A stretch of DNA of 44,700 nt from a virus, in the IMG/VR virus record IMGVR_UViG_3300013100_000005, positions 1 to 44,700 of that record. One strand, written 5' to 3'. Numbering within the stretch: position 1 is the stretch's first letter; the number at the start of each line of letters is the position of its first letter. Positions 1 through 44,700 of this stretch are shown here, in pieces. Under the pieces are notes generated by a model that had not been told where the DNA came from, ran no database searches, and saw only the letters and a list, made by a program, of their open reading frames with translations. A program made the position numbers and the translations under genes.

Positions 1-94
1 TGACGTGGATTTGCATAACGATTTGTTAGCCCAGGAAGAGGACGAAAAAATTGAGTATGTAAAACAATTAAAAGAATACATTAACGAATTATAA
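1..94 (+). CDS. 3' end of the TOPRIM protein gene (partial, duplicate of 44578-44671)
   Basis: These bases encode the last residues, ending KQLKEYINEL, and the TAA stop of the protein whose full gene lies at 43637-44671. It is partial only because the window cuts the circle here. It is not a separate or broken gene. The TrpF-like gene follows 11 bases later, so the two probably share a transcript. Confidence 0.95.
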   Translation, partial: DVDLHNDLLAQEEDEKIEYVKQLKEYINEL

Positions 95-123
95 AACCCA
101 ATAAAATGATTACAGTAGTAACA
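1..123. repeat. Terminal direct repeat (circle closure)
   Basis: Bases 1-123 are identical to 44578-44700. The copy begins inside the TOPRIM gene and ends 18 bases into the TrpF-like gene. The simplest reading is a circular assembly, or a circularly permuted genome, linearised with an overlap, which gives 44,577 unique bases. A true short terminal repeat is possible but less likely, because the ends cut through two genes without any special sequence. Confidence 0.95.
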
Positions 124-846
124 ATTACCGGTGCAGACGAAAGCGTTAAACCGGGCGATCTATTCCAATTGTCAATGAAATACCCGTTTGTTGAATGGGC
201 TATTTTAGTAAGCCGAAATAGTACCGGCCAAAAATCCAGGTTCCCGAAAATGGATTGGATTAAAAGTTTAATTGATGTTGCCGCCGTAACAAAGCATTCC
301 CAGGCACCAATGAAATTATCGTTACACCTTTGCGGGGATTACGTTAACGAGTTATTGAACGGCGAAGTTGGTTTTATCTATTCAGAGTTGGCCGAAATTT
401 GGTTGGCATTCCAAAGGTTCCAAATAAACACCCACGGAATAGCACACGAATATGACGGTAAAGGTTTGATCGAAACATTGAAGTTGTGGCCGGAAAAGGA
501 ATTTATATTTCAATACGACGAAGTAAACGACGGAGCGTTGAAAGCATGCGTTAATGCCGGTGTTAATTGTTCGGCCTTGTTCGACCTTAGCCACGGAGCG
601 GGAATTGCACCGGATAAGTGGCCGCAACCAATAGACGGCATCAAATGCGGATATGCCGGCGGTATCAGTCCCGAAAACATAGTAAAAAACATTATGGCCG
701 TTAACTCCGTGAGCCGTGGCCGGGAAACGTGGATTGATATGGAAACACACGTTAGGTCAAACCAGGATAAACAATTTGATCTTTACCGGGTTGAGGATTG
801 TTTGCGGAAATACACCGAATTTAAAACACATAGGTTTGAACCATAA
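106..846 (+). CDS. TrpF-like TIM-barrel protein
   Basis: The 246-residue protein resembles phosphoribosylanthranilate isomerase (TrpF). Seen in the sequence: a strand-end motif LHLCG at 73-77, LFDLSHGAG at 159-167 where TrpF has its D...GG.G loop, GYAGGISPEN at 182-191 matching the phosphate-binding G-GL-PENV segment, and WIDMETHVRS at 209-218 where TrpF has D-SSGVE. Length fits a single (beta/alpha)8 barrel of about 200-250 residues. The catalytic Cys/Asp pair of true TrpF cannot be assigned with confidence, and no other tryptophan genes are present, so the substrate is unknown. It lies 11 bases after the TOPRIM gene and overlaps the next start by one base (TAATG), so it belongs to the same operon. 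The start ATG follows an A-rich leader. Confidence 0.65.
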   Translation: MITVVTITGADESVKPGDLFQLSMKYPFVEWAILVSRNSTGQKSRFPKMDWIKSLIDVAAVTKHSQAPMKLSLHLCGDYVNELLNGEVGFIYSELAEIWLAFQRFQINTHGIAHEYDGKGLIETLKLWPEKEFIFQYDEVNDGALKACVNAGVNCSALFDLSHGAGIAPDKWPQPIDGIKCGYAGGISPENIVKNIMAVNSVSRGRETWIDMETHVRSNQDKQFDLYRVEDCLRKYTEFKTHRFEP

Positions 847-1100
847 TGATTGAAATATTCGGCTATTGGTATAATTGGACACCGGAATTATTAAAAAAAG
901 AAATAACCGACCGATTATTGGCCGGGGATGAACTAACCATTTGTTACAAAGAAAAAACCGCATGGGTTAATAAATGGCATAAAAACCCGGTTCAAATAAA
1001 TTTCGAGTTATCCAAAGTAATAGTTGCTTTGGGGATTGTTGGAGAGGATAGCGGAAATTTAGACACGGGGGAGGTTCATTATAATTTTAATAATAGGTAG
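846..1100 (+). CDS. Hypothetical protein, last gene of the operon
   Basis: 84 residues, family not recognised. The start overlaps the upstream stop as TAATG, so translation is coupled to the TrpF-like gene. The protein is mixed in charge with a Trp/Tyr-rich N-terminus (GYWYNWTPELL) and no membrane segment or signal peptide. A strong terminator follows ten bases after the TAG stop. Confidence 0.75.
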   Translation: MIEIFGYWYNWTPELLKKEITDRLLAGDELTICYKEKTAWVNKWHKNPVQINFELSKVIVALGIVGEDSGNLDTGEVHYNFNNR

Positions 1101-1109
1101 TACAGATTT

Positions 1110-1136
1110 AACCCGGGAATTAACCCCCGGGTTTTT
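1110..1136 (+). terminator. Rho-independent terminator
   Basis: AACCCGGG at 1110-1117 pairs with CCCGGGTT at 1126-1133, followed by TTTTT at 1132-1136. It closes the 41010-1100 gene run. The reverse complement also folds, so it may stop the minus-strand gene that ends at 1141. Confidence 0.85.
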
Positions 1137-1140
1137 GTGG

Positions 1141-1317
1141 TTAATGGAGTTTATACGGTTTATTGATTTCCCGCAATGCGGCATTAATTAAAACCTGCAA
1201 TTTATCCAGGTGCGCAAAGTCAATTGGACGATTCATTTTAACGTTAATGCAAAGTTCATTAAGTTCATCCATTAGGTGTTGATATTCGTAAATCAACGGT
1301 AATTCTCGTTTCCTCAT
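1141..1317 (-). CDS. Small hypothetical protein, the only supported minus-strand gene
   Basis: Read on the minus strand this is an ATG-to-TAA frame of 58 codons, beginning MRKRELPLIY and ending INKPYKLH. It is hydrophilic, helix-prone and has no membrane segment or Cys motif. It fills the gap between the terminator at 1110-1136 and the leader of the terminase region, with almost no spare sequence at its 3' end. That placement and its protein-like composition favour a real gene. No clear TAnnTTTG promoter is visible upstream on the minus strand. Function unknown; a small regulator is a guess from position alone. Confidence 0.55.
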   Translation of the reverse strand: MRKRELPLIYEYQHLMDELNELCINVKMNRPIDFAHLDKLQVLINAALREINKPYKLH

Positions 1318-1612
1318 ACATGTATAAATGCACCGAGGTTACCGGATAAAAATAATTACCGAAAAACCCGTAAATTAGCCCCGTACAACGTTAACAAGTT
1401 TACAGAGATAGAAAGCATTAAGTATTAACAAAAGACCGCTTAAAACGAAAAATAACCAAAAACAACGCAATGGGTTAGCAATAAGTTTAAGAGGATGCAA
1501 CGCAAAGGAGCAAAACACAAAAAACCGCATAGGTAAAACACATATTACCAAAAGCGAAAGTTTAAAAAAGTGTCAAAAATCCCCGCAATGCAACGTTTAA
1601 GGGTTTTAACAA
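1318..1612. other. Divergent intergenic region before the packaging genes
   Basis: About 295 bases between the minus-strand gene and the terminase small subunit candidate. It holds the leader element at 1467-1479 and a half-dyad TTACCAAAAG at 1545-1554 resembling the operator of the other promoters. The + strand shows no TAnnTTTG box, so the promoter for the packaging genes cannot be placed. I see no further gene. Confidence 0.6.
1467..1479 (+). promoter_or_regulatory. Leader element GCAATGGGTTAGC, copy 1
   Basis: The 13-base element recurs at 6455-6467 and 10646-10658, always upstream of packaging or virion genes. GC/GC and AA/TT can pair, leaving TGGG in the loop. This copy lies 133 bases before its gene, farther than the other two. 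Confidence 0.5.
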
Positions 1613-2290
1613 ATGGAAGAGAAAAACACAACCGGCCATAGGAGGCCAAAAATTAGCACCAAACGCACAAAGGAGCAACAACAATACGATATGCGTTATT
1701 GCTCCGAAATGTTTTTAAAGGGTTATACGTACCGAGACGTTGCGGCCGCTTTAAATAAACACAATGCCGAAAGGGGCATGGATTATACCATTACCCACGT
1801 TAATGTTTTTCGGGATGTTAGATTGGCTTTGATTGAATGGAAAAAAGCCAGGTTGGAAAATATAAACGACTATGTTGCTTTAGAGTTGGAGAAATTGGAT
1901 AAAATCGAGGTTGAGGCATGGGAGGCGTGGGAAAAATCAAAGACCGGTAAATTAAAAGACAAATCCAGGAATAGCAAAAAGCCAAATAAATTGGATGCAG
2001 AGGTTAACGAACCGGATTATTACGGTTATTCGGAAACAACAAAAGAAACATCCGCCGGAAATCCAAAGTTTATGGATATACTTTTAAACGTTCAACAACG
2101 CCGTGCTAAACTATTGGGCTTTGATGCGCCGGCGAAAATTGATTTATCCGGTTCAATTGATCGGGGGGCGGATGAAAGGCCAAAATATAACGTGTCTGAT
2201 ATTCCAAAAGACTTATTATTTAACCTCGTCGATAAATTGCAAAATGCGGAGGCGGCCAGGATAGCGGCAACCAAAGGGTTGGTTAATTAA
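1613..2290 (+). CDS. Probable terminase small subunit
   Basis: 225 residues. The basic N-terminus (about 8-25) is followed by a helix-turn-helix-like segment, GYTYRDVAAALNKHN, at about residues 36-50, then long charged helices. The C-terminal part contains NPKFMDILLNVQQRRAKLLG followed by DAPAK, a pattern typical of phage terminase small subunits. The protein would bind the packaging site and recruit the large subunit to the portal. Its position at the head of the block leading to the large terminase supports this, although about ten small genes lie between. The start ATG follows an A-rich stretch. Confidence rests on the C-terminal motif and position. Confidence 0.7.
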   Translation: MEEKNTTGHRRPKISTKRTKEQQQYDMRYCSEMFLKGYTYRDVAAALNKHNAERGMDYTITHVNVFRDVRLALIEWKKARLENINDYVALELEKLDKIEVEAWEAWEKSKTGKLKDKSRNSKKPNKLDAEVNEPDYYGYSETTKETSAGNPKFMDILLNVQQRRAKLLGFDAPAKIDLSGSIDRGADERPKYNVSDIPKDLLFNLVDKLQNAEAARIAATKGLVN

Positions 2291-2306
2291 AATAAAAAGA
2301 ATTTCT

Positions 2307-2336
2307 TTTGGTTTTATTAAAAATGTTGTATATTTG
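2307..2336 (+). promoter_or_regulatory. Bacteroidota-type promoter P2336
   Basis: TTTG at 2307-2310, an 18-base spacer and TATATTTG at 2329-2336 match the TTTG/TAnnTTTG consensus. The upstream box lies in CTTTTGG, a variant of the dyad seen at the other accessory promoters. Expected transcription start is near 2342, just before the hairpin. About 45 bases around it resemble the promoter at 40257-40287. Confidence 0.8.
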
Positions 2337-2351
2337 AGTATCAAAAGACGA

Positions 2352-2367
2352 CGGGGCGTTTTCCTCG
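2352..2367 (+). promoter_or_regulatory. Leader hairpin, copy 1 (CGGGG-CGTTTT-CCTCG)
   Basis: Five-pair stem (one G-U) with a CGTTTT loop, 20 bases before the ATG at 2388. It belongs to the seven-copy leader family and shares the flank ACGACGGGGCGTTTTCC with copies 2 and 7. The G-U pair replaces a G-C pair of copy 2, so the change preserves pairing. Confidence 0.8.
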
Positions 2368-2387
2368 GACTTAACATATTTAGATAT

Positions 2388-2567
2388 ATGAATAATAAAA
2401 ATGGTTTAGTAAACACCGGTTCGTTTGAATGCTTTGCAAAAGACTTTCGGAACGAAAAGCGGACAACTCCATTATCCGAAACCGTTACACCGAACATGCT
2501 TTTAAGTAGGTGTACCACTAAGTTAAATGAACGAATATTTAACGAAGTGAGGAGATTAAAAACGTAA
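2388..2567 (+). CDS. Small hypothetical protein
   Basis: 59 residues from ATG 2388. An in-frame TTG at 2334 lies inside the promoter and is not a credible start. The protein is basic and polar with two Cys and no recognisable motif. It is a single-gene transcript with its own promoter and hairpin upstream and a terminator at 2572-2596 downstream. That suggests an early, separately controlled product. Function unknown. Confidence 0.65.
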   Translation: MNNKNGLVNTGSFECFAKDFRNEKRTTPLSETVTPNMLLSRCTTKLNERIFNEVRRLKT

Positions 2568-2571
2568 GATT

Positions 2572-2596
2572 GCCCGCACTAACAATGCGGGCTTTA
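2572..2596 (+). terminator. Terminator-like hairpin
   Basis: GCCCGCA at 2572-2578 pairs with TGCGGGC at 2586-2592, followed by TTTAT. The T-run is short. It separates the small gene from the XRE regulator. Confidence 0.7.
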
Positions 2597-2600
2597 TAGA

Positions 2601-2665
2601 TTGCAATCAAATTGCGCAAAATGCGAAAATTTACGAGGGTTGTATGCAATTATTTTGCACTTTTG
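2601..2665 (+). promoter_or_regulatory. Operator/promoter region of the XRE regulator
   Basis: TTGCAA at 2601-2606, the palindrome TTGCGCAA at 2612-2619, and an inverted repeat TGCAA-TTATT-TTGCA at 2645-2659 share one half-site and crowd the 70 bases before the regulator. The last repeat overlaps a -7-like box CACTTTTG at 2658-2665 (TAnnTTTG with one mismatch). A TTG at 2640-2642 is only 15 bases upstream of it, so the promoter is weak or regulated. Autorepression is inferred. Confidence 0.45.
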
Positions 2666-2669
2666 TATT

Positions 2670-2912
2670 ATGGAGTTACAAATAAAAGAAGTTGCCAGGA
2701 AAAACAAAATAACGATAACCAATTTGGCCGTTAAAATGGGGGTGCCTCGTCGAACGCTTTACTATTGGATTGAGCAAAGTATTACTTTTGAGGATTTAAA
2801 CCGAGTGGCCAACGCTTTGCAATGTAACATCGTTGAATTAATTAAACCCTCCGACGGTTTCGTGCATTGGTACAACGACGAGGGAATTTATAAGGGAATG
2901 TTAAAAGCTTAA
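2670..2912 (+). CDS. XRE/Cro-type DNA-binding regulator
   Basis: 80 residues from ATG 2670; an upstream in-frame start at 2601 would place the N-terminus across the operator-like repeats. Residues 5-36 form a helix-turn-helix (ARKNKITITNLAVKMGVPRR then TLYYWIEQ). They are followed by an XRE-like helix pair, FEDLNRVANALQCNIVELI. The size fits a Cro-like single-domain regulator. The -7-like box ends five bases before the ATG, so the message may be leaderless, as for some phage repressors. Likely targets are the nearby TTGCAA half-sites. It heads a run of small genes reaching the large terminase. Confidence 0.75.
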   Translation: MELQIKEVARKNKITITNLAVKMGVPRRTLYYWIEQSITFEDLNRVANALQCNIVELIKPSDGFVHWYNDEGIYKGMLKA

Positions 2913-2923
2913 ACTTTGAGTAA

Positions 2924-3271
2924 ATGAGAAACAAAAAAGTAAAAGTTGAATTTGAGATCAACACCGAAAAAATATCGGTTGACTTTCTGCATAAAATTGT
3001 AGAACGTGCAATTACTGATATTGCTCCAACACTAATAACCAAATTGGATGTTCAAGTTTTTAGCTATGAAACAAAGGAAGAGATTTTGGAAAGCCAGGGT
3101 TGGATAAAAATATTGGACGACCAAAGTAATATCCCGGATAACGAAAACGCATTGTATAAAGTTTATTCGCCAAAAGAAGATTTATCGAAGTACCCGCCGG
3201 TTAATTGTTATCGGTTGGCGGTTATGACTTCGTTAGGCCGTGGGAGCGTTACCCACTTTTTCCCACTTTGA
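2924..3271 (+). CDS. Hypothetical protein
   Basis: 115 residues, family not recognised. The N-terminus is basic (MRNKKVKVEFEINTEK), followed by an amphipathic segment and a C-terminus ending THFFPL. It begins 11 bases after the XRE gene with ACTTTGAGTAA just before the ATG, and ends in a TGA stop. It is probably cotranscribed with its neighbours. Confidence 0.7.
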   Translation: MRNKKVKVEFEINTEKISVDFLHKIVERAITDIAPTLITKLDVQVFSYETKEEILESQGWIKILDDQSNIPDNENALYKVYSPKEDLSKYPPVNCYRLAVMTSLGRGSVTHFFPL

Positions 3272-3273
3272 CC

Positions 3274-3525
3274 ATGAAAAAGCAAAATAACGAGACGATC
3301 AACAAATTGGTCAAGGAAACCAAAAAGGCAGTTGACTACCAAATGTTACCAAATTCCACAATGATGGAATGCGTAGCGATCACGGCCGACGGCACCGAAT
3401 ACATTTTTGATCTAACGTTTGGGCAATGGATGACGATAAAGAAAAAACCAGGCGTTCAATATTTGCCATACCAAAAAGGATTTGCCCAATTTAAAAATGC
3501 AATACGAACAACTTACACTTACTAA
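3274..3525 (+). CDS. Hypothetical protein
   Basis: 83 residues. ATG 3274 (MKKQNNETINKLVKETKKAV) lies two bases after the previous stop; a longer frame from 3205 would run into the preceding gene and is less likely. A hydrophilic N-terminal helix is followed by a beta-rich part (ADGTEYIFDLTFGQWMTIKK). No known family. Confidence 0.65.
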   Translation: MKKQNNETINKLVKETKKAVDYQMLPNSTMMECVAITADGTEYIFDLTFGQWMTIKKKPGVQYLPYQKGFAQFKNAIRTTYTY

Positions 3526-3526
3526 C

Positions 3527-3715
3527 ATGAAAACAATTTGGAGGTTTATAAAAAGGACTTGGTATAAATTAGATCGGTATTCGCCTTTTTACTCAATGGC
3601 ATTTGGAAAGTTTAGGGTTTTATACAGAGACGGCCAACGAACAATTCCGATGGATTATAAGACTGCAAAGGATTATGCCAAAATGTTTGGGGGTAAAGTA
3701 ATTGATAATTTTTAA
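3527..3715 (+). CDS. Small basic hypothetical protein
   Basis: 62 residues from ATG 3527, one base after the previous stop. A longer frame from 3482 would overlap the upstream gene. The N-terminus is basic and aromatic (MKTIWRFIKRTWYKLDRYSP); no clear membrane span. Function unknown. Confidence 0.6.
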   Translation: MKTIWRFIKRTWYKLDRYSPFYSMAFGKFRVLYRDGQRTIPMDYKTAKDYAKMFGGKVIDNF

Positions 3716-3734
3716 TTAAATAATTTGAGCGATT

Positions 3735-3902
3735 ATGAAAAAGACTAAAAAACAATATTACCAATGCGGACATTGCCACAACATCGAAGTAAACAATTGT
3801 CTTAGATGCAGTAAATGCCAGGGCGCAATGTTTAAGTATCGGGATGTGATCGGTATAGGCGTACCACGTTTAATTGATGGTAAAGTTTATTTGAAAAGCT
3901 AA
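3735..3902 (+). CDS. Small zinc-ribbon protein
   Basis: 55 residues. CGHC at 11-14 and CLRCSKC at 22-28 give a C-x2-C-x7-C-x2-C-x2-C cluster, enough to bind one zinc ion. The rest is short and basic. The ATG follows TTTGAGCGATT, a leader string also seen before the start at 40335. The stop overlaps the next start (TAATG), so translation is coupled. It may bind nucleic acid or another protein; no closer family can be named. Confidence 0.7.
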   Translation: MKKTKKQYYQCGHCHNIEVNNCLRCSKCQGAMFKYRDVIGIGVPRLIDGKVYLKS

Positions 3903-4219
3903 TGGCAATAAAATATAGCTATCCAAAGTTTGACGTAACCAATGGGGTTTATACCGCTTGTTTAAATCCTAAATTTTGCGTCGTACTTTCCAGGGCGGGA
4001 AACTATAGCCGTAAATACGGATTTGAGTTTAATGTTTATACGTCACGTTCGGTTGTTATAAAACACGAAAGGCGTATTTACATGAGTACGTTATCGGCAT
4101 CCGAATTTTTCGATAAAGCCAACCGGTTCATGGGTTCCGAATTAATGCGAGTGTTACAGGAAACCGTAAAAGCCGACCCGCTATTACTTGAAAACAATAA
4201 TATCAAACTTTTGAAATGA
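3902..4219 (+). CDS. Hypothetical protein
   Basis: 105 residues, not recognised. The N-terminal half is beta-rich (YSYPKFDVTNGVYTACLNPK) with scattered Arg and Lys; the C-terminal half is helical (FFDKANRFMGSELMRVLQET). Starts on the TAATG overlap with the zinc-ribbon gene and overlaps the next gene by four bases (ATGA). Confidence 0.7.
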   Translation: MAIKYSYPKFDVTNGVYTACLNPKFCVVLSRAGNYSRKYGFEFNVYTSRSVVIKHERRIYMSTLSASEFFDKANRFMGSELMRVLQETVKADPLLLENNNIKLLK

Positions 4220-4401
4220 GAAAAAAGCAATACACAATCCAGGATTTAAAGAAACACGATCAATTCGTTTTCAATGATAAAACCTATACAGTACACAAAA
4301 AGTATAGAAATGACGATTCCCCATTAATAACCGAGTGCGGCGAATTGTTCCACAACGAGGAAATGCCGGTTAATTACATTGGTAAAAACCCAAATAGATA
4401 A
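4216..4401 (+). CDS. Small hypothetical protein
   Basis: 61 residues, overlapping the previous stop by four bases. Charged and beta-rich (QFVFNDKTYTVHKKYR) with one Cys. No family recognised. Part of the tightly packed small-gene run. Confidence 0.6.
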   Translation: MRKKQYTIQDLKKHDQFVFNDKTYTVHKKYRNDDSPLITECGELFHNEEMPVNYIGKNPNR

Positions 4402-4402
4402 T

Positions 4403-4570
4403 ATGAATTACTTAATTACCGCCGACGGGATGGAACCGTTTTTAACCAAATGGTACGATTACGAAAATAATTACCGTGCCGACTTGAATATGGTTGTTTA
4501 CGATTTGGATAACCAATGTTACACGACCAACGGCACCGATTGGAAAGAATTAGAAGTTGACCACCTATAA
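4403..4570 (+). CDS. Small acidic hypothetical protein
   Basis: 55 residues from ATG 4403, one base after the previous stop. An in-frame start at 4379 would overlap the neighbour. Rich in Asp, Tyr and Asn (WYDYENNYRADLNMVVYDLD). Function unknown; small acidic early phage proteins often bind host proteins, but nothing here proves it. Confidence 0.55.
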   Translation: MNYLITADGMEPFLTKWYDYENNYRADLNMVVYDLDNQCYTTNGTDWKELEVDHL

Positions 4571-4571
4571 C

Positions 4572-4826
4572 ATGAACTTAAAAAAGCCTTTAGAAATCGA
4601 TACTTATTGGAATAGCCCGGAATTTGAGGAAATGCGGGAATTGGGTATTGATTGCGAGTACATACCGGTATTCAAGAAAATAACATTCTACACAGTAGAT
4701 CACATTTTTAGTTGTGAATCGAAAAACGAACCTATTGAGAAAGGTTACATTATGTCGGGCGGCGAACAATACCGAACCGTTTTAACTTACCAGGAATTAA
4801 AAGCGTTAATTGATAAAAACATATAA
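4572..4826 (+). CDS. Small hypothetical protein
   Basis: 84 residues from ATG 4572, one base after the previous stop. Acidic N-terminal half, two Cys, no known motif. The stop overlaps the start of the large terminase by one base (TAATG), so its translation is coupled to that gene. Confidence 0.6.
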   Translation: MNLKKPLEIDTYWNSPEFEEMRELGIDCEYIPVFKKITFYTVDHIFSCESKNEPIEKGYIMSGGEQYRTVLTYQELKALIDKNI

Positions 4827-6400
4827 TGACTTTAGAAAACACCCAGGATAAAGAGGTTTTAAAATTACTTAAAGCGTTGGAGGATAACCCCAACGCTTTA
4901 GTTGTTGAAGCGGCACGGCATAGGTTTAAAAACTTTTCCCGTTACGTTCAACCGGATATGACATTTGAACCGTACCACGATGTTTATTACACGGTGTTGG
5001 ATATGTTCGCCCGGGAGTTAATCAAAAAGTTAATTATTCAGATGCCGCCCCAACATGGTAAATCCGAGGGGTCGAGCCGAAAGTTACCCGCTTTTATATT
5101 GGGTCGTAACCCGGATAAGAAAGTTGTAATTGGAAGTTATGCAACTTCGTTTGCCCAGGATTTCAACCGGGACGTTCAAAGGATAATTACAACAACGGCT
5201 TACAATGATCTATTCCCGGCAACAACATTGAACGGGTCGAACGTTGTAACAATGAGTAACACGTATTTACGTAACTCCAATGTTTTCGAGATCGTGAATA
5301 AAAAGGGAGGTTTACGGGTTGTTGGTCGGGGTGGTGCCTTAACCGGTAAAACCGTTGACATTTCAATATTAGATGACGTTTACAAAGATTATGCGGAGGG
5401 CAATAGCCCGGTTGTTCGGGATGCCGCTTGGAAGTGGTACACAACCGTTGTTCGTACCAGGTTGCACAATGACAGTCAAGAATTAATTGTATTTACCCGT
5501 TGGCATGATGGTGACATTATCGGTCGATTAGAGAAAGCCGAAACCGTTGTTGATGTAAAATGTTGGGATGATTTTAATAATGTTCCGCCGGGTGCGTGGA
5601 TTAGAATTAATTTCGAGGGTATAAAGACCGGCGAACCTACAGAGTTAGACCCACGGCCGGCCGGCAATTCACTTTGGGAGGCACGGCACGGGATTGCGAA
5701 ATTGGAGGCTAACAAATCATTAGACCCGGTACAATTTCAATGCTTATACCAGGGCGACCCGGGAGGTGCGGCCGGTCGGCTTTATCAACCATTCAAAACG
5801 TGGACGGATGGGGACGACAAAAAGGAGTGGGGGCAATACATCCGTTCCGGTGCTTACGTCGATGTTGCCGACGAGGGGGACGATATGTTGGCGGCCGCTA
5901 CTTACGACATTTACAAAAGTGACAACACGGTTTATAATGAGCAAACCAAAAGGTTCGAGCCGTTGTTGTACGCACTAATTACCGACTTTGAATTTACCGA
6001 GGAAAACACCGACGTTACAACAATAACGGTTCCTCAAATGATTAATCGAAACGGGAGCCAACGGGCGCACATCGAAAGTAATAACGGGGGTGCGCAATTT
6101 GAAAAGACGATAAAGAAAAAAATTAAAGCTTTAACAAATCCATTTTACCAGGGAGGAAATAAGGAAAGCCGAATTGTCACAGCGTCGGCAATGGTTAACA
6201 TGCACATCATTATGCCGTTTGGATGGGAAACGAGATTTCCAAAAGTGTATGAGCATATAACCGGGTTTTTGCGAAACTTCGACGCTAACACCCACGACGA
6301 TGCGGAGGATTTAATTACAGGAATTTACGAAAAGGAAATTGCCGGCGGAAATATTAAGCCGTACAACCAGGTAAGTAAAGGCGTTAAAGTTCGTGGTTAA
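4826..6400 (+). CDS. terL: Terminase large subunit
   Basis: The DNA-packaging motor: an N-terminal ATPase that drives DNA into the prohead and a C-terminal RNase H-fold nuclease that cuts concatemers. Seen: Walker A PPQHGKSE at 75-81, Walker B ISILDD at 179-184, the coupling segment TRWHDGDIIGRL at 224-235, and nuclease acidic residues D346 (AYVDVAD), E417 (HIESNNGG) and the C-terminal HDDAEDLITG at 490-499. All motifs are present in order. At 524 residues the length is normal. The start ATG overlaps the previous stop. The next gene has its own promoter. Cos or pac packaging cannot be decided from the sequence. Confidence 0.95.
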   Translation: MTLENTQDKEVLKLLKALEDNPNALVVEAARHRFKNFSRYVQPDMTFEPYHDVYYTVLDMFARELIKKLIIQMPPQHGKSEGSSRKLPAFILGRNPDKKVVIGSYATSFAQDFNRDVQRIITTTAYNDLFPATTLNGSNVVTMSNTYLRNSNVFEIVNKKGGLRVVGRGGALTGKTVDISILDDVYKDYAEGNSPVVRDAAWKWYTTVVRTRLHNDSQELIVFTRWHDGDIIGRLEKAETVVDVKCWDDFNNVPPGAWIRINFEGIKTGEPTELDPRPAGNSLWEARHGIAKLEANKSLDPVQFQCLYQGDPGGAAGRLYQPFKTWTDGDDKKEWGQYIRSGAYVDVADEGDDMLAAATYDIYKSDNTVYNEQTKRFEPLLYALITDFEFTEENTDVTTITVPQMINRNGSQRAHIESNNGGAQFEKTIKKKIKALTNPFYQGGNKESRIVTASAMVNMHIIMPFGWETRFPKVYEHITGFLRNFDANTHDDAEDLITGIYEKEIAGGNIKPYNQVSKGVKVRG

Positions 6401-6411
6401 ATACAAATAAA

Positions 6412-6440
6412 TTGGAATGAAAGAAATATTTGTATTTTTG
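6412..6440 (+). promoter_or_regulatory. Promoter of the virion gene block (P6440)
   Basis: TTG at 6412-6414, an 18-base spacer and TATTTTTG at 6433-6440 fit the Bacteroidota consensus. It lies directly after the large terminase stop. Unlike the accessory promoters, it has no CTTTTGG dyad and no GC hairpin, which suggests a different expression class. Confidence 0.75.
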
Positions 6441-6451
6441 TTTCAAATAAC

Positions 6452-6470
6452 AGGGCAATGGGTCAGCCTT
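6452..6470 (+). promoter_or_regulatory. Leader element GGGCAATGGGTCAGCC, copy 2
   Basis: A stem (AGGGC at 6452-6456 with GCCTT at 6466-6470, one G-U) displays a nine-base AATGGGTCA loop. It starts about five bases after the expected transcription start and lies about 40 bases before the ATG at 6509. The copy at 10644-10660 is nearly identical. Confidence 0.55.
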
Positions 6471-6508
6471 TAATTAATCAAATAATATTTACGTAAACAA
6501 TTAAAAAC

Positions 6509-7162
6509 ATGATTACAGGAAATTGTGCATGCCCGGCGGATGAATCGTTGCCAGAAATCCCAGGGGTAGTATGTGCCGAAAACTTCGGACAAATTCAAAA
6601 AGTAGCTTTTCAAAGGTTAAGAAAGGACGACGGAACACGCAACAGTTTCGTGACGGCCGCCGGCATTCAATTGTTGGCATCTTGGACACCTAAATTAGCG
6701 GCTGCAGATTCAACAAAGATTGTTGTTTCGCCTTATATCCAGGCACCAACAAATGAGCCAGGAGCGGCAAGAACATTTGGAGGTGGTAACGAAACGTTAG
6801 GAGGTATTGAGGAAATTATAGGCCGTGAGCCGTCGGCATTTACCGGTGCTTTGCGTCGCATTCCTCAATCGGTTATCAAAATTATGAAAGCGTTGCAATG
6901 TGAAGCGGCCGCCGGTAATTTAGGTATTTACCTTTTCGACGAGTTCGGAGCGATCGAGGCGGAGCAAGACCCAACGGTTGCAACAACATTTTACCCAATT
7001 CCGGTTCGTTCGTTGTTTATTAGCGACAAAGGACACGGCGGTTTGGAGGCACCGGATAGCAACACTATCCAATGGATGTTCATGCCGAATTATTCGGACA
7101 ACCTTAAAATCATTATCCCGACGGACTTTAACCCGTTAACGGATTTAGTACCGGCACCGTAA
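6509..7162 (+). CDS. Probable virion structural protein
   Basis: 217 residues. It has an early Cys pair (CACP), a central stretch QAPTNEPGAARTFGGGNETL at about residues 73-92, and a compact, low-charge, beta-prone composition typical of virion proteins. It is the first gene behind the virion promoter, between the large terminase and the portal. Its exact role (tail tube, decoration or head fibre) cannot be told from sequence. It has no signal peptide or membrane segment. A-rich leader AATTAAAAAC precedes the ATG. Confidence 0.6.
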   Translation: MITGNCACPADESLPEIPGVVCAENFGQIQKVAFQRLRKDDGTRNSFVTAAGIQLLASWTPKLAAADSTKIVVSPYIQAPTNEPGAARTFGGGNETLGGIEEIIGREPSAFTGALRRIPQSVIKIMKALQCEAAAGNLGIYLFDEFGAIEAEQDPTVATTFYPIPVRSLFISDKGHGGLEAPDSNTIQWMFMPNYSDNLKIIIPTDFNPLTDLVPAP

Positions 7163-7165
7163 CCA

Positions 7166-7405
7166 ATGGCAAAGGTTCAGAACGTGGAACTTTACAATAC
7201 AGTATTGGAACGTTCCGAAAGTTTCGAGATTAACCACGCCGAACGAATTTTAAGAATGCCAAAAAACGGCGGTTGGCAATTACCGGAGGATTCACAATAT
7301 AAATTCGACTTTAACAATGGCATTGGGTATAGAAGTAATAAAAAAGCAGTTATTGGAACCGAAAAAACGGGCAACAATAGCGAAAGCGATTCAGCATCAG
7401 AATAG
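7166..7405 (+). CDS. Small protein with AERILRMP domain, before the portal
   Basis: 79 residues. The core ELYN...HAERILRMP...WQLP...YKFDFNNGI also appears in the lipoprotein gene at 27481-27819 (ELYN, AERLLRMP, W-IP, Y-FNFNTG), so the two share a domain of about 50 residues. The C-terminal 20 residues are Ser/Glu/Asn-rich and probably flexible. It begins three bases after the structural gene and overlaps the portal start by 89 bases. Function unknown; expression with head genes suggests a virion or assembly role. Confidence 0.7.
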   Translation: MAKVQNVELYNTVLERSESFEINHAERILRMPKNGGWQLPEDSQYKFDFNNGIGYRSNKKAVIGTEKTGNNSESDSASE

Positions 7406-9059
7406 AATTAAATTCCATGCTCAAACCAATATTACCCCGGTTATCAACCAACCGTTAACGGACTTTTTAAGTTTCGTTGGTGCCTTAATTCCTAAAGATA
7501 AGTTTAGAATTTTTAAAACACTTTTCCGTTATCCCGTTAAAACCAATGGGATAACGGGAATTTGCTTTGATAAGTTAAGCCGTGTTTTTGATGGTCGTAA
7601 CCCGGCGTTCAATTATCAGTTTATGGATAGTGAGCAAAGGGACGATTGGGAATATTACCGCCAGGATGTTTTGCACGAACCAACCATTTGGCAAACGAAA
7701 GGTTGGGACTTTTTTAAAACCGAGATCAACAGCGTTTTAATTGTTGATTTACCCGCCGAACAAGACCCAACGGATAAGTACCCGCAACCGTATTTCTACT
7801 TTCTTACCATTGACCAGGTGTTGACGTATGAGGTGGATTACAAAACCGGGTACATGAATTGGATTATATTTAGACAACCGGACGGAAAAATTGCCGTGTT
7901 CGATAAAGAACATTTTGAGGTTTACAATTATGACCAATCTAAAAACTCAATTGGTGCGATAATTACAAGTAACGCACATGATTTAGGATATTGCCCGGCT
8001 CGTTTCTTTTGGAATGAGCCTTTGGACATTTTAAACCCCGACGTTAAAGCGCACCCACTAACCAAAGAATTGGAATCAATGGATTGGTTTTTGTTTTTCC
8101 ACGGTTCCAAAAAGGTATTGGATATTTTCGGGGCTTACCCTATTTATTCCGGTTATGCCCAGGATTGCGATTATACCAACGAGGATTCGGGGGATAGTTG
8201 CGACGGTTCCGGTTTCTTGTTGAGCGCACGGGGTACATACAATTTGGATAATGCCGGATTAATTCAGCGTTGCCCACGTTGTTACGATAAACGAATTGCG
8301 GGAGCGGGAACATTTATTGAAATCCCAATTCCTAAAGGCGACCCGAAAGCGGACAACTACCAACCCGATCTTAAAAACCCGGTTCAATTGTTAGGTGTTG
8401 ACGCAACAAGTTTAGCCTATAACGTTACCGAGGAGGAGAGATTGAAAAACAACATTATTACCGGTGTTGTTGGTGTTGAGGGAGAGGGTAACAACGACCA
8501 GGCAATTAACGAAAAGCAAGTTGCTGCCAATTTTGAAAGTCAAAGCGCAATAATTAACCGAGTGAAAAAAGGATTTGAGGCCGCAATACAATTTGTCGAT
8601 CAAACGGCATGCGCATTGCGTTACGGTAAAAGCTTTATTTCTGCAAAGGTTAATTTAGGTACGGAGTTTTTCACATTGAGCGCAACCGATTTAAGAAACC
8701 GTTACAAGGCCGCAAAGGAAAGCGGAGCAAGTGAAGCGGAGTTGGACGCACTACATAACCAAATCATTGAAACCGAATACAGGAACAACCCAACGCAAAT
8801 GCAACGCATGTTTATATTGGCAGAGTTAGAGCCATACAGACACATGACCAGGGACGAAATGTTGGTGTTAAGTGAAAAGGGTATTGTTAGTGCAGAGGAA
8901 TTGCGCATTAAATTAAATTTCCCGACATTCGTTCGACGATTCGAGAGAGAGAATACAAATATTTTAGAGTTCGGGACGCAAATCCCTTTCGATAAAAAAA
9001 TTAACATCATTTTAAATAAATTCAAAGAGTATGGAAGTGAAAACACCACAGGGCAATAA
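7317..9059 (+). CDS. Portal protein
   Basis: 580 residues, the expected length for the dodecameric ring through which DNA enters the head. The calling evidence is position (after terminase, before scaffold and capsid), size, the N-terminal helical region and the long C-terminal helices (EAELDALHNQIIETEYR, LAELEPYRHMTRDEMLVLSE). An internal cysteine cluster is unusual: C284, C295, C319 and C322 with CDGSG and CPRC, like a zinc-binding loop. ATG 7317 overlaps the upstream gene by 89 bases; the next Met is near residue 102 and would delete conserved-looking sequence, so 7317 is preferred. The stop overlaps the next gene by 29 bases. Confidence 0.8.
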   Translation: MALGIEVIKKQLLEPKKRATIAKAIQHQNRIKFHAQTNITPVINQPLTDFLSFVGALIPKDKFRIFKTLFRYPVKTNGITGICFDKLSRVFDGRNPAFNYQFMDSEQRDDWEYYRQDVLHEPTIWQTKGWDFFKTEINSVLIVDLPAEQDPTDKYPQPYFYFLTIDQVLTYEVDYKTGYMNWIIFRQPDGKIAVFDKEHFEVYNYDQSKNSIGAIITSNAHDLGYCPARFFWNEPLDILNPDVKAHPLTKELESMDWFLFFHGSKKVLDIFGAYPIYSGYAQDCDYTNEDSGDSCDGSGFLLSARGTYNLDNAGLIQRCPRCYDKRIAGAGTFIEIPIPKGDPKADNYQPDLKNPVQLLGVDATSLAYNVTEEERLKNNIITGVVGVEGEGNNDQAINEKQVAANFESQSAIINRVKKGFEAAIQFVDQTACALRYGKSFISAKVNLGTEFFTLSATDLRNRYKAAKESGASEAELDALHNQIIETEYRNNPTQMQRMFILAELEPYRHMTRDEMLVLSEKGIVSAEELRIKLNFPTFVRRFERENTNILEFGTQIPFDKKINIILNKFKEYGSENTTGQ

Positions 9060-9624
9060 GGACGTACAGATTACGGACGTAAACGCCGAAAACTACATTG
9101 TACCGAAAGGCGAGGAACATTTGTTTCATGCTATCATTGAGGTAAAAAAGTTTGATGCTAACACCGGTAAACGTCAAAGTGTACCGAGAGTTCAAAAGTT
9201 TGGTAAAAAATCATTCGAGAGCGGAAAGGTTAGAGAAAATTTAGTTCGTCAAGGTTATGACATTATTATTTTGCATGACCCTAACGAATGGTTAAAAACG
9301 CACCAATTGCAATTGGCCGAAAAACAAAAGCAAGACCAGGAACAAGCTTTGGAAAACAAAAGGCAAAAAGAAGAGTTGGCCGCCCAACAATCGGAAGAGG
9401 CGCAACAAAAGAAAATCGACGATGCCGTTGCAAAAGCGTTGGCCGCTCAAAATGCAGCAAACCAACAAGCAATCGACAAAGCAGTTAAAGCAGCGTTGGC
9501 CGCTCAAAAGCCGGCAAAAGTTGAAGAGCCTAAAAGCGAAACCAAAACCAAAGAAAAAACAGTTGACGAAAAAATTTCGGATGCTGCAAAGGGTGGTAAC
9601 GCCGGTGGTACAAGTACCAAATAA
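9031..9624 (+). CDS. Head-assembly protein with coiled coil
   Basis: 197 residues. The N-terminal 90 residues form a compact domain ending YDIIILHDPNEWL. Residues from about 90 to 165 are Gln/Ala/Lys-rich with a heptad-like pattern and an imprecise internal repeat (KALAAQNAANQQAID and KAALAAQKPAK). The tail is Lys/Glu/Thr-rich. It overlaps the portal by 29 bases and precedes the scaffold-like gene. A role in prohead assembly or as a scaffold partner is inferred from place and composition. Confidence 0.6.
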   Translation: MEVKTPQGNKDVQITDVNAENYIVPKGEEHLFHAIIEVKKFDANTGKRQSVPRVQKFGKKSFESGKVRENLVRQGYDIIILHDPNEWLKTHQLQLAEKQKQDQEQALENKRQKEELAAQQSEEAQQKKIDDAVAKALAAQNAANQQAIDKAVKAALAAQKPAKVEEPKSETKTKEKTVDEKISDAAKGGNAGGTSTK

Positions 9625-9666
9625 ATTATTTAATTTTACACAATAAAAATTCAAAGGGTTAGAATT

Positions 9667-10623
9667 ATGGCATTAACTAGAGAAACCATTATTGCAAACG
9701 CAGCGTTAGCAAATTTAACAGACGACCAAATCAAGGCGTTGGAAACATTAAGTACAAATGATGAAAACACCGTTATTGGTAAAAAGACCGGGGAGATTTA
9801 CCGGGAAATGGACACGAAGATTAAAGAGATAACAGGCGTTGAGCGTAACGGGGACGAAAAGACCTATCTTTATTTAGCGAGAGCGGCAACCGGATTAAAA
9901 GACCAGGTTAAAGACTTGGAGGGTTTTAAAACCCAGGTTGACACTTTAACCAAAGAAAAGACCAGGTTAGAAAAAGCGATTAGCGACGGAGCGACCGACG
10001 CAGAAACTAAAAAACAATTAACCCAGGCTAAAGCAGATTTAACCGCAATTACCAATCAGTACAACACATTAAAAACCGAACACGACACCGCAAAAACAAC
10101 GCATGAACAAGCGATTTTTGACGTAACGGTTAAACATGATTTGTCAGCGGCAACGGCGGGAGTTAAATTAAAAGCTGAATTACCTAAAAGCGTTACCGAC
10201 CTTTTGTTAAACCAGGCGTTGGACAAAGTAAAAGCAATGAAACCGGAATACATCGACAACGGCCAGGGAGGTAAGCAACTTGTTTTTAAAGACGAAGCGG
10301 GCGCAATAATGAGAAACCCGGAAAATCAACTTAACCCGTTTACGGCGGCCGACTTAGTACAAAAAGAGTTAAAAGCACTTGGAGTATTAGACGAGGGACG
10401 TAAAGCGGCGGGAGGTGGAACCGGCGGAGAGGGCGGACAAGGTGGACAAGGCGGAGGCGGAACCGTTATTGATGTTAAGTCGGCTAAAACACGTGTTGAA
10501 GCAAACGAAGCTATTGGAGCCACTTTAATGGCGCAAGGGTTAACGGTTGGTTCGGACGCATACGACGCAGCAATGACGCAAGCGTGGAGAGACAACAACG
10601 TTGCCGTATTACCGGAACAATAA
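9667..10623 (+). CDS. Probable capsid scaffolding protein
   Basis: 318 residues. Residues about 70-150 are a long charged coiled coil rich in Lys, Thr and Asp (LKDQVKDLEGFKTQVDTLTK), followed by a small globular part and a Gly-rich linker near residues 245-270 (GGGTGGEGGQGGQGGGG). It lies immediately before the major capsid gene, where siphoviruses encode scaffolds. Scaffold proteins shape the prohead and then leave. No protease motif was seen. Confidence 0.7.
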   Translation: MALTRETIIANAALANLTDDQIKALETLSTNDENTVIGKKTGEIYREMDTKIKEITGVERNGDEKTYLYLARAATGLKDQVKDLEGFKTQVDTLTKEKTRLEKAISDGATDAETKKQLTQAKADLTAITNQYNTLKTEHDTAKTTHEQAIFDVTVKHDLSAATAGVKLKAELPKSVTDLLLNQALDKVKAMKPEYIDNGQGGKQLVFKDEAGAIMRNPENQLNPFTAADLVQKELKALGVLDEGRKAAGGGTGGEGGQGGQGGGGTVIDVKSAKTRVEANEAIGATLMAQGLTVGSDAYDAAMTQAWRDNNVAVLPEQ

Positions 10624-10643
10624 CAAAACAAAAAACAATCAAC

Positions 10644-10662
10644 GGGCAATGGGTTAGCCTTA
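10644..10662 (+). promoter_or_regulatory. Leader element GGGCAATGGGTTAGCC, copy 3
   Basis: Same stem and AATGGGTTA loop as the copy at 6452-6470 (C instead of T in the loop there), about 30 bases before the major capsid start. No TAnnTTTG box lies just upstream, so the element acts within a longer transcript or marks a processed end. Confidence 0.5.
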
Positions 10663-10691
10663 TCAAAAACAATTAATTAATATTTAAAAAC

Positions 10692-11807
10692 ATGAGTTTA
10701 ATAGCAACAAGGGTACAAAATTGGCGAGTAGCAAACCCGGCTTTTGACAAGAACATGACCCGCCCGCAAGAATATGGGGCGTTAGATTTCTTTATTCAGC
10801 AAACCAACGCCGCAAACAGTATTTTAAGCCCGGAGTTAAGGGATAGGGCTTTGCGCTCAATCGGTAACACTTTACAAATTCCGGTTATCAATTTCGACGA
10901 AGCCGTGCAAGTGGCCAACGTTCGTTCATGCGTTATTGCAGATAACGAAAATACATCGGCGTTATACACCGTGGTTTTCGCAACGTTCTCAATCGGTTTT
11001 ACGATGGTGCCGGCTGCATACATGAATAACGAAATTTCTTACAACCACGATTGGACACGTAAGATTGAAAAGGTAACACGTGCATTGGCTAATGCTTTAG
11101 ACATTGGTGCGGTTACTGCATTAGAGGCAAACAAAACCCAGGTGTTTAAAGATTTGCTTTATTATACCGCCGTTGGTAACGACGTGCAAGTGCCGTGGGA
11201 TTTAAGAGAGGTTGTGTTGTCGGATGCTAACACAATGATGCGTGCAAACGAATATCCAGGTTTATTACACGTTATCGGTAATGCCGGTATTGATTCAATG
11301 ATTCGCCAATTAGCGAAACACGGAATTTACAACGACGTAAACAACCGCATGGAGTTTGAAAACAAAGTTATCCACTACACCAACAACATCGTAAACGAGG
11401 CGGGTAAATTCGCAACGGCATTTGTTGTTGAGGATGGTAACGTTGGTATGTTAACCCGTGTTGATCGTGAAGCGGTACGCCGTGCAAAAGCAAACGACCA
11501 CGAATGGGATATTGTGCGTTTACCTTACATTGACTTACCGGTTGGTTCACACTTTTACACGTCGGTTGGCGATCAATCGGCAATTGCGGGTGCAGCAACG
11601 GCCGATCTTACATGTGCGGTAAAAGAACATTTTGGATTTTCGGTTGATGTTGCATTTATTGTTGCTTACAACAGTAACCCGGCAACAATTGCCAATCCAA
11701 TTATGAAATTGGAAATTGCGCAATCAACGGCAGCAAATCCGGTTGCTCGTCCGGTAACAATTGTTAACGGAGAGGATAACCCGGTTTACACGTCGGCGGT
11801 TGTTTAA
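10692..11807 (+). CDS. Major capsid protein
   Basis: 371 residues, typical for an HK97-fold capsid subunit. The call rests on position after the scaffold-like gene, size, low charge, and a dedicated leader element and terminator that favour high expression. The N-terminal region (IATRVQNWRVANPAFDKNMT) and the central helix (IEKVTRALANALDIGAVTAL) fit an N-arm and spine helix. No signature motif proves it. Codon use is that of a highly expressed gene, with many GCA, AAC and GGT. A strong terminator follows at 11831-11863. Confidence 0.8.
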   Translation: MSLIATRVQNWRVANPAFDKNMTRPQEYGALDFFIQQTNAANSILSPELRDRALRSIGNTLQIPVINFDEAVQVANVRSCVIADNENTSALYTVVFATFSIGFTMVPAAYMNNEISYNHDWTRKIEKVTRALANALDIGAVTALEANKTQVFKDLLYYTAVGNDVQVPWDLREVVLSDANTMMRANEYPGLLHVIGNAGIDSMIRQLAKHGIYNDVNNRMEFENKVIHYTNNIVNEAGKFATAFVVEDGNVGMLTRVDREAVRRAKANDHEWDIVRLPYIDLPVGSHFYTSVGDQSAIAGAATADLTCAVKEHFGFSVDVAFIVAYNSNPATIANPIMKLEIAQSTAANPVARPVTIVNGEDNPVYTSAVV

Positions 11808-11830
11808 TCGAAAAGTTCACTAACAAATTA

Positions 11831-11863
11831 AAGGGGCGGGTAAAATACCCCGTCCCTTTTTTT
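11831..11863 (+). terminator. Strong terminator after the capsid gene
   Basis: A 12-pair stem (AAGGGGCGGGTA with TACCCCGTCCCTT, one bulged C and one G-U) with a three-base loop is followed by seven T. It probably lowers expression of the downstream connector and tail genes relative to capsid. Confidence 0.9.
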
Positions 11864-11877
11864 CATTTATACCCACT

Positions 11878-13179
11878 ATGTACAGGATTAAAGAGATACA
11901 AGAAAAATTATTGCATTTGGTTGGTTGGGAACAATCATATAATCCGGCAAACGCAATTGACGAGGCAATGACCGAAACGGAAACCGGTTTGTTTTTCCAG
12001 GGAGCGCACCCGCTTTTAACTTTGGATAACGTGGCCGCAATTATGCCGGACGATTGGGGTTACCAATACCCGGATTGGGATTTAACAAAAGAGTACAAAG
12101 CAGGGGATAAAGCGAAATTTGGAAATACTATTTGGATTGCGAAAGTTGACAACCTAAACCAACAACCGTCCGAAAACATTTATTGGAAAACCTACAACAT
12201 GTTATCCGACTTTTTGGAGAAATTAACCAGGGACGGAATAGTTAAGGCAATCCAAACTTTTATCCAGGCAAAAAGGCTAAACGAGGAAACAAAGAATTTA
12301 TTGGAAAACGTAACATTCTTTGACGGTGCCGGTCGATTGGCCGCAACTATTAGCAACATGGAAAAATTGGTTGGCTTTGAAATTACCAACGTTCGTTCTA
12401 TGGGTGTAACTTCAAAGATCGAACGAATAGGTTTGCAGATGACCGGGGCAACCGGAATTGTTAAGGTGTATTTATTTCATAGTTCCCGGGTTGAGCCAAT
12501 CCAAACATTCGATTTGGATTTTACAGTTGAAAACGGCGGGTTCCAATGGTTTGATGTAAAGGATTGTTATTTGCCTAATATTGGAAGTAAAACCAATGCC
12601 GGCGGTTCGTGGTACTTAACATATAACCAAAATGATTTGCCGGCCGGTATGCAAGCGGTAAACGTGACAAAGGATTGGAGCGTTGAGCCATGCGGAACAT
12701 GCGGAATTAATAACATTGAGAATTGGCGCAACATAATGAAGTATTTGGAGGTTTCCCCGTTTATGATGCAAGCCCCAACAACATTTGAATCGATACCCGA
12801 AATGTGGGACGTTGAACGAATGATTTACACTACAACTCAAAACTATGGTATGAACGTTGAAATTTCCGTTGGTTGCGATCTAACGGATTTTATAATTTCT
12901 CAACGATCGATATTCCAAACGGTAATTCAAAGACAAGTGGCCGCAAATGCTTTGCGCACTATGGCAATGAACCCGGACGTTAAGGTTAACCGAAATCAAT
13001 CGAACGTTTCAAAAATGGATATTCTTTATGAGTTAGACGGGAACACGTCGGGCGTTCGTCCCAACGGTTTGGGTTATGACCTTAAAAAAGCATTCGACGC
13101 ATTAAGTTTAGATACAAAAGGAATTGACCGGGTTTGTTTGGGTTGCAATAACGGCGGGGTTAAGTATAGATCAATTTAA
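11878..13179 (+). CDS. Structural protein with carbohydrate-binding-like module (connector region)
   Basis: 433 residues. Residues 67-107 (WDLTKEYKAGDKAKFGNTIW, then QQPSENIYW) match the aromatic pattern of small chitin-binding type modules: Y-x-x-GD-x-x-x-x-G-x-x-W and a closing P-x-x-x-x-x-W. The middle part (about 160-270) is beta-rich, suggesting a second sandwich. The C-terminal part resembles a structural core. It lies right after the capsid terminator, where neck or connector genes occur. Its exact place in the particle is uncertain. Confidence 0.55.
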   Translation: MYRIKEIQEKLLHLVGWEQSYNPANAIDEAMTETETGLFFQGAHPLLTLDNVAAIMPDDWGYQYPDWDLTKEYKAGDKAKFGNTIWIAKVDNLNQQPSENIYWKTYNMLSDFLEKLTRDGIVKAIQTFIQAKRLNEETKNLLENVTFFDGAGRLAATISNMEKLVGFEITNVRSMGVTSKIERIGLQMTGATGIVKVYLFHSSRVEPIQTFDLDFTVENGGFQWFDVKDCYLPNIGSKTNAGGSWYLTYNQNDLPAGMQAVNVTKDWSVEPCGTCGINNIENWRNIMKYLEVSPFMMQAPTTFESIPEMWDVERMIYTTTQNYGMNVEISVGCDLTDFIISQRSIFQTVIQRQVAANALRTMAMNPDVKVNRNQSNVSKMDILYELDGNTSGVRPNGLGYDLKKAFDALSLDTKGIDRVCLGCNNGGVKYRSI

Positions 13180-13182
13180 GCT

Positions 13183-13644
13183 ATGCGAATAATCAACGAT
13201 TTGCGCAAACGAGTAAAGGAGTTCGACGAGGGTTTAAAGTCCGGGCTATTCATTTCCGAAATTATATTGGAAAACGAGGCGTTCATTGTTAACATGAATA
13301 GCGAGTTGCAATTGTATGACCAGGGGGTTAACGCTTTGGGTGTTAGTATTTCGGATTACAAACCGTATGCAGAATATACGATTGAAATTAAAAAGGCTAA
13401 AAACCAACCATACGACCGGGTAACGCTGCATGACGATGGGGATTTTGCCGGCTCATTCTTTTTACAAGTAGGAACCGAAAATTTTGAGATCAAAGCCGGG
13501 GATTTCAAAACAGTTGATCTAATGAAAAAATACGGTCGCCAAATATTGGGTTTAACCAACGAAAACTTAACCCAATTAATTTGGCAGTATATTTACCCCG
13601 ATTTAAAAACAACAACAAGAAAATACATTTATGGCAAATCCTAA
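13183..13644 (+). CDS. Neck/head-completion-like protein
   Basis: 153 residues, family not recognised. An N-terminal helix (LRKRVKEFDEGLKSGLF) is followed by a beta-rich domain (SISDYKPYAEYTIEIKKAK). It starts three bases after the previous stop and overlaps the next gene by 14 bases. Position between capsid and tape measure and small size suggest a head-tail joining component. Confidence 0.55.
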   Translation: MRIINDLRKRVKEFDEGLKSGLFISEIILENEAFIVNMNSELQLYDQGVNALGVSISDYKPYAEYTIEIKKAKNQPYDRVTLHDDGDFAGSFFLQVGTENFEIKAGDFKTVDLMKKYGRQILGLTNENLTQLIWQYIYPDLKTTTRKYIYGKS

Positions 13645-14206
13645 AGCACCCGTTATTGATAACCCACAATTAATTGATATTGTATTGGGAGAAATGCAAA
13701 CCGGATTGGTTAGCAATTTGGGTTGGTTGGATATGGCGTTTGGCCGTGCGCAAAGGTTGGTTAAAACCATTGAAACCAAAAAATACTTTACCCCAAACGT
13801 TTACACCGGTAAAGGGAACGAATATATTGGAGTTGCCCCGGATTCAAAGATTGGCAACTTTTCATTCTTTTGGTTAGATGACCCGCAAACAATGAATTGG
13901 TTGCCAGGTCAGCAAGGCGACATTAAAACAAATTTCTCTTTGATCTTTTGGTTTGACCTTAGAAGAGTTTACAACGAAGCCAACAACCGCAATACAGAGT
14001 TATTAAAAGCAAATATTTTAAGAACTTTAAACGGAGGTTTCCCAATGAGGAGCGGCCGAATTAAAATCAACCGGATTTATGAGCAAGCCGAAAACATTTA
14101 CAGAGGCTTTACTTTGGACGAGGTGGATAATCAATTTTTAATGCACCCGTTCGCCGGCTTTAGGTTCGAGGGCGAATTGACAATTATAGAACCGTGTTTG
14201 ATTTAG
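13631..14206 (+). CDS. Head-tail joining or tail terminator candidate
   Basis: 191 residues, not recognised. Mixed alpha/beta with long beta-rich stretches (FSLIFWFDLRRVYNEANNRN, GFRFEGELTIIEPCLI). The start overlaps the upstream stop by 14 bases, implying translational coupling. Tail terminator proteins of siphoviruses sit at this place and have this size, but no motif proves it. Confidence 0.5.
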   Translation: MANPKAPVIDNPQLIDIVLGEMQTGLVSNLGWLDMAFGRAQRLVKTIETKKYFTPNVYTGKGNEYIGVAPDSKIGNFSFFWLDDPQTMNWLPGQQGDIKTNFSLIFWFDLRRVYNEANNRNTELLKANILRTLNGGFPMRSGRIKINRIYEQAENIYRGFTLDEVDNQFLMHPFAGFRFEGELTIIEPCLI

Positions 14207-14208
14207 AT

Positions 14209-14463
14209 ATGGAATATTTACACGTTGTTTTAATGGTCGCTTTATTGGCGGCTTTTATCATTTTATTAGCAGATAAAACAAAATTGATTGAGTACGCCCA
14301 GGTTCACGGGAGCGAATTAATATCAAAATTGTTTCATTGCAAATATTGTTTGGCCTTTTGGCTTGCTTTAATCATTAGTTTACCGGTATCAATCTATTAT
14401 TTGGATTACCGGTTTTTGTTTATACCGTTATTTTCAACACCAATAACCCGCATGTTAGTATGA
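14209..14463 (+). CDS. Two-span membrane protein with CxxC, among tail genes
   Basis: 84 residues from ATG 14209; a GTG five codons upstream would overlap the previous stop. Hydrophobic segments at about 4-22 (LHVVLMVALLAAFIILLA) and 52-72 (FWLALIISLPVSIYYL) flank an HCKYC motif at 48-52. The pattern C-x2-C before a Trp-containing span resembles small DUF1360-like membrane proteins. Overlaps the next gene by four bases. An inner-membrane protein made with tail genes is unusual; the role is unknown. Confidence 0.65.
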   Translation: MEYLHVVLMVALLAAFIILLADKTKLIEYAQVHGSELISKLFHCKYCLAFWLALIISLPVSIYYLDYRFLFIPLFSTPITRMLV

Positions 14464-15230
14464 AAAAAATTAAAATAGGAAAATACGAGGTCGAATTGTA
14501 CGACAGTATAGACGAGTTGTCAATGTTGAGGTTCCATAAATACAATAAAATGTTACTCATTGATGCCGGAATTGGCTCCGATCTTTCGGACTTCGACGCA
14601 CGTATTGAGAAAGCACGGGTTTATTGCACAACCAAAGCCCCGGAACTTGCATTGTTGGAGTTGGATAATTTGAGGCAAACGGTTTATTTTATTCAATCCG
14701 GCATTAATACCAAACATTTGGCTTTTACCGTCCTCGTTAAGAGTATCGACGGAAAGGAAACCAACGATTTATCAATTGAGGGTTTGCAAAAAGTCCTCGA
14801 AATGTTTTCAGATATACCGCATACAGAAATGACCGCCCAAATGGAAGCGGTCAAAAAAAAAATAGATGAAGAGTTGCAAATGTATTTCCCAACGCTTTTT
14901 GATGATTCGAGCGTAAAAGAATATTACGACGATTTGTTGAGGCGAACAAAGTTAATGTTGCAAGCGATCATCAAAGGAGAGTGGGACGAGGTGCAAGCGG
15001 ATATTGATAAAATAACCGTCGCTTTAATTACCTACAATAAACCAAATGTTTTTTCCGGTACTGAAAACATGGAGATTCAGCACGATAAAAGTTTTGAGAA
15101 CATGTGTTTGTTGATTTCTCAAAAACTGCATGTTGACGCAAAGAGACAAACGGTTTTGGAGTTTTACAACGCATTCGAGTACATTAAACAAATGATGAAA
15201 ACCGAGGCGGGGAAAACTAGGCCAAAATAA
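14460..15230 (+). CDS. Tail assembly chaperone-like protein
   Basis: 256 residues, mostly helical and acidic. It lies directly before the tape measure gene, where siphoviruses encode tail assembly chaperones that bind the tape measure. No canonical X-XXY-YYZ slippery site is seen at its end. The -1 frame would add only 20 residues. So a frameshifted long form is possible but not supported. Assignment by position and helical composition. Confidence 0.5.
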   Translation: MKKIKIGKYEVELYDSIDELSMLRFHKYNKMLLIDAGIGSDLSDFDARIEKARVYCTTKAPELALLELDNLRQTVYFIQSGINTKHLAFTVLVKSIDGKETNDLSIEGLQKVLEMFSDIPHTEMTAQMEAVKKKIDEELQMYFPTLFDDSSVKEYYDDLLRRTKLMLQAIIKGEWDEVQADIDKITVALITYNKPNVFSGTENMEIQHDKSFENMCLLISQKLHVDAKRQTVLEFYNAFEYIKQMMKTEAGKTRPK

Positions 15231-15328
15231 AGCGATTTAAGACACTTATCGTTTCGGACGACCAAATGGATGTAAAAAGAATATAAATTGATTACGCAAT
15301 AAAAAGCGTTTGAATTAACACTAATAAA
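15231..15328. other. Gap before the tape measure gene
   Basis: 98 bases without a gene in the annotated frames. The -1 frame of the preceding gene stays open for 20 codons here. No promoter box or terminator is seen. Confidence 0.5.
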
Positions 15329-18300
15329 ATGGCAGACGATAACAACCCGATTTATTACAAAGACTTGGTTAGCCCGGATAATTCAATTACCGATCTAATA
15401 AAGCAATTGGACGAGTTAAGCGACGTTTACGCAAATGCGTTAAAAAACATCAAAGCCGAGGCAATCCAATTAGCGGCTAATCTGCAAAAAGTTTCCGGCG
15501 CAACCGAAACAGGGAGAAAGTCAACCAGGGCGGCCGCAACGGAGGTTGATAAATTAGCTAGGGCGCAAAAGGATTTGAATTTTGCGGAAAGCGAAAACGC
15601 TTTGAAGTTGGCAGAATTGAAACAAGCCCAACGAGAGGCAAACGAGATTAACAAATTAACCGTTAAACTCAACCAATCGGCGGAGGGTAGTTATAATAAA
15701 TTATCGGCTCAATACTCATTAAATAAAATTTACCTCAACAACATGACGGTTGCGGAGCGTGAAAACACCGAGGAGGGCAAAAAGCTTGTTGCCGAAACAA
15801 AAGCCATTTACGAAGAAATGGACAGGTTACAACGTGTTACCGGTAAGTTCACGTTGAACGTTGGTAATTACCCAGGCATGACAGAGGCGTTAGGTAATTA
15901 CGGGGATAAGGTAAAGGAGGTGTTGGGATTAAACACGGCTTTTGGTAATTCTTTGGTAGCAATGTTTAGTGCAGCATTTGAGCAAAAGAAAAAAATGTTG
16001 GAAGAGGCACCGGCGGCGTTAACGATTACCGGAGGTGCAGCACCAACAACACCGAGCGAGTCGATCAATACCGACGGCATCGAAGAGGCGACCGTAATAA
16101 CCGACGAATTGGGCGGTGCTTTGGAAACTGTACAGGATGGGGGAGAGGGATTAAAAGGAATGTTTACCAATTTGGGAACCAATGTAAAAGCATTCGGCCA
16201 AACATTACTTGGATTATTAGCAAATCCCGTGTTCCTTGTTATTGCAGGGTTAGCGGCCGCCGGTGCAGCGTTTAAATTTTGGTTCGATTACAACAAAGGT
16301 TTAATTGAAGCCACCAACCTAACCCAACAATTTACCGGATTATCCGGCGACGCAATGAAAGCATACCGAAATGAGGTGCAAGCGTTGGCCGATATGTACG
16401 ACAAGGATTTTAAAGAAGTTTTGGAAAGTGCAAACGCCGTTGCAAAACAATTTGGAATTTCCCAACAAGAAGCGTTGGGGCTTGTAAAAGATGGATTTAT
16501 TGCGGGTGCAGATGCTAACGGCGAATATTTGGAGGGATTAAAGGAATACCCGGCGTACTTCAAAGAGGCGGGATTGTCAGCGAGTGAGTTTATAGCGATT
16601 TCAACCCAGGCCAACAAATCCGGTATTTATTCCGATAAAGCAGTTGATACGATTAAGGAGGGTAATTTGCGTATTCGGGAAATGACTAAAGCCACGGCCG
16701 ACGCTTTGACCGGTATAGGTTTAAATTACAAGGAACTCCAAACCAATTTGCAAAACGGTTCGATGACTACGTTTGATGTAATGCAAAAGGTTTCCGAAAA
16801 ACTAAACGAGTTACCCGCAAGTTCGGCCGTTGTAGGTACTGCAATTGCCGATATTTTCGGCGGAGCGGGAGAGGATGCCGGATTGGAATATCTTAAAACC
16901 TTAAAAGACATTGACACCAATTTGGATAATGTTAAAGACCAGGCGGGAGAACTTGGAAAGTTGCAAGAAGATCAATTGCGAAGCCAGGCCGAACTAAACA
17001 ACGTAATTGCGGCTTTGTTCGATTCGACCGGCGGCACATTTGAATCAATGACAGCCAGGGCAAAAACATTTGTCAACGATGGTTTAACGTGGATTATTAA
17101 AGGAATTGTTGATATAATTAATTACGGAATTAAACTTTATAATGATTCCGTTGCATTCCGTGTTATCATACAGGGTATAATTGCATATTACAATGTTCTT
17201 TGGACGGTTGTTAAATCCGTATTTACGTACATGATTGACACGTTAAAAGTTATCGGTAAATTATTACATGGTGCTTTTACTTTGGATTTCGACGAGATAA
17301 AACAAGCGTACATGGATTGGGGCAATAACGCCAAAAAGTTAGTTACGAATGTTGTTAACGGTACAGTTGATGCGGTTGTTAAAGGTGCCAAAGATTTAAA
17401 CAAAAGGATTAAGCCGATAACAATTCCGGTTATGGTTGCTACACCAGGTACGCCGGCAGCACCGGCAAGCACCGGAAAAGCAAAAGCCGCCAATTATGAT
17501 AAACCAACAAAAGACAATTCCAAAGATTTAGAGAAAGCCAGGAAAACGAATTTGGATTTAATGCGTAAATCCCAGGACGCACAATTGGAGTTGGAACAAA
17601 ACGGATTTAAAAAACGAGAGCAACAAACCCGTCTTAATTTCAGTAGGCAAATAGAAGATTTAAAATATCAATTATTAACAGATAAGACTTTGACCGCCCA
17701 GGGTAAACAGTCAATAAATGAAATCGTTTCGTCTTTGGAGCAACAACAAACAATGGAGTTGGTAAAGTTGGAAGAGGAACGAAACATTGCGTTATTGGAA
17801 AAACAAAAGCAAGGGTTGCAAATCCGGTTGGATTCCGCCCGCAAAGGTTCAGAGCAAGAATATCAATTAAAACTTGAATTGATCGAAAAGGAACGCCAAT
17901 TGGAGCAATTGCAAAATTCGGCAAAGCCGGTTGGGGAACAACAAAGTTCAACCGCTATTGACGCAAAATCGGATACTAAAAAAGTTGCCACGGATGACGA
18001 GTATTTAAAAACACAGTTAGCCAGGTATGACGCAATAAAAGCTTTGGAGCAATCCGAATTTGATTTATTGCGTAACTCCGAGGATAGAAAAACACGATTC
18101 CGTTTGCAGGCTGAAAAAGACCGTTTGCAAAAGATTTTGGAACTCAACAAACAAATGGGCAACAAAATGACGGAAACGGAAGTTAAAACCGTTCAGAATA
18201 CAATTAAGAAAATCGACCAGGAAATTACCGACAATAAAAAAGACGAGAGGGGACGGGATATTTACGGGTTGTTTGGTTTGAATTTGGACGATGACGCAAA

Positions 18301-19141
18301 AGCCGCAATTGATGAAAGTATTTCTTTTGCTATGGGTCAAATGTCTAGTTTCTTAGATGCAAAAGTTGCAATGGCAGATCAAGCCGTTGCGGCGGCGGAT
18401 AAAGAGGTTGACGCAAGCGAAAGGCGTTTGGATGCGGAATTGGAAGCCAGGGCAAACGGTTACGCAAATGATGTTGCCACGGCTCAAAAGGAATTGGACA
18501 ACGACCGAAAAGCCCAGGATAAAGCCAATAAGGACAAGGCCAAAGCGGTAAAGCAACAACAAATGCTCGATACGATTTCGCAAACATCGAGTTTAATTAC
18601 AGCATCCGCCAACATTTGGTCGTCTTTATCCGGCATCCCAGTTATTGGTGTAGGTTTGGCACTTGCTGCAATTGGTGTAATGTGGGGTTCGTTTGCGGCA
18701 TCCAAATTAATGGCGAAGTCAGCAACCCAGGGTAATACAGAAAGTTACGGGGATGGTACATTGGAGTTTTTGGGCGGAGGTTCGCACCAATCCGGTAACG
18801 ATGTTGATTTGGGAACAAAGAAAAATGGAACCCGCCGACGTGCGGAGGGTGGAGAGGCTTTTGCGGTTATCAACAAAAGAGGAACCCGCCGTTTCCGTTC
18901 ATTTATTCCCGATGTTATCAACTCATTGAATAACGGTACATTTGCCAATAAATACTTAAAAGCTTATTCCGGTGCCGACGGATTGTCTTTAAATATTGGG
19001 GGCGGAGATTCCCCGGATATGAAACAAATTAAAAACGATGTTTCGGCAATTAAGGAGCAAAGCAAAAGAAAGTATTACACCGACGGAAATTCAACCGTTG
19101 AGGTTTACAAGAATTTAAGGCGTAGAATTAGAAACAATTAA
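15329..19141 (+). CDS. Tail tape measure protein
   Basis: 1270 residues, the longest gene in the window. N-terminal coiled coil (about 20-170), a hydrophobic segment ANPVFLVIAGLAAAGAAFKF at about 298, further hydrophobic stretches near 590-650, a Lys/Glu/Gln-rich coiled coil at about 720-1010, and a second membrane-like segment near 1103-1128 (IPVIGVGLALAAIGVMWGSF). This is the standard design of tape measures, which set tail length and take part in DNA passage through the inner membrane. At about 0.15 nm per residue it predicts a tail of roughly 190 nm (inference). No lysozyme or peptidase domain was recognised. Confidence 0.9.
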   Translation: MADDNNPIYYKDLVSPDNSITDLIKQLDELSDVYANALKNIKAEAIQLAANLQKVSGATETGRKSTRAAATEVDKLARAQKDLNFAESENALKLAELKQAQREANEINKLTVKLNQSAEGSYNKLSAQYSLNKIYLNNMTVAERENTEEGKKLVAETKAIYEEMDRLQRVTGKFTLNVGNYPGMTEALGNYGDKVKEVLGLNTAFGNSLVAMFSAAFEQKKKMLEEAPAALTITGGAAPTTPSESINTDGIEEATVITDELGGALETVQDGGEGLKGMFTNLGTNVKAFGQTLLGLLANPVFLVIAGLAAAGAAFKFWFDYNKGLIEATNLTQQFTGLSGDAMKAYRNEVQALADMYDKDFKEVLESANAVAKQFGISQQEALGLVKDGFIAGADANGEYLEGLKEYPAYFKEAGLSASEFIAISTQANKSGIYSDKAVDTIKEGNLRIREMTKATADALTGIGLNYKELQTNLQNGSMTTFDVMQKVSEKLNELPASSAVVGTAIADIFGGAGEDAGLEYLKTLKDIDTNLDNVKDQAGELGKLQEDQLRSQAELNNVIAALFDSTGGTFESMTARAKTFVNDGLTWIIKGIVDIINYGIKLYNDSVAFRVIIQGIIAYYNVLWTVVKSVFTYMIDTLKVIGKLLHGAFTLDFDEIKQAYMDWGNNAKKLVTNVVNGTVDAVVKGAKDLNKRIKPITIPVMVATPGTPAAPASTGKAKAANYDKPTKDNSKDLEKARKTNLDLMRKSQDAQLELEQNGFKKREQQTRLNFSRQIEDLKYQLLTDKTLTAQGKQSINEIVSSLEQQQTMELVKLEEERNIALLEKQKQGLQIRLDSARKGSEQEYQLKLELIEKERQLEQLQNSAKPVGEQQSSTAIDAKSDTKKVATDDEYLKTQLARYDAIKALEQSEFDLLRNSEDRKTRFRLQAEKDRLQKILELNKQMGNKMTETEVKTVQNTIKKIDQEITDNKKDERGRDIYGLFGLNLDDDAKAAIDESISFAMGQMSSFLDAKVAMADQAVAAADKEVDASERRLDAELEARANGYANDVATAQKELDNDRKAQDKANKDKAKAVKQQQMLDTISQTSSLITASANIWSSLSGIPVIGVGLALAAIGVMWGSFAASKLMAKSATQGNTESYGDGTLEFLGGGSHQSGNDVDLGTKKNGTRRRAEGGEAFAVINKRGTRRFRSFIPDVINSLNNGTFANKYLKAYSGADGLSLNIGGGDSPDMKQIKNDVSAIKEQSKRKYYTDGNSTVEVYKNLRRRIRNN

Positions 19142-19144
19142 AAG

Positions 19145-21649
19145 ATGAACCCGAAATACAGATTTTTTATTTATCTAAATGATGACGACGATAACAAAAG
19201 GGTTGTCAATCCAAATTATAAATCGGACTTATCAAAAGATTACGATTTAGAAAACAATCAAAAGTTTTACCGGACTAAATTATCCGGTAAAATTTCTTTT
19301 TTAAGAGACGATTACGATTACATAATGGCTCAACCATTTGAAACGCAATACAACATTTTAATTGAGAGATCGGACGATTGGGGTTTAACATGGGGTTATG
19401 AATTTTTAGGTAAGTTTTTCAAAACGGATTGCAACGTTGAGGAGGACGATAAAAAATTAATTGTTCAACCCGACCCCGTGGATGATTACACCGAGGTATT
19501 GGCCGGATTAGATAAAGAATATAATTTAATTACTTTGGCACCGGTTATTGATCCTTTGATTGTTCAGAAACGCCCATTGATACAGGTTTATATACCGGGC
19601 GACAATGTTGTTTCTTGCTTTTTGGGCGGTAATTCATGGGAGCAAGACGCAAACGCAACCACCGACGAAATGGCATTGGTTGATAATTTCCATTTCGCTT
19701 TATGTAATTTATTAAAAGAAATTAATTTAACAATCAACGGCACACCGGTTGCGGCAACGGGATTATATACCGGTCGCATGAGTATAAGCACGGACGGTAC
19801 TTTAATGACGGGACAGTTAAGAACAAGTAACCCCGATTATTATTTGGAGGTAACCCAGGTTAAAAGCGGGTTGTCTTGGATAACATTTGGTTCTTTCTTT
19901 TGTAATTTGCGTAGAACGTCCGACAATGTTTCGTTGTTCGCTTTTTCTACATCAACACCAGGTTCTTTTGATGACTTCGATTTTACAATGACGGCGGAAA
20001 ATGGAGCGACCGGAACGGCTTTGTGTGAAATGAAAACATACAGGATTTACGCACGTTATTTATTGGATGTTGAAACAATCCAGGGTTTAAATACTTATCC
20101 ATTGCCGGGAGACGATATTGTTGGGTATAATCGTAATTACCACCGTGCAATTGGTTATGCAATCGACGTTGCTTTTATATCTCAAAACTTTTCATTGGAG
20201 CCAACCGAATGGGGGCGGGCGGATAACCTACGTTACTACTTACCGCCGTATTCAATATTTGGACAAGCTTTTTACCCAATAGCCCGATCAACGTGGCGTT
20301 ATGCCTCTTTATGGTTTAGCTTTGATCTATTCGATAATTTTATTGAGGTTGACGGCCGAAAGCGTTATTTGTTGCGGGACACTTATCCGATTTATTCGGT
20401 TATCAATATATTATTAAAACAGTTTTCCCCAAACATTACCCATGAAGAAACGGAGGCATGCAGCCAATTTTTATATGCATCGCAAAACCCGATCACTTAC
20501 CAAAAGTTTAAATTATCAATAACGCCAAAAAGCAATGTGTTAACCGGTGCGTACACTCAACCGGCACAAAAGGCACCGGCGACATTAGGGCAAGTATTAA
20601 ACATGTTGCGGGACACTTACCGTTGTTATTGGCATTTAGAAAATGGAAAACTAAGAATCGAACATGTTAGTTGGTACGAAAACGGCGGTTCTTATTCCGG
20701 CGGCGACGTTGTGGGTATTGATTTAACAACAATGATTAATATTCGTAATGGCAAAAGTTGGGCGTTCAATTCGTCGGCTTATTCGTGGGATAAAGTAGAT
20801 ATGCCGGAACGTTACCAATTTGGTTGGATGGACGACGTAACATTGGCGTTCGAGGGGTTACCAATACAGGTTGTTAGTAAATACGTTACGCCCGGTAAAA
20901 TCGAAGAAATTAACGTTTCAATGTTTACATCAGACGTTGACATGATGTTGTTAAACCCGGACGATATGAGTAAAGACGGTTTCGCACTATTCGCAAGCGT
21001 TAACACAAACGCATTGGTTGAGCCGGACACGGGGTTTAGTGGTAGTTCGGGTAACAATGGAATTACAACACCAAAATATGCCTTAAAATCAGAGGTTTTG
21101 GGAATGGATGCGGTGGCCAGGTTCAACGCTTATTCAGAATTAGGTACAAATGTTAGGTTGGCTTTTTTTGATGGAAGCAATAACGAAATATATAGCATTG
21201 TTCTTGGTTTCGTTATAGGTAGTCAAGATTTTGTTGAACCGGTAACAATACCGTTAAATGCCGCAACGGTTGCTTTTGGTGTAGATGGAATTGGAGATTT
21301 TAGGTTTTATCAATTGAGCGTTGCCGAATTGCAGGAATTGCCATTTGTTGAGCGGGATATTAACGGCGTAACCTACTTTTTGCAAAACGGTTATTTGGCT
21401 TTTGTAACACTTCAACCTAATTATTACATATATGATTTACCGTCGTACAATGTTTTGATAAATGGAACCAATGCGTTTGTTGCCGGCATCCAAAAAAAGA
21501 AAAAACAAAACGTTGTTTTCCCGTTGAGAGGTTCGCCAAACATGACGGAATTAGTTAAAACTAATATTGGCAACGGAACAATTGACAAAATGAGCGTAAA
21601 TTTACACAGTCGAATGACGAAAACAACATTGAAGTATGACACAGAATAA
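19145..21649 (+). CDS. Large tail tip protein (distal tail or tail-associated)
   Basis: 834 residues, starting three bases after the tape measure. The N-terminus (about 1-130) is acidic and Tyr-rich (LNDDDDNKRVVNPNYKSDLS), the middle has repeated beta-rich blocks, and there is no coiled coil. Distal tail or tail-hub proteins directly follow the tape measure in siphoviruses. No specific fold can be named from sequence. Its stop overlaps the next gene by 14 bases. Confidence 0.6.
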   Translation: MNPKYRFFIYLNDDDDNKRVVNPNYKSDLSKDYDLENNQKFYRTKLSGKISFLRDDYDYIMAQPFETQYNILIERSDDWGLTWGYEFLGKFFKTDCNVEEDDKKLIVQPDPVDDYTEVLAGLDKEYNLITLAPVIDPLIVQKRPLIQVYIPGDNVVSCFLGGNSWEQDANATTDEMALVDNFHFALCNLLKEINLTINGTPVAATGLYTGRMSISTDGTLMTGQLRTSNPDYYLEVTQVKSGLSWITFGSFFCNLRRTSDNVSLFAFSTSTPGSFDDFDFTMTAENGATGTALCEMKTYRIYARYLLDVETIQGLNTYPLPGDDIVGYNRNYHRAIGYAIDVAFISQNFSLEPTEWGRADNLRYYLPPYSIFGQAFYPIARSTWRYASLWFSFDLFDNFIEVDGRKRYLLRDTYPIYSVINILLKQFSPNITHEETEACSQFLYASQNPITYQKFKLSITPKSNVLTGAYTQPAQKAPATLGQVLNMLRDTYRCYWHLENGKLRIEHVSWYENGGSYSGGDVVGIDLTTMINIRNGKSWAFNSSAYSWDKVDMPERYQFGWMDDVTLAFEGLPIQVVSKYVTPGKIEEINVSMFTSDVDMMLLNPDDMSKDGFALFASVNTNALVEPDTGFSGSSGNNGITTPKYALKSEVLGMDAVARFNAYSELGTNVRLAFFDGSNNEIYSIVLGFVIGSQDFVEPVTIPLNAATVAFGVDGIGDFRFYQLSVAELQELPFVERDINGVTYFLQNGYLAFVTLQPNYYIYDLPSYNVLINGTNAFVAGIQKKKKQNVVFPLRGSPNMTELVKTNIGNGTIDKMSVNLHSRMTKTTLKYDTE

Positions 21650-22520
21650 CAACTTTAGCGTATTGCCTTTTTACAGTTCGATTGAGGAGCAAAACCACCG
21701 TAAAAGTTATGCTTACGGGAACATTTACCCGCTATTCACTCCAAAGGATAGATTGTTGCCGTTTCAGATAATAACCGATTCCGTATTTGTCGGGGATGTT
21801 GCAGTTACTTTGCAAATAACATCAGCTATGCTTTATAAAAAAACGGGGGAATTTGTGGCGGACATTACCCAGGGTATTAACGAAACCGGATTAGAGGTTG
21901 CAAGCTTTCCAACGTTTGGTTATGATATTATAGTTTATCCGGGGAACTTTCCGTTACCAATAGTTATGTTGCCAGGAATGTATTATATTGTTTTATCGGA
22001 CGGAACCCGAAATTGGTATTCGGATATTTTCACGATGGTTAACGAAATAGGGGGATATTTAAAAATTGAATGGTACGACGTTGAAAACCTTGTTTTTGAT
22101 GCCGGCCAAATAGTTTATAAAAACCCAGGTTTCCGAAATATTCTATATTTGCTAACTGAATTGGGAAAACCGGAATACGTGTTTGAAGAGGAGGGAGAAA
22201 ACAGAGACGGATATTTTTTTGCAGAAAAACAGATTTCAGAAAAGACTTATAAGTTTACGGCATTAGCCCCCGAATACCTTTGTGACGTAATGCGATTTAT
22301 CAGAATGAGTGATTATGTTTTGATTACCGATAAGTACGGGCGGAAGTATGATTGTGATACTTTTTTAATTACCCCTAAATGGGAGACGCAAGGCGACATT
22401 GCAAGCGTTGAATGTGAATTTCAAACGGCGACGGTCGTTAAGAAAATAGGCCAGGGCGCAACGATTATAACCGGCGGAGACTTTAACAATGATTTTAACA
22501 ATGACTTTAACAATCAATAG
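21636..22520 (+). CDS. Tail tip protein with C-terminal DFNN repeats
   Basis: 294 residues. Beta-rich, with the N-terminal half alternating aromatic and Gly/Pro positions. The C-terminus carries three tandem copies of a four-residue unit (DFNN), coded by a 12-base tandem repeat at about 22479-22517 (GACTTTAACAAT and variants). The gene overlaps the previous one by 14 bases and lies three bases before the esterase-bearing tail protein, so a tail hub or baseplate-like role is inferred. Confidence 0.55.
   Translation: MTQNNNFSVLPFYSSIEEQNHRKSYAYGNIYPLFTPKDRLLPFQIITDSVFVGDVAVTLQITSAMLYKKTGEFVADITQGINETGLEVASFPTFGYDIIVYPGNFPLPIVMLPGMYYIVLSDGTRNWYSDIFTMVNEIGGYLKIEWYDVENLVFDAGQIVYKNPGFRNILYLLTELGKPEYVFEEEGENRDGYFFAEKQISEKTYKFTALAPEYLCDVMRFIRMSDYVLITDKYGRKYDCDTFLITPKWETQGDIASVECEFQTATVVKKIGQGATIITGGDFNNDFNNDFNNQ
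22479..22517 (+). repeat. Tandem 12-base repeat at the 3' end of the tail gene
   Basis: Three copies of GACTTTAACAAT or a one-base variant code for DFNN units. Copy number could vary by slippage. Confidence 0.8.
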
Positions 22521-22523
22521 AAA

Positions 22524-24629
22524 ATGGCAAACAATCAAATTTTAAAAGATGCCATTGCGGCCGTAATAAAAGAGAACGGCAACAATGAGATTACCGGGGA
22601 AATAATGCAACAAGCATTAAACAGTATAATAAACCAATTTGGCGTTGGTTCGTTGTTTCTTGGTTTAGCAAATCCAACAACAAACCCAGGCACTCCCGAT
22701 CAAAGAGTTTTTTATATAGCTGCACAACCAGGGGTTTACGCAAACTTTGGAGGGTATGAGTTGACGGGTACAAAATTAATAGTGCTTGATAATAAAACAG
22801 GCGTTTTTGTTGCTACTGTTATCATAGATTTATCTAAATATTTTTACCCGGATTACTTAAAAGATAATTCTTTGACTTATACGGGGCCGGAAAAAACAAT
22901 ATTAAATGCAATAAAGGTTTTGGATTTTGAGCCGGTAGCGGATGAACAAAGCCATGATTGGATAGTTTTATTAGTTAAAGCCAACCCGGCAAACATTATA
23001 ATAAGGAATTTAACGGCGGCCGCAAATTGGGAATTGGTGTTGGAAGAGGAAAGTTTTACAGATGAAAGCGGAGTTAAATATTATAACGGACAAATAGAAT
23101 ACCCTTATGCGGATGCGGTTTTTAAGTATAATATTGGCGTTGATTGGTCGAAGTTGCCAAACGATTTTTCGTTTGACAATAATGCAACTAATTTACATGT
23201 AAAACCGGGAGGGTTTAGCCAGGGTTTAGCAATATTAAATGGCATTGAAAAAAGCAGCTTACCAAAATATTTATTAGATGATGACTTTTTATATTCACGT
23301 GTAGTTAGAAAAGTTATTTCAGCAATACCGGTTTTCGACATAGTAGTGCCGAATATTTATAAAAATGATGATTGGCGTTTGCATTATGTTGCCACGGACA
23401 ACCCAACAGCGCCTTTAAATGCTAGTTACAAATTTAGTATAGAGATTAGAAACCTAACAACAAGCAAAGCGTATATAATTGTTCAGTATAACCAACCGGA
23501 ATTGGTTTTGGCTCAACTACAAGGCTTAAAAACTTATGAGGGTAGGTTTTGGAGTTCAGACGGTACGCATTACATTGATTATAATATTCGTATTGATTGG
23601 GCTTTGTTAGGCGCAAACTTTCAATATGCGCCGCTTGCGCCGTCTGAAATAAAATTGAAGATCGGAGACAATAACATTACAAGCGGAATAAAACCAGGTT
23701 TTTACGGTAGTCCTTTAAGATACCCGGTTTCTTTTTTAAGTGGTAGAACCGCCGTAATGTATGGAACATCAATTTGGGCTTTGTCTTATGATATGCCGGC
23801 GGCAATAATTAAGAACGGAGGTAATTATAAAAACGAAGCAATATCAAGCGGATGTTATAGGAGCGGAGTTTCAACAGCTACACCCGAAACCAAAATTCCG
23901 TGGCCAACTATGTTAAGGGCTTTGGGAGATACAGTTGCGGATAAAGTTTATATTCTTGCAAATTGGGATAGCGTTTACAGAAACCTAGCATCTTTAAACC
24001 CTCCAAACCGTGCTTATTTCGACGGACAACATGAGGTAGAGGCTATACAAAGAGGTATTACAGATGCGGAGTTTTACATTAGTTGCAGCTATGAGCGTAG
24101 AATATTGCCATACTTAGACGGAACAAAGCCAATGCCGGACGTTTGGTATTTTGGCGCACCATATAATGACGCAAAGCCTTGGTTAACTTACGAGACGCCG
24201 GAACAATTTATTGAACAGCCGGTAAATCCAGTTGATAAAAACACATTCATGGGGGCTATGAATTTTTATATTGGCTTAATTTTGCAGTATAATCCGTACG
24301 CCCGAATTGCTTTAGTAGGTCATTACGAAAACCAATTAGTACCGAGAATTTCGCAAGGTCAAATTGCTTTGGCAAATCATTGGCAAATACCATTATTAAA
24401 AACATGGGAGTTAACGGGTTTTTCACAAAACAGAATACCAGGCACGCAGCACTTAAACGTTGATGACCCAGGGCGTGCAGCGTATGCGGGTGTTGATGGA
24501 ACCGACCCAACAAAGGATATTACATGTTTGCAATGGTGGATTCCCGACAACATACACCCGGCCACATCCGCCCAGGCTCAAAACCTTTTATTAGATATAC
24601 AAGCAAATTGGATTAGTAAAACATATTAA
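22524..24629 (+). CDS. Tail protein with SGNH esterase domain (host-surface enzyme)
   Basis: 701 residues. The N-terminal 70 residues look like a virion attachment part, followed by two similar beta-rich segments (about 110-250 and 255-400). From about 400 an SGNH/GDSL hydrolase is visible: block I VMYGTSIW with Ser416, block III FGAPYND with Asn548, and block V PDNIHP with Asp675 and His678. These give the Ser-His-Asp triad and the oxyanion Asn. Such phage domains remove acetyl or similar groups from surface glycans during adsorption. This is probably the receptor-binding or depolymerising tail protein; the substrate is unknown. A terminator follows. Confidence 0.8.
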   Translation: MANNQILKDAIAAVIKENGNNEITGEIMQQALNSIINQFGVGSLFLGLANPTTNPGTPDQRVFYIAAQPGVYANFGGYELTGTKLIVLDNKTGVFVATVIIDLSKYFYPDYLKDNSLTYTGPEKTILNAIKVLDFEPVADEQSHDWIVLLVKANPANIIIRNLTAAANWELVLEEESFTDESGVKYYNGQIEYPYADAVFKYNIGVDWSKLPNDFSFDNNATNLHVKPGGFSQGLAILNGIEKSSLPKYLLDDDFLYSRVVRKVISAIPVFDIVVPNIYKNDDWRLHYVATDNPTAPLNASYKFSIEIRNLTTSKAYIIVQYNQPELVLAQLQGLKTYEGRFWSSDGTHYIDYNIRIDWALLGANFQYAPLAPSEIKLKIGDNNITSGIKPGFYGSPLRYPVSFLSGRTAVMYGTSIWALSYDMPAAIIKNGGNYKNEAISSGCYRSGVSTATPETKIPWPTMLRALGDTVADKVYILANWDSVYRNLASLNPPNRAYFDGQHEVEAIQRGITDAEFYISCSYERRILPYLDGTKPMPDVWYFGAPYNDAKPWLTYETPEQFIEQPVNPVDKNTFMGAMNFYIGLILQYNPYARIALVGHYENQLVPRISQGQIALANHWQIPLLKTWELTGFSQNRIPGTQHLNVDDPGRAAYAGVDGTDPTKDITCLQWWIPDNIHPATSAQAQNLLLDIQANWISKTY

Positions 24630-24636
24630 ACAAAGC

Positions 24637-24664
24637 AGGGTTCTAAAACAGAACCCTCTTTTTG
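24637..24664 (+). terminator. Terminator of the virion operon
   Basis: AGGGTTCT at 24637-24644 pairs with AGAACCCT at 24650-24657 across a five-base loop, then CTTTTTG. It separates virion from lysis genes. Confidence 0.9.
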
Positions 24665-24686
24665 TTCGATGTATTTTATAAATTTG
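24662..24686 (+). promoter_or_regulatory. Possible promoter of the lysis genes
   Basis: TAAATTTG at 24679-24686 is a perfect -7 box. The nearest TTG (24662-24664) is only 14 bases upstream, shorter than the usual 17-20, so strength is uncertain. The expected start is near 24692, about 15 bases before the ATG at 24707. Confidence 0.5.
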
Positions 24687-24706
24687 TATGACTATAAAAC
24701 AAAGCA

Positions 24707-25024
24707 ATGGCAATAGAGTTACCAAATAGTGAGCAAGTAGAGTTGGCGGACAAGAAAGGGGGAACCCCTTACATGTTGGTTGTGGCCGTAATTTTGTTGG
24801 GTATAATGACAACGATGTATTTTACATCAAATAAAACCAACCGGGGGGACAATTTAGCCGCAATTAAAAATTGTACCGACGAAAACCGGGAACTAAAAAC
24901 AGAGAACAAACAGTTGCGAGCCGAATTATTAGCAACAATTAGGGGTGCAGCATTAGACAAACAGGAACTTAAAAAGAATACGGATAGTGTTATCCGGGAG
25001 GCAGCAAAAAAACATATCAAATAA
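24707..25024 (+). CDS. Membrane-anchored coiled-coil protein (spanin-like candidate)
   Basis: 105 residues. A 22-residue N-terminal tail is followed by one membrane span (PYMLVVAVILLGIMTTMYF, about 22-40) and a charged coiled coil (KNCTDENRELKTENKQLRAE) to the end. This N-in, single-span, helical-ectodomain plan is that of inner-membrane spanins of Gram-negative phages. It starts the lysis operon, with the endolysin two genes on. No adjacent lipoprotein was found, so the spanin assignment is tentative; a holin role is also possible. Confidence 0.55.
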   Translation: MAIELPNSEQVELADKKGGTPYMLVVAVILLGIMTTMYFTSNKTNRGDNLAAIKNCTDENRELKTENKQLRAELLATIRGAALDKQELKKNTDSVIREAAKKHIK

Positions 25025-25032
25025 TTAAGGTT

Positions 25033-25863
25033 ATGAAAATCGAGGATAAAACAACAACTAAAAAAACAAATTATCAACCGTACATAATAGCCGGGTTAGT
25101 GGTATTATTAGCGTGCGCCGTTACATGGGCAATCCGTGAACGAGGGGCAAAGGAAATTGCCAAAACCATTTCGGAACCTAGCAAAGTTTTAAAAGACCCA
25201 ACCGCCCCGTCCGTCGATCAATTTATTGATTCGTTAAAACAAAACCACAATACTTTCGATAACACTAAAAATGTTGTTGGAGGAAAAGAAGTTGCGGTAA
25301 GTAAAACACTTGTTGATACCATTGCCAGGTTGAGCGGAATTAAACCCGATCAAATAACCGATTGGAAACAAATAGCAACGCAAACCGAGGGACGGGCATT
25401 AAAAGCGGAAAGGATGGTGGACAGCTTGCAGCGAGAAACTTTTTTTTACAAAGACAAGTATTTGCAATTAGCCTTTCGCAGAGGTAACCCGGCCGACACA
25501 ACAGACAAAGGAACGTTTGATTTTAAATACGATGCGGATTTAAACGTTACTCAATACACAACCAGGGGTAAAATATTAGGATTGCCAATTGGGGCAAAAA
25601 AAAGCTATACCGATATTTATTCGAGTGACCCCAGGACAACAATAAAAGGATTAAAGACATTTACGGTTGAGCAAAAGCAACCGCATTACGGTTTTAGATT
25701 ACAATTAGTAACCAATTATTCTTTTCGTAGAAATGCTTTACAATTTGGATTGGGTGCGCAAGTTGATATAAATAGATTTAGCATTGTGGGAACTCAATAT
25801 TACAATCCGGTTGAAAATAATTTTAGCCCCAACATTGGAGCCAGGTTTGATTTAATTAGATAA
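25033..25863 (+). CDS. Membrane-anchored protein with beta-rich C-terminus
   Basis: 276 residues. N-terminal span YIIAGLVVLLACAVTWAI (about 17-34), a helical stretch (35-150), then a beta-rich C-terminal part from about 165 with alternating residues, ending NIGARFDLIR. That end resembles outer-membrane strands but lacks the terminal Phe. It lies between the coiled-coil membrane protein and the endolysin (2-8 base gaps). A cell-envelope role in lysis is inferred. Bridging both membranes is a speculative but testable idea. No family recognised with confidence. Confidence 0.55.
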   Translation: MKIEDKTTTKKTNYQPYIIAGLVVLLACAVTWAIRERGAKEIAKTISEPSKVLKDPTAPSVDQFIDSLKQNHNTFDNTKNVVGGKEVAVSKTLVDTIARLSGIKPDQITDWKQIATQTEGRALKAERMVDSLQRETFFYKDKYLQLAFRRGNPADTTDKGTFDFKYDADLNVTQYTTRGKILGLPIGAKKSYTDIYSSDPRTTIKGLKTFTVEQKQPHYGFRLQLVTNYSFRRNALQFGLGAQVDINRFSIVGTQYYNPVENNFSPNIGARFDLIR

Positions 25864-25865
25864 TT

Positions 25866-26552
25866 ATGAATAAGAATTTAAAAAGCGTTTTACCATTCGC
25901 AAAAAAGTACATTGGTAGCCCGTATGTTTTCGGGGTTGTGGTTCCAAAAAAAGATCCTAACTATAAAGGGGCTTTTGATTGTGCCGAATATGTGGCATAC
26001 GTTATTGCCCAGGTTTTGGAATTGATGGATTACGGGGTAAGATCGGGCGACGCTTATACCGGATTTTTCCAGGCCGACGCAAAATCGAAAGGCGTTATAA
26101 TTACACCAAAAGAGGCCGCAAGTATTCCGGGCGCAATTCTTTTAAGATTCCCGGCACCGGGTGCAATTGGTCACATTGCATTTTCACAGGGAACCGGAAA
26201 AACCGTTGAAGCTTACAACACTAAAAAAGGAGTTATTGAAAGCGTTGTTGATGGGAGGCGTTGGGACATTGGGGTTTTATTGCCAGGTTTTGAATACGAT
26301 GTTTTAAAAGAAGTTAAAACGGCGGCACCGGCGATTGTTTACAGGATTAAAACCCCAATGATGAAAGCCCCGTTTATTCAAACGGTACAAGACCGTTTAA
26401 AAAAGTTGGCATACTACAATGAGCCAAAAACAGATCAATATTTTGGAAACAATATGTTGGCAGCTTTGGTAAAGTTCCAAAAGGATAAAGGGTTGATTGT
26501 CGACGGTGAAATTATGCCAGGGGGAGAAACCGCCAAAGCATTGGGAATTTAA
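25866..26552 (+). CDS. Endolysin: NlpC/P60-type peptidase with peptidoglycan-binding domain
   Basis: 228 residues. The catalytic domain (about 1-150) has Cys39 in AFDCAEYVAYV and His103 in GAIGHIAFSQG, the classic Cys-His layout of NlpC/P60 or CHAP amidases/endopeptidases. The C-terminal 70 residues (FIQTVQDRLKKLAYYNEPKT, ALVKFQKDKGL, GGETAKALGI) form a peptidoglycan-binding type 1 repeat. No signal peptide, so release needs a holin. It is the last gene of the lysis set and is followed by a terminator. Confidence 0.85.
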   Translation: MNKNLKSVLPFAKKYIGSPYVFGVVVPKKDPNYKGAFDCAEYVAYVIAQVLELMDYGVRSGDAYTGFFQADAKSKGVIITPKEAASIPGAILLRFPAPGAIGHIAFSQGTGKTVEAYNTKKGVIESVVDGRRWDIGVLLPGFEYDVLKEVKTAAPAIVYRIKTPMMKAPFIQTVQDRLKKLAYYNEPKTDQYFGNNMLAALVKFQKDKGLIVDGEIMPGGETAKALGI

Positions 26553-26572
26553 TATTGAATAACAGAATTTAT

Positions 26573-26603
26573 AAGGGGTAAGGCTAAACGTTTTGCCCCT
26601 TTT
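26573..26603 (+). terminator. Terminator after the endolysin
   Basis: AAGGGG at 26573-26578 pairs with CCCCTT at 26596-26601, followed by TTTT. The long loop makes it weaker than the others. Confidence 0.65.
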
Positions 26604-26767
26604 GCATTTAGCTAAAATAAAGCCCGTAAACGAATTAAAATGTTTGAACGATAAAAGTATTGCGGAAATATAGAAAAACGCTTAAATCGAATATTTAATA
26701 AAAATAAGTTTCTTTGGAACCAAAAGATTTGTTTTTTACAATATTTTAATAAATAAAAGAAAATTCT
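26604..26767. other. AT-rich intergenic region
   Basis: About 160 AT-rich bases without a supported gene. It holds a dyad TTTGG-AA-CCAAA at about 26714-26725 and runs into the promoter at 26768. Minus-strand frames here look like chance AT-rich translation. An origin or regulatory region is possible, but no iterons are seen. Confidence 0.5.
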
Positions 26768-26798
26768 TTTGGTAATACAAAAAACATTATTACATTTG
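26768..26798 (+). promoter_or_regulatory. Bacteroidota-type promoter P26798
   Basis: TTTG at 26768-26771, a 19-base spacer and TACATTTG at 26791-26798. The box lies in CTTTTGGTAA, a near copy of the dyad of the accessory promoters. Confidence 0.85.
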
Positions 26799-26814
26799 CT
26801 ATACCAAAACACGA

Positions 26815-26830
26815 CGGGGCGTTTTCCCCG
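26815..26830 (+). promoter_or_regulatory. Leader hairpin, copy 2 (CGGGG-CGTTTT-CCCCG)
   Basis: A perfect five-pair stem with the CGTTTT loop, about 17 bases after the -7 box and 21 bases before the ATG at 26852. Confidence 0.85.
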
Positions 26831-26851
26831 GATTAAATCATTGCCTTTAAC

Positions 26852-27103
26852 ATGATAGACAACACTTATACCGGCCTTAATTATTCAACAAAAGAGATTA
26901 ACCGGGCATTCAAAATTTGGGTTTATGGATTTGGAGAGGATGGAAATAAAATTGACACCCTTGTTGGCGTTTCCGGTTTAATTAAATTAATTGGCGTTGA
27001 CTTAGCGAATACTTTTATTGATCGTGCATTTAATACAATCAATGATGATAAATGTATTTGCAAATTACGCCGTGGCATTAAAATTACATTTTACAATCAC
27101 TAA
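26852..27103 (+). CDS. Hypothetical protein, first gene of the lipoprotein operon
   Basis: 83 residues, not recognised. Starts 21 bases after the leader hairpin. Helical C-terminal half, with CICKLRRG near its end. First of five genes that end at the terminator at 28447-28478. Confidence 0.7.
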   Translation: MIDNTYTGLNYSTKEINRAFKIWVYGFGEDGNKIDTLVGVSGLIKLIGVDLANTFIDRAFNTINDDKCICKLRRGIKITFYNH

Positions 27104-27107
27104 AAAC

Positions 27108-27479
27108 ATGAATGAGAAAAACCAGGAATTTCTAAAAGTAGTTAAGCAACTACAGGAACAAAAAAAGCATTACGAATTAAGATTGTCGGCCGTTGCCGAT
27201 AGAAAATTTTATGTGTTTGTTGTAAATGAGGTTTACGCATTAAAAAACGTAAAAGGAAAAACGAAACTTTGCCGTCCGTTGGAAGCGTCATTGTTTACAA
27301 AAAATGTTGCCGACGAAATTATGAGCAATGCAAAGTTCAACGACAAGAACGGACAACCGTTTATTCCGACCGGCGCAACATTGGCCGAAACTTATTTTTC
27401 GGGACTTATTGAAGAGGTAACGGAAACAATAAGAATTTTTGAACAATCAATTGAAACTTTAGAAAGTGAGGGTAAATAA
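27108..27479 (+). CDS. Hypothetical helical protein
   Basis: 123 residues from ATG 27108; a longer frame from 27018 would overlap the previous gene by 86 bases. The N-terminus (KNQEFLKVVKQLQEQKKHYE) and the C-terminus (EEVTETIRIFEQSIETLESE) are helical, possibly coiled. No family recognised. It is followed one base later by the lipoprotein gene. Confidence 0.65.
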   Translation: MNEKNQEFLKVVKQLQEQKKHYELRLSAVADRKFYVFVVNEVYALKNVKGKTKLCRPLEASLFTKNVADEIMSNAKFNDKNGQPFIPTGATLAETYFSGLIEEVTETIRIFEQSIETLESEGK

Positions 27480-27480
27480 A

Positions 27481-27819
27481 ATGAGAAAATTAATTTTTAT
27501 GATTGTGGCAACGGCGTTGTTCACTTCATGCGAAAAAAAGGAAATCGAATTGTTGGAGCCAACAAAAACAGAGCAAGCGGCACCGGGTAATGAGCCGAAC
27601 GAAAGCAACAACTTTAATAACAACAAATATTGGTTGCTTTATAAAACCGGTAAATACGAATTGTATAACCGTGTAACAAAAACAGTTGGTCAATACATTA
27701 TTGACGATGCGGAAAGGTTGTTGCGTATGCCGGCGACACAGTGGGAAATCCCGGCCGGTGCGCCGTATGTTTTCAATTTCAATACCGGTTTAAAGTTTGA
27801 TAAAAAATTAATAAAGTAG
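27481..27819 (+). CDS. Lipoprotein carrying the AERLLRMP domain
   Basis: 112 residues. A short basic and hydrophobic signal (MRKLIFMIVATALFTSC) ends in a lipobox with Cys17, followed by EKKE. That resembles the charged lipoprotein export signals of Bacteroidota, so surface display is plausible. An Asn/Glu/Pro-rich linker (about 22-48) leads to a domain shared with the protein at 7166-7405: YELYNRV, DAERLLRMP, W-IP, Y-FNFNTG. An envelope lipoprotein expressed from an accessory promoter could act in superinfection exclusion or in lysis; neither is shown. ATG 27481 is chosen because it gives a complete signal peptide. Confidence 0.75.
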   Translation: MRKLIFMIVATALFTSCEKKEIELLEPTKTEQAAPGNEPNESNNFNNNKYWLLYKTGKYELYNRVTKTVGQYIIDDAERLLRMPATQWEIPAGAPYVFNFNTGLKFDKKLIK

Positions 27820-27823
27820 CACT

Positions 27824-28216
27824 ATGAATAATTTAAAAAGACTTAAAGACATTAACATTGGTTACTTAGTGTTAGAAAATAAGGAAACCGGATTTATTGA
27901 GGAGGGCGAACACCCGTTATTGGGGGAAAGGTATTTCAATTATAAATTAGAGAGGCCAATATTAACACCAAAAGACAAGTGCGTAATAACAAAGTTTTCT
28001 TTTGTTTATAAACCGGAAAGCGAATTTGATTTTATTTCTTTTTTGGATAGTGTGGTTAGTAGAGAGCAACAGATAAATTGGATAGGTTATACGGTTCAAA
28101 AACATTTATCAAACCATTATTGGTATAAGGTTACGTTAATTCATTATTCAGAATATGAAACCAATATTTTTTTGACAAATAAGTTTTACGAAAAGGACGA
28201 AAAATTGGGGGTGTAA
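27824..28216 (+). CDS. Hypothetical protein
   Basis: 130 residues, not recognised. Beta-rich and aromatic (HYWYKVTLIHYSEYETNIFL). No signal peptide or membrane segment. It overlaps the next start by one base (TAATG). Confidence 0.65.
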   Translation: MNNLKRLKDINIGYLVLENKETGFIEEGEHPLLGERYFNYKLERPILTPKDKCVITKFSFVYKPESEFDFISFLDSVVSREQQINWIGYTVQKHLSNHYWYKVTLIHYSEYETNIFLTNKFYEKDEKLGV

Positions 28217-28446
28217 TGAGCAGGTTAGATAAAAGCAAGCAAGAAAAGTTGGAGCCGCAAAGAATGGCGCACGCTAAAAAGCAAATTGAGTTAATGGGGT
28301 TCGTTGTTTTTGAATTTGATAAAAGCACTTTAATTTTTCAATTTAAAGATCACGACGTTAAATATCATGCCTATTCTGGTTGGGCATCAGGCAAAAGCAT
28401 TAAAGATGGTAGAGGATTGTCTAATTTGATAAATCAATTAAAATAA
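28216..28446 (+). CDS. Small hypothetical protein
   Basis: 76 residues. The sequence from about residue 22 (KQIELMGFVVFEFDKSTLIF) to YSGWASGKSIKDGRGLSNLI resembles a small alpha/beta domain often found in phage accessory proteins. Its layout of charged N-terminus, two beta strands and a Gly-rich loop could bind nucleic acid, but no family can be named. Last gene before a strong terminator. Confidence 0.6.
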   Translation: MSRLDKSKQEKLEPQRMAHAKKQIELMGFVVFEFDKSTLIFQFKDHDVKYHAYSGWASGKSIKDGRGLSNLINQLK

Positions 28447-28478
28447 AAAACCCGGCGAAATGAGAAACGCCGGGTTTT
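28447..28478 (+). terminator. Strong terminator of the lipoprotein operon
   Basis: AAAACCCGGCG and CGCCGGGTTTT form an 11-pair stem around a ten-base loop. The A-run and T-run make it work in both directions. Confidence 0.9.
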
Positions 28479-28585
28479 AGTTACGCATTAACTTTGAGCG
28501 ATTATTGCGGTACATCAAAAGTATATGTTTTTTCTGTCCAAACAAACAGGTAAAAGCATAAAAACATAAAACAAAAGAAATTACT
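28479..28585. other. Intergenic stretch before the DNA-metabolism operon
   Basis: About 105 bases without a supported gene. It contains ACTTTGAGCGATT, the string that precedes the start codon at 3735, but here no ATG follows; it could be a relic of a lost small gene. Confidence 0.4.
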
Positions 28586-28616
28586 TTTGGTAATTAAAAA
28601 AGTAATTTTATATTTG
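28586..28616 (+). promoter_or_regulatory. Promoter and dyad of the DNA-metabolism operon (P28616)
   Basis: TTTG at 28586-28589, a 19-base spacer and TATATTTG at 28609-28616. The exact dyad TTAC-TTTTG-GTAA is centred on the upstream box. Confidence 0.85.
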
Positions 28617-28633
28617 TGAACTATTCAAGGCGA

Positions 28634-28649
28634 CCCGGCGCATTCCGGG
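28634..28649 (+). promoter_or_regulatory. Leader hairpin, copy 3 (CCCGG-CGCATT-CCGGG)
   Basis: Five-pair stem, CGCATT loop, 19 bases before the ATG at 28669. Same arrangement as copies 1 and 2 but a different stem sequence, so pairing rather than sequence is kept. Confidence 0.85.
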
Positions 28650-28668
28650 AACATAAAGAGCGGATAAA

Positions 28669-29076
28669 ATGAAAGTTCAAGAAAACAAAGTTCTTAACGC
28701 ATTAGCATTACAGAGCAAACAGAACCCAAAAAAGTTATCGTTTAAGATTTACCAGGCTTTGCAGCAATGTAATTTATTGGATGAAATCGGGAATTATTGG
28801 GGTTATCTAGTAAAAGAAAGTTTGATTGATAACCCACGTTTTGAAACCTTTTTTTGGTTAACATCCATACAGCCGACAAAGCACAATGTAAAATTGGTTA
28901 AGCATTTAACAATTATGTTGGGAGACGATTGCCCATGTTGCGGCGGGGAAATGGTAGTTGATGACGACAAAACAGAATACAAACACACATCCGGGGACGG
29001 TTTCAACGACCCAATGGAATATGAGCCAATTTATGAGGTTCAAAGATGCAAGAATTGTAATTACTTAGAAAACTAA
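28669..29076 (+). CDS. Zinc-ribbon protein, first gene of the DNA-metabolism operon
   Basis: 135 residues. The C-terminal half holds a two-CxxC zinc ribbon: CPCCGGE (C88, C91) and CKNCNY (C127, C130), separated by an acidic loop. The N-terminal 80 residues are helical (LSFKIYQALQQCNLLDEIGN). It is the first gene behind the promoter at 28616, ahead of the HTH regulator. A nucleic-acid-binding early role is plausible; a known family cannot be named. Confidence 0.7.
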   Translation: MKVQENKVLNALALQSKQNPKKLSFKIYQALQQCNLLDEIGNYWGYLVKESLIDNPRFETFFWLTSIQPTKHNVKLVKHLTIMLGDDCPCCGGEMVVDDDKTEYKHTSGDGFNDPMEYEPIYEVQRCKNCNYLEN

Positions 29077-29082
29077 ACCGAG

Positions 29083-29097
29083 CGGGGCGGTTCCCCG
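29083..29097 (+). promoter_or_regulatory. Leader hairpin, copy 4 (CGGGG-CGGTT-CCCCG), intercistronic
   Basis: Five-pair stem, five-base CGGTT loop, 19 bases before the ATG at 29117. No promoter box lies upstream, so this copy acts within a longer transcript. That argues for a role in translation or RNA stability rather than transcription start. Confidence 0.8.
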
Positions 29098-29116
29098 ATT
29101 TTAAATAAATAATACG

Positions 29117-29350
29117 ATGGGACAATTAAGAGTTAGCGAGGCAATAGCCAAAGCGCAAACAAATGGTAAGAAAGTTTATAAAAAAGATGTTGCCGCCCGT
29201 TTATGGGAGGGTTCAACCGAAAGTTCACAACAGGTTAATATGACTAATTTGTGTAACGGTACGACAAAGAAAATTGCGCCGGAATGGGTGGATATTCTTT
29301 GTGAAATGTTGGATTGCACACCAAATTATTTATTCGGTTATGAGGAGTAA
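29117..29350 (+). CDS. HTH (Cro/C1-type) regulator
   Basis: 77 residues. KKDVAARLW, NMTNLCNGTTKKIAPEWVDI and LCEMLDCTPNYLFGYEE match the XRE-like family in which a DNA-binding helix pair is followed by L-C-x-L-x-C-x-P-x-x-L-F-G. A short N-terminal extension precedes the fold. It lies in the replication operon, behind its own leader hairpin, and may bind the shared dyad. The stop overlaps the start of the next gene by 11 bases. Confidence 0.75.
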   Translation: MGQLRVSEAIAKAQTNGKKVYKKDVAARLWEGSTESSQQVNMTNLCNGTTKKIAPEWVDILCEMLDCTPNYLFGYEE

Positions 29351-29501
29351 TTTTTTTGAGTGGTCAATGATCGTTGTTTTTGGGTTCCTGTTATTGGCAA
29401 CATTGATTGGTTCATTTTGGAACCCCGGCCAATTGTTTATGAGTTTGATTTGCTCGTTAATGGTTGGTAAGGCTATTTTAAATTTAAGGAGGAAAGCGTA
29501 A
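29340..29501 (+). CDS. Small two-span membrane protein
   Basis: 53 residues from ATG 29340; a longer frame from 29274 would overlap the regulator extensively. Two hydrophobic segments (WSMIVVFGFLLLATLIGSFW and LFMSLICSLMVGKAIL) with a basic C-terminus (NLRRKA). Overlaps both neighbours (11 bases upstream, TAATG downstream). Possibly an inner-membrane effector; function unknown. Confidence 0.55.
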   Translation: MRSNFFEWSMIVVFGFLLLATLIGSFWNPGQLFMSLICSLMVGKAILNLRRKA

Positions 29502-30838
29502 TGCCCAGGATAAACAGAAAAAAAGTCGATGCACAAATTGTTGCACCGGCACCCGCAGCAAAAGCCGACGTTGATTCGTTGGATAACTTCAATACTTTAT
29601 TCCCGGAAATAAACGACGAGCAACGCACATTGTTAGCGTTCGAGGATATGGAGGCACCCGACGGGTTAATGGAAATTGCGCCCGGGTTAACCGTTGAGGA
29701 AATGAAACCGGCGTATTCTTTGATTGAGGCACCGGATAGAATTTGGCAATTAAATAGTTCGGGACACCGGTATTATTACCGATTCGACGAAAACGGAAAC
29801 CCGCAATTTTTCCCGTCGGTCACAACCGTATTGTCTCAAACATTGCCAAAATCAAAATACCTTATCGAATGGATTGTTTCAAAAGGTATTGACGAGGCCG
29901 AAAGGTACAAAGAGGAGCGGGCGGATTATGGCACGTTTATGCACGGCGAATATCAAAAGCTAGTTATTTACCGTCAATACGATTTTGACGATTTAAAAAA
30001 GTCGCTTAAAAAGTACATGATTCAAAAATCATTGCCGGACGATTTCATTTACCACGCCGACGAACTTAAAAAAGATATTTTGGCATTGGCTCAATTTATA
30101 ATTGATTATGATGTTAGGCCGATAGCGGTTGAAATTGCATTGGTACACCCGGTTAACAAGTATGCCGGAATGATTGATTTGCCGTGTACGATGTTGGAAC
30201 GCATCGGAGGTAAAACCAGGATTAACGCAATTGTCGATTTCAAAAGCGGCCGAAAAGGATTTTACGAAGAGGCCGAAATACAATTGCACATGTACAAAGA
30301 AATGTGGAACGTAAATTTTCCAATGCACGAAATCCAAAGGGTTTTTAATTTTTCCCCAAAGGATTGGCGCAAACGCCCGTCTTACAACTTAAAAGATCAA
30401 ACCGATAGTAAAAACGCTTTTAAAATTCCGGGCTTGCTGCACATTGCCGCCGTTGAAGATGGAAAAAAAGACAACATGTTTACGGCAATTTCGGGAACTA
30501 TCAATTTGGACGACAATAAAAAGTTAACCGACAATGTTGTTTCCCTTACATTATCGGAGTTGGTTAAAAGCAAGCCTATAAAACAAGAAAAGCCAAAACC
30601 AAAAAAAGAAACCCAGGAACCGGAAATTGAGGTTGTACCGGATGTAACCGAAAAGCCGGAAACAAAGATTATCAAAAGAACGCCGGCAAAAAGCAAGGCG
30701 ACCACCGAGAAAACAAAACAACCGGCAAAACAACCAAATACACGTCCGAAAAAAGAAAGTGCCGCAAAACGCATTAAAACAAGCGAACCGGAAAAAACAA
30801 AAGGCGTTAATTTATTAAAGGACGATTTAGAAATTTAA
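29501..30838 (+). CDS. Cas4/RecB-family PD-(D/E)XK nuclease
   Basis: 445 residues. The nuclease core is visible between about 140 and 270: GTFMHGE with His148, E211 in the strand AVEIALVHP, GMID with Asp226, DFKSGR with Asp246 and Lys248, and QLHMY with Gln261. This order is that of RecB/Cas4-like exonucleases. The N-terminal 100 residues are a separate acidic domain, and the last 95 residues are a Lys/Pro/Thr-rich flexible tail ending GVNLLKDDLEI. No cysteine cluster is seen, so the Cas4 iron-sulfur domain is absent. Likely a DNA end-processing nuclease for recombination, partner of the SbcC-like ATPase at 33747. Confidence 0.85.
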   Translation: MPRINRKKVDAQIVAPAPAAKADVDSLDNFNTLFPEINDEQRTLLAFEDMEAPDGLMEIAPGLTVEEMKPAYSLIEAPDRIWQLNSSGHRYYYRFDENGNPQFFPSVTTVLSQTLPKSKYLIEWIVSKGIDEAERYKEERADYGTFMHGEYQKLVIYRQYDFDDLKKSLKKYMIQKSLPDDFIYHADELKKDILALAQFIIDYDVRPIAVEIALVHPVNKYAGMIDLPCTMLERIGGKTRINAIVDFKSGRKGFYEEAEIQLHMYKEMWNVNFPMHEIQRVFNFSPKDWRKRPSYNLKDQTDSKNAFKIPGLLHIAAVEDGKKDNMFTAISGTINLDDNKKLTDNVVSLTLSELVKSKPIKQEKPKPKKETQEPEIEVVPDVTEKPETKIIKRTPAKSKATTEKTKQPAKQPNTRPKKESAAKRIKTSEPEKTKGVNLLKDDLEI

Positions 30839-30842
30839 CACG

Positions 30843-31709
30843 ATGGCGGATTACATAAGAAAGGCGAAAAGGCGGGCAAACTTCACAACCGTAAACAATG
30901 ATTATTTACAGGATTCCGGGTTGAGTTGGAAAGGTAAGGGTTTAATAACTTACATAATGAGTTTGCCGGACGATTGGAATTTAAATATTTCTGACTTAAA
31001 AAACAGATCAAAAGACGGGAGGGATTCGACGGCGGCCGGAATGAGGGAATTAATAGAGGCCGGATATTGTGAGCGTGGAAAAAAGAGAAACGAGGCGGGA
31101 ATGTTTGTTGGTTATCAATATAATATTTCTGATTGTAAGGACTTTGAGCCAAAAACGGAAAACACGTTTTCGGACATACCACAAACTGAAAATCCGGTTT
31201 CGGTTAATCTTGAAACGGAAAACCCCAATTCGGAAAACCCAACACTAGTAAATACTAATTCTAATAATGAAACATTAGAACCAAATACTAATGATAGTAA
31301 AGCGACGCAAAAAGTTGCGTCTTTATTTCCCGAGATCGACCAGGCGGAGCAATTGAGGTTGCAAAACGAAGAGGAGGAAAAAAAGAAAAAAACTTTGTTC
31401 AAAAATTCGGCCGTTGCCAAAATGGTTACTTTTGTACGTAATGAGTTTGATTATTCAGTTTTTGAAAAACAGTTTCCCGGCGAAGAGTACGAAAAAATTG
31501 ATTTGGTTTATTACTACAAATCCGTAAACGATTGGAGCGACCAAAAAGATATGAAGAGAACAAAGGCCGGTTGGTTGGCAACAATTCGTAATTTTATACG
31601 TGGGGATGCGGAGAAAGGAAAGTTAAAATTAAAAGCGGAGTTTAAACCGGAACATCAAAAAATGAATACCGCAAGTGCCTTAGATTATTTAAAAGAATAC
31701 GACGATTAG
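30843..31709 (+). CDS. Replication protein with winged helix (replisome organizer-like)
   Basis: 288 residues. Residues about 10-80 (LSWKGKGLITYIMSLPDDWN, LNISDLKNRS, DGRDSTAAGMRELIEAGYC) fit the winged helix common in phage replication initiators. A Thr/Asn/Glu-rich linker (about 100-160) and a C-terminal helical domain follow, as in DnaD-like proteins. It would recognise the origin and help load a helicase; no phage helicase was recognised here, so the host one may be used. Four bases separate it from the nuclease and three from the next gene. Confidence 0.7.
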   Translation: MADYIRKAKRRANFTTVNNDYLQDSGLSWKGKGLITYIMSLPDDWNLNISDLKNRSKDGRDSTAAGMRELIEAGYCERGKKRNEAGMFVGYQYNISDCKDFEPKTENTFSDIPQTENPVSVNLETENPNSENPTLVNTNSNNETLEPNTNDSKATQKVASLFPEIDQAEQLRLQNEEEEKKKKTLFKNSAVAKMVTFVRNEFDYSVFEKQFPGEEYEKIDLVYYYKSVNDWSDQKDMKRTKAGWLATIRNFIRGDAEKGKLKLKAEFKPEHQKMNTASALDYLKEYDD

Positions 31710-31712
31710 AAA

Positions 31713-32675
31713 ATGGAAAAGTTAACGGAAAAAACAGGCAGCACCCAGGAATTACAGATTGTAAATAAACAAAATGAGATTTCAATTTATAATCCGCAAC
31801 CAGGAACAAAGGCAATTGATTTGCGCCGGAAAATGGCAGAGGTGCCGGAAGTTGCAAAAGCGTTAACCCAAATTGAAAAGGTCGTTTTTATTTCCTCAAC
31901 CAAAAAGCAAATTGCCGACATTGACGATAAAACATTGGTCGAAAAAACAAAACCAATGTTCAAATACATTTGCTTAGATATTGGTTGTAAGATACCGAAC
32001 GACCCGGAGGATTGGCAATATATATGCGCCCGTTTGTTCACGATCTTAAAAAGGTATTATAACCAAATGACTTTGGCCGACGTAAAATTGGCTTTTGAAT
32101 TATCGGTTGCCGGGGAGTTAGACGAGTTTTTGCCCAGGTTAGCAAATGGACAAGCCGATAAAAACCATTACCAACAATTTAACGCCGAATATTTCGGTAA
32201 AATATTAAACGCATTTAAGCAAAAACAATCCCGGGTTTTCGTGAAAGCGCAAAACGCATTGCCGGCACCGGAAAAGAACACAACCCCGGAAGAGATCGAG
32301 CAGTTAAGAAAAAACCACAACGATGTTGTCGATTGCTGCAAAATGATTTTTTTGCGATACAAGTATTTTGGAAAATTTGAGTTAACCGGTTTGGAATACA
32401 TGTTTGTTTTTGATTGGCTTTTAAAATCAAATTTGGCCGACGAAGTAAAGGGAACCCAGGAAGATAGGCAACGGGCGTTTTCTCTTTATTTAAAACGCAT
32501 TGGTTCCGGCATGGGTTCACGATGGGATGCCGTGCAAGTAAGACGGGAGGGAACCGAAAGCACCAAATTAGATTTTACGGTTTTTGAGATTGCCAGGGAT
32601 AAAGAAATTAGAGCCGCTTTTGATCGAATGATTGACGAGGGCATTTACATTAACGATTACTTAGATTATAAATAA
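31713..32675 (+). CDS. Replication-associated hypothetical protein
   Basis: 320 residues, mostly helical. It shows no Walker motif and no known active site. It lies between the winged-helix protein and the RuvC-like resolvase with 1-3 base gaps, so a replication or recombination role, such as a helicase loader or organiser, is likely but not shown. Confidence 0.6.
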   Translation: MEKLTEKTGSTQELQIVNKQNEISIYNPQPGTKAIDLRRKMAEVPEVAKALTQIEKVVFISSTKKQIADIDDKTLVEKTKPMFKYICLDIGCKIPNDPEDWQYICARLFTILKRYYNQMTLADVKLAFELSVAGELDEFLPRLANGQADKNHYQQFNAEYFGKILNAFKQKQSRVFVKAQNALPAPEKNTTPEEIEQLRKNHNDVVDCCKMIFLRYKYFGKFELTGLEYMFVFDWLLKSNLADEVKGTQEDRQRAFSLYLKRIGSGMGSRWDAVQVRREGTESTKLDFTVFEIARDKEIRAAFDRMIDEGIYINDYLDYK

Positions 32676-32676
32676 A

Positions 32677-33231
32677 ATGAAAGTTGATTGCGTAATTGGC
32701 ATTGACCCGGGAGGTTCCGGCGGAATTGCAGTTTGGAAGCCAAACGGATATTTGAATTGTGTTAAGATGCCAAAGGACTTAACGGATTTAAAAGCCTTTT
32801 TGGAACAATACAAAACCCATTATAACCCGATTGTCTTTATAGAGAAATTGAGCGTTCGCCCGGACGATGTAAGCGTTACTAATGGAGTTGCCAACATGGG
32901 TAAAATGTACCGCATTCAATCAATGATGCAAAACTTTGAGCAACTAAAGGTAACCGTACATTTTTTAAATATCCCATACGTTTTGGTTCATCCAATGAAA
33001 TGGCAAAACGATCTAAAATTGAGGATTAAGTTGAAAGGCAAAAAAGAGGAAACGGCCGACCGTAAACGTAGGTTTAAAGAAATTTCCGGGAGACTATACC
33101 CGGAATTTGTGCCGACGTTATGGAGTGCCGACGCAACATTGATAATGCACTTTGCCCGCTTAATGCTGCAAACCAATCAAAAATGGATTTTGGAAAACTT
33201 ACCCACTCCAATGCACAATTTATTATTTTAA
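32677..33231 (+). CDS. RuvC-like Holliday junction resolvase
   Basis: 184 residues. The RNase H-like core of RuvC is readable: IGIDPGGSGGIAVW with Asp10, VFIEK with Glu56, and WSADATLIMHF with Asp152. RuvC-like enzymes need three or four such acids for two-metal cleavage; the fourth is not clear. Phage resolvases cut branched DNA before packaging. The length is normal. The gene follows the replication protein after one base and precedes two small genes. Confidence 0.8.
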   Translation: MKVDCVIGIDPGGSGGIAVWKPNGYLNCVKMPKDLTDLKAFLEQYKTHYNPIVFIEKLSVRPDDVSVTNGVANMGKMYRIQSMMQNFEQLKVTVHFLNIPYVLVHPMKWQNDLKLRIKLKGKKEETADRKRRFKEISGRLYPEFVPTLWSADATLIMHFARLMLQTNQKWILENLPTPMHNLLF

Positions 33232-33236
33232 TTACC

Positions 33237-33437
33237 ATGAGCGACAAAAAGAATATTGAGGATGTAACCGTTGATGATTTATTTAAAGTGGTTAGGGAAT
33301 TACGATTTAATCAACGTCGTTTCAAAAAGTCGTCGGCAACCAGGCGGGAAAAAATAAACAAAACTTTGGAGCCATTGGAAAACCAGGTTGACGAAATGGT
33401 TTCATTGTATTATCAGAGACAACAAAAATTATTTTAA
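33237..33437 (+). CDS. Small charged hypothetical protein
   Basis: 66 residues from ATG 33237; longer in-frame starts would run into the resolvase gene. Very basic middle (ELRFNQRRFKKSSATRREKI) with an acidic N-terminus. A nucleic-acid-binding role is possible, but no motif is recognised. Confidence 0.6.
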   Translation: MSDKKNIEDVTVDDLFKVVRELRFNQRRFKKSSATRREKINKTLEPLENQVDEMVSLYYQRQQKLF

Positions 33438-33439
33438 CA

Positions 33440-33634
33440 ATGAGCGAAAAATTAAAAAAGCATCCCAGGCATTTGTATTATGCCGTTGAGGATGGTGTTT
33501 TATGGAGTGTTTACCATACCATAAGAGGCGAAAGGACAATGGAAATTGGATTTGTTGAGGGTTTCCCCGATAAAGACAGATTGGAGGAAAAGGATTTTGA
33601 GGAGGTGGAAAAAATTATAAAACCATTTTTTTAA
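33440..33634 (+). CDS. Small acidic hypothetical protein
   Basis: 64 residues. The start is basic (MSEKLKKHPRHLYYAVEDGV), the end acidic (DKDRLEEKDFEEVEKIIKPF). It follows two bases after the previous stop. Last gene before the promoter at 33655. Confidence 0.6.
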   Translation: MSEKLKKHPRHLYYAVEDGVLWSVYHTIRGERTMEIGFVEGFPDKDRLEEKDFEEVEKIIKPFF

Positions 33635-33654
33635 ATAAAAATAGTTGTATAAAT

Positions 33655-33685
33655 TTTGTATTACCAAAAGTAATACTTTAATTTG
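33655..33685 (+). promoter_or_regulatory. Promoter with inverted dyad (P33685)
   Basis: TTTG at 33655-33658, a 19-base spacer and TTAATTTG at 33678-33685 (one mismatch to TAnnTTTG). Between them lies TTACCAAAAGTAA at 33661-33673, the exact reverse complement of the dyad at 28616. The dyad is thus present in inverted orientation and is not the -33 box here. Confidence 0.8.
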
Positions 33686-33708
33686 TGACCAACAAAGAGC
33701 GATAGCGA

Positions 33709-33724
33709 CCCGGCGCATTCCGGG
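33709..33724 (+). promoter_or_regulatory. Leader hairpin, copy 5 (CCCGG-CGCATT-CCGGG)
   Basis: Identical in stem and loop to copy 3. It lies 22 bases before the ATG at 33747, or 12 before an alternative ATG at 33737 that opens only a 20-codon frame. Confidence 0.85.
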
Positions 33725-33746
33725 GAAAAAATAAAAATGAGAAAAA

Positions 33747-35048
33747 ATGATTATCAAAAGATTGGAATTATCAAATTTCCAGGTCATCAAAGATTTTAAC
33801 GCCGATTTCGAGGGCAATGTGTATTTCATTACCGGGGATAACGAGCGAGGCAAATCAACAATTTTAAAAGCAATCGGGGTTTTATTGGGCGGAGATCGTG
33901 ACGAGTTGTTGAAAAACGGCGAGGAAAAGGGTTTTGCAAAAATGGTTGTTGGAGACGACGGCGAAAATTACGACGTTGATTTGAGGTTTACAAAAGCAAA
34001 TCCACGTGGTACAATTTCCATCAAGTCACAAAAAACCGGTATGAAGTCCGATAAAATCAGCATGCTACAAAGCATTTTTGGTTATGTTGAGTTTGATGCC
34101 GTGGAATTTTCCCGTTGGTCGGAAACGGCGGAGGGACGACGAAAACAAGTTGCGGCCGTTAAAGCGTTATTACCCAAAGAAGTTATTAAGCGTATTGACG
34201 AAATAGACAAAGACGTTGCAACCAAAAGGGAAACCCGCAAGGATGCCAACGCAGAGGTTAAAACATACACCGCAATTTGTACCAAAGCAGAGGCAGAAAT
34301 TAAACCGGGGGATGTAAAGAAATACGAAAAACCAATTGAAATTTCGGCATTAATGGAAAAGCAAGCCGAAAACGCACAATTGATTGAGAAAGCAAAAACG
34401 GTTAGAGAATCTTTAAAATTGAGAACCGAACAATTGGCAGCAATTCCGGCACGTCTTAAAACTTTAAAAGAGAAATACGAAGCGGATGTAAAAGCAATCA
34501 AAGCGGAGGAAACCGATTTTAAAACCCGTAAAAAGAATGCACAGGAATGGATAACTAAATACGAGGCCAACAACCCGGAAACCGACACGACCGCCGACCA
34601 ACTTAAAAATTCGGAGGAACATAATAAACAACATGCAAAAGTTGTTGCCTATAAAGCCAATAAATCAGAATTGGACAAGGCCACTAAAAAAGCCGACAAA
34701 GTGGACGGCGAAATTACCACGTTGTTAAAAGAACGTGAAACACTTATTTCAACAAGTAAATTACCAATCGACGGTTTAACTTTCACGGATGACGGATTGG
34801 AGTTGAACAACGTGCCTTTCGTTGAGGGCAAAGTGTCGGATTCTCAAATTATGGAGGTTGCCGCCCGTCTTGTTATTGCTACTAACCCAACCGTTAAAGT
34901 CTTTAGAATTGCCAGGGGCGAAAGTTTAGGCGAAAAACGTTTGCAATCAATTATTGAAATTGCGCAGAAAAACGGATTTCAAGGTTTCATTGAAGAGGTT
35001 AAAAGAGGTCAAGACGATTTGGTTATTGAAGAGTATACCGAAAATTAA
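33747..35048 (+). CDS. SbcC/Rad50-like ATPase with degenerate Walker B
   Basis: 433 residues. Walker A GDNERGKST at 30-38 follows the N-terminal strand pattern of the RecF/SbcC/SMC family (MIIKRLELSNFQVIKDFNAD). The middle (about 130-340) is a Lys/Glu/Ala-rich coiled coil. The C-terminal head contains KVSDSQIMEVAARLVIA in place of the signature motif and VKVFRIARGESLG where the Walker B acid pair is expected, so the usual Asp-Glu is missing. Short SbcC-like proteins of this kind occur with phage recombination nucleases. It has its own promoter and hairpin and a terminator 9 bases after its stop, so it is a separate unit. Confidence 0.8.
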   Translation: MIIKRLELSNFQVIKDFNADFEGNVYFITGDNERGKSTILKAIGVLLGGDRDELLKNGEEKGFAKMVVGDDGENYDVDLRFTKANPRGTISIKSQKTGMKSDKISMLQSIFGYVEFDAVEFSRWSETAEGRRKQVAAVKALLPKEVIKRIDEIDKDVATKRETRKDANAEVKTYTAICTKAEAEIKPGDVKKYEKPIEISALMEKQAENAQLIEKAKTVRESLKLRTEQLAAIPARLKTLKEKYEADVKAIKAEETDFKTRKKNAQEWITKYEANNPETDTTADQLKNSEEHNKQHAKVVAYKANKSELDKATKKADKVDGEITTLLKERETLISTSKLPIDGLTFTDDGLELNNVPFVEGKVSDSQIMEVAARLVIATNPTVKVFRIARGESLGEKRLQSIIEIAQKNGFQGFIEEVKRGQDDLVIEEYTEN

Positions 35049-35056
35049 TTTATTCC

Positions 35057-35081
35057 GGGGCAAAGTTCTTTTTGCCCCTTT
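35057..35081 (+). terminator. Terminator after the ATPase gene
   Basis: GGGGCAAA at 35057-35064 pairs with TTTGCCCC at 35071-35078 (loop GTTCTT), followed by TTTAAAA. The short T-run allows readthrough to the next genes, which have no visible promoter. Confidence 0.8.
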
Positions 35082-35095
35082 AAAATCTCATTGCC

Positions 35096-35248
35096 ATGAG
35101 TGAATTTGAATTATTAGTGTTAGAAATGCGCAAGGCTCAAAGCAAGTATTTTAAAACCCGAGATCGGGCGGTTTTGGATTTATCGAAAGCGTTGGAAAAA
35201 AAGGTTGACGAGTATTTGAGCAATAAGGCGGAACCAAAATTGTTTTAA
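35096..35248 (+). CDS. Small helical hypothetical protein
   Basis: 50 residues from ATG 35096 to TAA 35246-35248: a helical, charged sequence (MSEFELLVLEMRKAQSKYFK, LSKALEKKVDEYLS). The stop overlaps the next start (TAATG), which supports it as a gene. A small coiled-coil partner protein is possible. Confidence 0.65.
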   Translation: MSEFELLVLEMRKAQSKYFKTRDRAVLDLSKALEKKVDEYLSNKAEPKLF

Positions 35249-35682
35249 TGAAAAGCAGAGAAAAAACAGTTCCCGGAACAATAACCAAATCCGGCGGGCT
35301 GCAAATGTTTATGGGGGAGTTAAACGAGTTTTTCAAACAACACCCAGGTTGCCAGGTTATAGCCAATTTTAAGGTTTTAGCCAAAAGCCCGTCCGAGGCT
35401 TTAAAGGGATATTACTTTAATTATGTGGTTCCCGAAATGAAACAAGCAATTTGGAGTGTTGGCGGAGAAAGGAAAACCGACGAGCAAACCGATATATTTT
35501 TGCGCCAATTGTCGCCGGTAACAATTAACCAGGTCGTTGACTTAAAGTCGGGTAAATACGAAAACTCAATAAAAGAGATTTACGATTTATCAAGCCCGGA
35601 ACTTGTCGAGCATATAGAATTTATAAAGCAGATTGCCGCCGAGGAGTACGGGGCATTTATCGACGACCCAAAACCATTATAA
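35248..35682 (+). CDS. DNA-metabolism hypothetical protein
   Basis: 144 residues. A recurring phage pattern is visible: ALKGYYFNYVVPEMKQAIWS followed by a helical C-terminus. Proteins with this Y-Y-F/W...V-V-P-x-M pattern often sit near SSB and recombination genes, but I cannot name a function. Coupled to its neighbour by TAATG and two bases ahead of the next gene. Confidence 0.55.
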   Translation: MKSREKTVPGTITKSGGLQMFMGELNEFFKQHPGCQVIANFKVLAKSPSEALKGYYFNYVVPEMKQAIWSVGGERKTDEQTDIFLRQLSPVTINQVVDLKSGKYENSIKEIYDLSSPELVEHIEFIKQIAAEEYGAFIDDPKPL

Positions 35683-35684
35683 AA

Positions 35685-35873
35685 ATGATTTTATCGGATA
35701 TTAGTTTAATGCCTCAAAAGGGAAAATTTAAAGGCGTTGAAATGGAGAAAGTACCATATTGGTATTTACTTTGGTTAAAAGATCAACCGTTTTGTTTGCC
35801 GGATGTAAAGGAATACATCAATTACAATATGGACGTTTTGTTGGTCGAAGAGAAAAGAAACAAAAGAAATTAA
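35685..35873 (+). CDS. DUF3820-like small protein
   Basis: 62 residues. KGKFKGVEMEKVPYWYLLWL at about 12-31 matches the small phage/bacterial family with GKFKG...P..YLLWL, usually found beside exonucleases. It precedes the DnaQ-like gene. Its molecular role is not established. Confidence 0.65.
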   Translation: MILSDISLMPQKGKFKGVEMEKVPYWYLLWLKDQPFCLPDVKEYINYNMDVLLVEEKRNKRN

Positions 35874-35892
35874 CAATTTAAAAATTATCAAA

Positions 35893-36726
35893 ATGAATAC
35901 AATTAATGACATTTTATTTTTTGATGCGGAAACAACGGGATTACCGGAAAAGGGCGCACAATGGGAAAGCGATTTTAAATATTACCCAAACATTGCATCG
36001 TTAGCGTGGATTTTTGGCGGTGTTGAAAAACATTACATTGTTTACCCGGATGGTTGGGAAATTCCATTGGAGACAACAGCAATTCACGGAATTACCACCG
36101 AATACGCATTGGAACACGGAACTAAAATTGATATTGTTTTAGCCGACTTTGCGGAGGACGCATTGAAAGCCCCGTTTGTGGCCGCTCATAATATTTACTT
36201 TGATTCGTCCGTGGTAAAAGCAAACGTTTTAAAACATTTAGGTCGTCAATTTTATGACGAAATGCGTTTTGAGGATGGATTGTATAAGGGCAAAAGAATT
36301 GATACAATGATGAAAACAATTAAATTTGTTGGCGCATGTTACGAAAACGGACGGCCGGGCAAATTTCCGAGACTTGAAGAGTTGCACGAAAAGTTGTTTC
36401 CAGGCGAAAAATTCGAGGCTCACAATTCGTTGGAGGATTGCAAAGCATTACAACGTTGTTTACCTCCGTTAATCGAATTGGGAATTATTCAATTGGCACT
36501 TAAAGAGTATGGAGCGGATAATAAACCGGTTCCAAAAACACAAAATAAAATAGATTTCAACCAACCACCGGTAATTATTCCAGGTGCAGAGGTTGAGAAT
36601 GTGCCGGAACAAAAGCCGGCGGCGCAATTTAAAAAGCGTGAAACATTAACGGGAGAGCCGGCCAAAGGATTGGAGGCAACCGCAACCAAAAGTTCCAACC
36701 CTTTGTTGGATAGCGACGAGTTTTAA
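35893..36726 (+). CDS. DnaQ-like 3'-5' exonuclease (DEDDh)
   Basis: 277 residues. The DEDDh active site is complete: FFDAETTG with Asp11 and Glu13, AAHNIYFD with Asp104, and AHNSLEDCK with His177 and Asp182. The last 70 residues are a low-complexity tail ending NPLLDSDEF. No polymerase domain is attached. It could degrade single-strand ends or proofread for a host polymerase. The A-rich leader ACAATTTAAAAATTATCAAA precedes the ATG. Confidence 0.85.
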   Translation: MNTINDILFFDAETTGLPEKGAQWESDFKYYPNIASLAWIFGGVEKHYIVYPDGWEIPLETTAIHGITTEYALEHGTKIDIVLADFAEDALKAPFVAAHNIYFDSSVVKANVLKHLGRQFYDEMRFEDGLYKGKRIDTMMKTIKFVGACYENGRPGKFPRLEELHEKLFPGEKFEAHNSLEDCKALQRCLPPLIELGIIQLALKEYGADNKPVPKTQNKIDFNQPPVIIPGAEVENVPEQKPAAQFKKRETLTGEPAKGLEATATKSSNPLLDSDEF

Positions 36727-36736
36727 AAAACCCGAA

Positions 36737-36754
36737 CCGGGGCGGTTTCCCCGG
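36737..36754 (+). promoter_or_regulatory. Leader hairpin, copy 6 (CCGGGG-CGGTTT-CCCCGG), intercistronic
   Basis: Six-pair stem, CGGTTT loop, 23 bases before the ATG at 36778. No promoter box precedes it. The longest stem of the family. Confidence 0.8.
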
Positions 36755-36777
36755 TATTAACTCAAATATTTGTTATA

Positions 36778-37470
36778 ATGGCAAAAGAAAAAAAAACAAT
36801 GTTGATTCCGACGGAACAACAATTTGCATTGTCAAAAGTTAAGTTGGCAAAAAACGGAGGTTTAACCGTTCATTACGAAGTTACCGAGGTTATTGGAGAG
36901 GAGAGTTACACCAATAAATTTTTGGTTGAAAGCGCAAAGGATATACACCCGGATTTAAAAACGTTATTCGATCAGCTAAAAGCGATCAAAGGTCGAATTT
37001 TCCACCTTACAACCTTTTTGTCTTTGGTTGAAATGCCGGACTTTAAAGCAACTGTTAAGCAAAAAGAATTGGCACGTACATTTGCCGAAAAGATTTTGGA
37101 AAACATCGAAGTTCGGGGCGTTTCGTTTTCGGGTCAAGACGATAACGTTGGTATTGTTTTAACCGGTTTGATGACAAGCGGAAACAATCAAAAAACCGCT
37201 ATTAATTCCCCTCGTTTAAAATTCAATTCCGAAACATACGGGTTTGAAGAGGAGTTGGAGGAAATCAGCGGGAAAATAGAAAGCGAGGTTTACGAGTTTT
37301 TATTTAAAGGTAAAAAAGCCCAATTGGATTTGTTCAACGGTAATGCACCGGATGACGAAACAAACGACGACGAAGTGGAACATGAACAGGTTGAGGAGTT
37401 CCCGGACGTTGACGACCCGGCCGATACTGATTTGGAAAGCCCGGGCGAAACCGACGAAGAGAAATATTAA
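36778..37470 (+). CDS. Hypothetical protein with acidic tail (ssDNA-binding-like candidate)
   Basis: 230 residues. A folded part (1-175) with alternating beta and helical segments is followed by a highly acidic tail (about 185-230, ending SPGETDEEKY), as in single-strand-binding and recombination accessory proteins. No family recognised. It has its own leader hairpin. Located between the exonuclease and HNH genes, so a recombination role is likely. Confidence 0.55.
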   Translation: MAKEKKTMLIPTEQQFALSKVKLAKNGGLTVHYEVTEVIGEESYTNKFLVESAKDIHPDLKTLFDQLKAIKGRIFHLTTFLSLVEMPDFKATVKQKELARTFAEKILENIEVRGVSFSGQDDNVGIVLTGLMTSGNNQKTAINSPRLKFNSETYGFEEELEEISGKIESEVYEFLFKGKKAQLDLFNGNAPDDETNDDEVEHEQVEEFPDVDDPADTDLESPGETDEEKY

Positions 37471-37914
37471 ATGAGTGCGTATTTGATAACCGAATTGGCC
37501 GAATACGAACTTTGCGTTAAAAGGGGGTTCGCCCCCCTTTTAGATAAAAACTTTGAGATCGAAATAAATTTGCGCATTCAAATACAACGGGAGTTTTTCG
37601 GACATACCATTTTGGGACGGGGCAACATTCCCCAGGGAAACGAAAGGTTTTACCGGTGGATGTGGGAAAACAAAAAACATTATTGCGAGGAGTGTTTGCG
37701 GCCTTTACAAAATTATTGGTCGGGTTACATTTCCCATATTTTAACCAGGGGCGCAAATCCCGCAATTGCACATGACCCCCGAAATATTAACATCCTTTGC
37801 CATACTCACCACGATAAATGGGAAACCGGTAAACGTAACGAAATGCGTATTTACAAAGGCAACATTAAAATAATCGAATTACTACAACGCCAATACAACC
37901 AATTAAAAGCATGA
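37471..37914 (+). CDS. HNH/NinG-like zinc-binding protein
   Basis: 147 residues. CEEC (C72, C75), SHILTRG with His89, NINILCHTHHDKWE with C110, H113 and H114 form the zinc-site and histidine pattern of HNH endonucleases, most like NinG-type phage recombination proteins. The N-terminal 60 residues are a different helical region. It follows the acidic-tail protein directly and overlaps the next gene by four bases. A terminator-like hairpin lies inside it at 37519-37541. Confidence 0.7.
   Translation: MSAYLITELAEYELCVKRGFAPLLDKNFEIEINLRIQIQREFFGHTILGRGNIPQGNERFYRWMWENKKHYCEECLRPLQNYWSGYISHILTRGANPAIAHDPRNINILCHTHHDKWETGKRNEMRIYKGNIKIIELLQRQYNQLKA
37519..37541 (+). promoter_or_regulatory. Terminator-like hairpin inside the HNH gene
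   Basis: AAAAGGGGG-TTCG-CCCCCC-TTTT lies from codon 17 on, giving a near-perfect GC stem with a UUCG loop and T-run. It could attenuate transcription or slow translation of the HNH gene. Confidence 0.7.
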
Positions 37915-38279
37915 GACTAAAAGGCAACACTTTGAAAATTAATAAAAGCCATTCCAGGTTTGCGGAGGCATCCAAACAGTCAATAAAAAAAGATCTTCAA
38001 CACCTACACCGTAAACCGGAGCAACCAAAGCCGGAAAGGAAATTGGAAATTGAACCGGGAGCGGAACGCCGTATTATTCATATAAACGAAAACGGGCAAT
38101 ATTCAAAGTTTGCAAAATTGATAGTTGGCAAATTGGTTAAGTTGGTTCGCAAATCGGAATTTGGTAATTCGTGGTATTGCGAATTTGTTTTTGATGACGA
38201 CCGAAAAGCGTTAAACCGTGCGGCTAATTGGTCGGACAGAAAAAAGGAATATTTGTTTGATGGGTTAAAATTCAAGTAA
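37911..38279 (+). CDS. Hypothetical basic protein
   Basis: 122 residues. N-terminal half strongly basic (SKQSIKKDLQHLHRKPEQPK), C-terminal half a small folded domain. Possibly binds nucleic acid. Overlaps both neighbours (ATGA, TAATG). Confidence 0.6.
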   Translation: MRLKGNTLKINKSHSRFAEASKQSIKKDLQHLHRKPEQPKPERKLEIEPGAERRIIHINENGQYSKFAKLIVGKLVKLVRKSEFGNSWYCEFVFDDDRKALNRAANWSDRKKEYLFDGLKFK

Positions 38280-38584
38280 TGAGAGTTAAGCAACCGGAAC
38301 CGTTCGATAAAGACCGAGAATATAAAATTGGCGAACGTGTAATTTACCAGGGCAAAACATTGATTTGCGTTAAATACACCCCAACACCAAAATGGTTAAT
38401 TGAAAAATTCGGGGATATGTATTTCCAATTTGGAATGTTACCAACTCAATGCGGTATGTGCCGGATTAAAGAATATAAGGATTGCAAAGGTGTAATTGAT
38501 TCGCCGTGTTTCCGTTATAGCCGATTAGATCGAAAAAACATAAATTTTCAATATTTAAGAACAAATAAAAATGAGCGTAAATAA
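38279..38584 (+). CDS. Cysteine-cluster hypothetical protein
   Basis: 101 residues. N-terminal YKIGERVIYQGKTLICVKY is beta-rich; four Cys (C58, C61, C69, C77) in C-x2-C-x7-C-x7-C suggest a bound zinc ion. The stop lies 14 bases inside the ssb gene. Role unknown. Confidence 0.6.
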   Translation: MRVKQPEPFDKDREYKIGERVIYQGKTLICVKYTPTPKWLIEKFGDMYFQFGMLPTQCGMCRIKEYKDCKGVIDSPCFRYSRLDRKNINFQYLRTNKNERK

Positions 38585-38984
38585 ATTAACACTATTGGGA
38601 AACCTAACAGCCGACCCACTTATTAAACTATTTGATAACGGAGGTAAGATTGCACAATTTGCGGTTGCAACGAGCGACAAGGCGTTTAAAACCGCCGACG
38701 GTAAAGAGATACCGGAACGCACAGAGTACCATAATATTATCGTTCGCAATAAATTGGCAGAGATTGCCGAAAAATATTTGCGAAAAGGTAACAAGGTTTA
38801 TTTGGAGGGAACATTGCGTTATCGTAAATACCAGGATGCAGAGGGAAAAGACCGTTGGGTTACCGAAATCCATTGTACCACCTTTGAAATGTTAACACAA
38901 CGCCCGGCGGCCAACACTCAACCCGCAGCAACCGAAACCCACACGGAAACAACGGACGGCGAAAACGACGATTTACCATTTTAA
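38571..38984 (+). CDS. ssb: Single-stranded DNA-binding protein
   Basis: 137 residues. The OB-fold N-terminus (MSVNKLTLLGNLTADPLIKL) is clear, with the usual RTEYHNIIVRNKLAEIAEKY segment and a Pro/Thr-rich linker before the acidic end ENDDLPF, the tip used to contact partner proteins. Length is close to bacterial SSB. It coats single-strand DNA in replication and recombination. The start overlaps the previous gene by 14 bases. Confidence 0.9.
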   Translation: MSVNKLTLLGNLTADPLIKLFDNGGKIAQFAVATSDKAFKTADGKEIPERTEYHNIIVRNKLAEIAEKYLRKGNKVYLEGTLRYRKYQDAEGKDRWVTEIHCTTFEMLTQRPAANTQPAATETHTETTDGENDDLPF

Positions 38985-38993
38985 ACAAAAGCC

Positions 38994-39164
38994 ATGAACG
39001 AATTTAAAAAGATTGACCCGCTAAAAGGGTTAAATAAAAAGCAGGTTCGATTTATAAATATAACCATTGTTGCAAGCATCGTTGCGTTGGTTACGTTCCT
39101 TGTCGGCTTGCTAATGATGTTATACGCAATATTAATTTTCAACCAACCATGCAATTTGAAATAA
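38994..39164 (+). CDS. Small single-span membrane protein
   Basis: 56 residues from ATG 38994: a basic N-terminus (MNEFKKIDPLKGLNKKQVRF) and a long hydrophobic segment from about residue 21 to 49. It overlaps the ASCH gene start by 16 bases. A short inner-membrane protein; role unknown (a holin is possible but it is far from the lysis genes). Confidence 0.6.
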   Translation: MNEFKKIDPLKGLNKKQVRFINITIVASIVALVTFLVGLLMMLYAILIFNQPCNLK

Positions 39165-39673
39165 AACAGTTCAACAAAGAAAAACACGACCGTTGGAAAG
39201 CCTTAACGGTTAAGCAGCCATACGCAACCGATTTGGTAACCGTGGCATATAAAGAAAGTGAAACCGTTGAGATCGGGGTAAAATCCATTGAGGTGCGAAG
39301 CAAAAACACCCATTACCGTGGGGATGTAATGATTTGTTCGAGTGCATCACCGGTATTGCACGGATTGGAAAGCGGCGTTTGTTTGGGATTAGTCAATTTA
39401 TACGACGTTAAGTTGTGCAAAGACTTTACCCCGGAGGATTGGGAAAACACCCGAATACCGGAGGCCGAACAACATAAATATAAAAAATGCTTTGGTTGGA
39501 TGATGCGCAACCCACGCCGTGTAATTGAATACCCGGTTAAGGGGCAATTGGGTTTGTTCCATTTGGTTTATACAATCGACACAATAACCGAATACCCCCG
39601 CACCGTGGTAATGGATAAAGCCGGTTACCGTCTTGCATCAAAAATTGATCGTTCACAAAAAGCAAATAAATAA
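39149..39673 (+). CDS. ASCH-domain protein
   Basis: 174 residues. KALTVKQPYATDLVT, KSIEVRSKNTHYRGDVMICS, GVCLGLVNLYDVK and GWMMRNPRRV are the standard segments of ASCH (ASC-1 homology) domains, which bind RNA or modified nucleotides through a cavity framed by such K..P, E.R and G.V motifs. Its likely role is RNA or nucleotide binding during infection, but the target is unknown. A-rich leader; next gene two bases on. Confidence 0.75.
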   Translation: MQFEIKQFNKEKHDRWKALTVKQPYATDLVTVAYKESETVEIGVKSIEVRSKNTHYRGDVMICSSASPVLHGLESGVCLGLVNLYDVKLCKDFTPEDWENTRIPEAEQHKYKKCFGWMMRNPRRVIEYPVKGQLGLFHLVYTIDTITEYPRTVVMDKAGYRLASKIDRSQKANK

Positions 39674-39675
39674 TT

Positions 39676-39879
39676 ATGGTAGTAGTAGCCAGGTATAAAG
39701 GAAAAGACGGTTTGAAAGGATATAAAACCGGTCAAACTTATTCAATATTGTTTTCAACATTGCACCCAGGATGTGCAATAAAAGATTACCAGAGAAAAGG
39801 AGTACACCAGGGGGAGGGAACATTGATTTCTTACCCGACAATGCGTAAATTTTTAGATAATTGGGAGGTAACGAAATAA
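39676..39879 (+). CDS. Small hypothetical protein
   Basis: 67 residues, beta-rich and basic (VVVARYKGKDGLKGYKTGQT). No family recognised. Its stop overlaps the next start (TAATG). Confidence 0.6.
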   Translation: MVVVARYKGKDGLKGYKTGQTYSILFSTLHPGCAIKDYQRKGVHQGEGTLISYPTMRKFLDNWEVTK

Positions 39880-40235
39880 TGAAAAACGAGCCATTCACAG
39901 GTAAAAAGGAAAAAGCAATTGTTGTTGCGACCGGGGAGAAAGTAAAAGTTACTTTACTAGCATACGGAGTTTACCAAAACGTAAAAACGGGCGACCACTA
40001 TTATATCGACGAAATTAAAGTTATTCCCCGCCGGCACATGTGGCAAATTGGATTTACAATTTGGCGTGTTGGGTTTTTCATTTTCGCCCGGGAATACTTC
40101 AAATACAATATTTGGTATTTAATCCCAGGCATTCCGGTAAGTGCGGTAAATGGTTATGACCGGTACGTTGATGCGGAGATTAAATTTTTATGCTTTGGGT
40201 TAGGTATTCGGTTTATTTGGGTAAAGAAAAAATAA
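39879..40235 (+). CDS. Hypothetical membrane-associated protein
   Basis: 118 residues from ATG 39879; an alternative start 18 bases upstream is inside the previous gene. Hydrophobic stretches (WQIGFTIWRVGFFIFAREYF, IWYLIPGIPVSAV, IKFLCFGLGIRFIWV) suggest membrane association. Last gene before the promoter at 40257. Confidence 0.6.
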   Translation: MKNEPFTGKKEKAIVVATGEKVKVTLLAYGVYQNVKTGDHYYIDEIKVIPRRHMWQIGFTIWRVGFFIFAREYFKYNIWYLIPGIPVSAVNGYDRYVDAEIKFLCFGLGIRFIWVKKK

Positions 40236-40256
40236 ATCAAAATAAAAAGAAATTCT

Positions 40257-40287
40257 TTTGGTAATATTAAAAACGTTTGTATATTTG
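40257..40287 (+). promoter_or_regulatory. Bacteroidota-type promoter P40287
   Basis: TTTG at 40257-40260, a 19-base spacer and TATATTTG at 40280-40287, with the dyad-like CTTTTGGTAA. About 45 bases here closely match the promoter at 2307-2336. Confidence 0.85.
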
Positions 40288-40300
40288 AGAACTGAAACGA

Positions 40301-40316
40301 CGGGGCGTTTTCCTCG
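40301..40316 (+). promoter_or_regulatory. Leader hairpin, copy 7 (CGGGG-CGTTTT-CCTCG)
   Basis: Same stem, G-U pair, loop and flanks as copy 1. It lies 18 bases before the ATG at 40335. Confidence 0.85.
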
Positions 40317-40334
40317 GATATAAAATTGAGCGAT

Positions 40335-40565
40335 ATGAAAACTATTACAACAGAAATGTTTTTCGATTATTTAGAAAGCTTGGATTTGTTCAGGTGGAAA
40401 ATAGTAGAAAATGAAAACGGCATGGAGGCTATAATTGGACAAGGCACTAAACCGAACTTAGAAAATTTTACACAGGTGCAAAGACAAAAGGATGGTACTT
40501 TTTGGGTAAGACTTTCTAATTCAGATTATTTCAACAACTCTATAACGAAAGGATTTTTTAATTAA
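40335..40565 (+). CDS. Small hypothetical protein
   Basis: 76 residues from ATG 40335, 18 bases after the hairpin; a TTG three codons upstream (40326) is in frame but less likely. Helical N-terminus, beta-rich C-terminus ending ITKGFFN. First gene of the operon behind promoter 40287. Function unknown. Confidence 0.7.
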   Translation: MKTITTEMFFDYLESLDLFRWKIVENENGMEAIIGQGTKPNLENFTQVQRQKDGTFWVRLSNSDYFNNSITKGFFN

Positions 40566-40574
40566 TTTTCAATT

Positions 40575-40748
40575 ATGAGCAAGAAGTTTAACAAATCAGA
40601 ATTGGCAGATAAATACAAACAAGGTCATACCGGTAAAGCGGCAAGCCGTACAGGTTGGTATAAATACGGTTCAATGAAAGGAGTTGCAAAAGACCCTTTT
40701 GAATTTGCAAATTCAAGTCAATACGCAAAAATGAAGCGCAAAAAATAG
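40575..40748 (+). CDS. Small basic hypothetical protein
   Basis: 57 residues, very basic (MSKKFNKSELADKYKQGHTG, SSQYAKMKRKK). A DNA- or RNA-binding role is likely by composition only. Nine bases after the previous stop; a hairpin terminator follows. Confidence 0.6.
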   Translation: MSKKFNKSELADKYKQGHTGKAASRTGWYKYGSMKGVAKDPFEFANSSQYAKMKRKK

Positions 40749-40772
40749 CGTCCCGCTTTGATACGGCAACCG

Positions 40773-40797
40773 CCCCGCTCCGAAAGTTGCGGGGTTT
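40773..40797 (+). terminator. Terminator overlapping the next promoter
   Basis: CCCCGC at 40773-40778 pairs with GCGGGG at 40789-40794, followed by TTTG. The short T-run doubles as the -33 box of promoter 40824. Confidence 0.6.
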
Positions 40798-40824
40798 GTC
40801 GGTACTAACCTTTTAATAAATTTG
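40795..40824 (+). promoter_or_regulatory. Promoter P40824
   Basis: TTTG at 40795-40798, an 18-base spacer and TAAATTTG at 40817-40824. The expected start falls on the ATG ATG at 40827-40832, so the message would be leaderless. Confidence 0.7.
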
Positions 40825-40826
40825 AT

Positions 40827-40928
40827 ATGATGACATTTTTAATTATTTACGGTATTGTTGTGGTTATTGGAATTACAACAATGATTGTTTCGGTTGCTAA
40901 CGCAGAGTATGCGCCCGACGACTTTTAA
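40827..40928 (+). CDS. Tiny single-span membrane protein
   Basis: 33 residues: MMTFLIIYGIVVVIGITTMI followed by VSVANAEYAPDDF. One hydrophobic span and a short acidic end. Two in-frame ATGs make the exact start uncertain. A dedicated promoter and a terminator after it support a real gene despite its size. Function unknown. Confidence 0.55.
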   Translation: MMTFLIIYGIVVVIGITTMIVSVANAEYAPDDF

Positions 40929-40945
40929 AGAAAACGATTAGCATT

Positions 40946-40977
40946 AAGCGCAACGCCAAACCCGGCTTGCGCTTTTT
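40946..40977 (+). terminator. Terminator after the tiny membrane gene
   Basis: AAGCGCAA at 40946-40953 pairs with TTGCGCTT at 40967-40974, then TTT; a GCC/GGC pair can extend the inner loop. The next gene has no visible promoter, so some readthrough is likely. Confidence 0.85.
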
Positions 40978-41009
40978 GGGTGCCGGGCTATTCAACCGGT
41001 CAAATAAAA

Positions 41010-41591
41010 ATGAGCATTGGAACGTTAACCCCTTTCGATTATGATTTAATTGCAATGATCGAAAACATTACAAAAAACAAAGTAACTACGTATTTAGAGG
41101 AGGGTTATATTAGATTAGAATTTTCTGTTTTGGCATTTGAAGAGAAATTTGTTAATGCAATCAAAGATGCCGTTGCCGGCCGAATTGGAGACAAATTTAT
41201 TGGGTTCGAGATTGAGGACGAACACCAAAACGAAATTGTTGTTTCTAGTATTGCCAAAGTTCGTTTTGATAGCGACCCGGAACAATGGCCGACACAAATT
41301 AAATACGAATTAACCGAACCAATAAGCGTTGACAATTCAACATTTGCCAGGAAAGCAAAAGAGGTTGAAGCGGTTTTGTTTGGTCGTGACAATATCGAAA
41401 GGATTTTGGAGTTTACCGGCGGCGGTACCTTAACAATTCCCGTTGCGCTGCATGAGCCGGCAACGTATGAGTTCCCAACCGAAAACGGCGTATTGATGAC
41501 AGTTAAGGAGGGATTTTATATTGTTAAGGAAAAAACGCATTTTTACCTTTTGAGCAAAAAGGATTTTGAAATTGATTTTGAGCGTAAATAA
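41010..41591 (+). CDS. Hypothetical protein with phage GxYIV-type C-terminal domain
   Basis: 193 residues from ATG 41010, preceded by an A-rich leader; a GTG at 40980 would start inside the terminator region. N-terminal domain (1-100) is alpha/beta. The C-terminal part (about 115-193: KAKEVEAVLFGRDNIERILE, then VKEGFYIVKEKTHFYLLSKK) resembles a domain seen in many phage accessory proteins (veAv.f...N...i.eF...v..G.yIv). Its role is unknown. First gene of a run reaching to 1100. Confidence 0.65.
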   Translation: MSIGTLTPFDYDLIAMIENITKNKVTTYLEEGYIRLEFSVLAFEEKFVNAIKDAVAGRIGDKFIGFEIEDEHQNEIVVSSIAKVRFDSDPEQWPTQIKYELTEPISVDNSTFARKAKEVEAVLFGRDNIERILEFTGGGTLTIPVALHEPATYEFPTENGVLMTVKEGFYIVKEKTHFYLLSKKDFEIDFERK

Positions 41592-41608
41592 TTAATCCAT
41601 AAATAAAA

Positions 41609-42187
41609 ATGAGACCTATTACATTTCCCCAGGTTACCGACCAGGTAGCAAAAGACCAACCCGAATACATCACATTACCGGCGTATTACGGACAGTTGGG
41701 CGAACACCCAGGACAAACCGGTTTAGTTACTTGTTTCGAGTTAACGCCGGAAGAGATCGACAACGTTGTTAAGTTTGGTAAAATTTGGCATACGCAATTA
41801 ACTTTCGGCCATGCAATGCAACCAATTATGCTTGTTGCTGCAAACGACTTTTTTAATTTGGAAAGCGACAAGGAACCGGCAACCACTAAGTTGGATTTGC
41901 GAAACCTTGAAAGCATACGTTTTGAATGGTCGAAAAAAACATTTCCAGGTGCAACAACTCAAAGTGCTTTAGAGCATTTAAAAGACGAGATTAAAGAGAT
42001 TGAGGCCGACCCATCGGATGTTGTGGAATATGCGGACGCACTAATGTTGTTAATGGAAGCGGCCGCCCGAAACCAAATTACAGTCGATCAAATTTTGGTT
42101 GCATTCCAGGAAAAGCACCAAAAGAATACGACACGTAAGTGGGTGCAAAATGGTAACGGTTCATATTATCACATTAAGGAGGTTTAA
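41609..42187 (+). CDS. MazG-like pyrophosphohydrolase fused to a phage accessory domain
   Basis: 192 residues. The C-terminal half is a MazG-like/DUF550 fold: FEWSKKTFPGATTQSALEHL, E127-x-x-E130 and E140-x-x-D143 (metal-binding acids), then KHQKNTTRKWVQNGNGSYYH. These enzymes hydrolyse (d)NTPs to monophosphates, and the relatives act on dATP/dGTP or alarmones. The N-terminal 85 residues (YITLPAYYGQL, GLVTCFELTPEEIDNVVKFG, LTFGHAMQPIML) match a separate small phage domain. No PurZ-like gene was found, so a diaminopurine pathway is not supported. Confidence 0.75.
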   Translation: MRPITFPQVTDQVAKDQPEYITLPAYYGQLGEHPGQTGLVTCFELTPEEIDNVVKFGKIWHTQLTFGHAMQPIMLVAANDFFNLESDKEPATTKLDLRNLESIRFEWSKKTFPGATTQSALEHLKDEIKEIEADPSDVVEYADALMLLMEAAARNQITVDQILVAFQEKHQKNTTRKWVQNGNGSYYHIKEV

Positions 42188-42189
42188 AT

Positions 42190-42549
42190 ATGAATGAGGA
42201 TAGAATAATTGGCGGCCTTTGGGTTGTTTGCTTTTTTATTGTGGTTTATTTACTCCTTTTGCTTTGGAAAGCATTTATAAAATTAAGTTATGATTACCCG
42301 GCAACCAATCAAAGTTGGAGGGTTGGAGATTTTCGGCATTACTTCGATGGTTTACCCGACGATATGCCCGTTATTCTTTTGGATGTTTCAACGGATGACG
42401 AGGATTGTAATTACCACTTTACTAACGAAGAGATCGAAATAAACGACTATTATATTTTAGGAAGTGACGACGCATTGGAGGGAATACCCGCAGGTAAAGC
42501 GGTTTATTTACACTTCGATAATCGTTTGAATGAAAACCCAATAAATTAA
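42190..42549 (+). CDS. Membrane-anchored acidic protein
   Basis: 119 residues: one N-terminal span (GLWVVCFFIVVYLLLLLWKA) followed by a soluble acidic domain (VSTDDEDCNYHFTNEEIEIN). Begins two bases after the MazG gene. Function unknown. Confidence 0.65.
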   Translation: MNEDRIIGGLWVVCFFIVVYLLLLLWKAFIKLSYDYPATNQSWRVGDFRHYFDGLPDDMPVILLDVSTDDEDCNYHFTNEEIEINDYYILGSDDALEGIPAGKAVYLHFDNRLNENPIN

Positions 42550-42553
42550 TCTT

Positions 42554-42760
42554 ATGTGCTGCATTAAAAAGAAACGCCGGGTTAGGTATAAAAAACGGCA
42601 TAGTGCCGGCGTTGCAATCGAATACGGTTGGTTTGTCGATTACGGGTTGGATGTTATAGAAACCAACGAAACAATCGTTAGTTATACCGTTGCCATTATT
42701 GAGAATGAGCGAAACGGCATCGAATTGGTAAACGTTAACGATGTTGAATTTGTACCGTAA
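42554..42760 (+). CDS. Small basic hypothetical protein
   Basis: 68 residues beginning MCCIKKKRRVRYKKRHSAGV: a strongly basic N-terminus with a vicinal Cys pair, then a beta-rich domain. It might bind nucleic acid. TAATG overlap with the next gene. Confidence 0.6.
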   Translation: MCCIKKKRRVRYKKRHSAGVAIEYGWFVDYGLDVIETNETIVSYTVAIIENERNGIELVNVNDVEFVP

Positions 42761-42951
42761 TGGTTGTGTTTGCGGAGTGGATGAAAAAGGGCGCATTGGT
42801 AAGTGTTTTTGATAAACACGGAGTTATTACCAGGGTTGAAACCGCAAGGGTTGACGGGATAAAAAACGCAAAATTTATTTATGTAATGTTGGCCGGGGGT
42901 AGGTTTTCAAACCCATATTACCCGGCCGACGTTAAGCCAATCAAAAAATAA
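42760..42951 (+). CDS. Small hypothetical protein
   Basis: 63 residues, beta-rich (GALVSVFDKHGVITRVETAR) with a GGRFSNPYYPADV ending, like a small barrel. Coupled to both neighbours by one-base overlaps. Function unknown. Confidence 0.55.
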   Translation: MVVFAEWMKKGALVSVFDKHGVITRVETARVDGIKNAKFIYVMLAGGRFSNPYYPADVKPIKK

Positions 42952-43394
42952 TGGAATTGGATTTAAAAGAATGGTTTGTTTGGTTTTGGGAGGGTAAGGA
43001 AGCCAAACCGGTTTTAATATCAGACGAAAAGGTTAAACAGAATTACCCGGAATTATTATTTAGGCACAAAGACAAAGAATTTAAAGTTGAGTTTTACAAT
43101 AAGTCCGACTTTGCGGCCGCCCGGGATTCCGGCATTTATGTTGAGGTTATAGTGTCGCCAAAAAGTAGTCCCAGGATAAAAGCCCGGATTGCTCATAAAA
43201 GAACCGGCCAAACAGAATTGACCATTAAAGAGGCTTTGGAGAAATTGGATTTAGTGCATTGGTATTTTATCCACCGAGGTAAACAATTGAGTAAGGAGCA
43301 AACAAAATTGCTTTTAGAGTGGGCGGATTTCATGGATATACCCACGACTAAAGGAATTGAAAAAACAGATATTGACGATTTAATAAAACTTTAA
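42951..43394 (+). CDS. Hypothetical protein
   Basis: 147 residues, Trp- and Lys/Glu-rich (WFVWFWEGKEAKP). Alpha/beta N-terminal part and helical C-terminus ending TDIDDLIKL. No family recognised. Confidence 0.65.
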   Translation: MELDLKEWFVWFWEGKEAKPVLISDEKVKQNYPELLFRHKDKEFKVEFYNKSDFAAARDSGIYVEVIVSPKSSPRIKARIAHKRTGQTELTIKEALEKLDLVHWYFIHRGKQLSKEQTKLLLEWADFMDIPTTKGIEKTDIDDLIKL

Positions 43395-43397
43395 AAA

Positions 43398-43637
43398 ATG
43401 AGAAAATTAATTTTAGTAATGCTTTTGATTTCCGCATTTGGAGCAAAAGCCCAAACCGTGCTTTACCAGGTTAAAAAGCAAGTAACCATTGAAACCAGGG
43501 ATTTCGAGATTATCAAATTGGTAAATTCCCCCAGGTGGTTTAAAACAAAATCCGGCATTTACCGGGTGTCGATCAAATTAAAAGATCGTGCGGAGGTTGA
43601 GAATAAAATATTGTATTACCTAAATAGAAAAAAGTAA
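43398..43637 (+). CDS. Secreted or periplasmic hypothetical protein
   Basis: 79 residues with an N-terminal signal peptide (MRKLILVMLLISAFGAKAQT; cleavage expected after AKA) and a basic mature part of about 60 residues. A second exported phage protein beside the lipoprotein at 27481. Its stop overlaps the start of the TOPRIM gene by one base. Role unknown. Confidence 0.65.
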   Translation: MRKLILVMLLISAFGAKAQTVLYQVKKQVTIETRDFEIIKLVNSPRWFKTKSGIYRVSIKLKDRAEVENKILYYLNRKK

Positions 43638-44671
43638 TGGCTTGGATATTAATAACAAAGGACAACATGCCGCAAACCGAATGTATCGGGGCAATCCTTA
43701 ATTCAAAAGGTAAATCTAAAAAGCAAAGCACCGGTTTAATGAATTACGACCCGGAAACCGAACAATATTCAATAAACGGCCTTGTCGGTATTACTCATTT
43801 TGATATGGATATTTACAACCGGGATTGGATAATTGAAAACTCAATAAGTGTAATTACACGGTATAGAAAAGGAGAGTTAACGTTGAGGGCTTTGCATTAC
43901 CAATTGGTTGGTCGTGGAATGTTTAATACAATGCAGCATTACAAAAGGGTTGTTTCTGCTATGGAGGTTGCCAGGTGGAGCGGCGATGTTGCGTTTGATA
44001 CGTTTACGGATTTAGAACGAACAATGGCCAACAAAACCAGGGCGGACGAAACGGATTTGGACGAATCAATTGAGGAGGCAAAAGATTCAATTCGTCTTTG
44101 GATGAATTATTATGCTCGCAATAGATGGGAAAACCAACCAATATACCCGGAAATATTTATTGAGAAAAAAGCGTTGCAAATGATGTTTCAAAACACGGCG
44201 GACAGAAACGACATTGCATTGGGTGCCGTTAAGGGTTACCCGTCGTTAACTTTTCTTTATGAGGCATCAAACAGGTTTAAGGAAATGAACCGGAGGGGTA
44301 AAAAATGTGTTATCCTTTATTTCGGAGATTACGACCCGAGCGGGGAGGATATACCACGAAGCATTGAAGAGAACATAAACCGCATGGGTGGTAATGTAGA
44401 GGTTCGAAGATTTGCGTTGTTTGAACACCAGGTTTTGGAGTGGAATTTGCCACCGGCACCAACAAAGGACACGGATAGCCGAACGGCCAATTGGGACGGA
44501 TTGGGGCAAGTAGAGTTGGATGCAGTAGATAGGGATGTTTTACAGGAACTTACCCAAAGCGCAATTGATAGTGTTTTTGACGTGGATTTGCATAACGATT
44601 TGTTAGCCCAGGAAGAGGACGAAAAAATTGAGTATGTAAAACAATTAAAAGAATACATTAACGAATTATAA
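43637..44671 (+). CDS. TOPRIM protein related to topoisomerase VI A / Spo11
   Basis: 344 residues. The C-terminal half has a TOPRIM fold: IFIEKKAL with Glu176, and ILYFGDYDPSGEDI with Asp231 and Asp233, the DxD-P-S-G form of Topo VI-A and Spo11. The N-terminal part has TLRALHYQLVGRG with Tyr88, where Topo VI-A/Spo11 carry the catalytic Tyr in R-x-x-Y-Y; here it is H-Y. So the protein may still cut DNA, bind it, or have lost activity. Standard Topo VI needs a B subunit, and none is seen. The gene ends the operon before the TrpF-like gene across the circle join. Confidence 0.75.
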   Translation: MAWILITKDNMPQTECIGAILNSKGKSKKQSTGLMNYDPETEQYSINGLVGITHFDMDIYNRDWIIENSISVITRYRKGELTLRALHYQLVGRGMFNTMQHYKRVVSAMEVARWSGDVAFDTFTDLERTMANKTRADETDLDESIEEAKDSIRLWMNYYARNRWENQPIYPEIFIEKKALQMMFQNTADRNDIALGAVKGYPSLTFLYEASNRFKEMNRRGKKCVILYFGDYDPSGEDIPRSIEENINRMGGNVEVRRFALFEHQVLEWNLPPAPTKDTDSRTANWDGLGQVELDAVDRDVLQELTQSAIDSVFDVDLHNDLLAQEEDEKIEYVKQLKEYINEL

Positions 44672-44700
44672 AACCCAATAAAATGATTACAGTAGTAACA
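44578..44700. repeat. Terminal direct repeat, second copy
   Basis: Identical to bases 1-123. The window ends 18 bases into the TrpF-like gene (ATG at 44683, equal to 106). Confidence 0.95.

What the first reader, a model, noticed from the sequence alone, without database searches (positions are those of the whole stretch)
7166..27819. A virion-block protein and a lipoprotein share a domain
The 79-residue protein before the portal and the lipoprotein at 27481-27819 share ELYN, AER(I/L)LRMP, W-(L/I)P and Y-F-FN-G in the same order over about 50 residues. One is cytosolic and made with head genes; the other has a signal peptide, Cys17 lipobox and a flexible linker. Duplication of a virion-linked domain into a host-envelope lipoprotein suggests that the lipoprotein mimics or binds a phage component, for example to block superinfection.
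Basis: partly seen in the sequence, partly recalled or inferred. Interest (0 to 1): 0.6.

Follow-up and report, generated by a model that had tools for sequence, protein, structure and literature searches.

The report
Phage assembly-block domain copied into lipoprotein
A phage of Bacteroidota bacteria carries two copies of a small protein domain, one in a conserved gene wedged between its tail-tube and portal genes and one fused behind a lipoprotein signal for the host envelope; the shared ancestry is solid, but what the envelope copy does (blocking competing phages is one good guess) is not known.

Summary
The 79-residue protein (p79, 7166-7405) and the lipoprotein (27481-27819) share about 55 residues at 38% identity: blastp E 3e-10, and E 5e-10 with a profile built only from other phages' p79s. 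Both are predicted to fold the same way.

p79 is a conserved gene missing from Pfam, PHROGs and NCBIfam. In all 80 viral loci inspected it lies beside MP2 and portal homologues, and its end overlaps the portal start in 90 of 93 loci measured. "MP2" is a solved tail tube protein, so p79 sits between tube and portal genes.

The lipoprotein is so far unique. 85 related phage records carry p79 but no such lipoprotein, and none turned up in viral, genome or plasmid searches. The best tree makes it a fast-evolving sister of the window's own p79, though alternatives are not rejected. It sits behind a terminator and a Bacteroidota-type promoter, outside the late operon.

No p79 chain appears in the PDB, which holds capsid, portal, tube, terminator and tail chains of a relative; the lipoprotein lacks p79's most conserved loop and histidine, and the published surface-export motif. 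Best guess: a periplasm-facing paralogue, perhaps for superinfection exclusion.

The parts
6509..7162 (+). 'MP2': tail tube protein, 217 aa (annotated major head protein in PHROGs)
   Evidence: phmmer E 4e-107 to PDB 9wwa_N/9wwb 'tube protein'; PHROG 8193
7166..7405 (+). p79, 79 aa, conserved uncatalogued small protein between tube and portal genes
   Evidence: homologues beside MP2 and portal in all 80 viral loci inspected and in named phages; no Pfam, PHROG or NCBIfam family; AlphaFold model
7317..9059 (+). portal protein; its first 89 nt overlap the end of p79 in another frame
   Evidence: PHROG 7376 E 4e-185, PDB 9wwa_A; overlap of 38-122 nt in 90 of 93 loci
26573..26601 (+). terminator-like hairpin that closes the lysis/late block
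   Evidence: 12-pair stem and T-rich tail
26768..26798 (+). Bacteroidota-type promoter match TTTG-N19-TACATTTG
   Evidence: pattern scan; six plus-strand matches in the window, 0.56 expected in mononucleotide shuffles
26852..27103 (+). first gene of the lipoprotein's transcription unit, 83 aa, PHROG 32997
27108..27479 (+). upstream neighbour, 123 aa, related to the C-terminal part of a TCUEAP2 protein
   Evidence: 31% over 116 aa
27481..27531 (+). lipoprotein signal peptide and lipobox ALFTSC, Cys17
   Evidence: sequence; lipobox scan; weak Pfam LPAM_1 hit, E 0.12
27532..27636 (+). linker, residues 18-52, largely low confidence in the model
   Evidence: pLDDT about 46-59 over residues 1-50; short helix predicted at 46-56
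27637..27819 (+). p79-like domain of the lipoprotein, residues 53-112 and stop
27824..28216 (+). downstream neighbour, 130 aa, no relatives found

Best explanation
The lipoprotein is a lineage-specific paralogue of p79. The ordered p79 domain was copied, lost its charged, portal-overlapping tail, and was joined to a lipoprotein signal and linker. The homology is shown; the direction of copying is inferred. Also inferred: it is made from its own promoter before or apart from the late genes, is lipidated, and holds the domain in the periplasm on a flexible tether. There it most likely acts on envelope or phage components during infection, and the likeliest single role is superinfection exclusion: hindering DNA entry of a second related phage by binding the tail- or portal-side partner that p79 binds in the cytosol. 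Homology is about 97% sure; the exclusion role only about one in three, and that is the confidence given.
For: Homology and shared predicted fold. p79 is fixed next to MP2 (tube) and portal across viral loci, named phages and beside a divergent MP2 (28%) in a bacterial genome, so it probably works with tube or portal. The lipoprotein is absent from 85 related records; tree and branch lengths (0 for p79, 1.52 for the lipoprotein) favour duplication followed by fast change. It lies behind its own terminator-promoter boundary. Phage lipoproteins that block DNA injection through a tethered domain are known: Ltp of TP-J34 (PMC3952083).
Against: No evidence that p79 is in virions or that its partner is exposed during entry; no p79 chain in the PDB. 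The lipoprotein has lost His24 and the N34-G35-G36 loop, so it may not bind the same partner. The residues after the cysteine, EKKEI, do not match the published surface-export motifs (PMC5080379), so a surface role is unlikely and a periplasmic one is only inferred. AU tests leave the exact origin open. Early expression rests on a promoter pattern alone.
Confidence: 0.35

Rival explanations
1. Scaffold reuse: the p79 fold was recruited only as a stable small domain and now binds a host envelope target, with no link to p79's partner.
For: Long lipoprotein branch (1.52 against 0); loss of His24 and of the conserved loop while core residues stay; no related lipoprotein elsewhere.
Against: A-E-R, W and P, conserved in p79, are kept as well; if any generic domain would do, use of the phage's own assembly-block domain needs no special reason but is a coincidence.
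Confidence: 0.35
2. Lysis factor: the lipoprotein serves as outer-membrane spanin partner; it is the only convincing plus-strand lipoprotein that the scan found in the genome.
For: The scan found no other plus-strand lipoprotein; genes with membrane anchor and coiled coil lie at 24707-25863, before the amidase-like gene.
Against: Separated from the lysis genes by a terminator, a promoter and two genes; carries a folded domain; the relatives' lipoproteins are not homologous.
Confidence: 0.08
3. The lipoprotein domain came from another phage's p79 by recombination, not from this phage's own copy (a rival on origin, compatible with either function).
For: AU tests do not reject grouping with TCUEAP2, PD691P4 or other p79s (p 0.33-0.36); codon identity is at the level expected from usage alone (11 of 23, 11.5 expected).
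Against: Best tree joins it with the window's p79 (99/83); ELYN is shared only with it, and FxFNxG with it and TCUEAP2.
Confidence: 0.15
4. The open frame is a decaying or unexpressed remnant.
For: Only one example is known.
Against: Intact signal, lipobox and domain; in-frame codon score 0.375 against at most -0.25 for out-of-frame stretches; starts one base after the stop of the gene before it.
Confidence: 0.04

Closest known systems
Ltp superinfection-exclusion lipoprotein of Streptococcus thermophilus phage TP-J34
   Same: Phage-encoded lipoprotein with lipid anchor, spacer and a small folded domain (PMC3952083)
   Different: Ltp's active part is a repeat domain that targets the tape measure protein; here it is a strand-strand-helix-strand-strand domain related to the phage's own p79, in a Gram-negative-type host, with no tested activity
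p79-like proteins of B40-8, B124-14, PDS1 and TCUEAP2 type phages (uncatalogued)
   Same: Same domain, profile E 5e-10
   Different: p79 has no signal peptide, lies between tube and portal genes, keeps His24, the NGG loop and a charged tail
T5 Llp lipoprotein (from own knowledge)
   Same: Phage-made envelope lipoprotein that acts against superinfection
   Different: Llp masks the receptor FhuA; no sequence comparison was made here

Membership tests
p79 family (defined here) | Matches a profile of p79 proteins that excludes both window sequences | tested here: met
   p79 E 2e-29, lipoprotein E 5e-10
p79 family (defined here) | Gene between tube and portal genes | tested here: not met
   Met by p79, not by the lipoprotein at 27481: the lipoprotein is a paralogue, not an orthologue
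p79 family (defined here) | Conserved His24 and N34-G35-G36 | tested here: not met
   Asp76, Thr86, gap and Gln87 in the lipoprotein
Bacterial lipoproteins | Type II signal with n-region, h-region and lipobox cysteine | tested here: met
   MRKLIFMIVATALFTSC; Pfam LPAM_1 hit is below its cut-off
Surface-exposed Bacteroidota lipoproteins | Export signal C-X-K-(D/E)2-X, or SDDDD / SDDFE type | tested here: not met
   Sequence after Cys is EKKEI; motifs from PMC5080379; host unknown, so this is weak
Ltp-type exclusion lipoproteins | Lipid anchor, spacer, tethered domain | tested here: met
   Sequence and model; lipidation itself not tested
Ltp-type exclusion lipoproteins | Ltp repeat domain | tested here: inconclusive
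   No Pfam domain hit, but no direct comparison with Ltp was made
Ltp-type exclusion lipoproteins | Blocks DNA entry, binds the tape measure protein | not testable with these tools
   Needs infection and binding assays
Two-component spanins (o-spanin) | Lipoprotein gene next to or inside an i-spanin gene in the lysis cassette | tested here: not met
   Two genes, a promoter and a terminator lie between

The most novel reading that the evidence does not exclude
A phage has turned its own morphogenesis protein into an envelope-anchored decoy: the duplicated domain, held in the periplasm, binds the tail or portal component of incoming sister phages and blocks DNA entry, a self-derived form of superinfection exclusion.
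Probability: 0.2. Interest if true: 0.7.

Novelty: new variant of a known kind. Interest (0 to 1): 0.4.

Why it matters
It brings to light a conserved small gene between the tail-tube and portal genes of a widespread group of Bacteroidota phages, left out of several published annotations and of the family libraries, and offers a natural experiment on its role: one phage exported a copy to the envelope. If the copy blocks infection, phages can make exclusion factors out of their own assembly proteins, and the lipoprotein would be a handle on p79's binding partner.

Tried and rejected
Second copies elsewhere: scanned 85 related records. Record G009 has MP2-p79-portal twice, which looks like assembly chimerism, not a lipoprotein; G033's weak hit (E 0.002) is in an unrelated 192-aa protein. 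Lipoprotein relatives by exact peptides, by alignment and by a degenerate DNA pattern for [DN]AERxLRMP: none (the two pattern matches read are unrelated frames). Cellular origin: 395 Bacteroidota genomes gave p79 only on a phage contig, plus three marginal hits, one of them a divergent p79 beside an MP2 homologue. Readthrough or frameshift from MP2 into p79: rejected, the spacing falls in all three frames. Known fold: no convincing match in the PDB; the three strongest viral matches are 38-51% identical, so probably p79s themselves. Synteny anchors: neither neighbour of the lipoprotein gave relatives in viral contigs. Defence families: no hit.

Full report
Setting. The window is a 44.7-kb virus record with a 123-base repeat at its ends, that is, a complete or nearly complete phage genome. 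Its portal is 75% identical to Elizabethkingia phage TCUEAP2 and 65-68% to phages BKO1-3, AS73P1, C1_85S2P and PDS1, with B40-8 and B124-14 further off.

The observation. p79 (7166-7405) and the lipoprotein (27481-27819) share 55 residues at 38% identity. The score of 103 stands about 17 standard deviations above shuffles, and blastp against all ORFs of the window gives E 3e-10. A profile from 61 p79 homologues, both window sequences left out, still finds the lipoprotein at E 5e-10, with the next ORF at 1.5. AlphaFold gives the same order of elements for both; the lipoprotein was modelled on an alignment of p79s, so this is agreement, not independent proof. The alignment runs from the start of p79 to about residue 60 and leaves out its charged tail.

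What p79 is. Homologues occur in about 43 of the 75 phage records whose portal matches and in 128 viral contig stretches. All 80 loci inspected also hold MP2 and portal homologues. In 90 of 93 loci measured the p79 ORF overlaps the portal start by 38-122 nt, and in 90 of 93 the portal begins with ATG; translational coupling is the likely reading (inference). The MP2 gene before it is a tail tube: it matches PDB 9wwa/9wwb 'tube protein' at E 4e-107, and PDS1's protein differs from that chain at about 5 of 216 residues. Portal, capsid, terminator and tail proteins match entries 9wwa, 9ww9 and 9wwc, yet neither the p79 profile nor PDS1's own p79 matches any PDB chain. The models may be partial, so this lowers, but does not exclude, a virion role. 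p79 is unannotated in TCUEAP2, PDS1, B124-14 and Fpv5 and absent from Pfam, PHROGs and NCBIfam. Divergent forms exist in Flavobacterium phages Fpv5 (E 9e-10) and 1/32 (E 2e-6), again between the MP2-like and portal genes.

The lipoprotein. MRKLIFMIVATALFTSC is a typical lipoprotein signal; a 35-residue polar linker follows, then the domain. The residues after the cysteine (EKKEI) do not match the export signals C-X-K-(D/E)2-X, SDDDD or SDDFE that carry Bacteroidota lipoproteins to the surface (PMC5080379), so a periplasm-facing position is more likely; the host is unknown, so this is weak. A terminator-like hairpin ends the lysis block at 26601 and a Bacteroidota-type promoter match lies at 26768, so the lipoprotein belongs to a separate transcription unit; that it is early is inferred. 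Relative to TCUEAP2, the lipoprotein and the next gene are inserted between two shared genes. Codon usage is that of a real gene.

Origin. Whole-record scans of 85 relatives found a single p79 each, apart from one chimera-like record and one unrelated weak match. No lipoprotein relative was found in viral contigs, bacterial genome contigs or plasmids; the viral and genome scans reach close relatives best, so distant ones may be missed. About 394 further Bacteroidota genomes hold no cellular version. The best tree joins lipoprotein and window p79 (99/83), with branch 1.52 for the lipoprotein and 0 for p79. AU tests do not reject other placements, and shared residues use the same codon no more often than chance (11 of 23), so the copy is old or comes from a close relative.

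Function. The lipoprotein keeps A25-E26-R27, L29, M31, W37 and P40 but has lost His24 and N34-G35-G36, which are conserved in 87-100% of p79s. This can be read as loss of p79's partner or as retuning. Exclusion of related phages is the likeliest single role because phage lipoproteins with a tethered domain do this (Ltp, PMC3952083) and p79's partner is probably a tube or portal protein, but scaffold reuse with a host target is about as likely. A lysis role is disfavoured by gene position.

Verdict. Observation confirmed, duplication well supported, virion-component premise not supported, superinfection role open.

Noticed in passing
window 6509-7162: The protein annotated as major head protein or MP2 across this phage group is the tail tube protein by match to PDB 9wwa/9wwb.
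   Followed up: yes
window 7317-7405: p79 and portal ORFs overlap by 38-122 nt, always in the same relative frame, in 90 of 93 loci: probable translational coupling.
   Followed up: partly
L007 3761-3979; L008 25833-26051; L013 31249-31515; L135 1667-1846: p79 is a conserved gene missing from the annotation of TCUEAP2, PDS1, B124-14 and Fpv5.
   Followed up: yes
L104, L105 (IMGVR_UViG_3300020045_008030): The record carries MP2-p79-portal twice and a terminase fragment on the other strand, as from mixed assembly of two related phages.
   Followed up: partly
window 2307, 26768, 28586, 40257: Bacteroidota-type promoter matches (TTTGG...TATATTTG or TACATTTG) at likely starts of transcription units; 0.56 plus-strand matches expected by chance against six found.
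   Followed up: partly
L139 441-1662: A bacterial genome holds a divergent tube gene (28% to MP2) followed by a divergent p79, probably a prophage.
   Followed up: partly
L008 19751-20047 and L009 40429-40725: PDS1 and BKO1-3 encode an identical small lipoprotein unrelated to the one studied.
   Followed up: no
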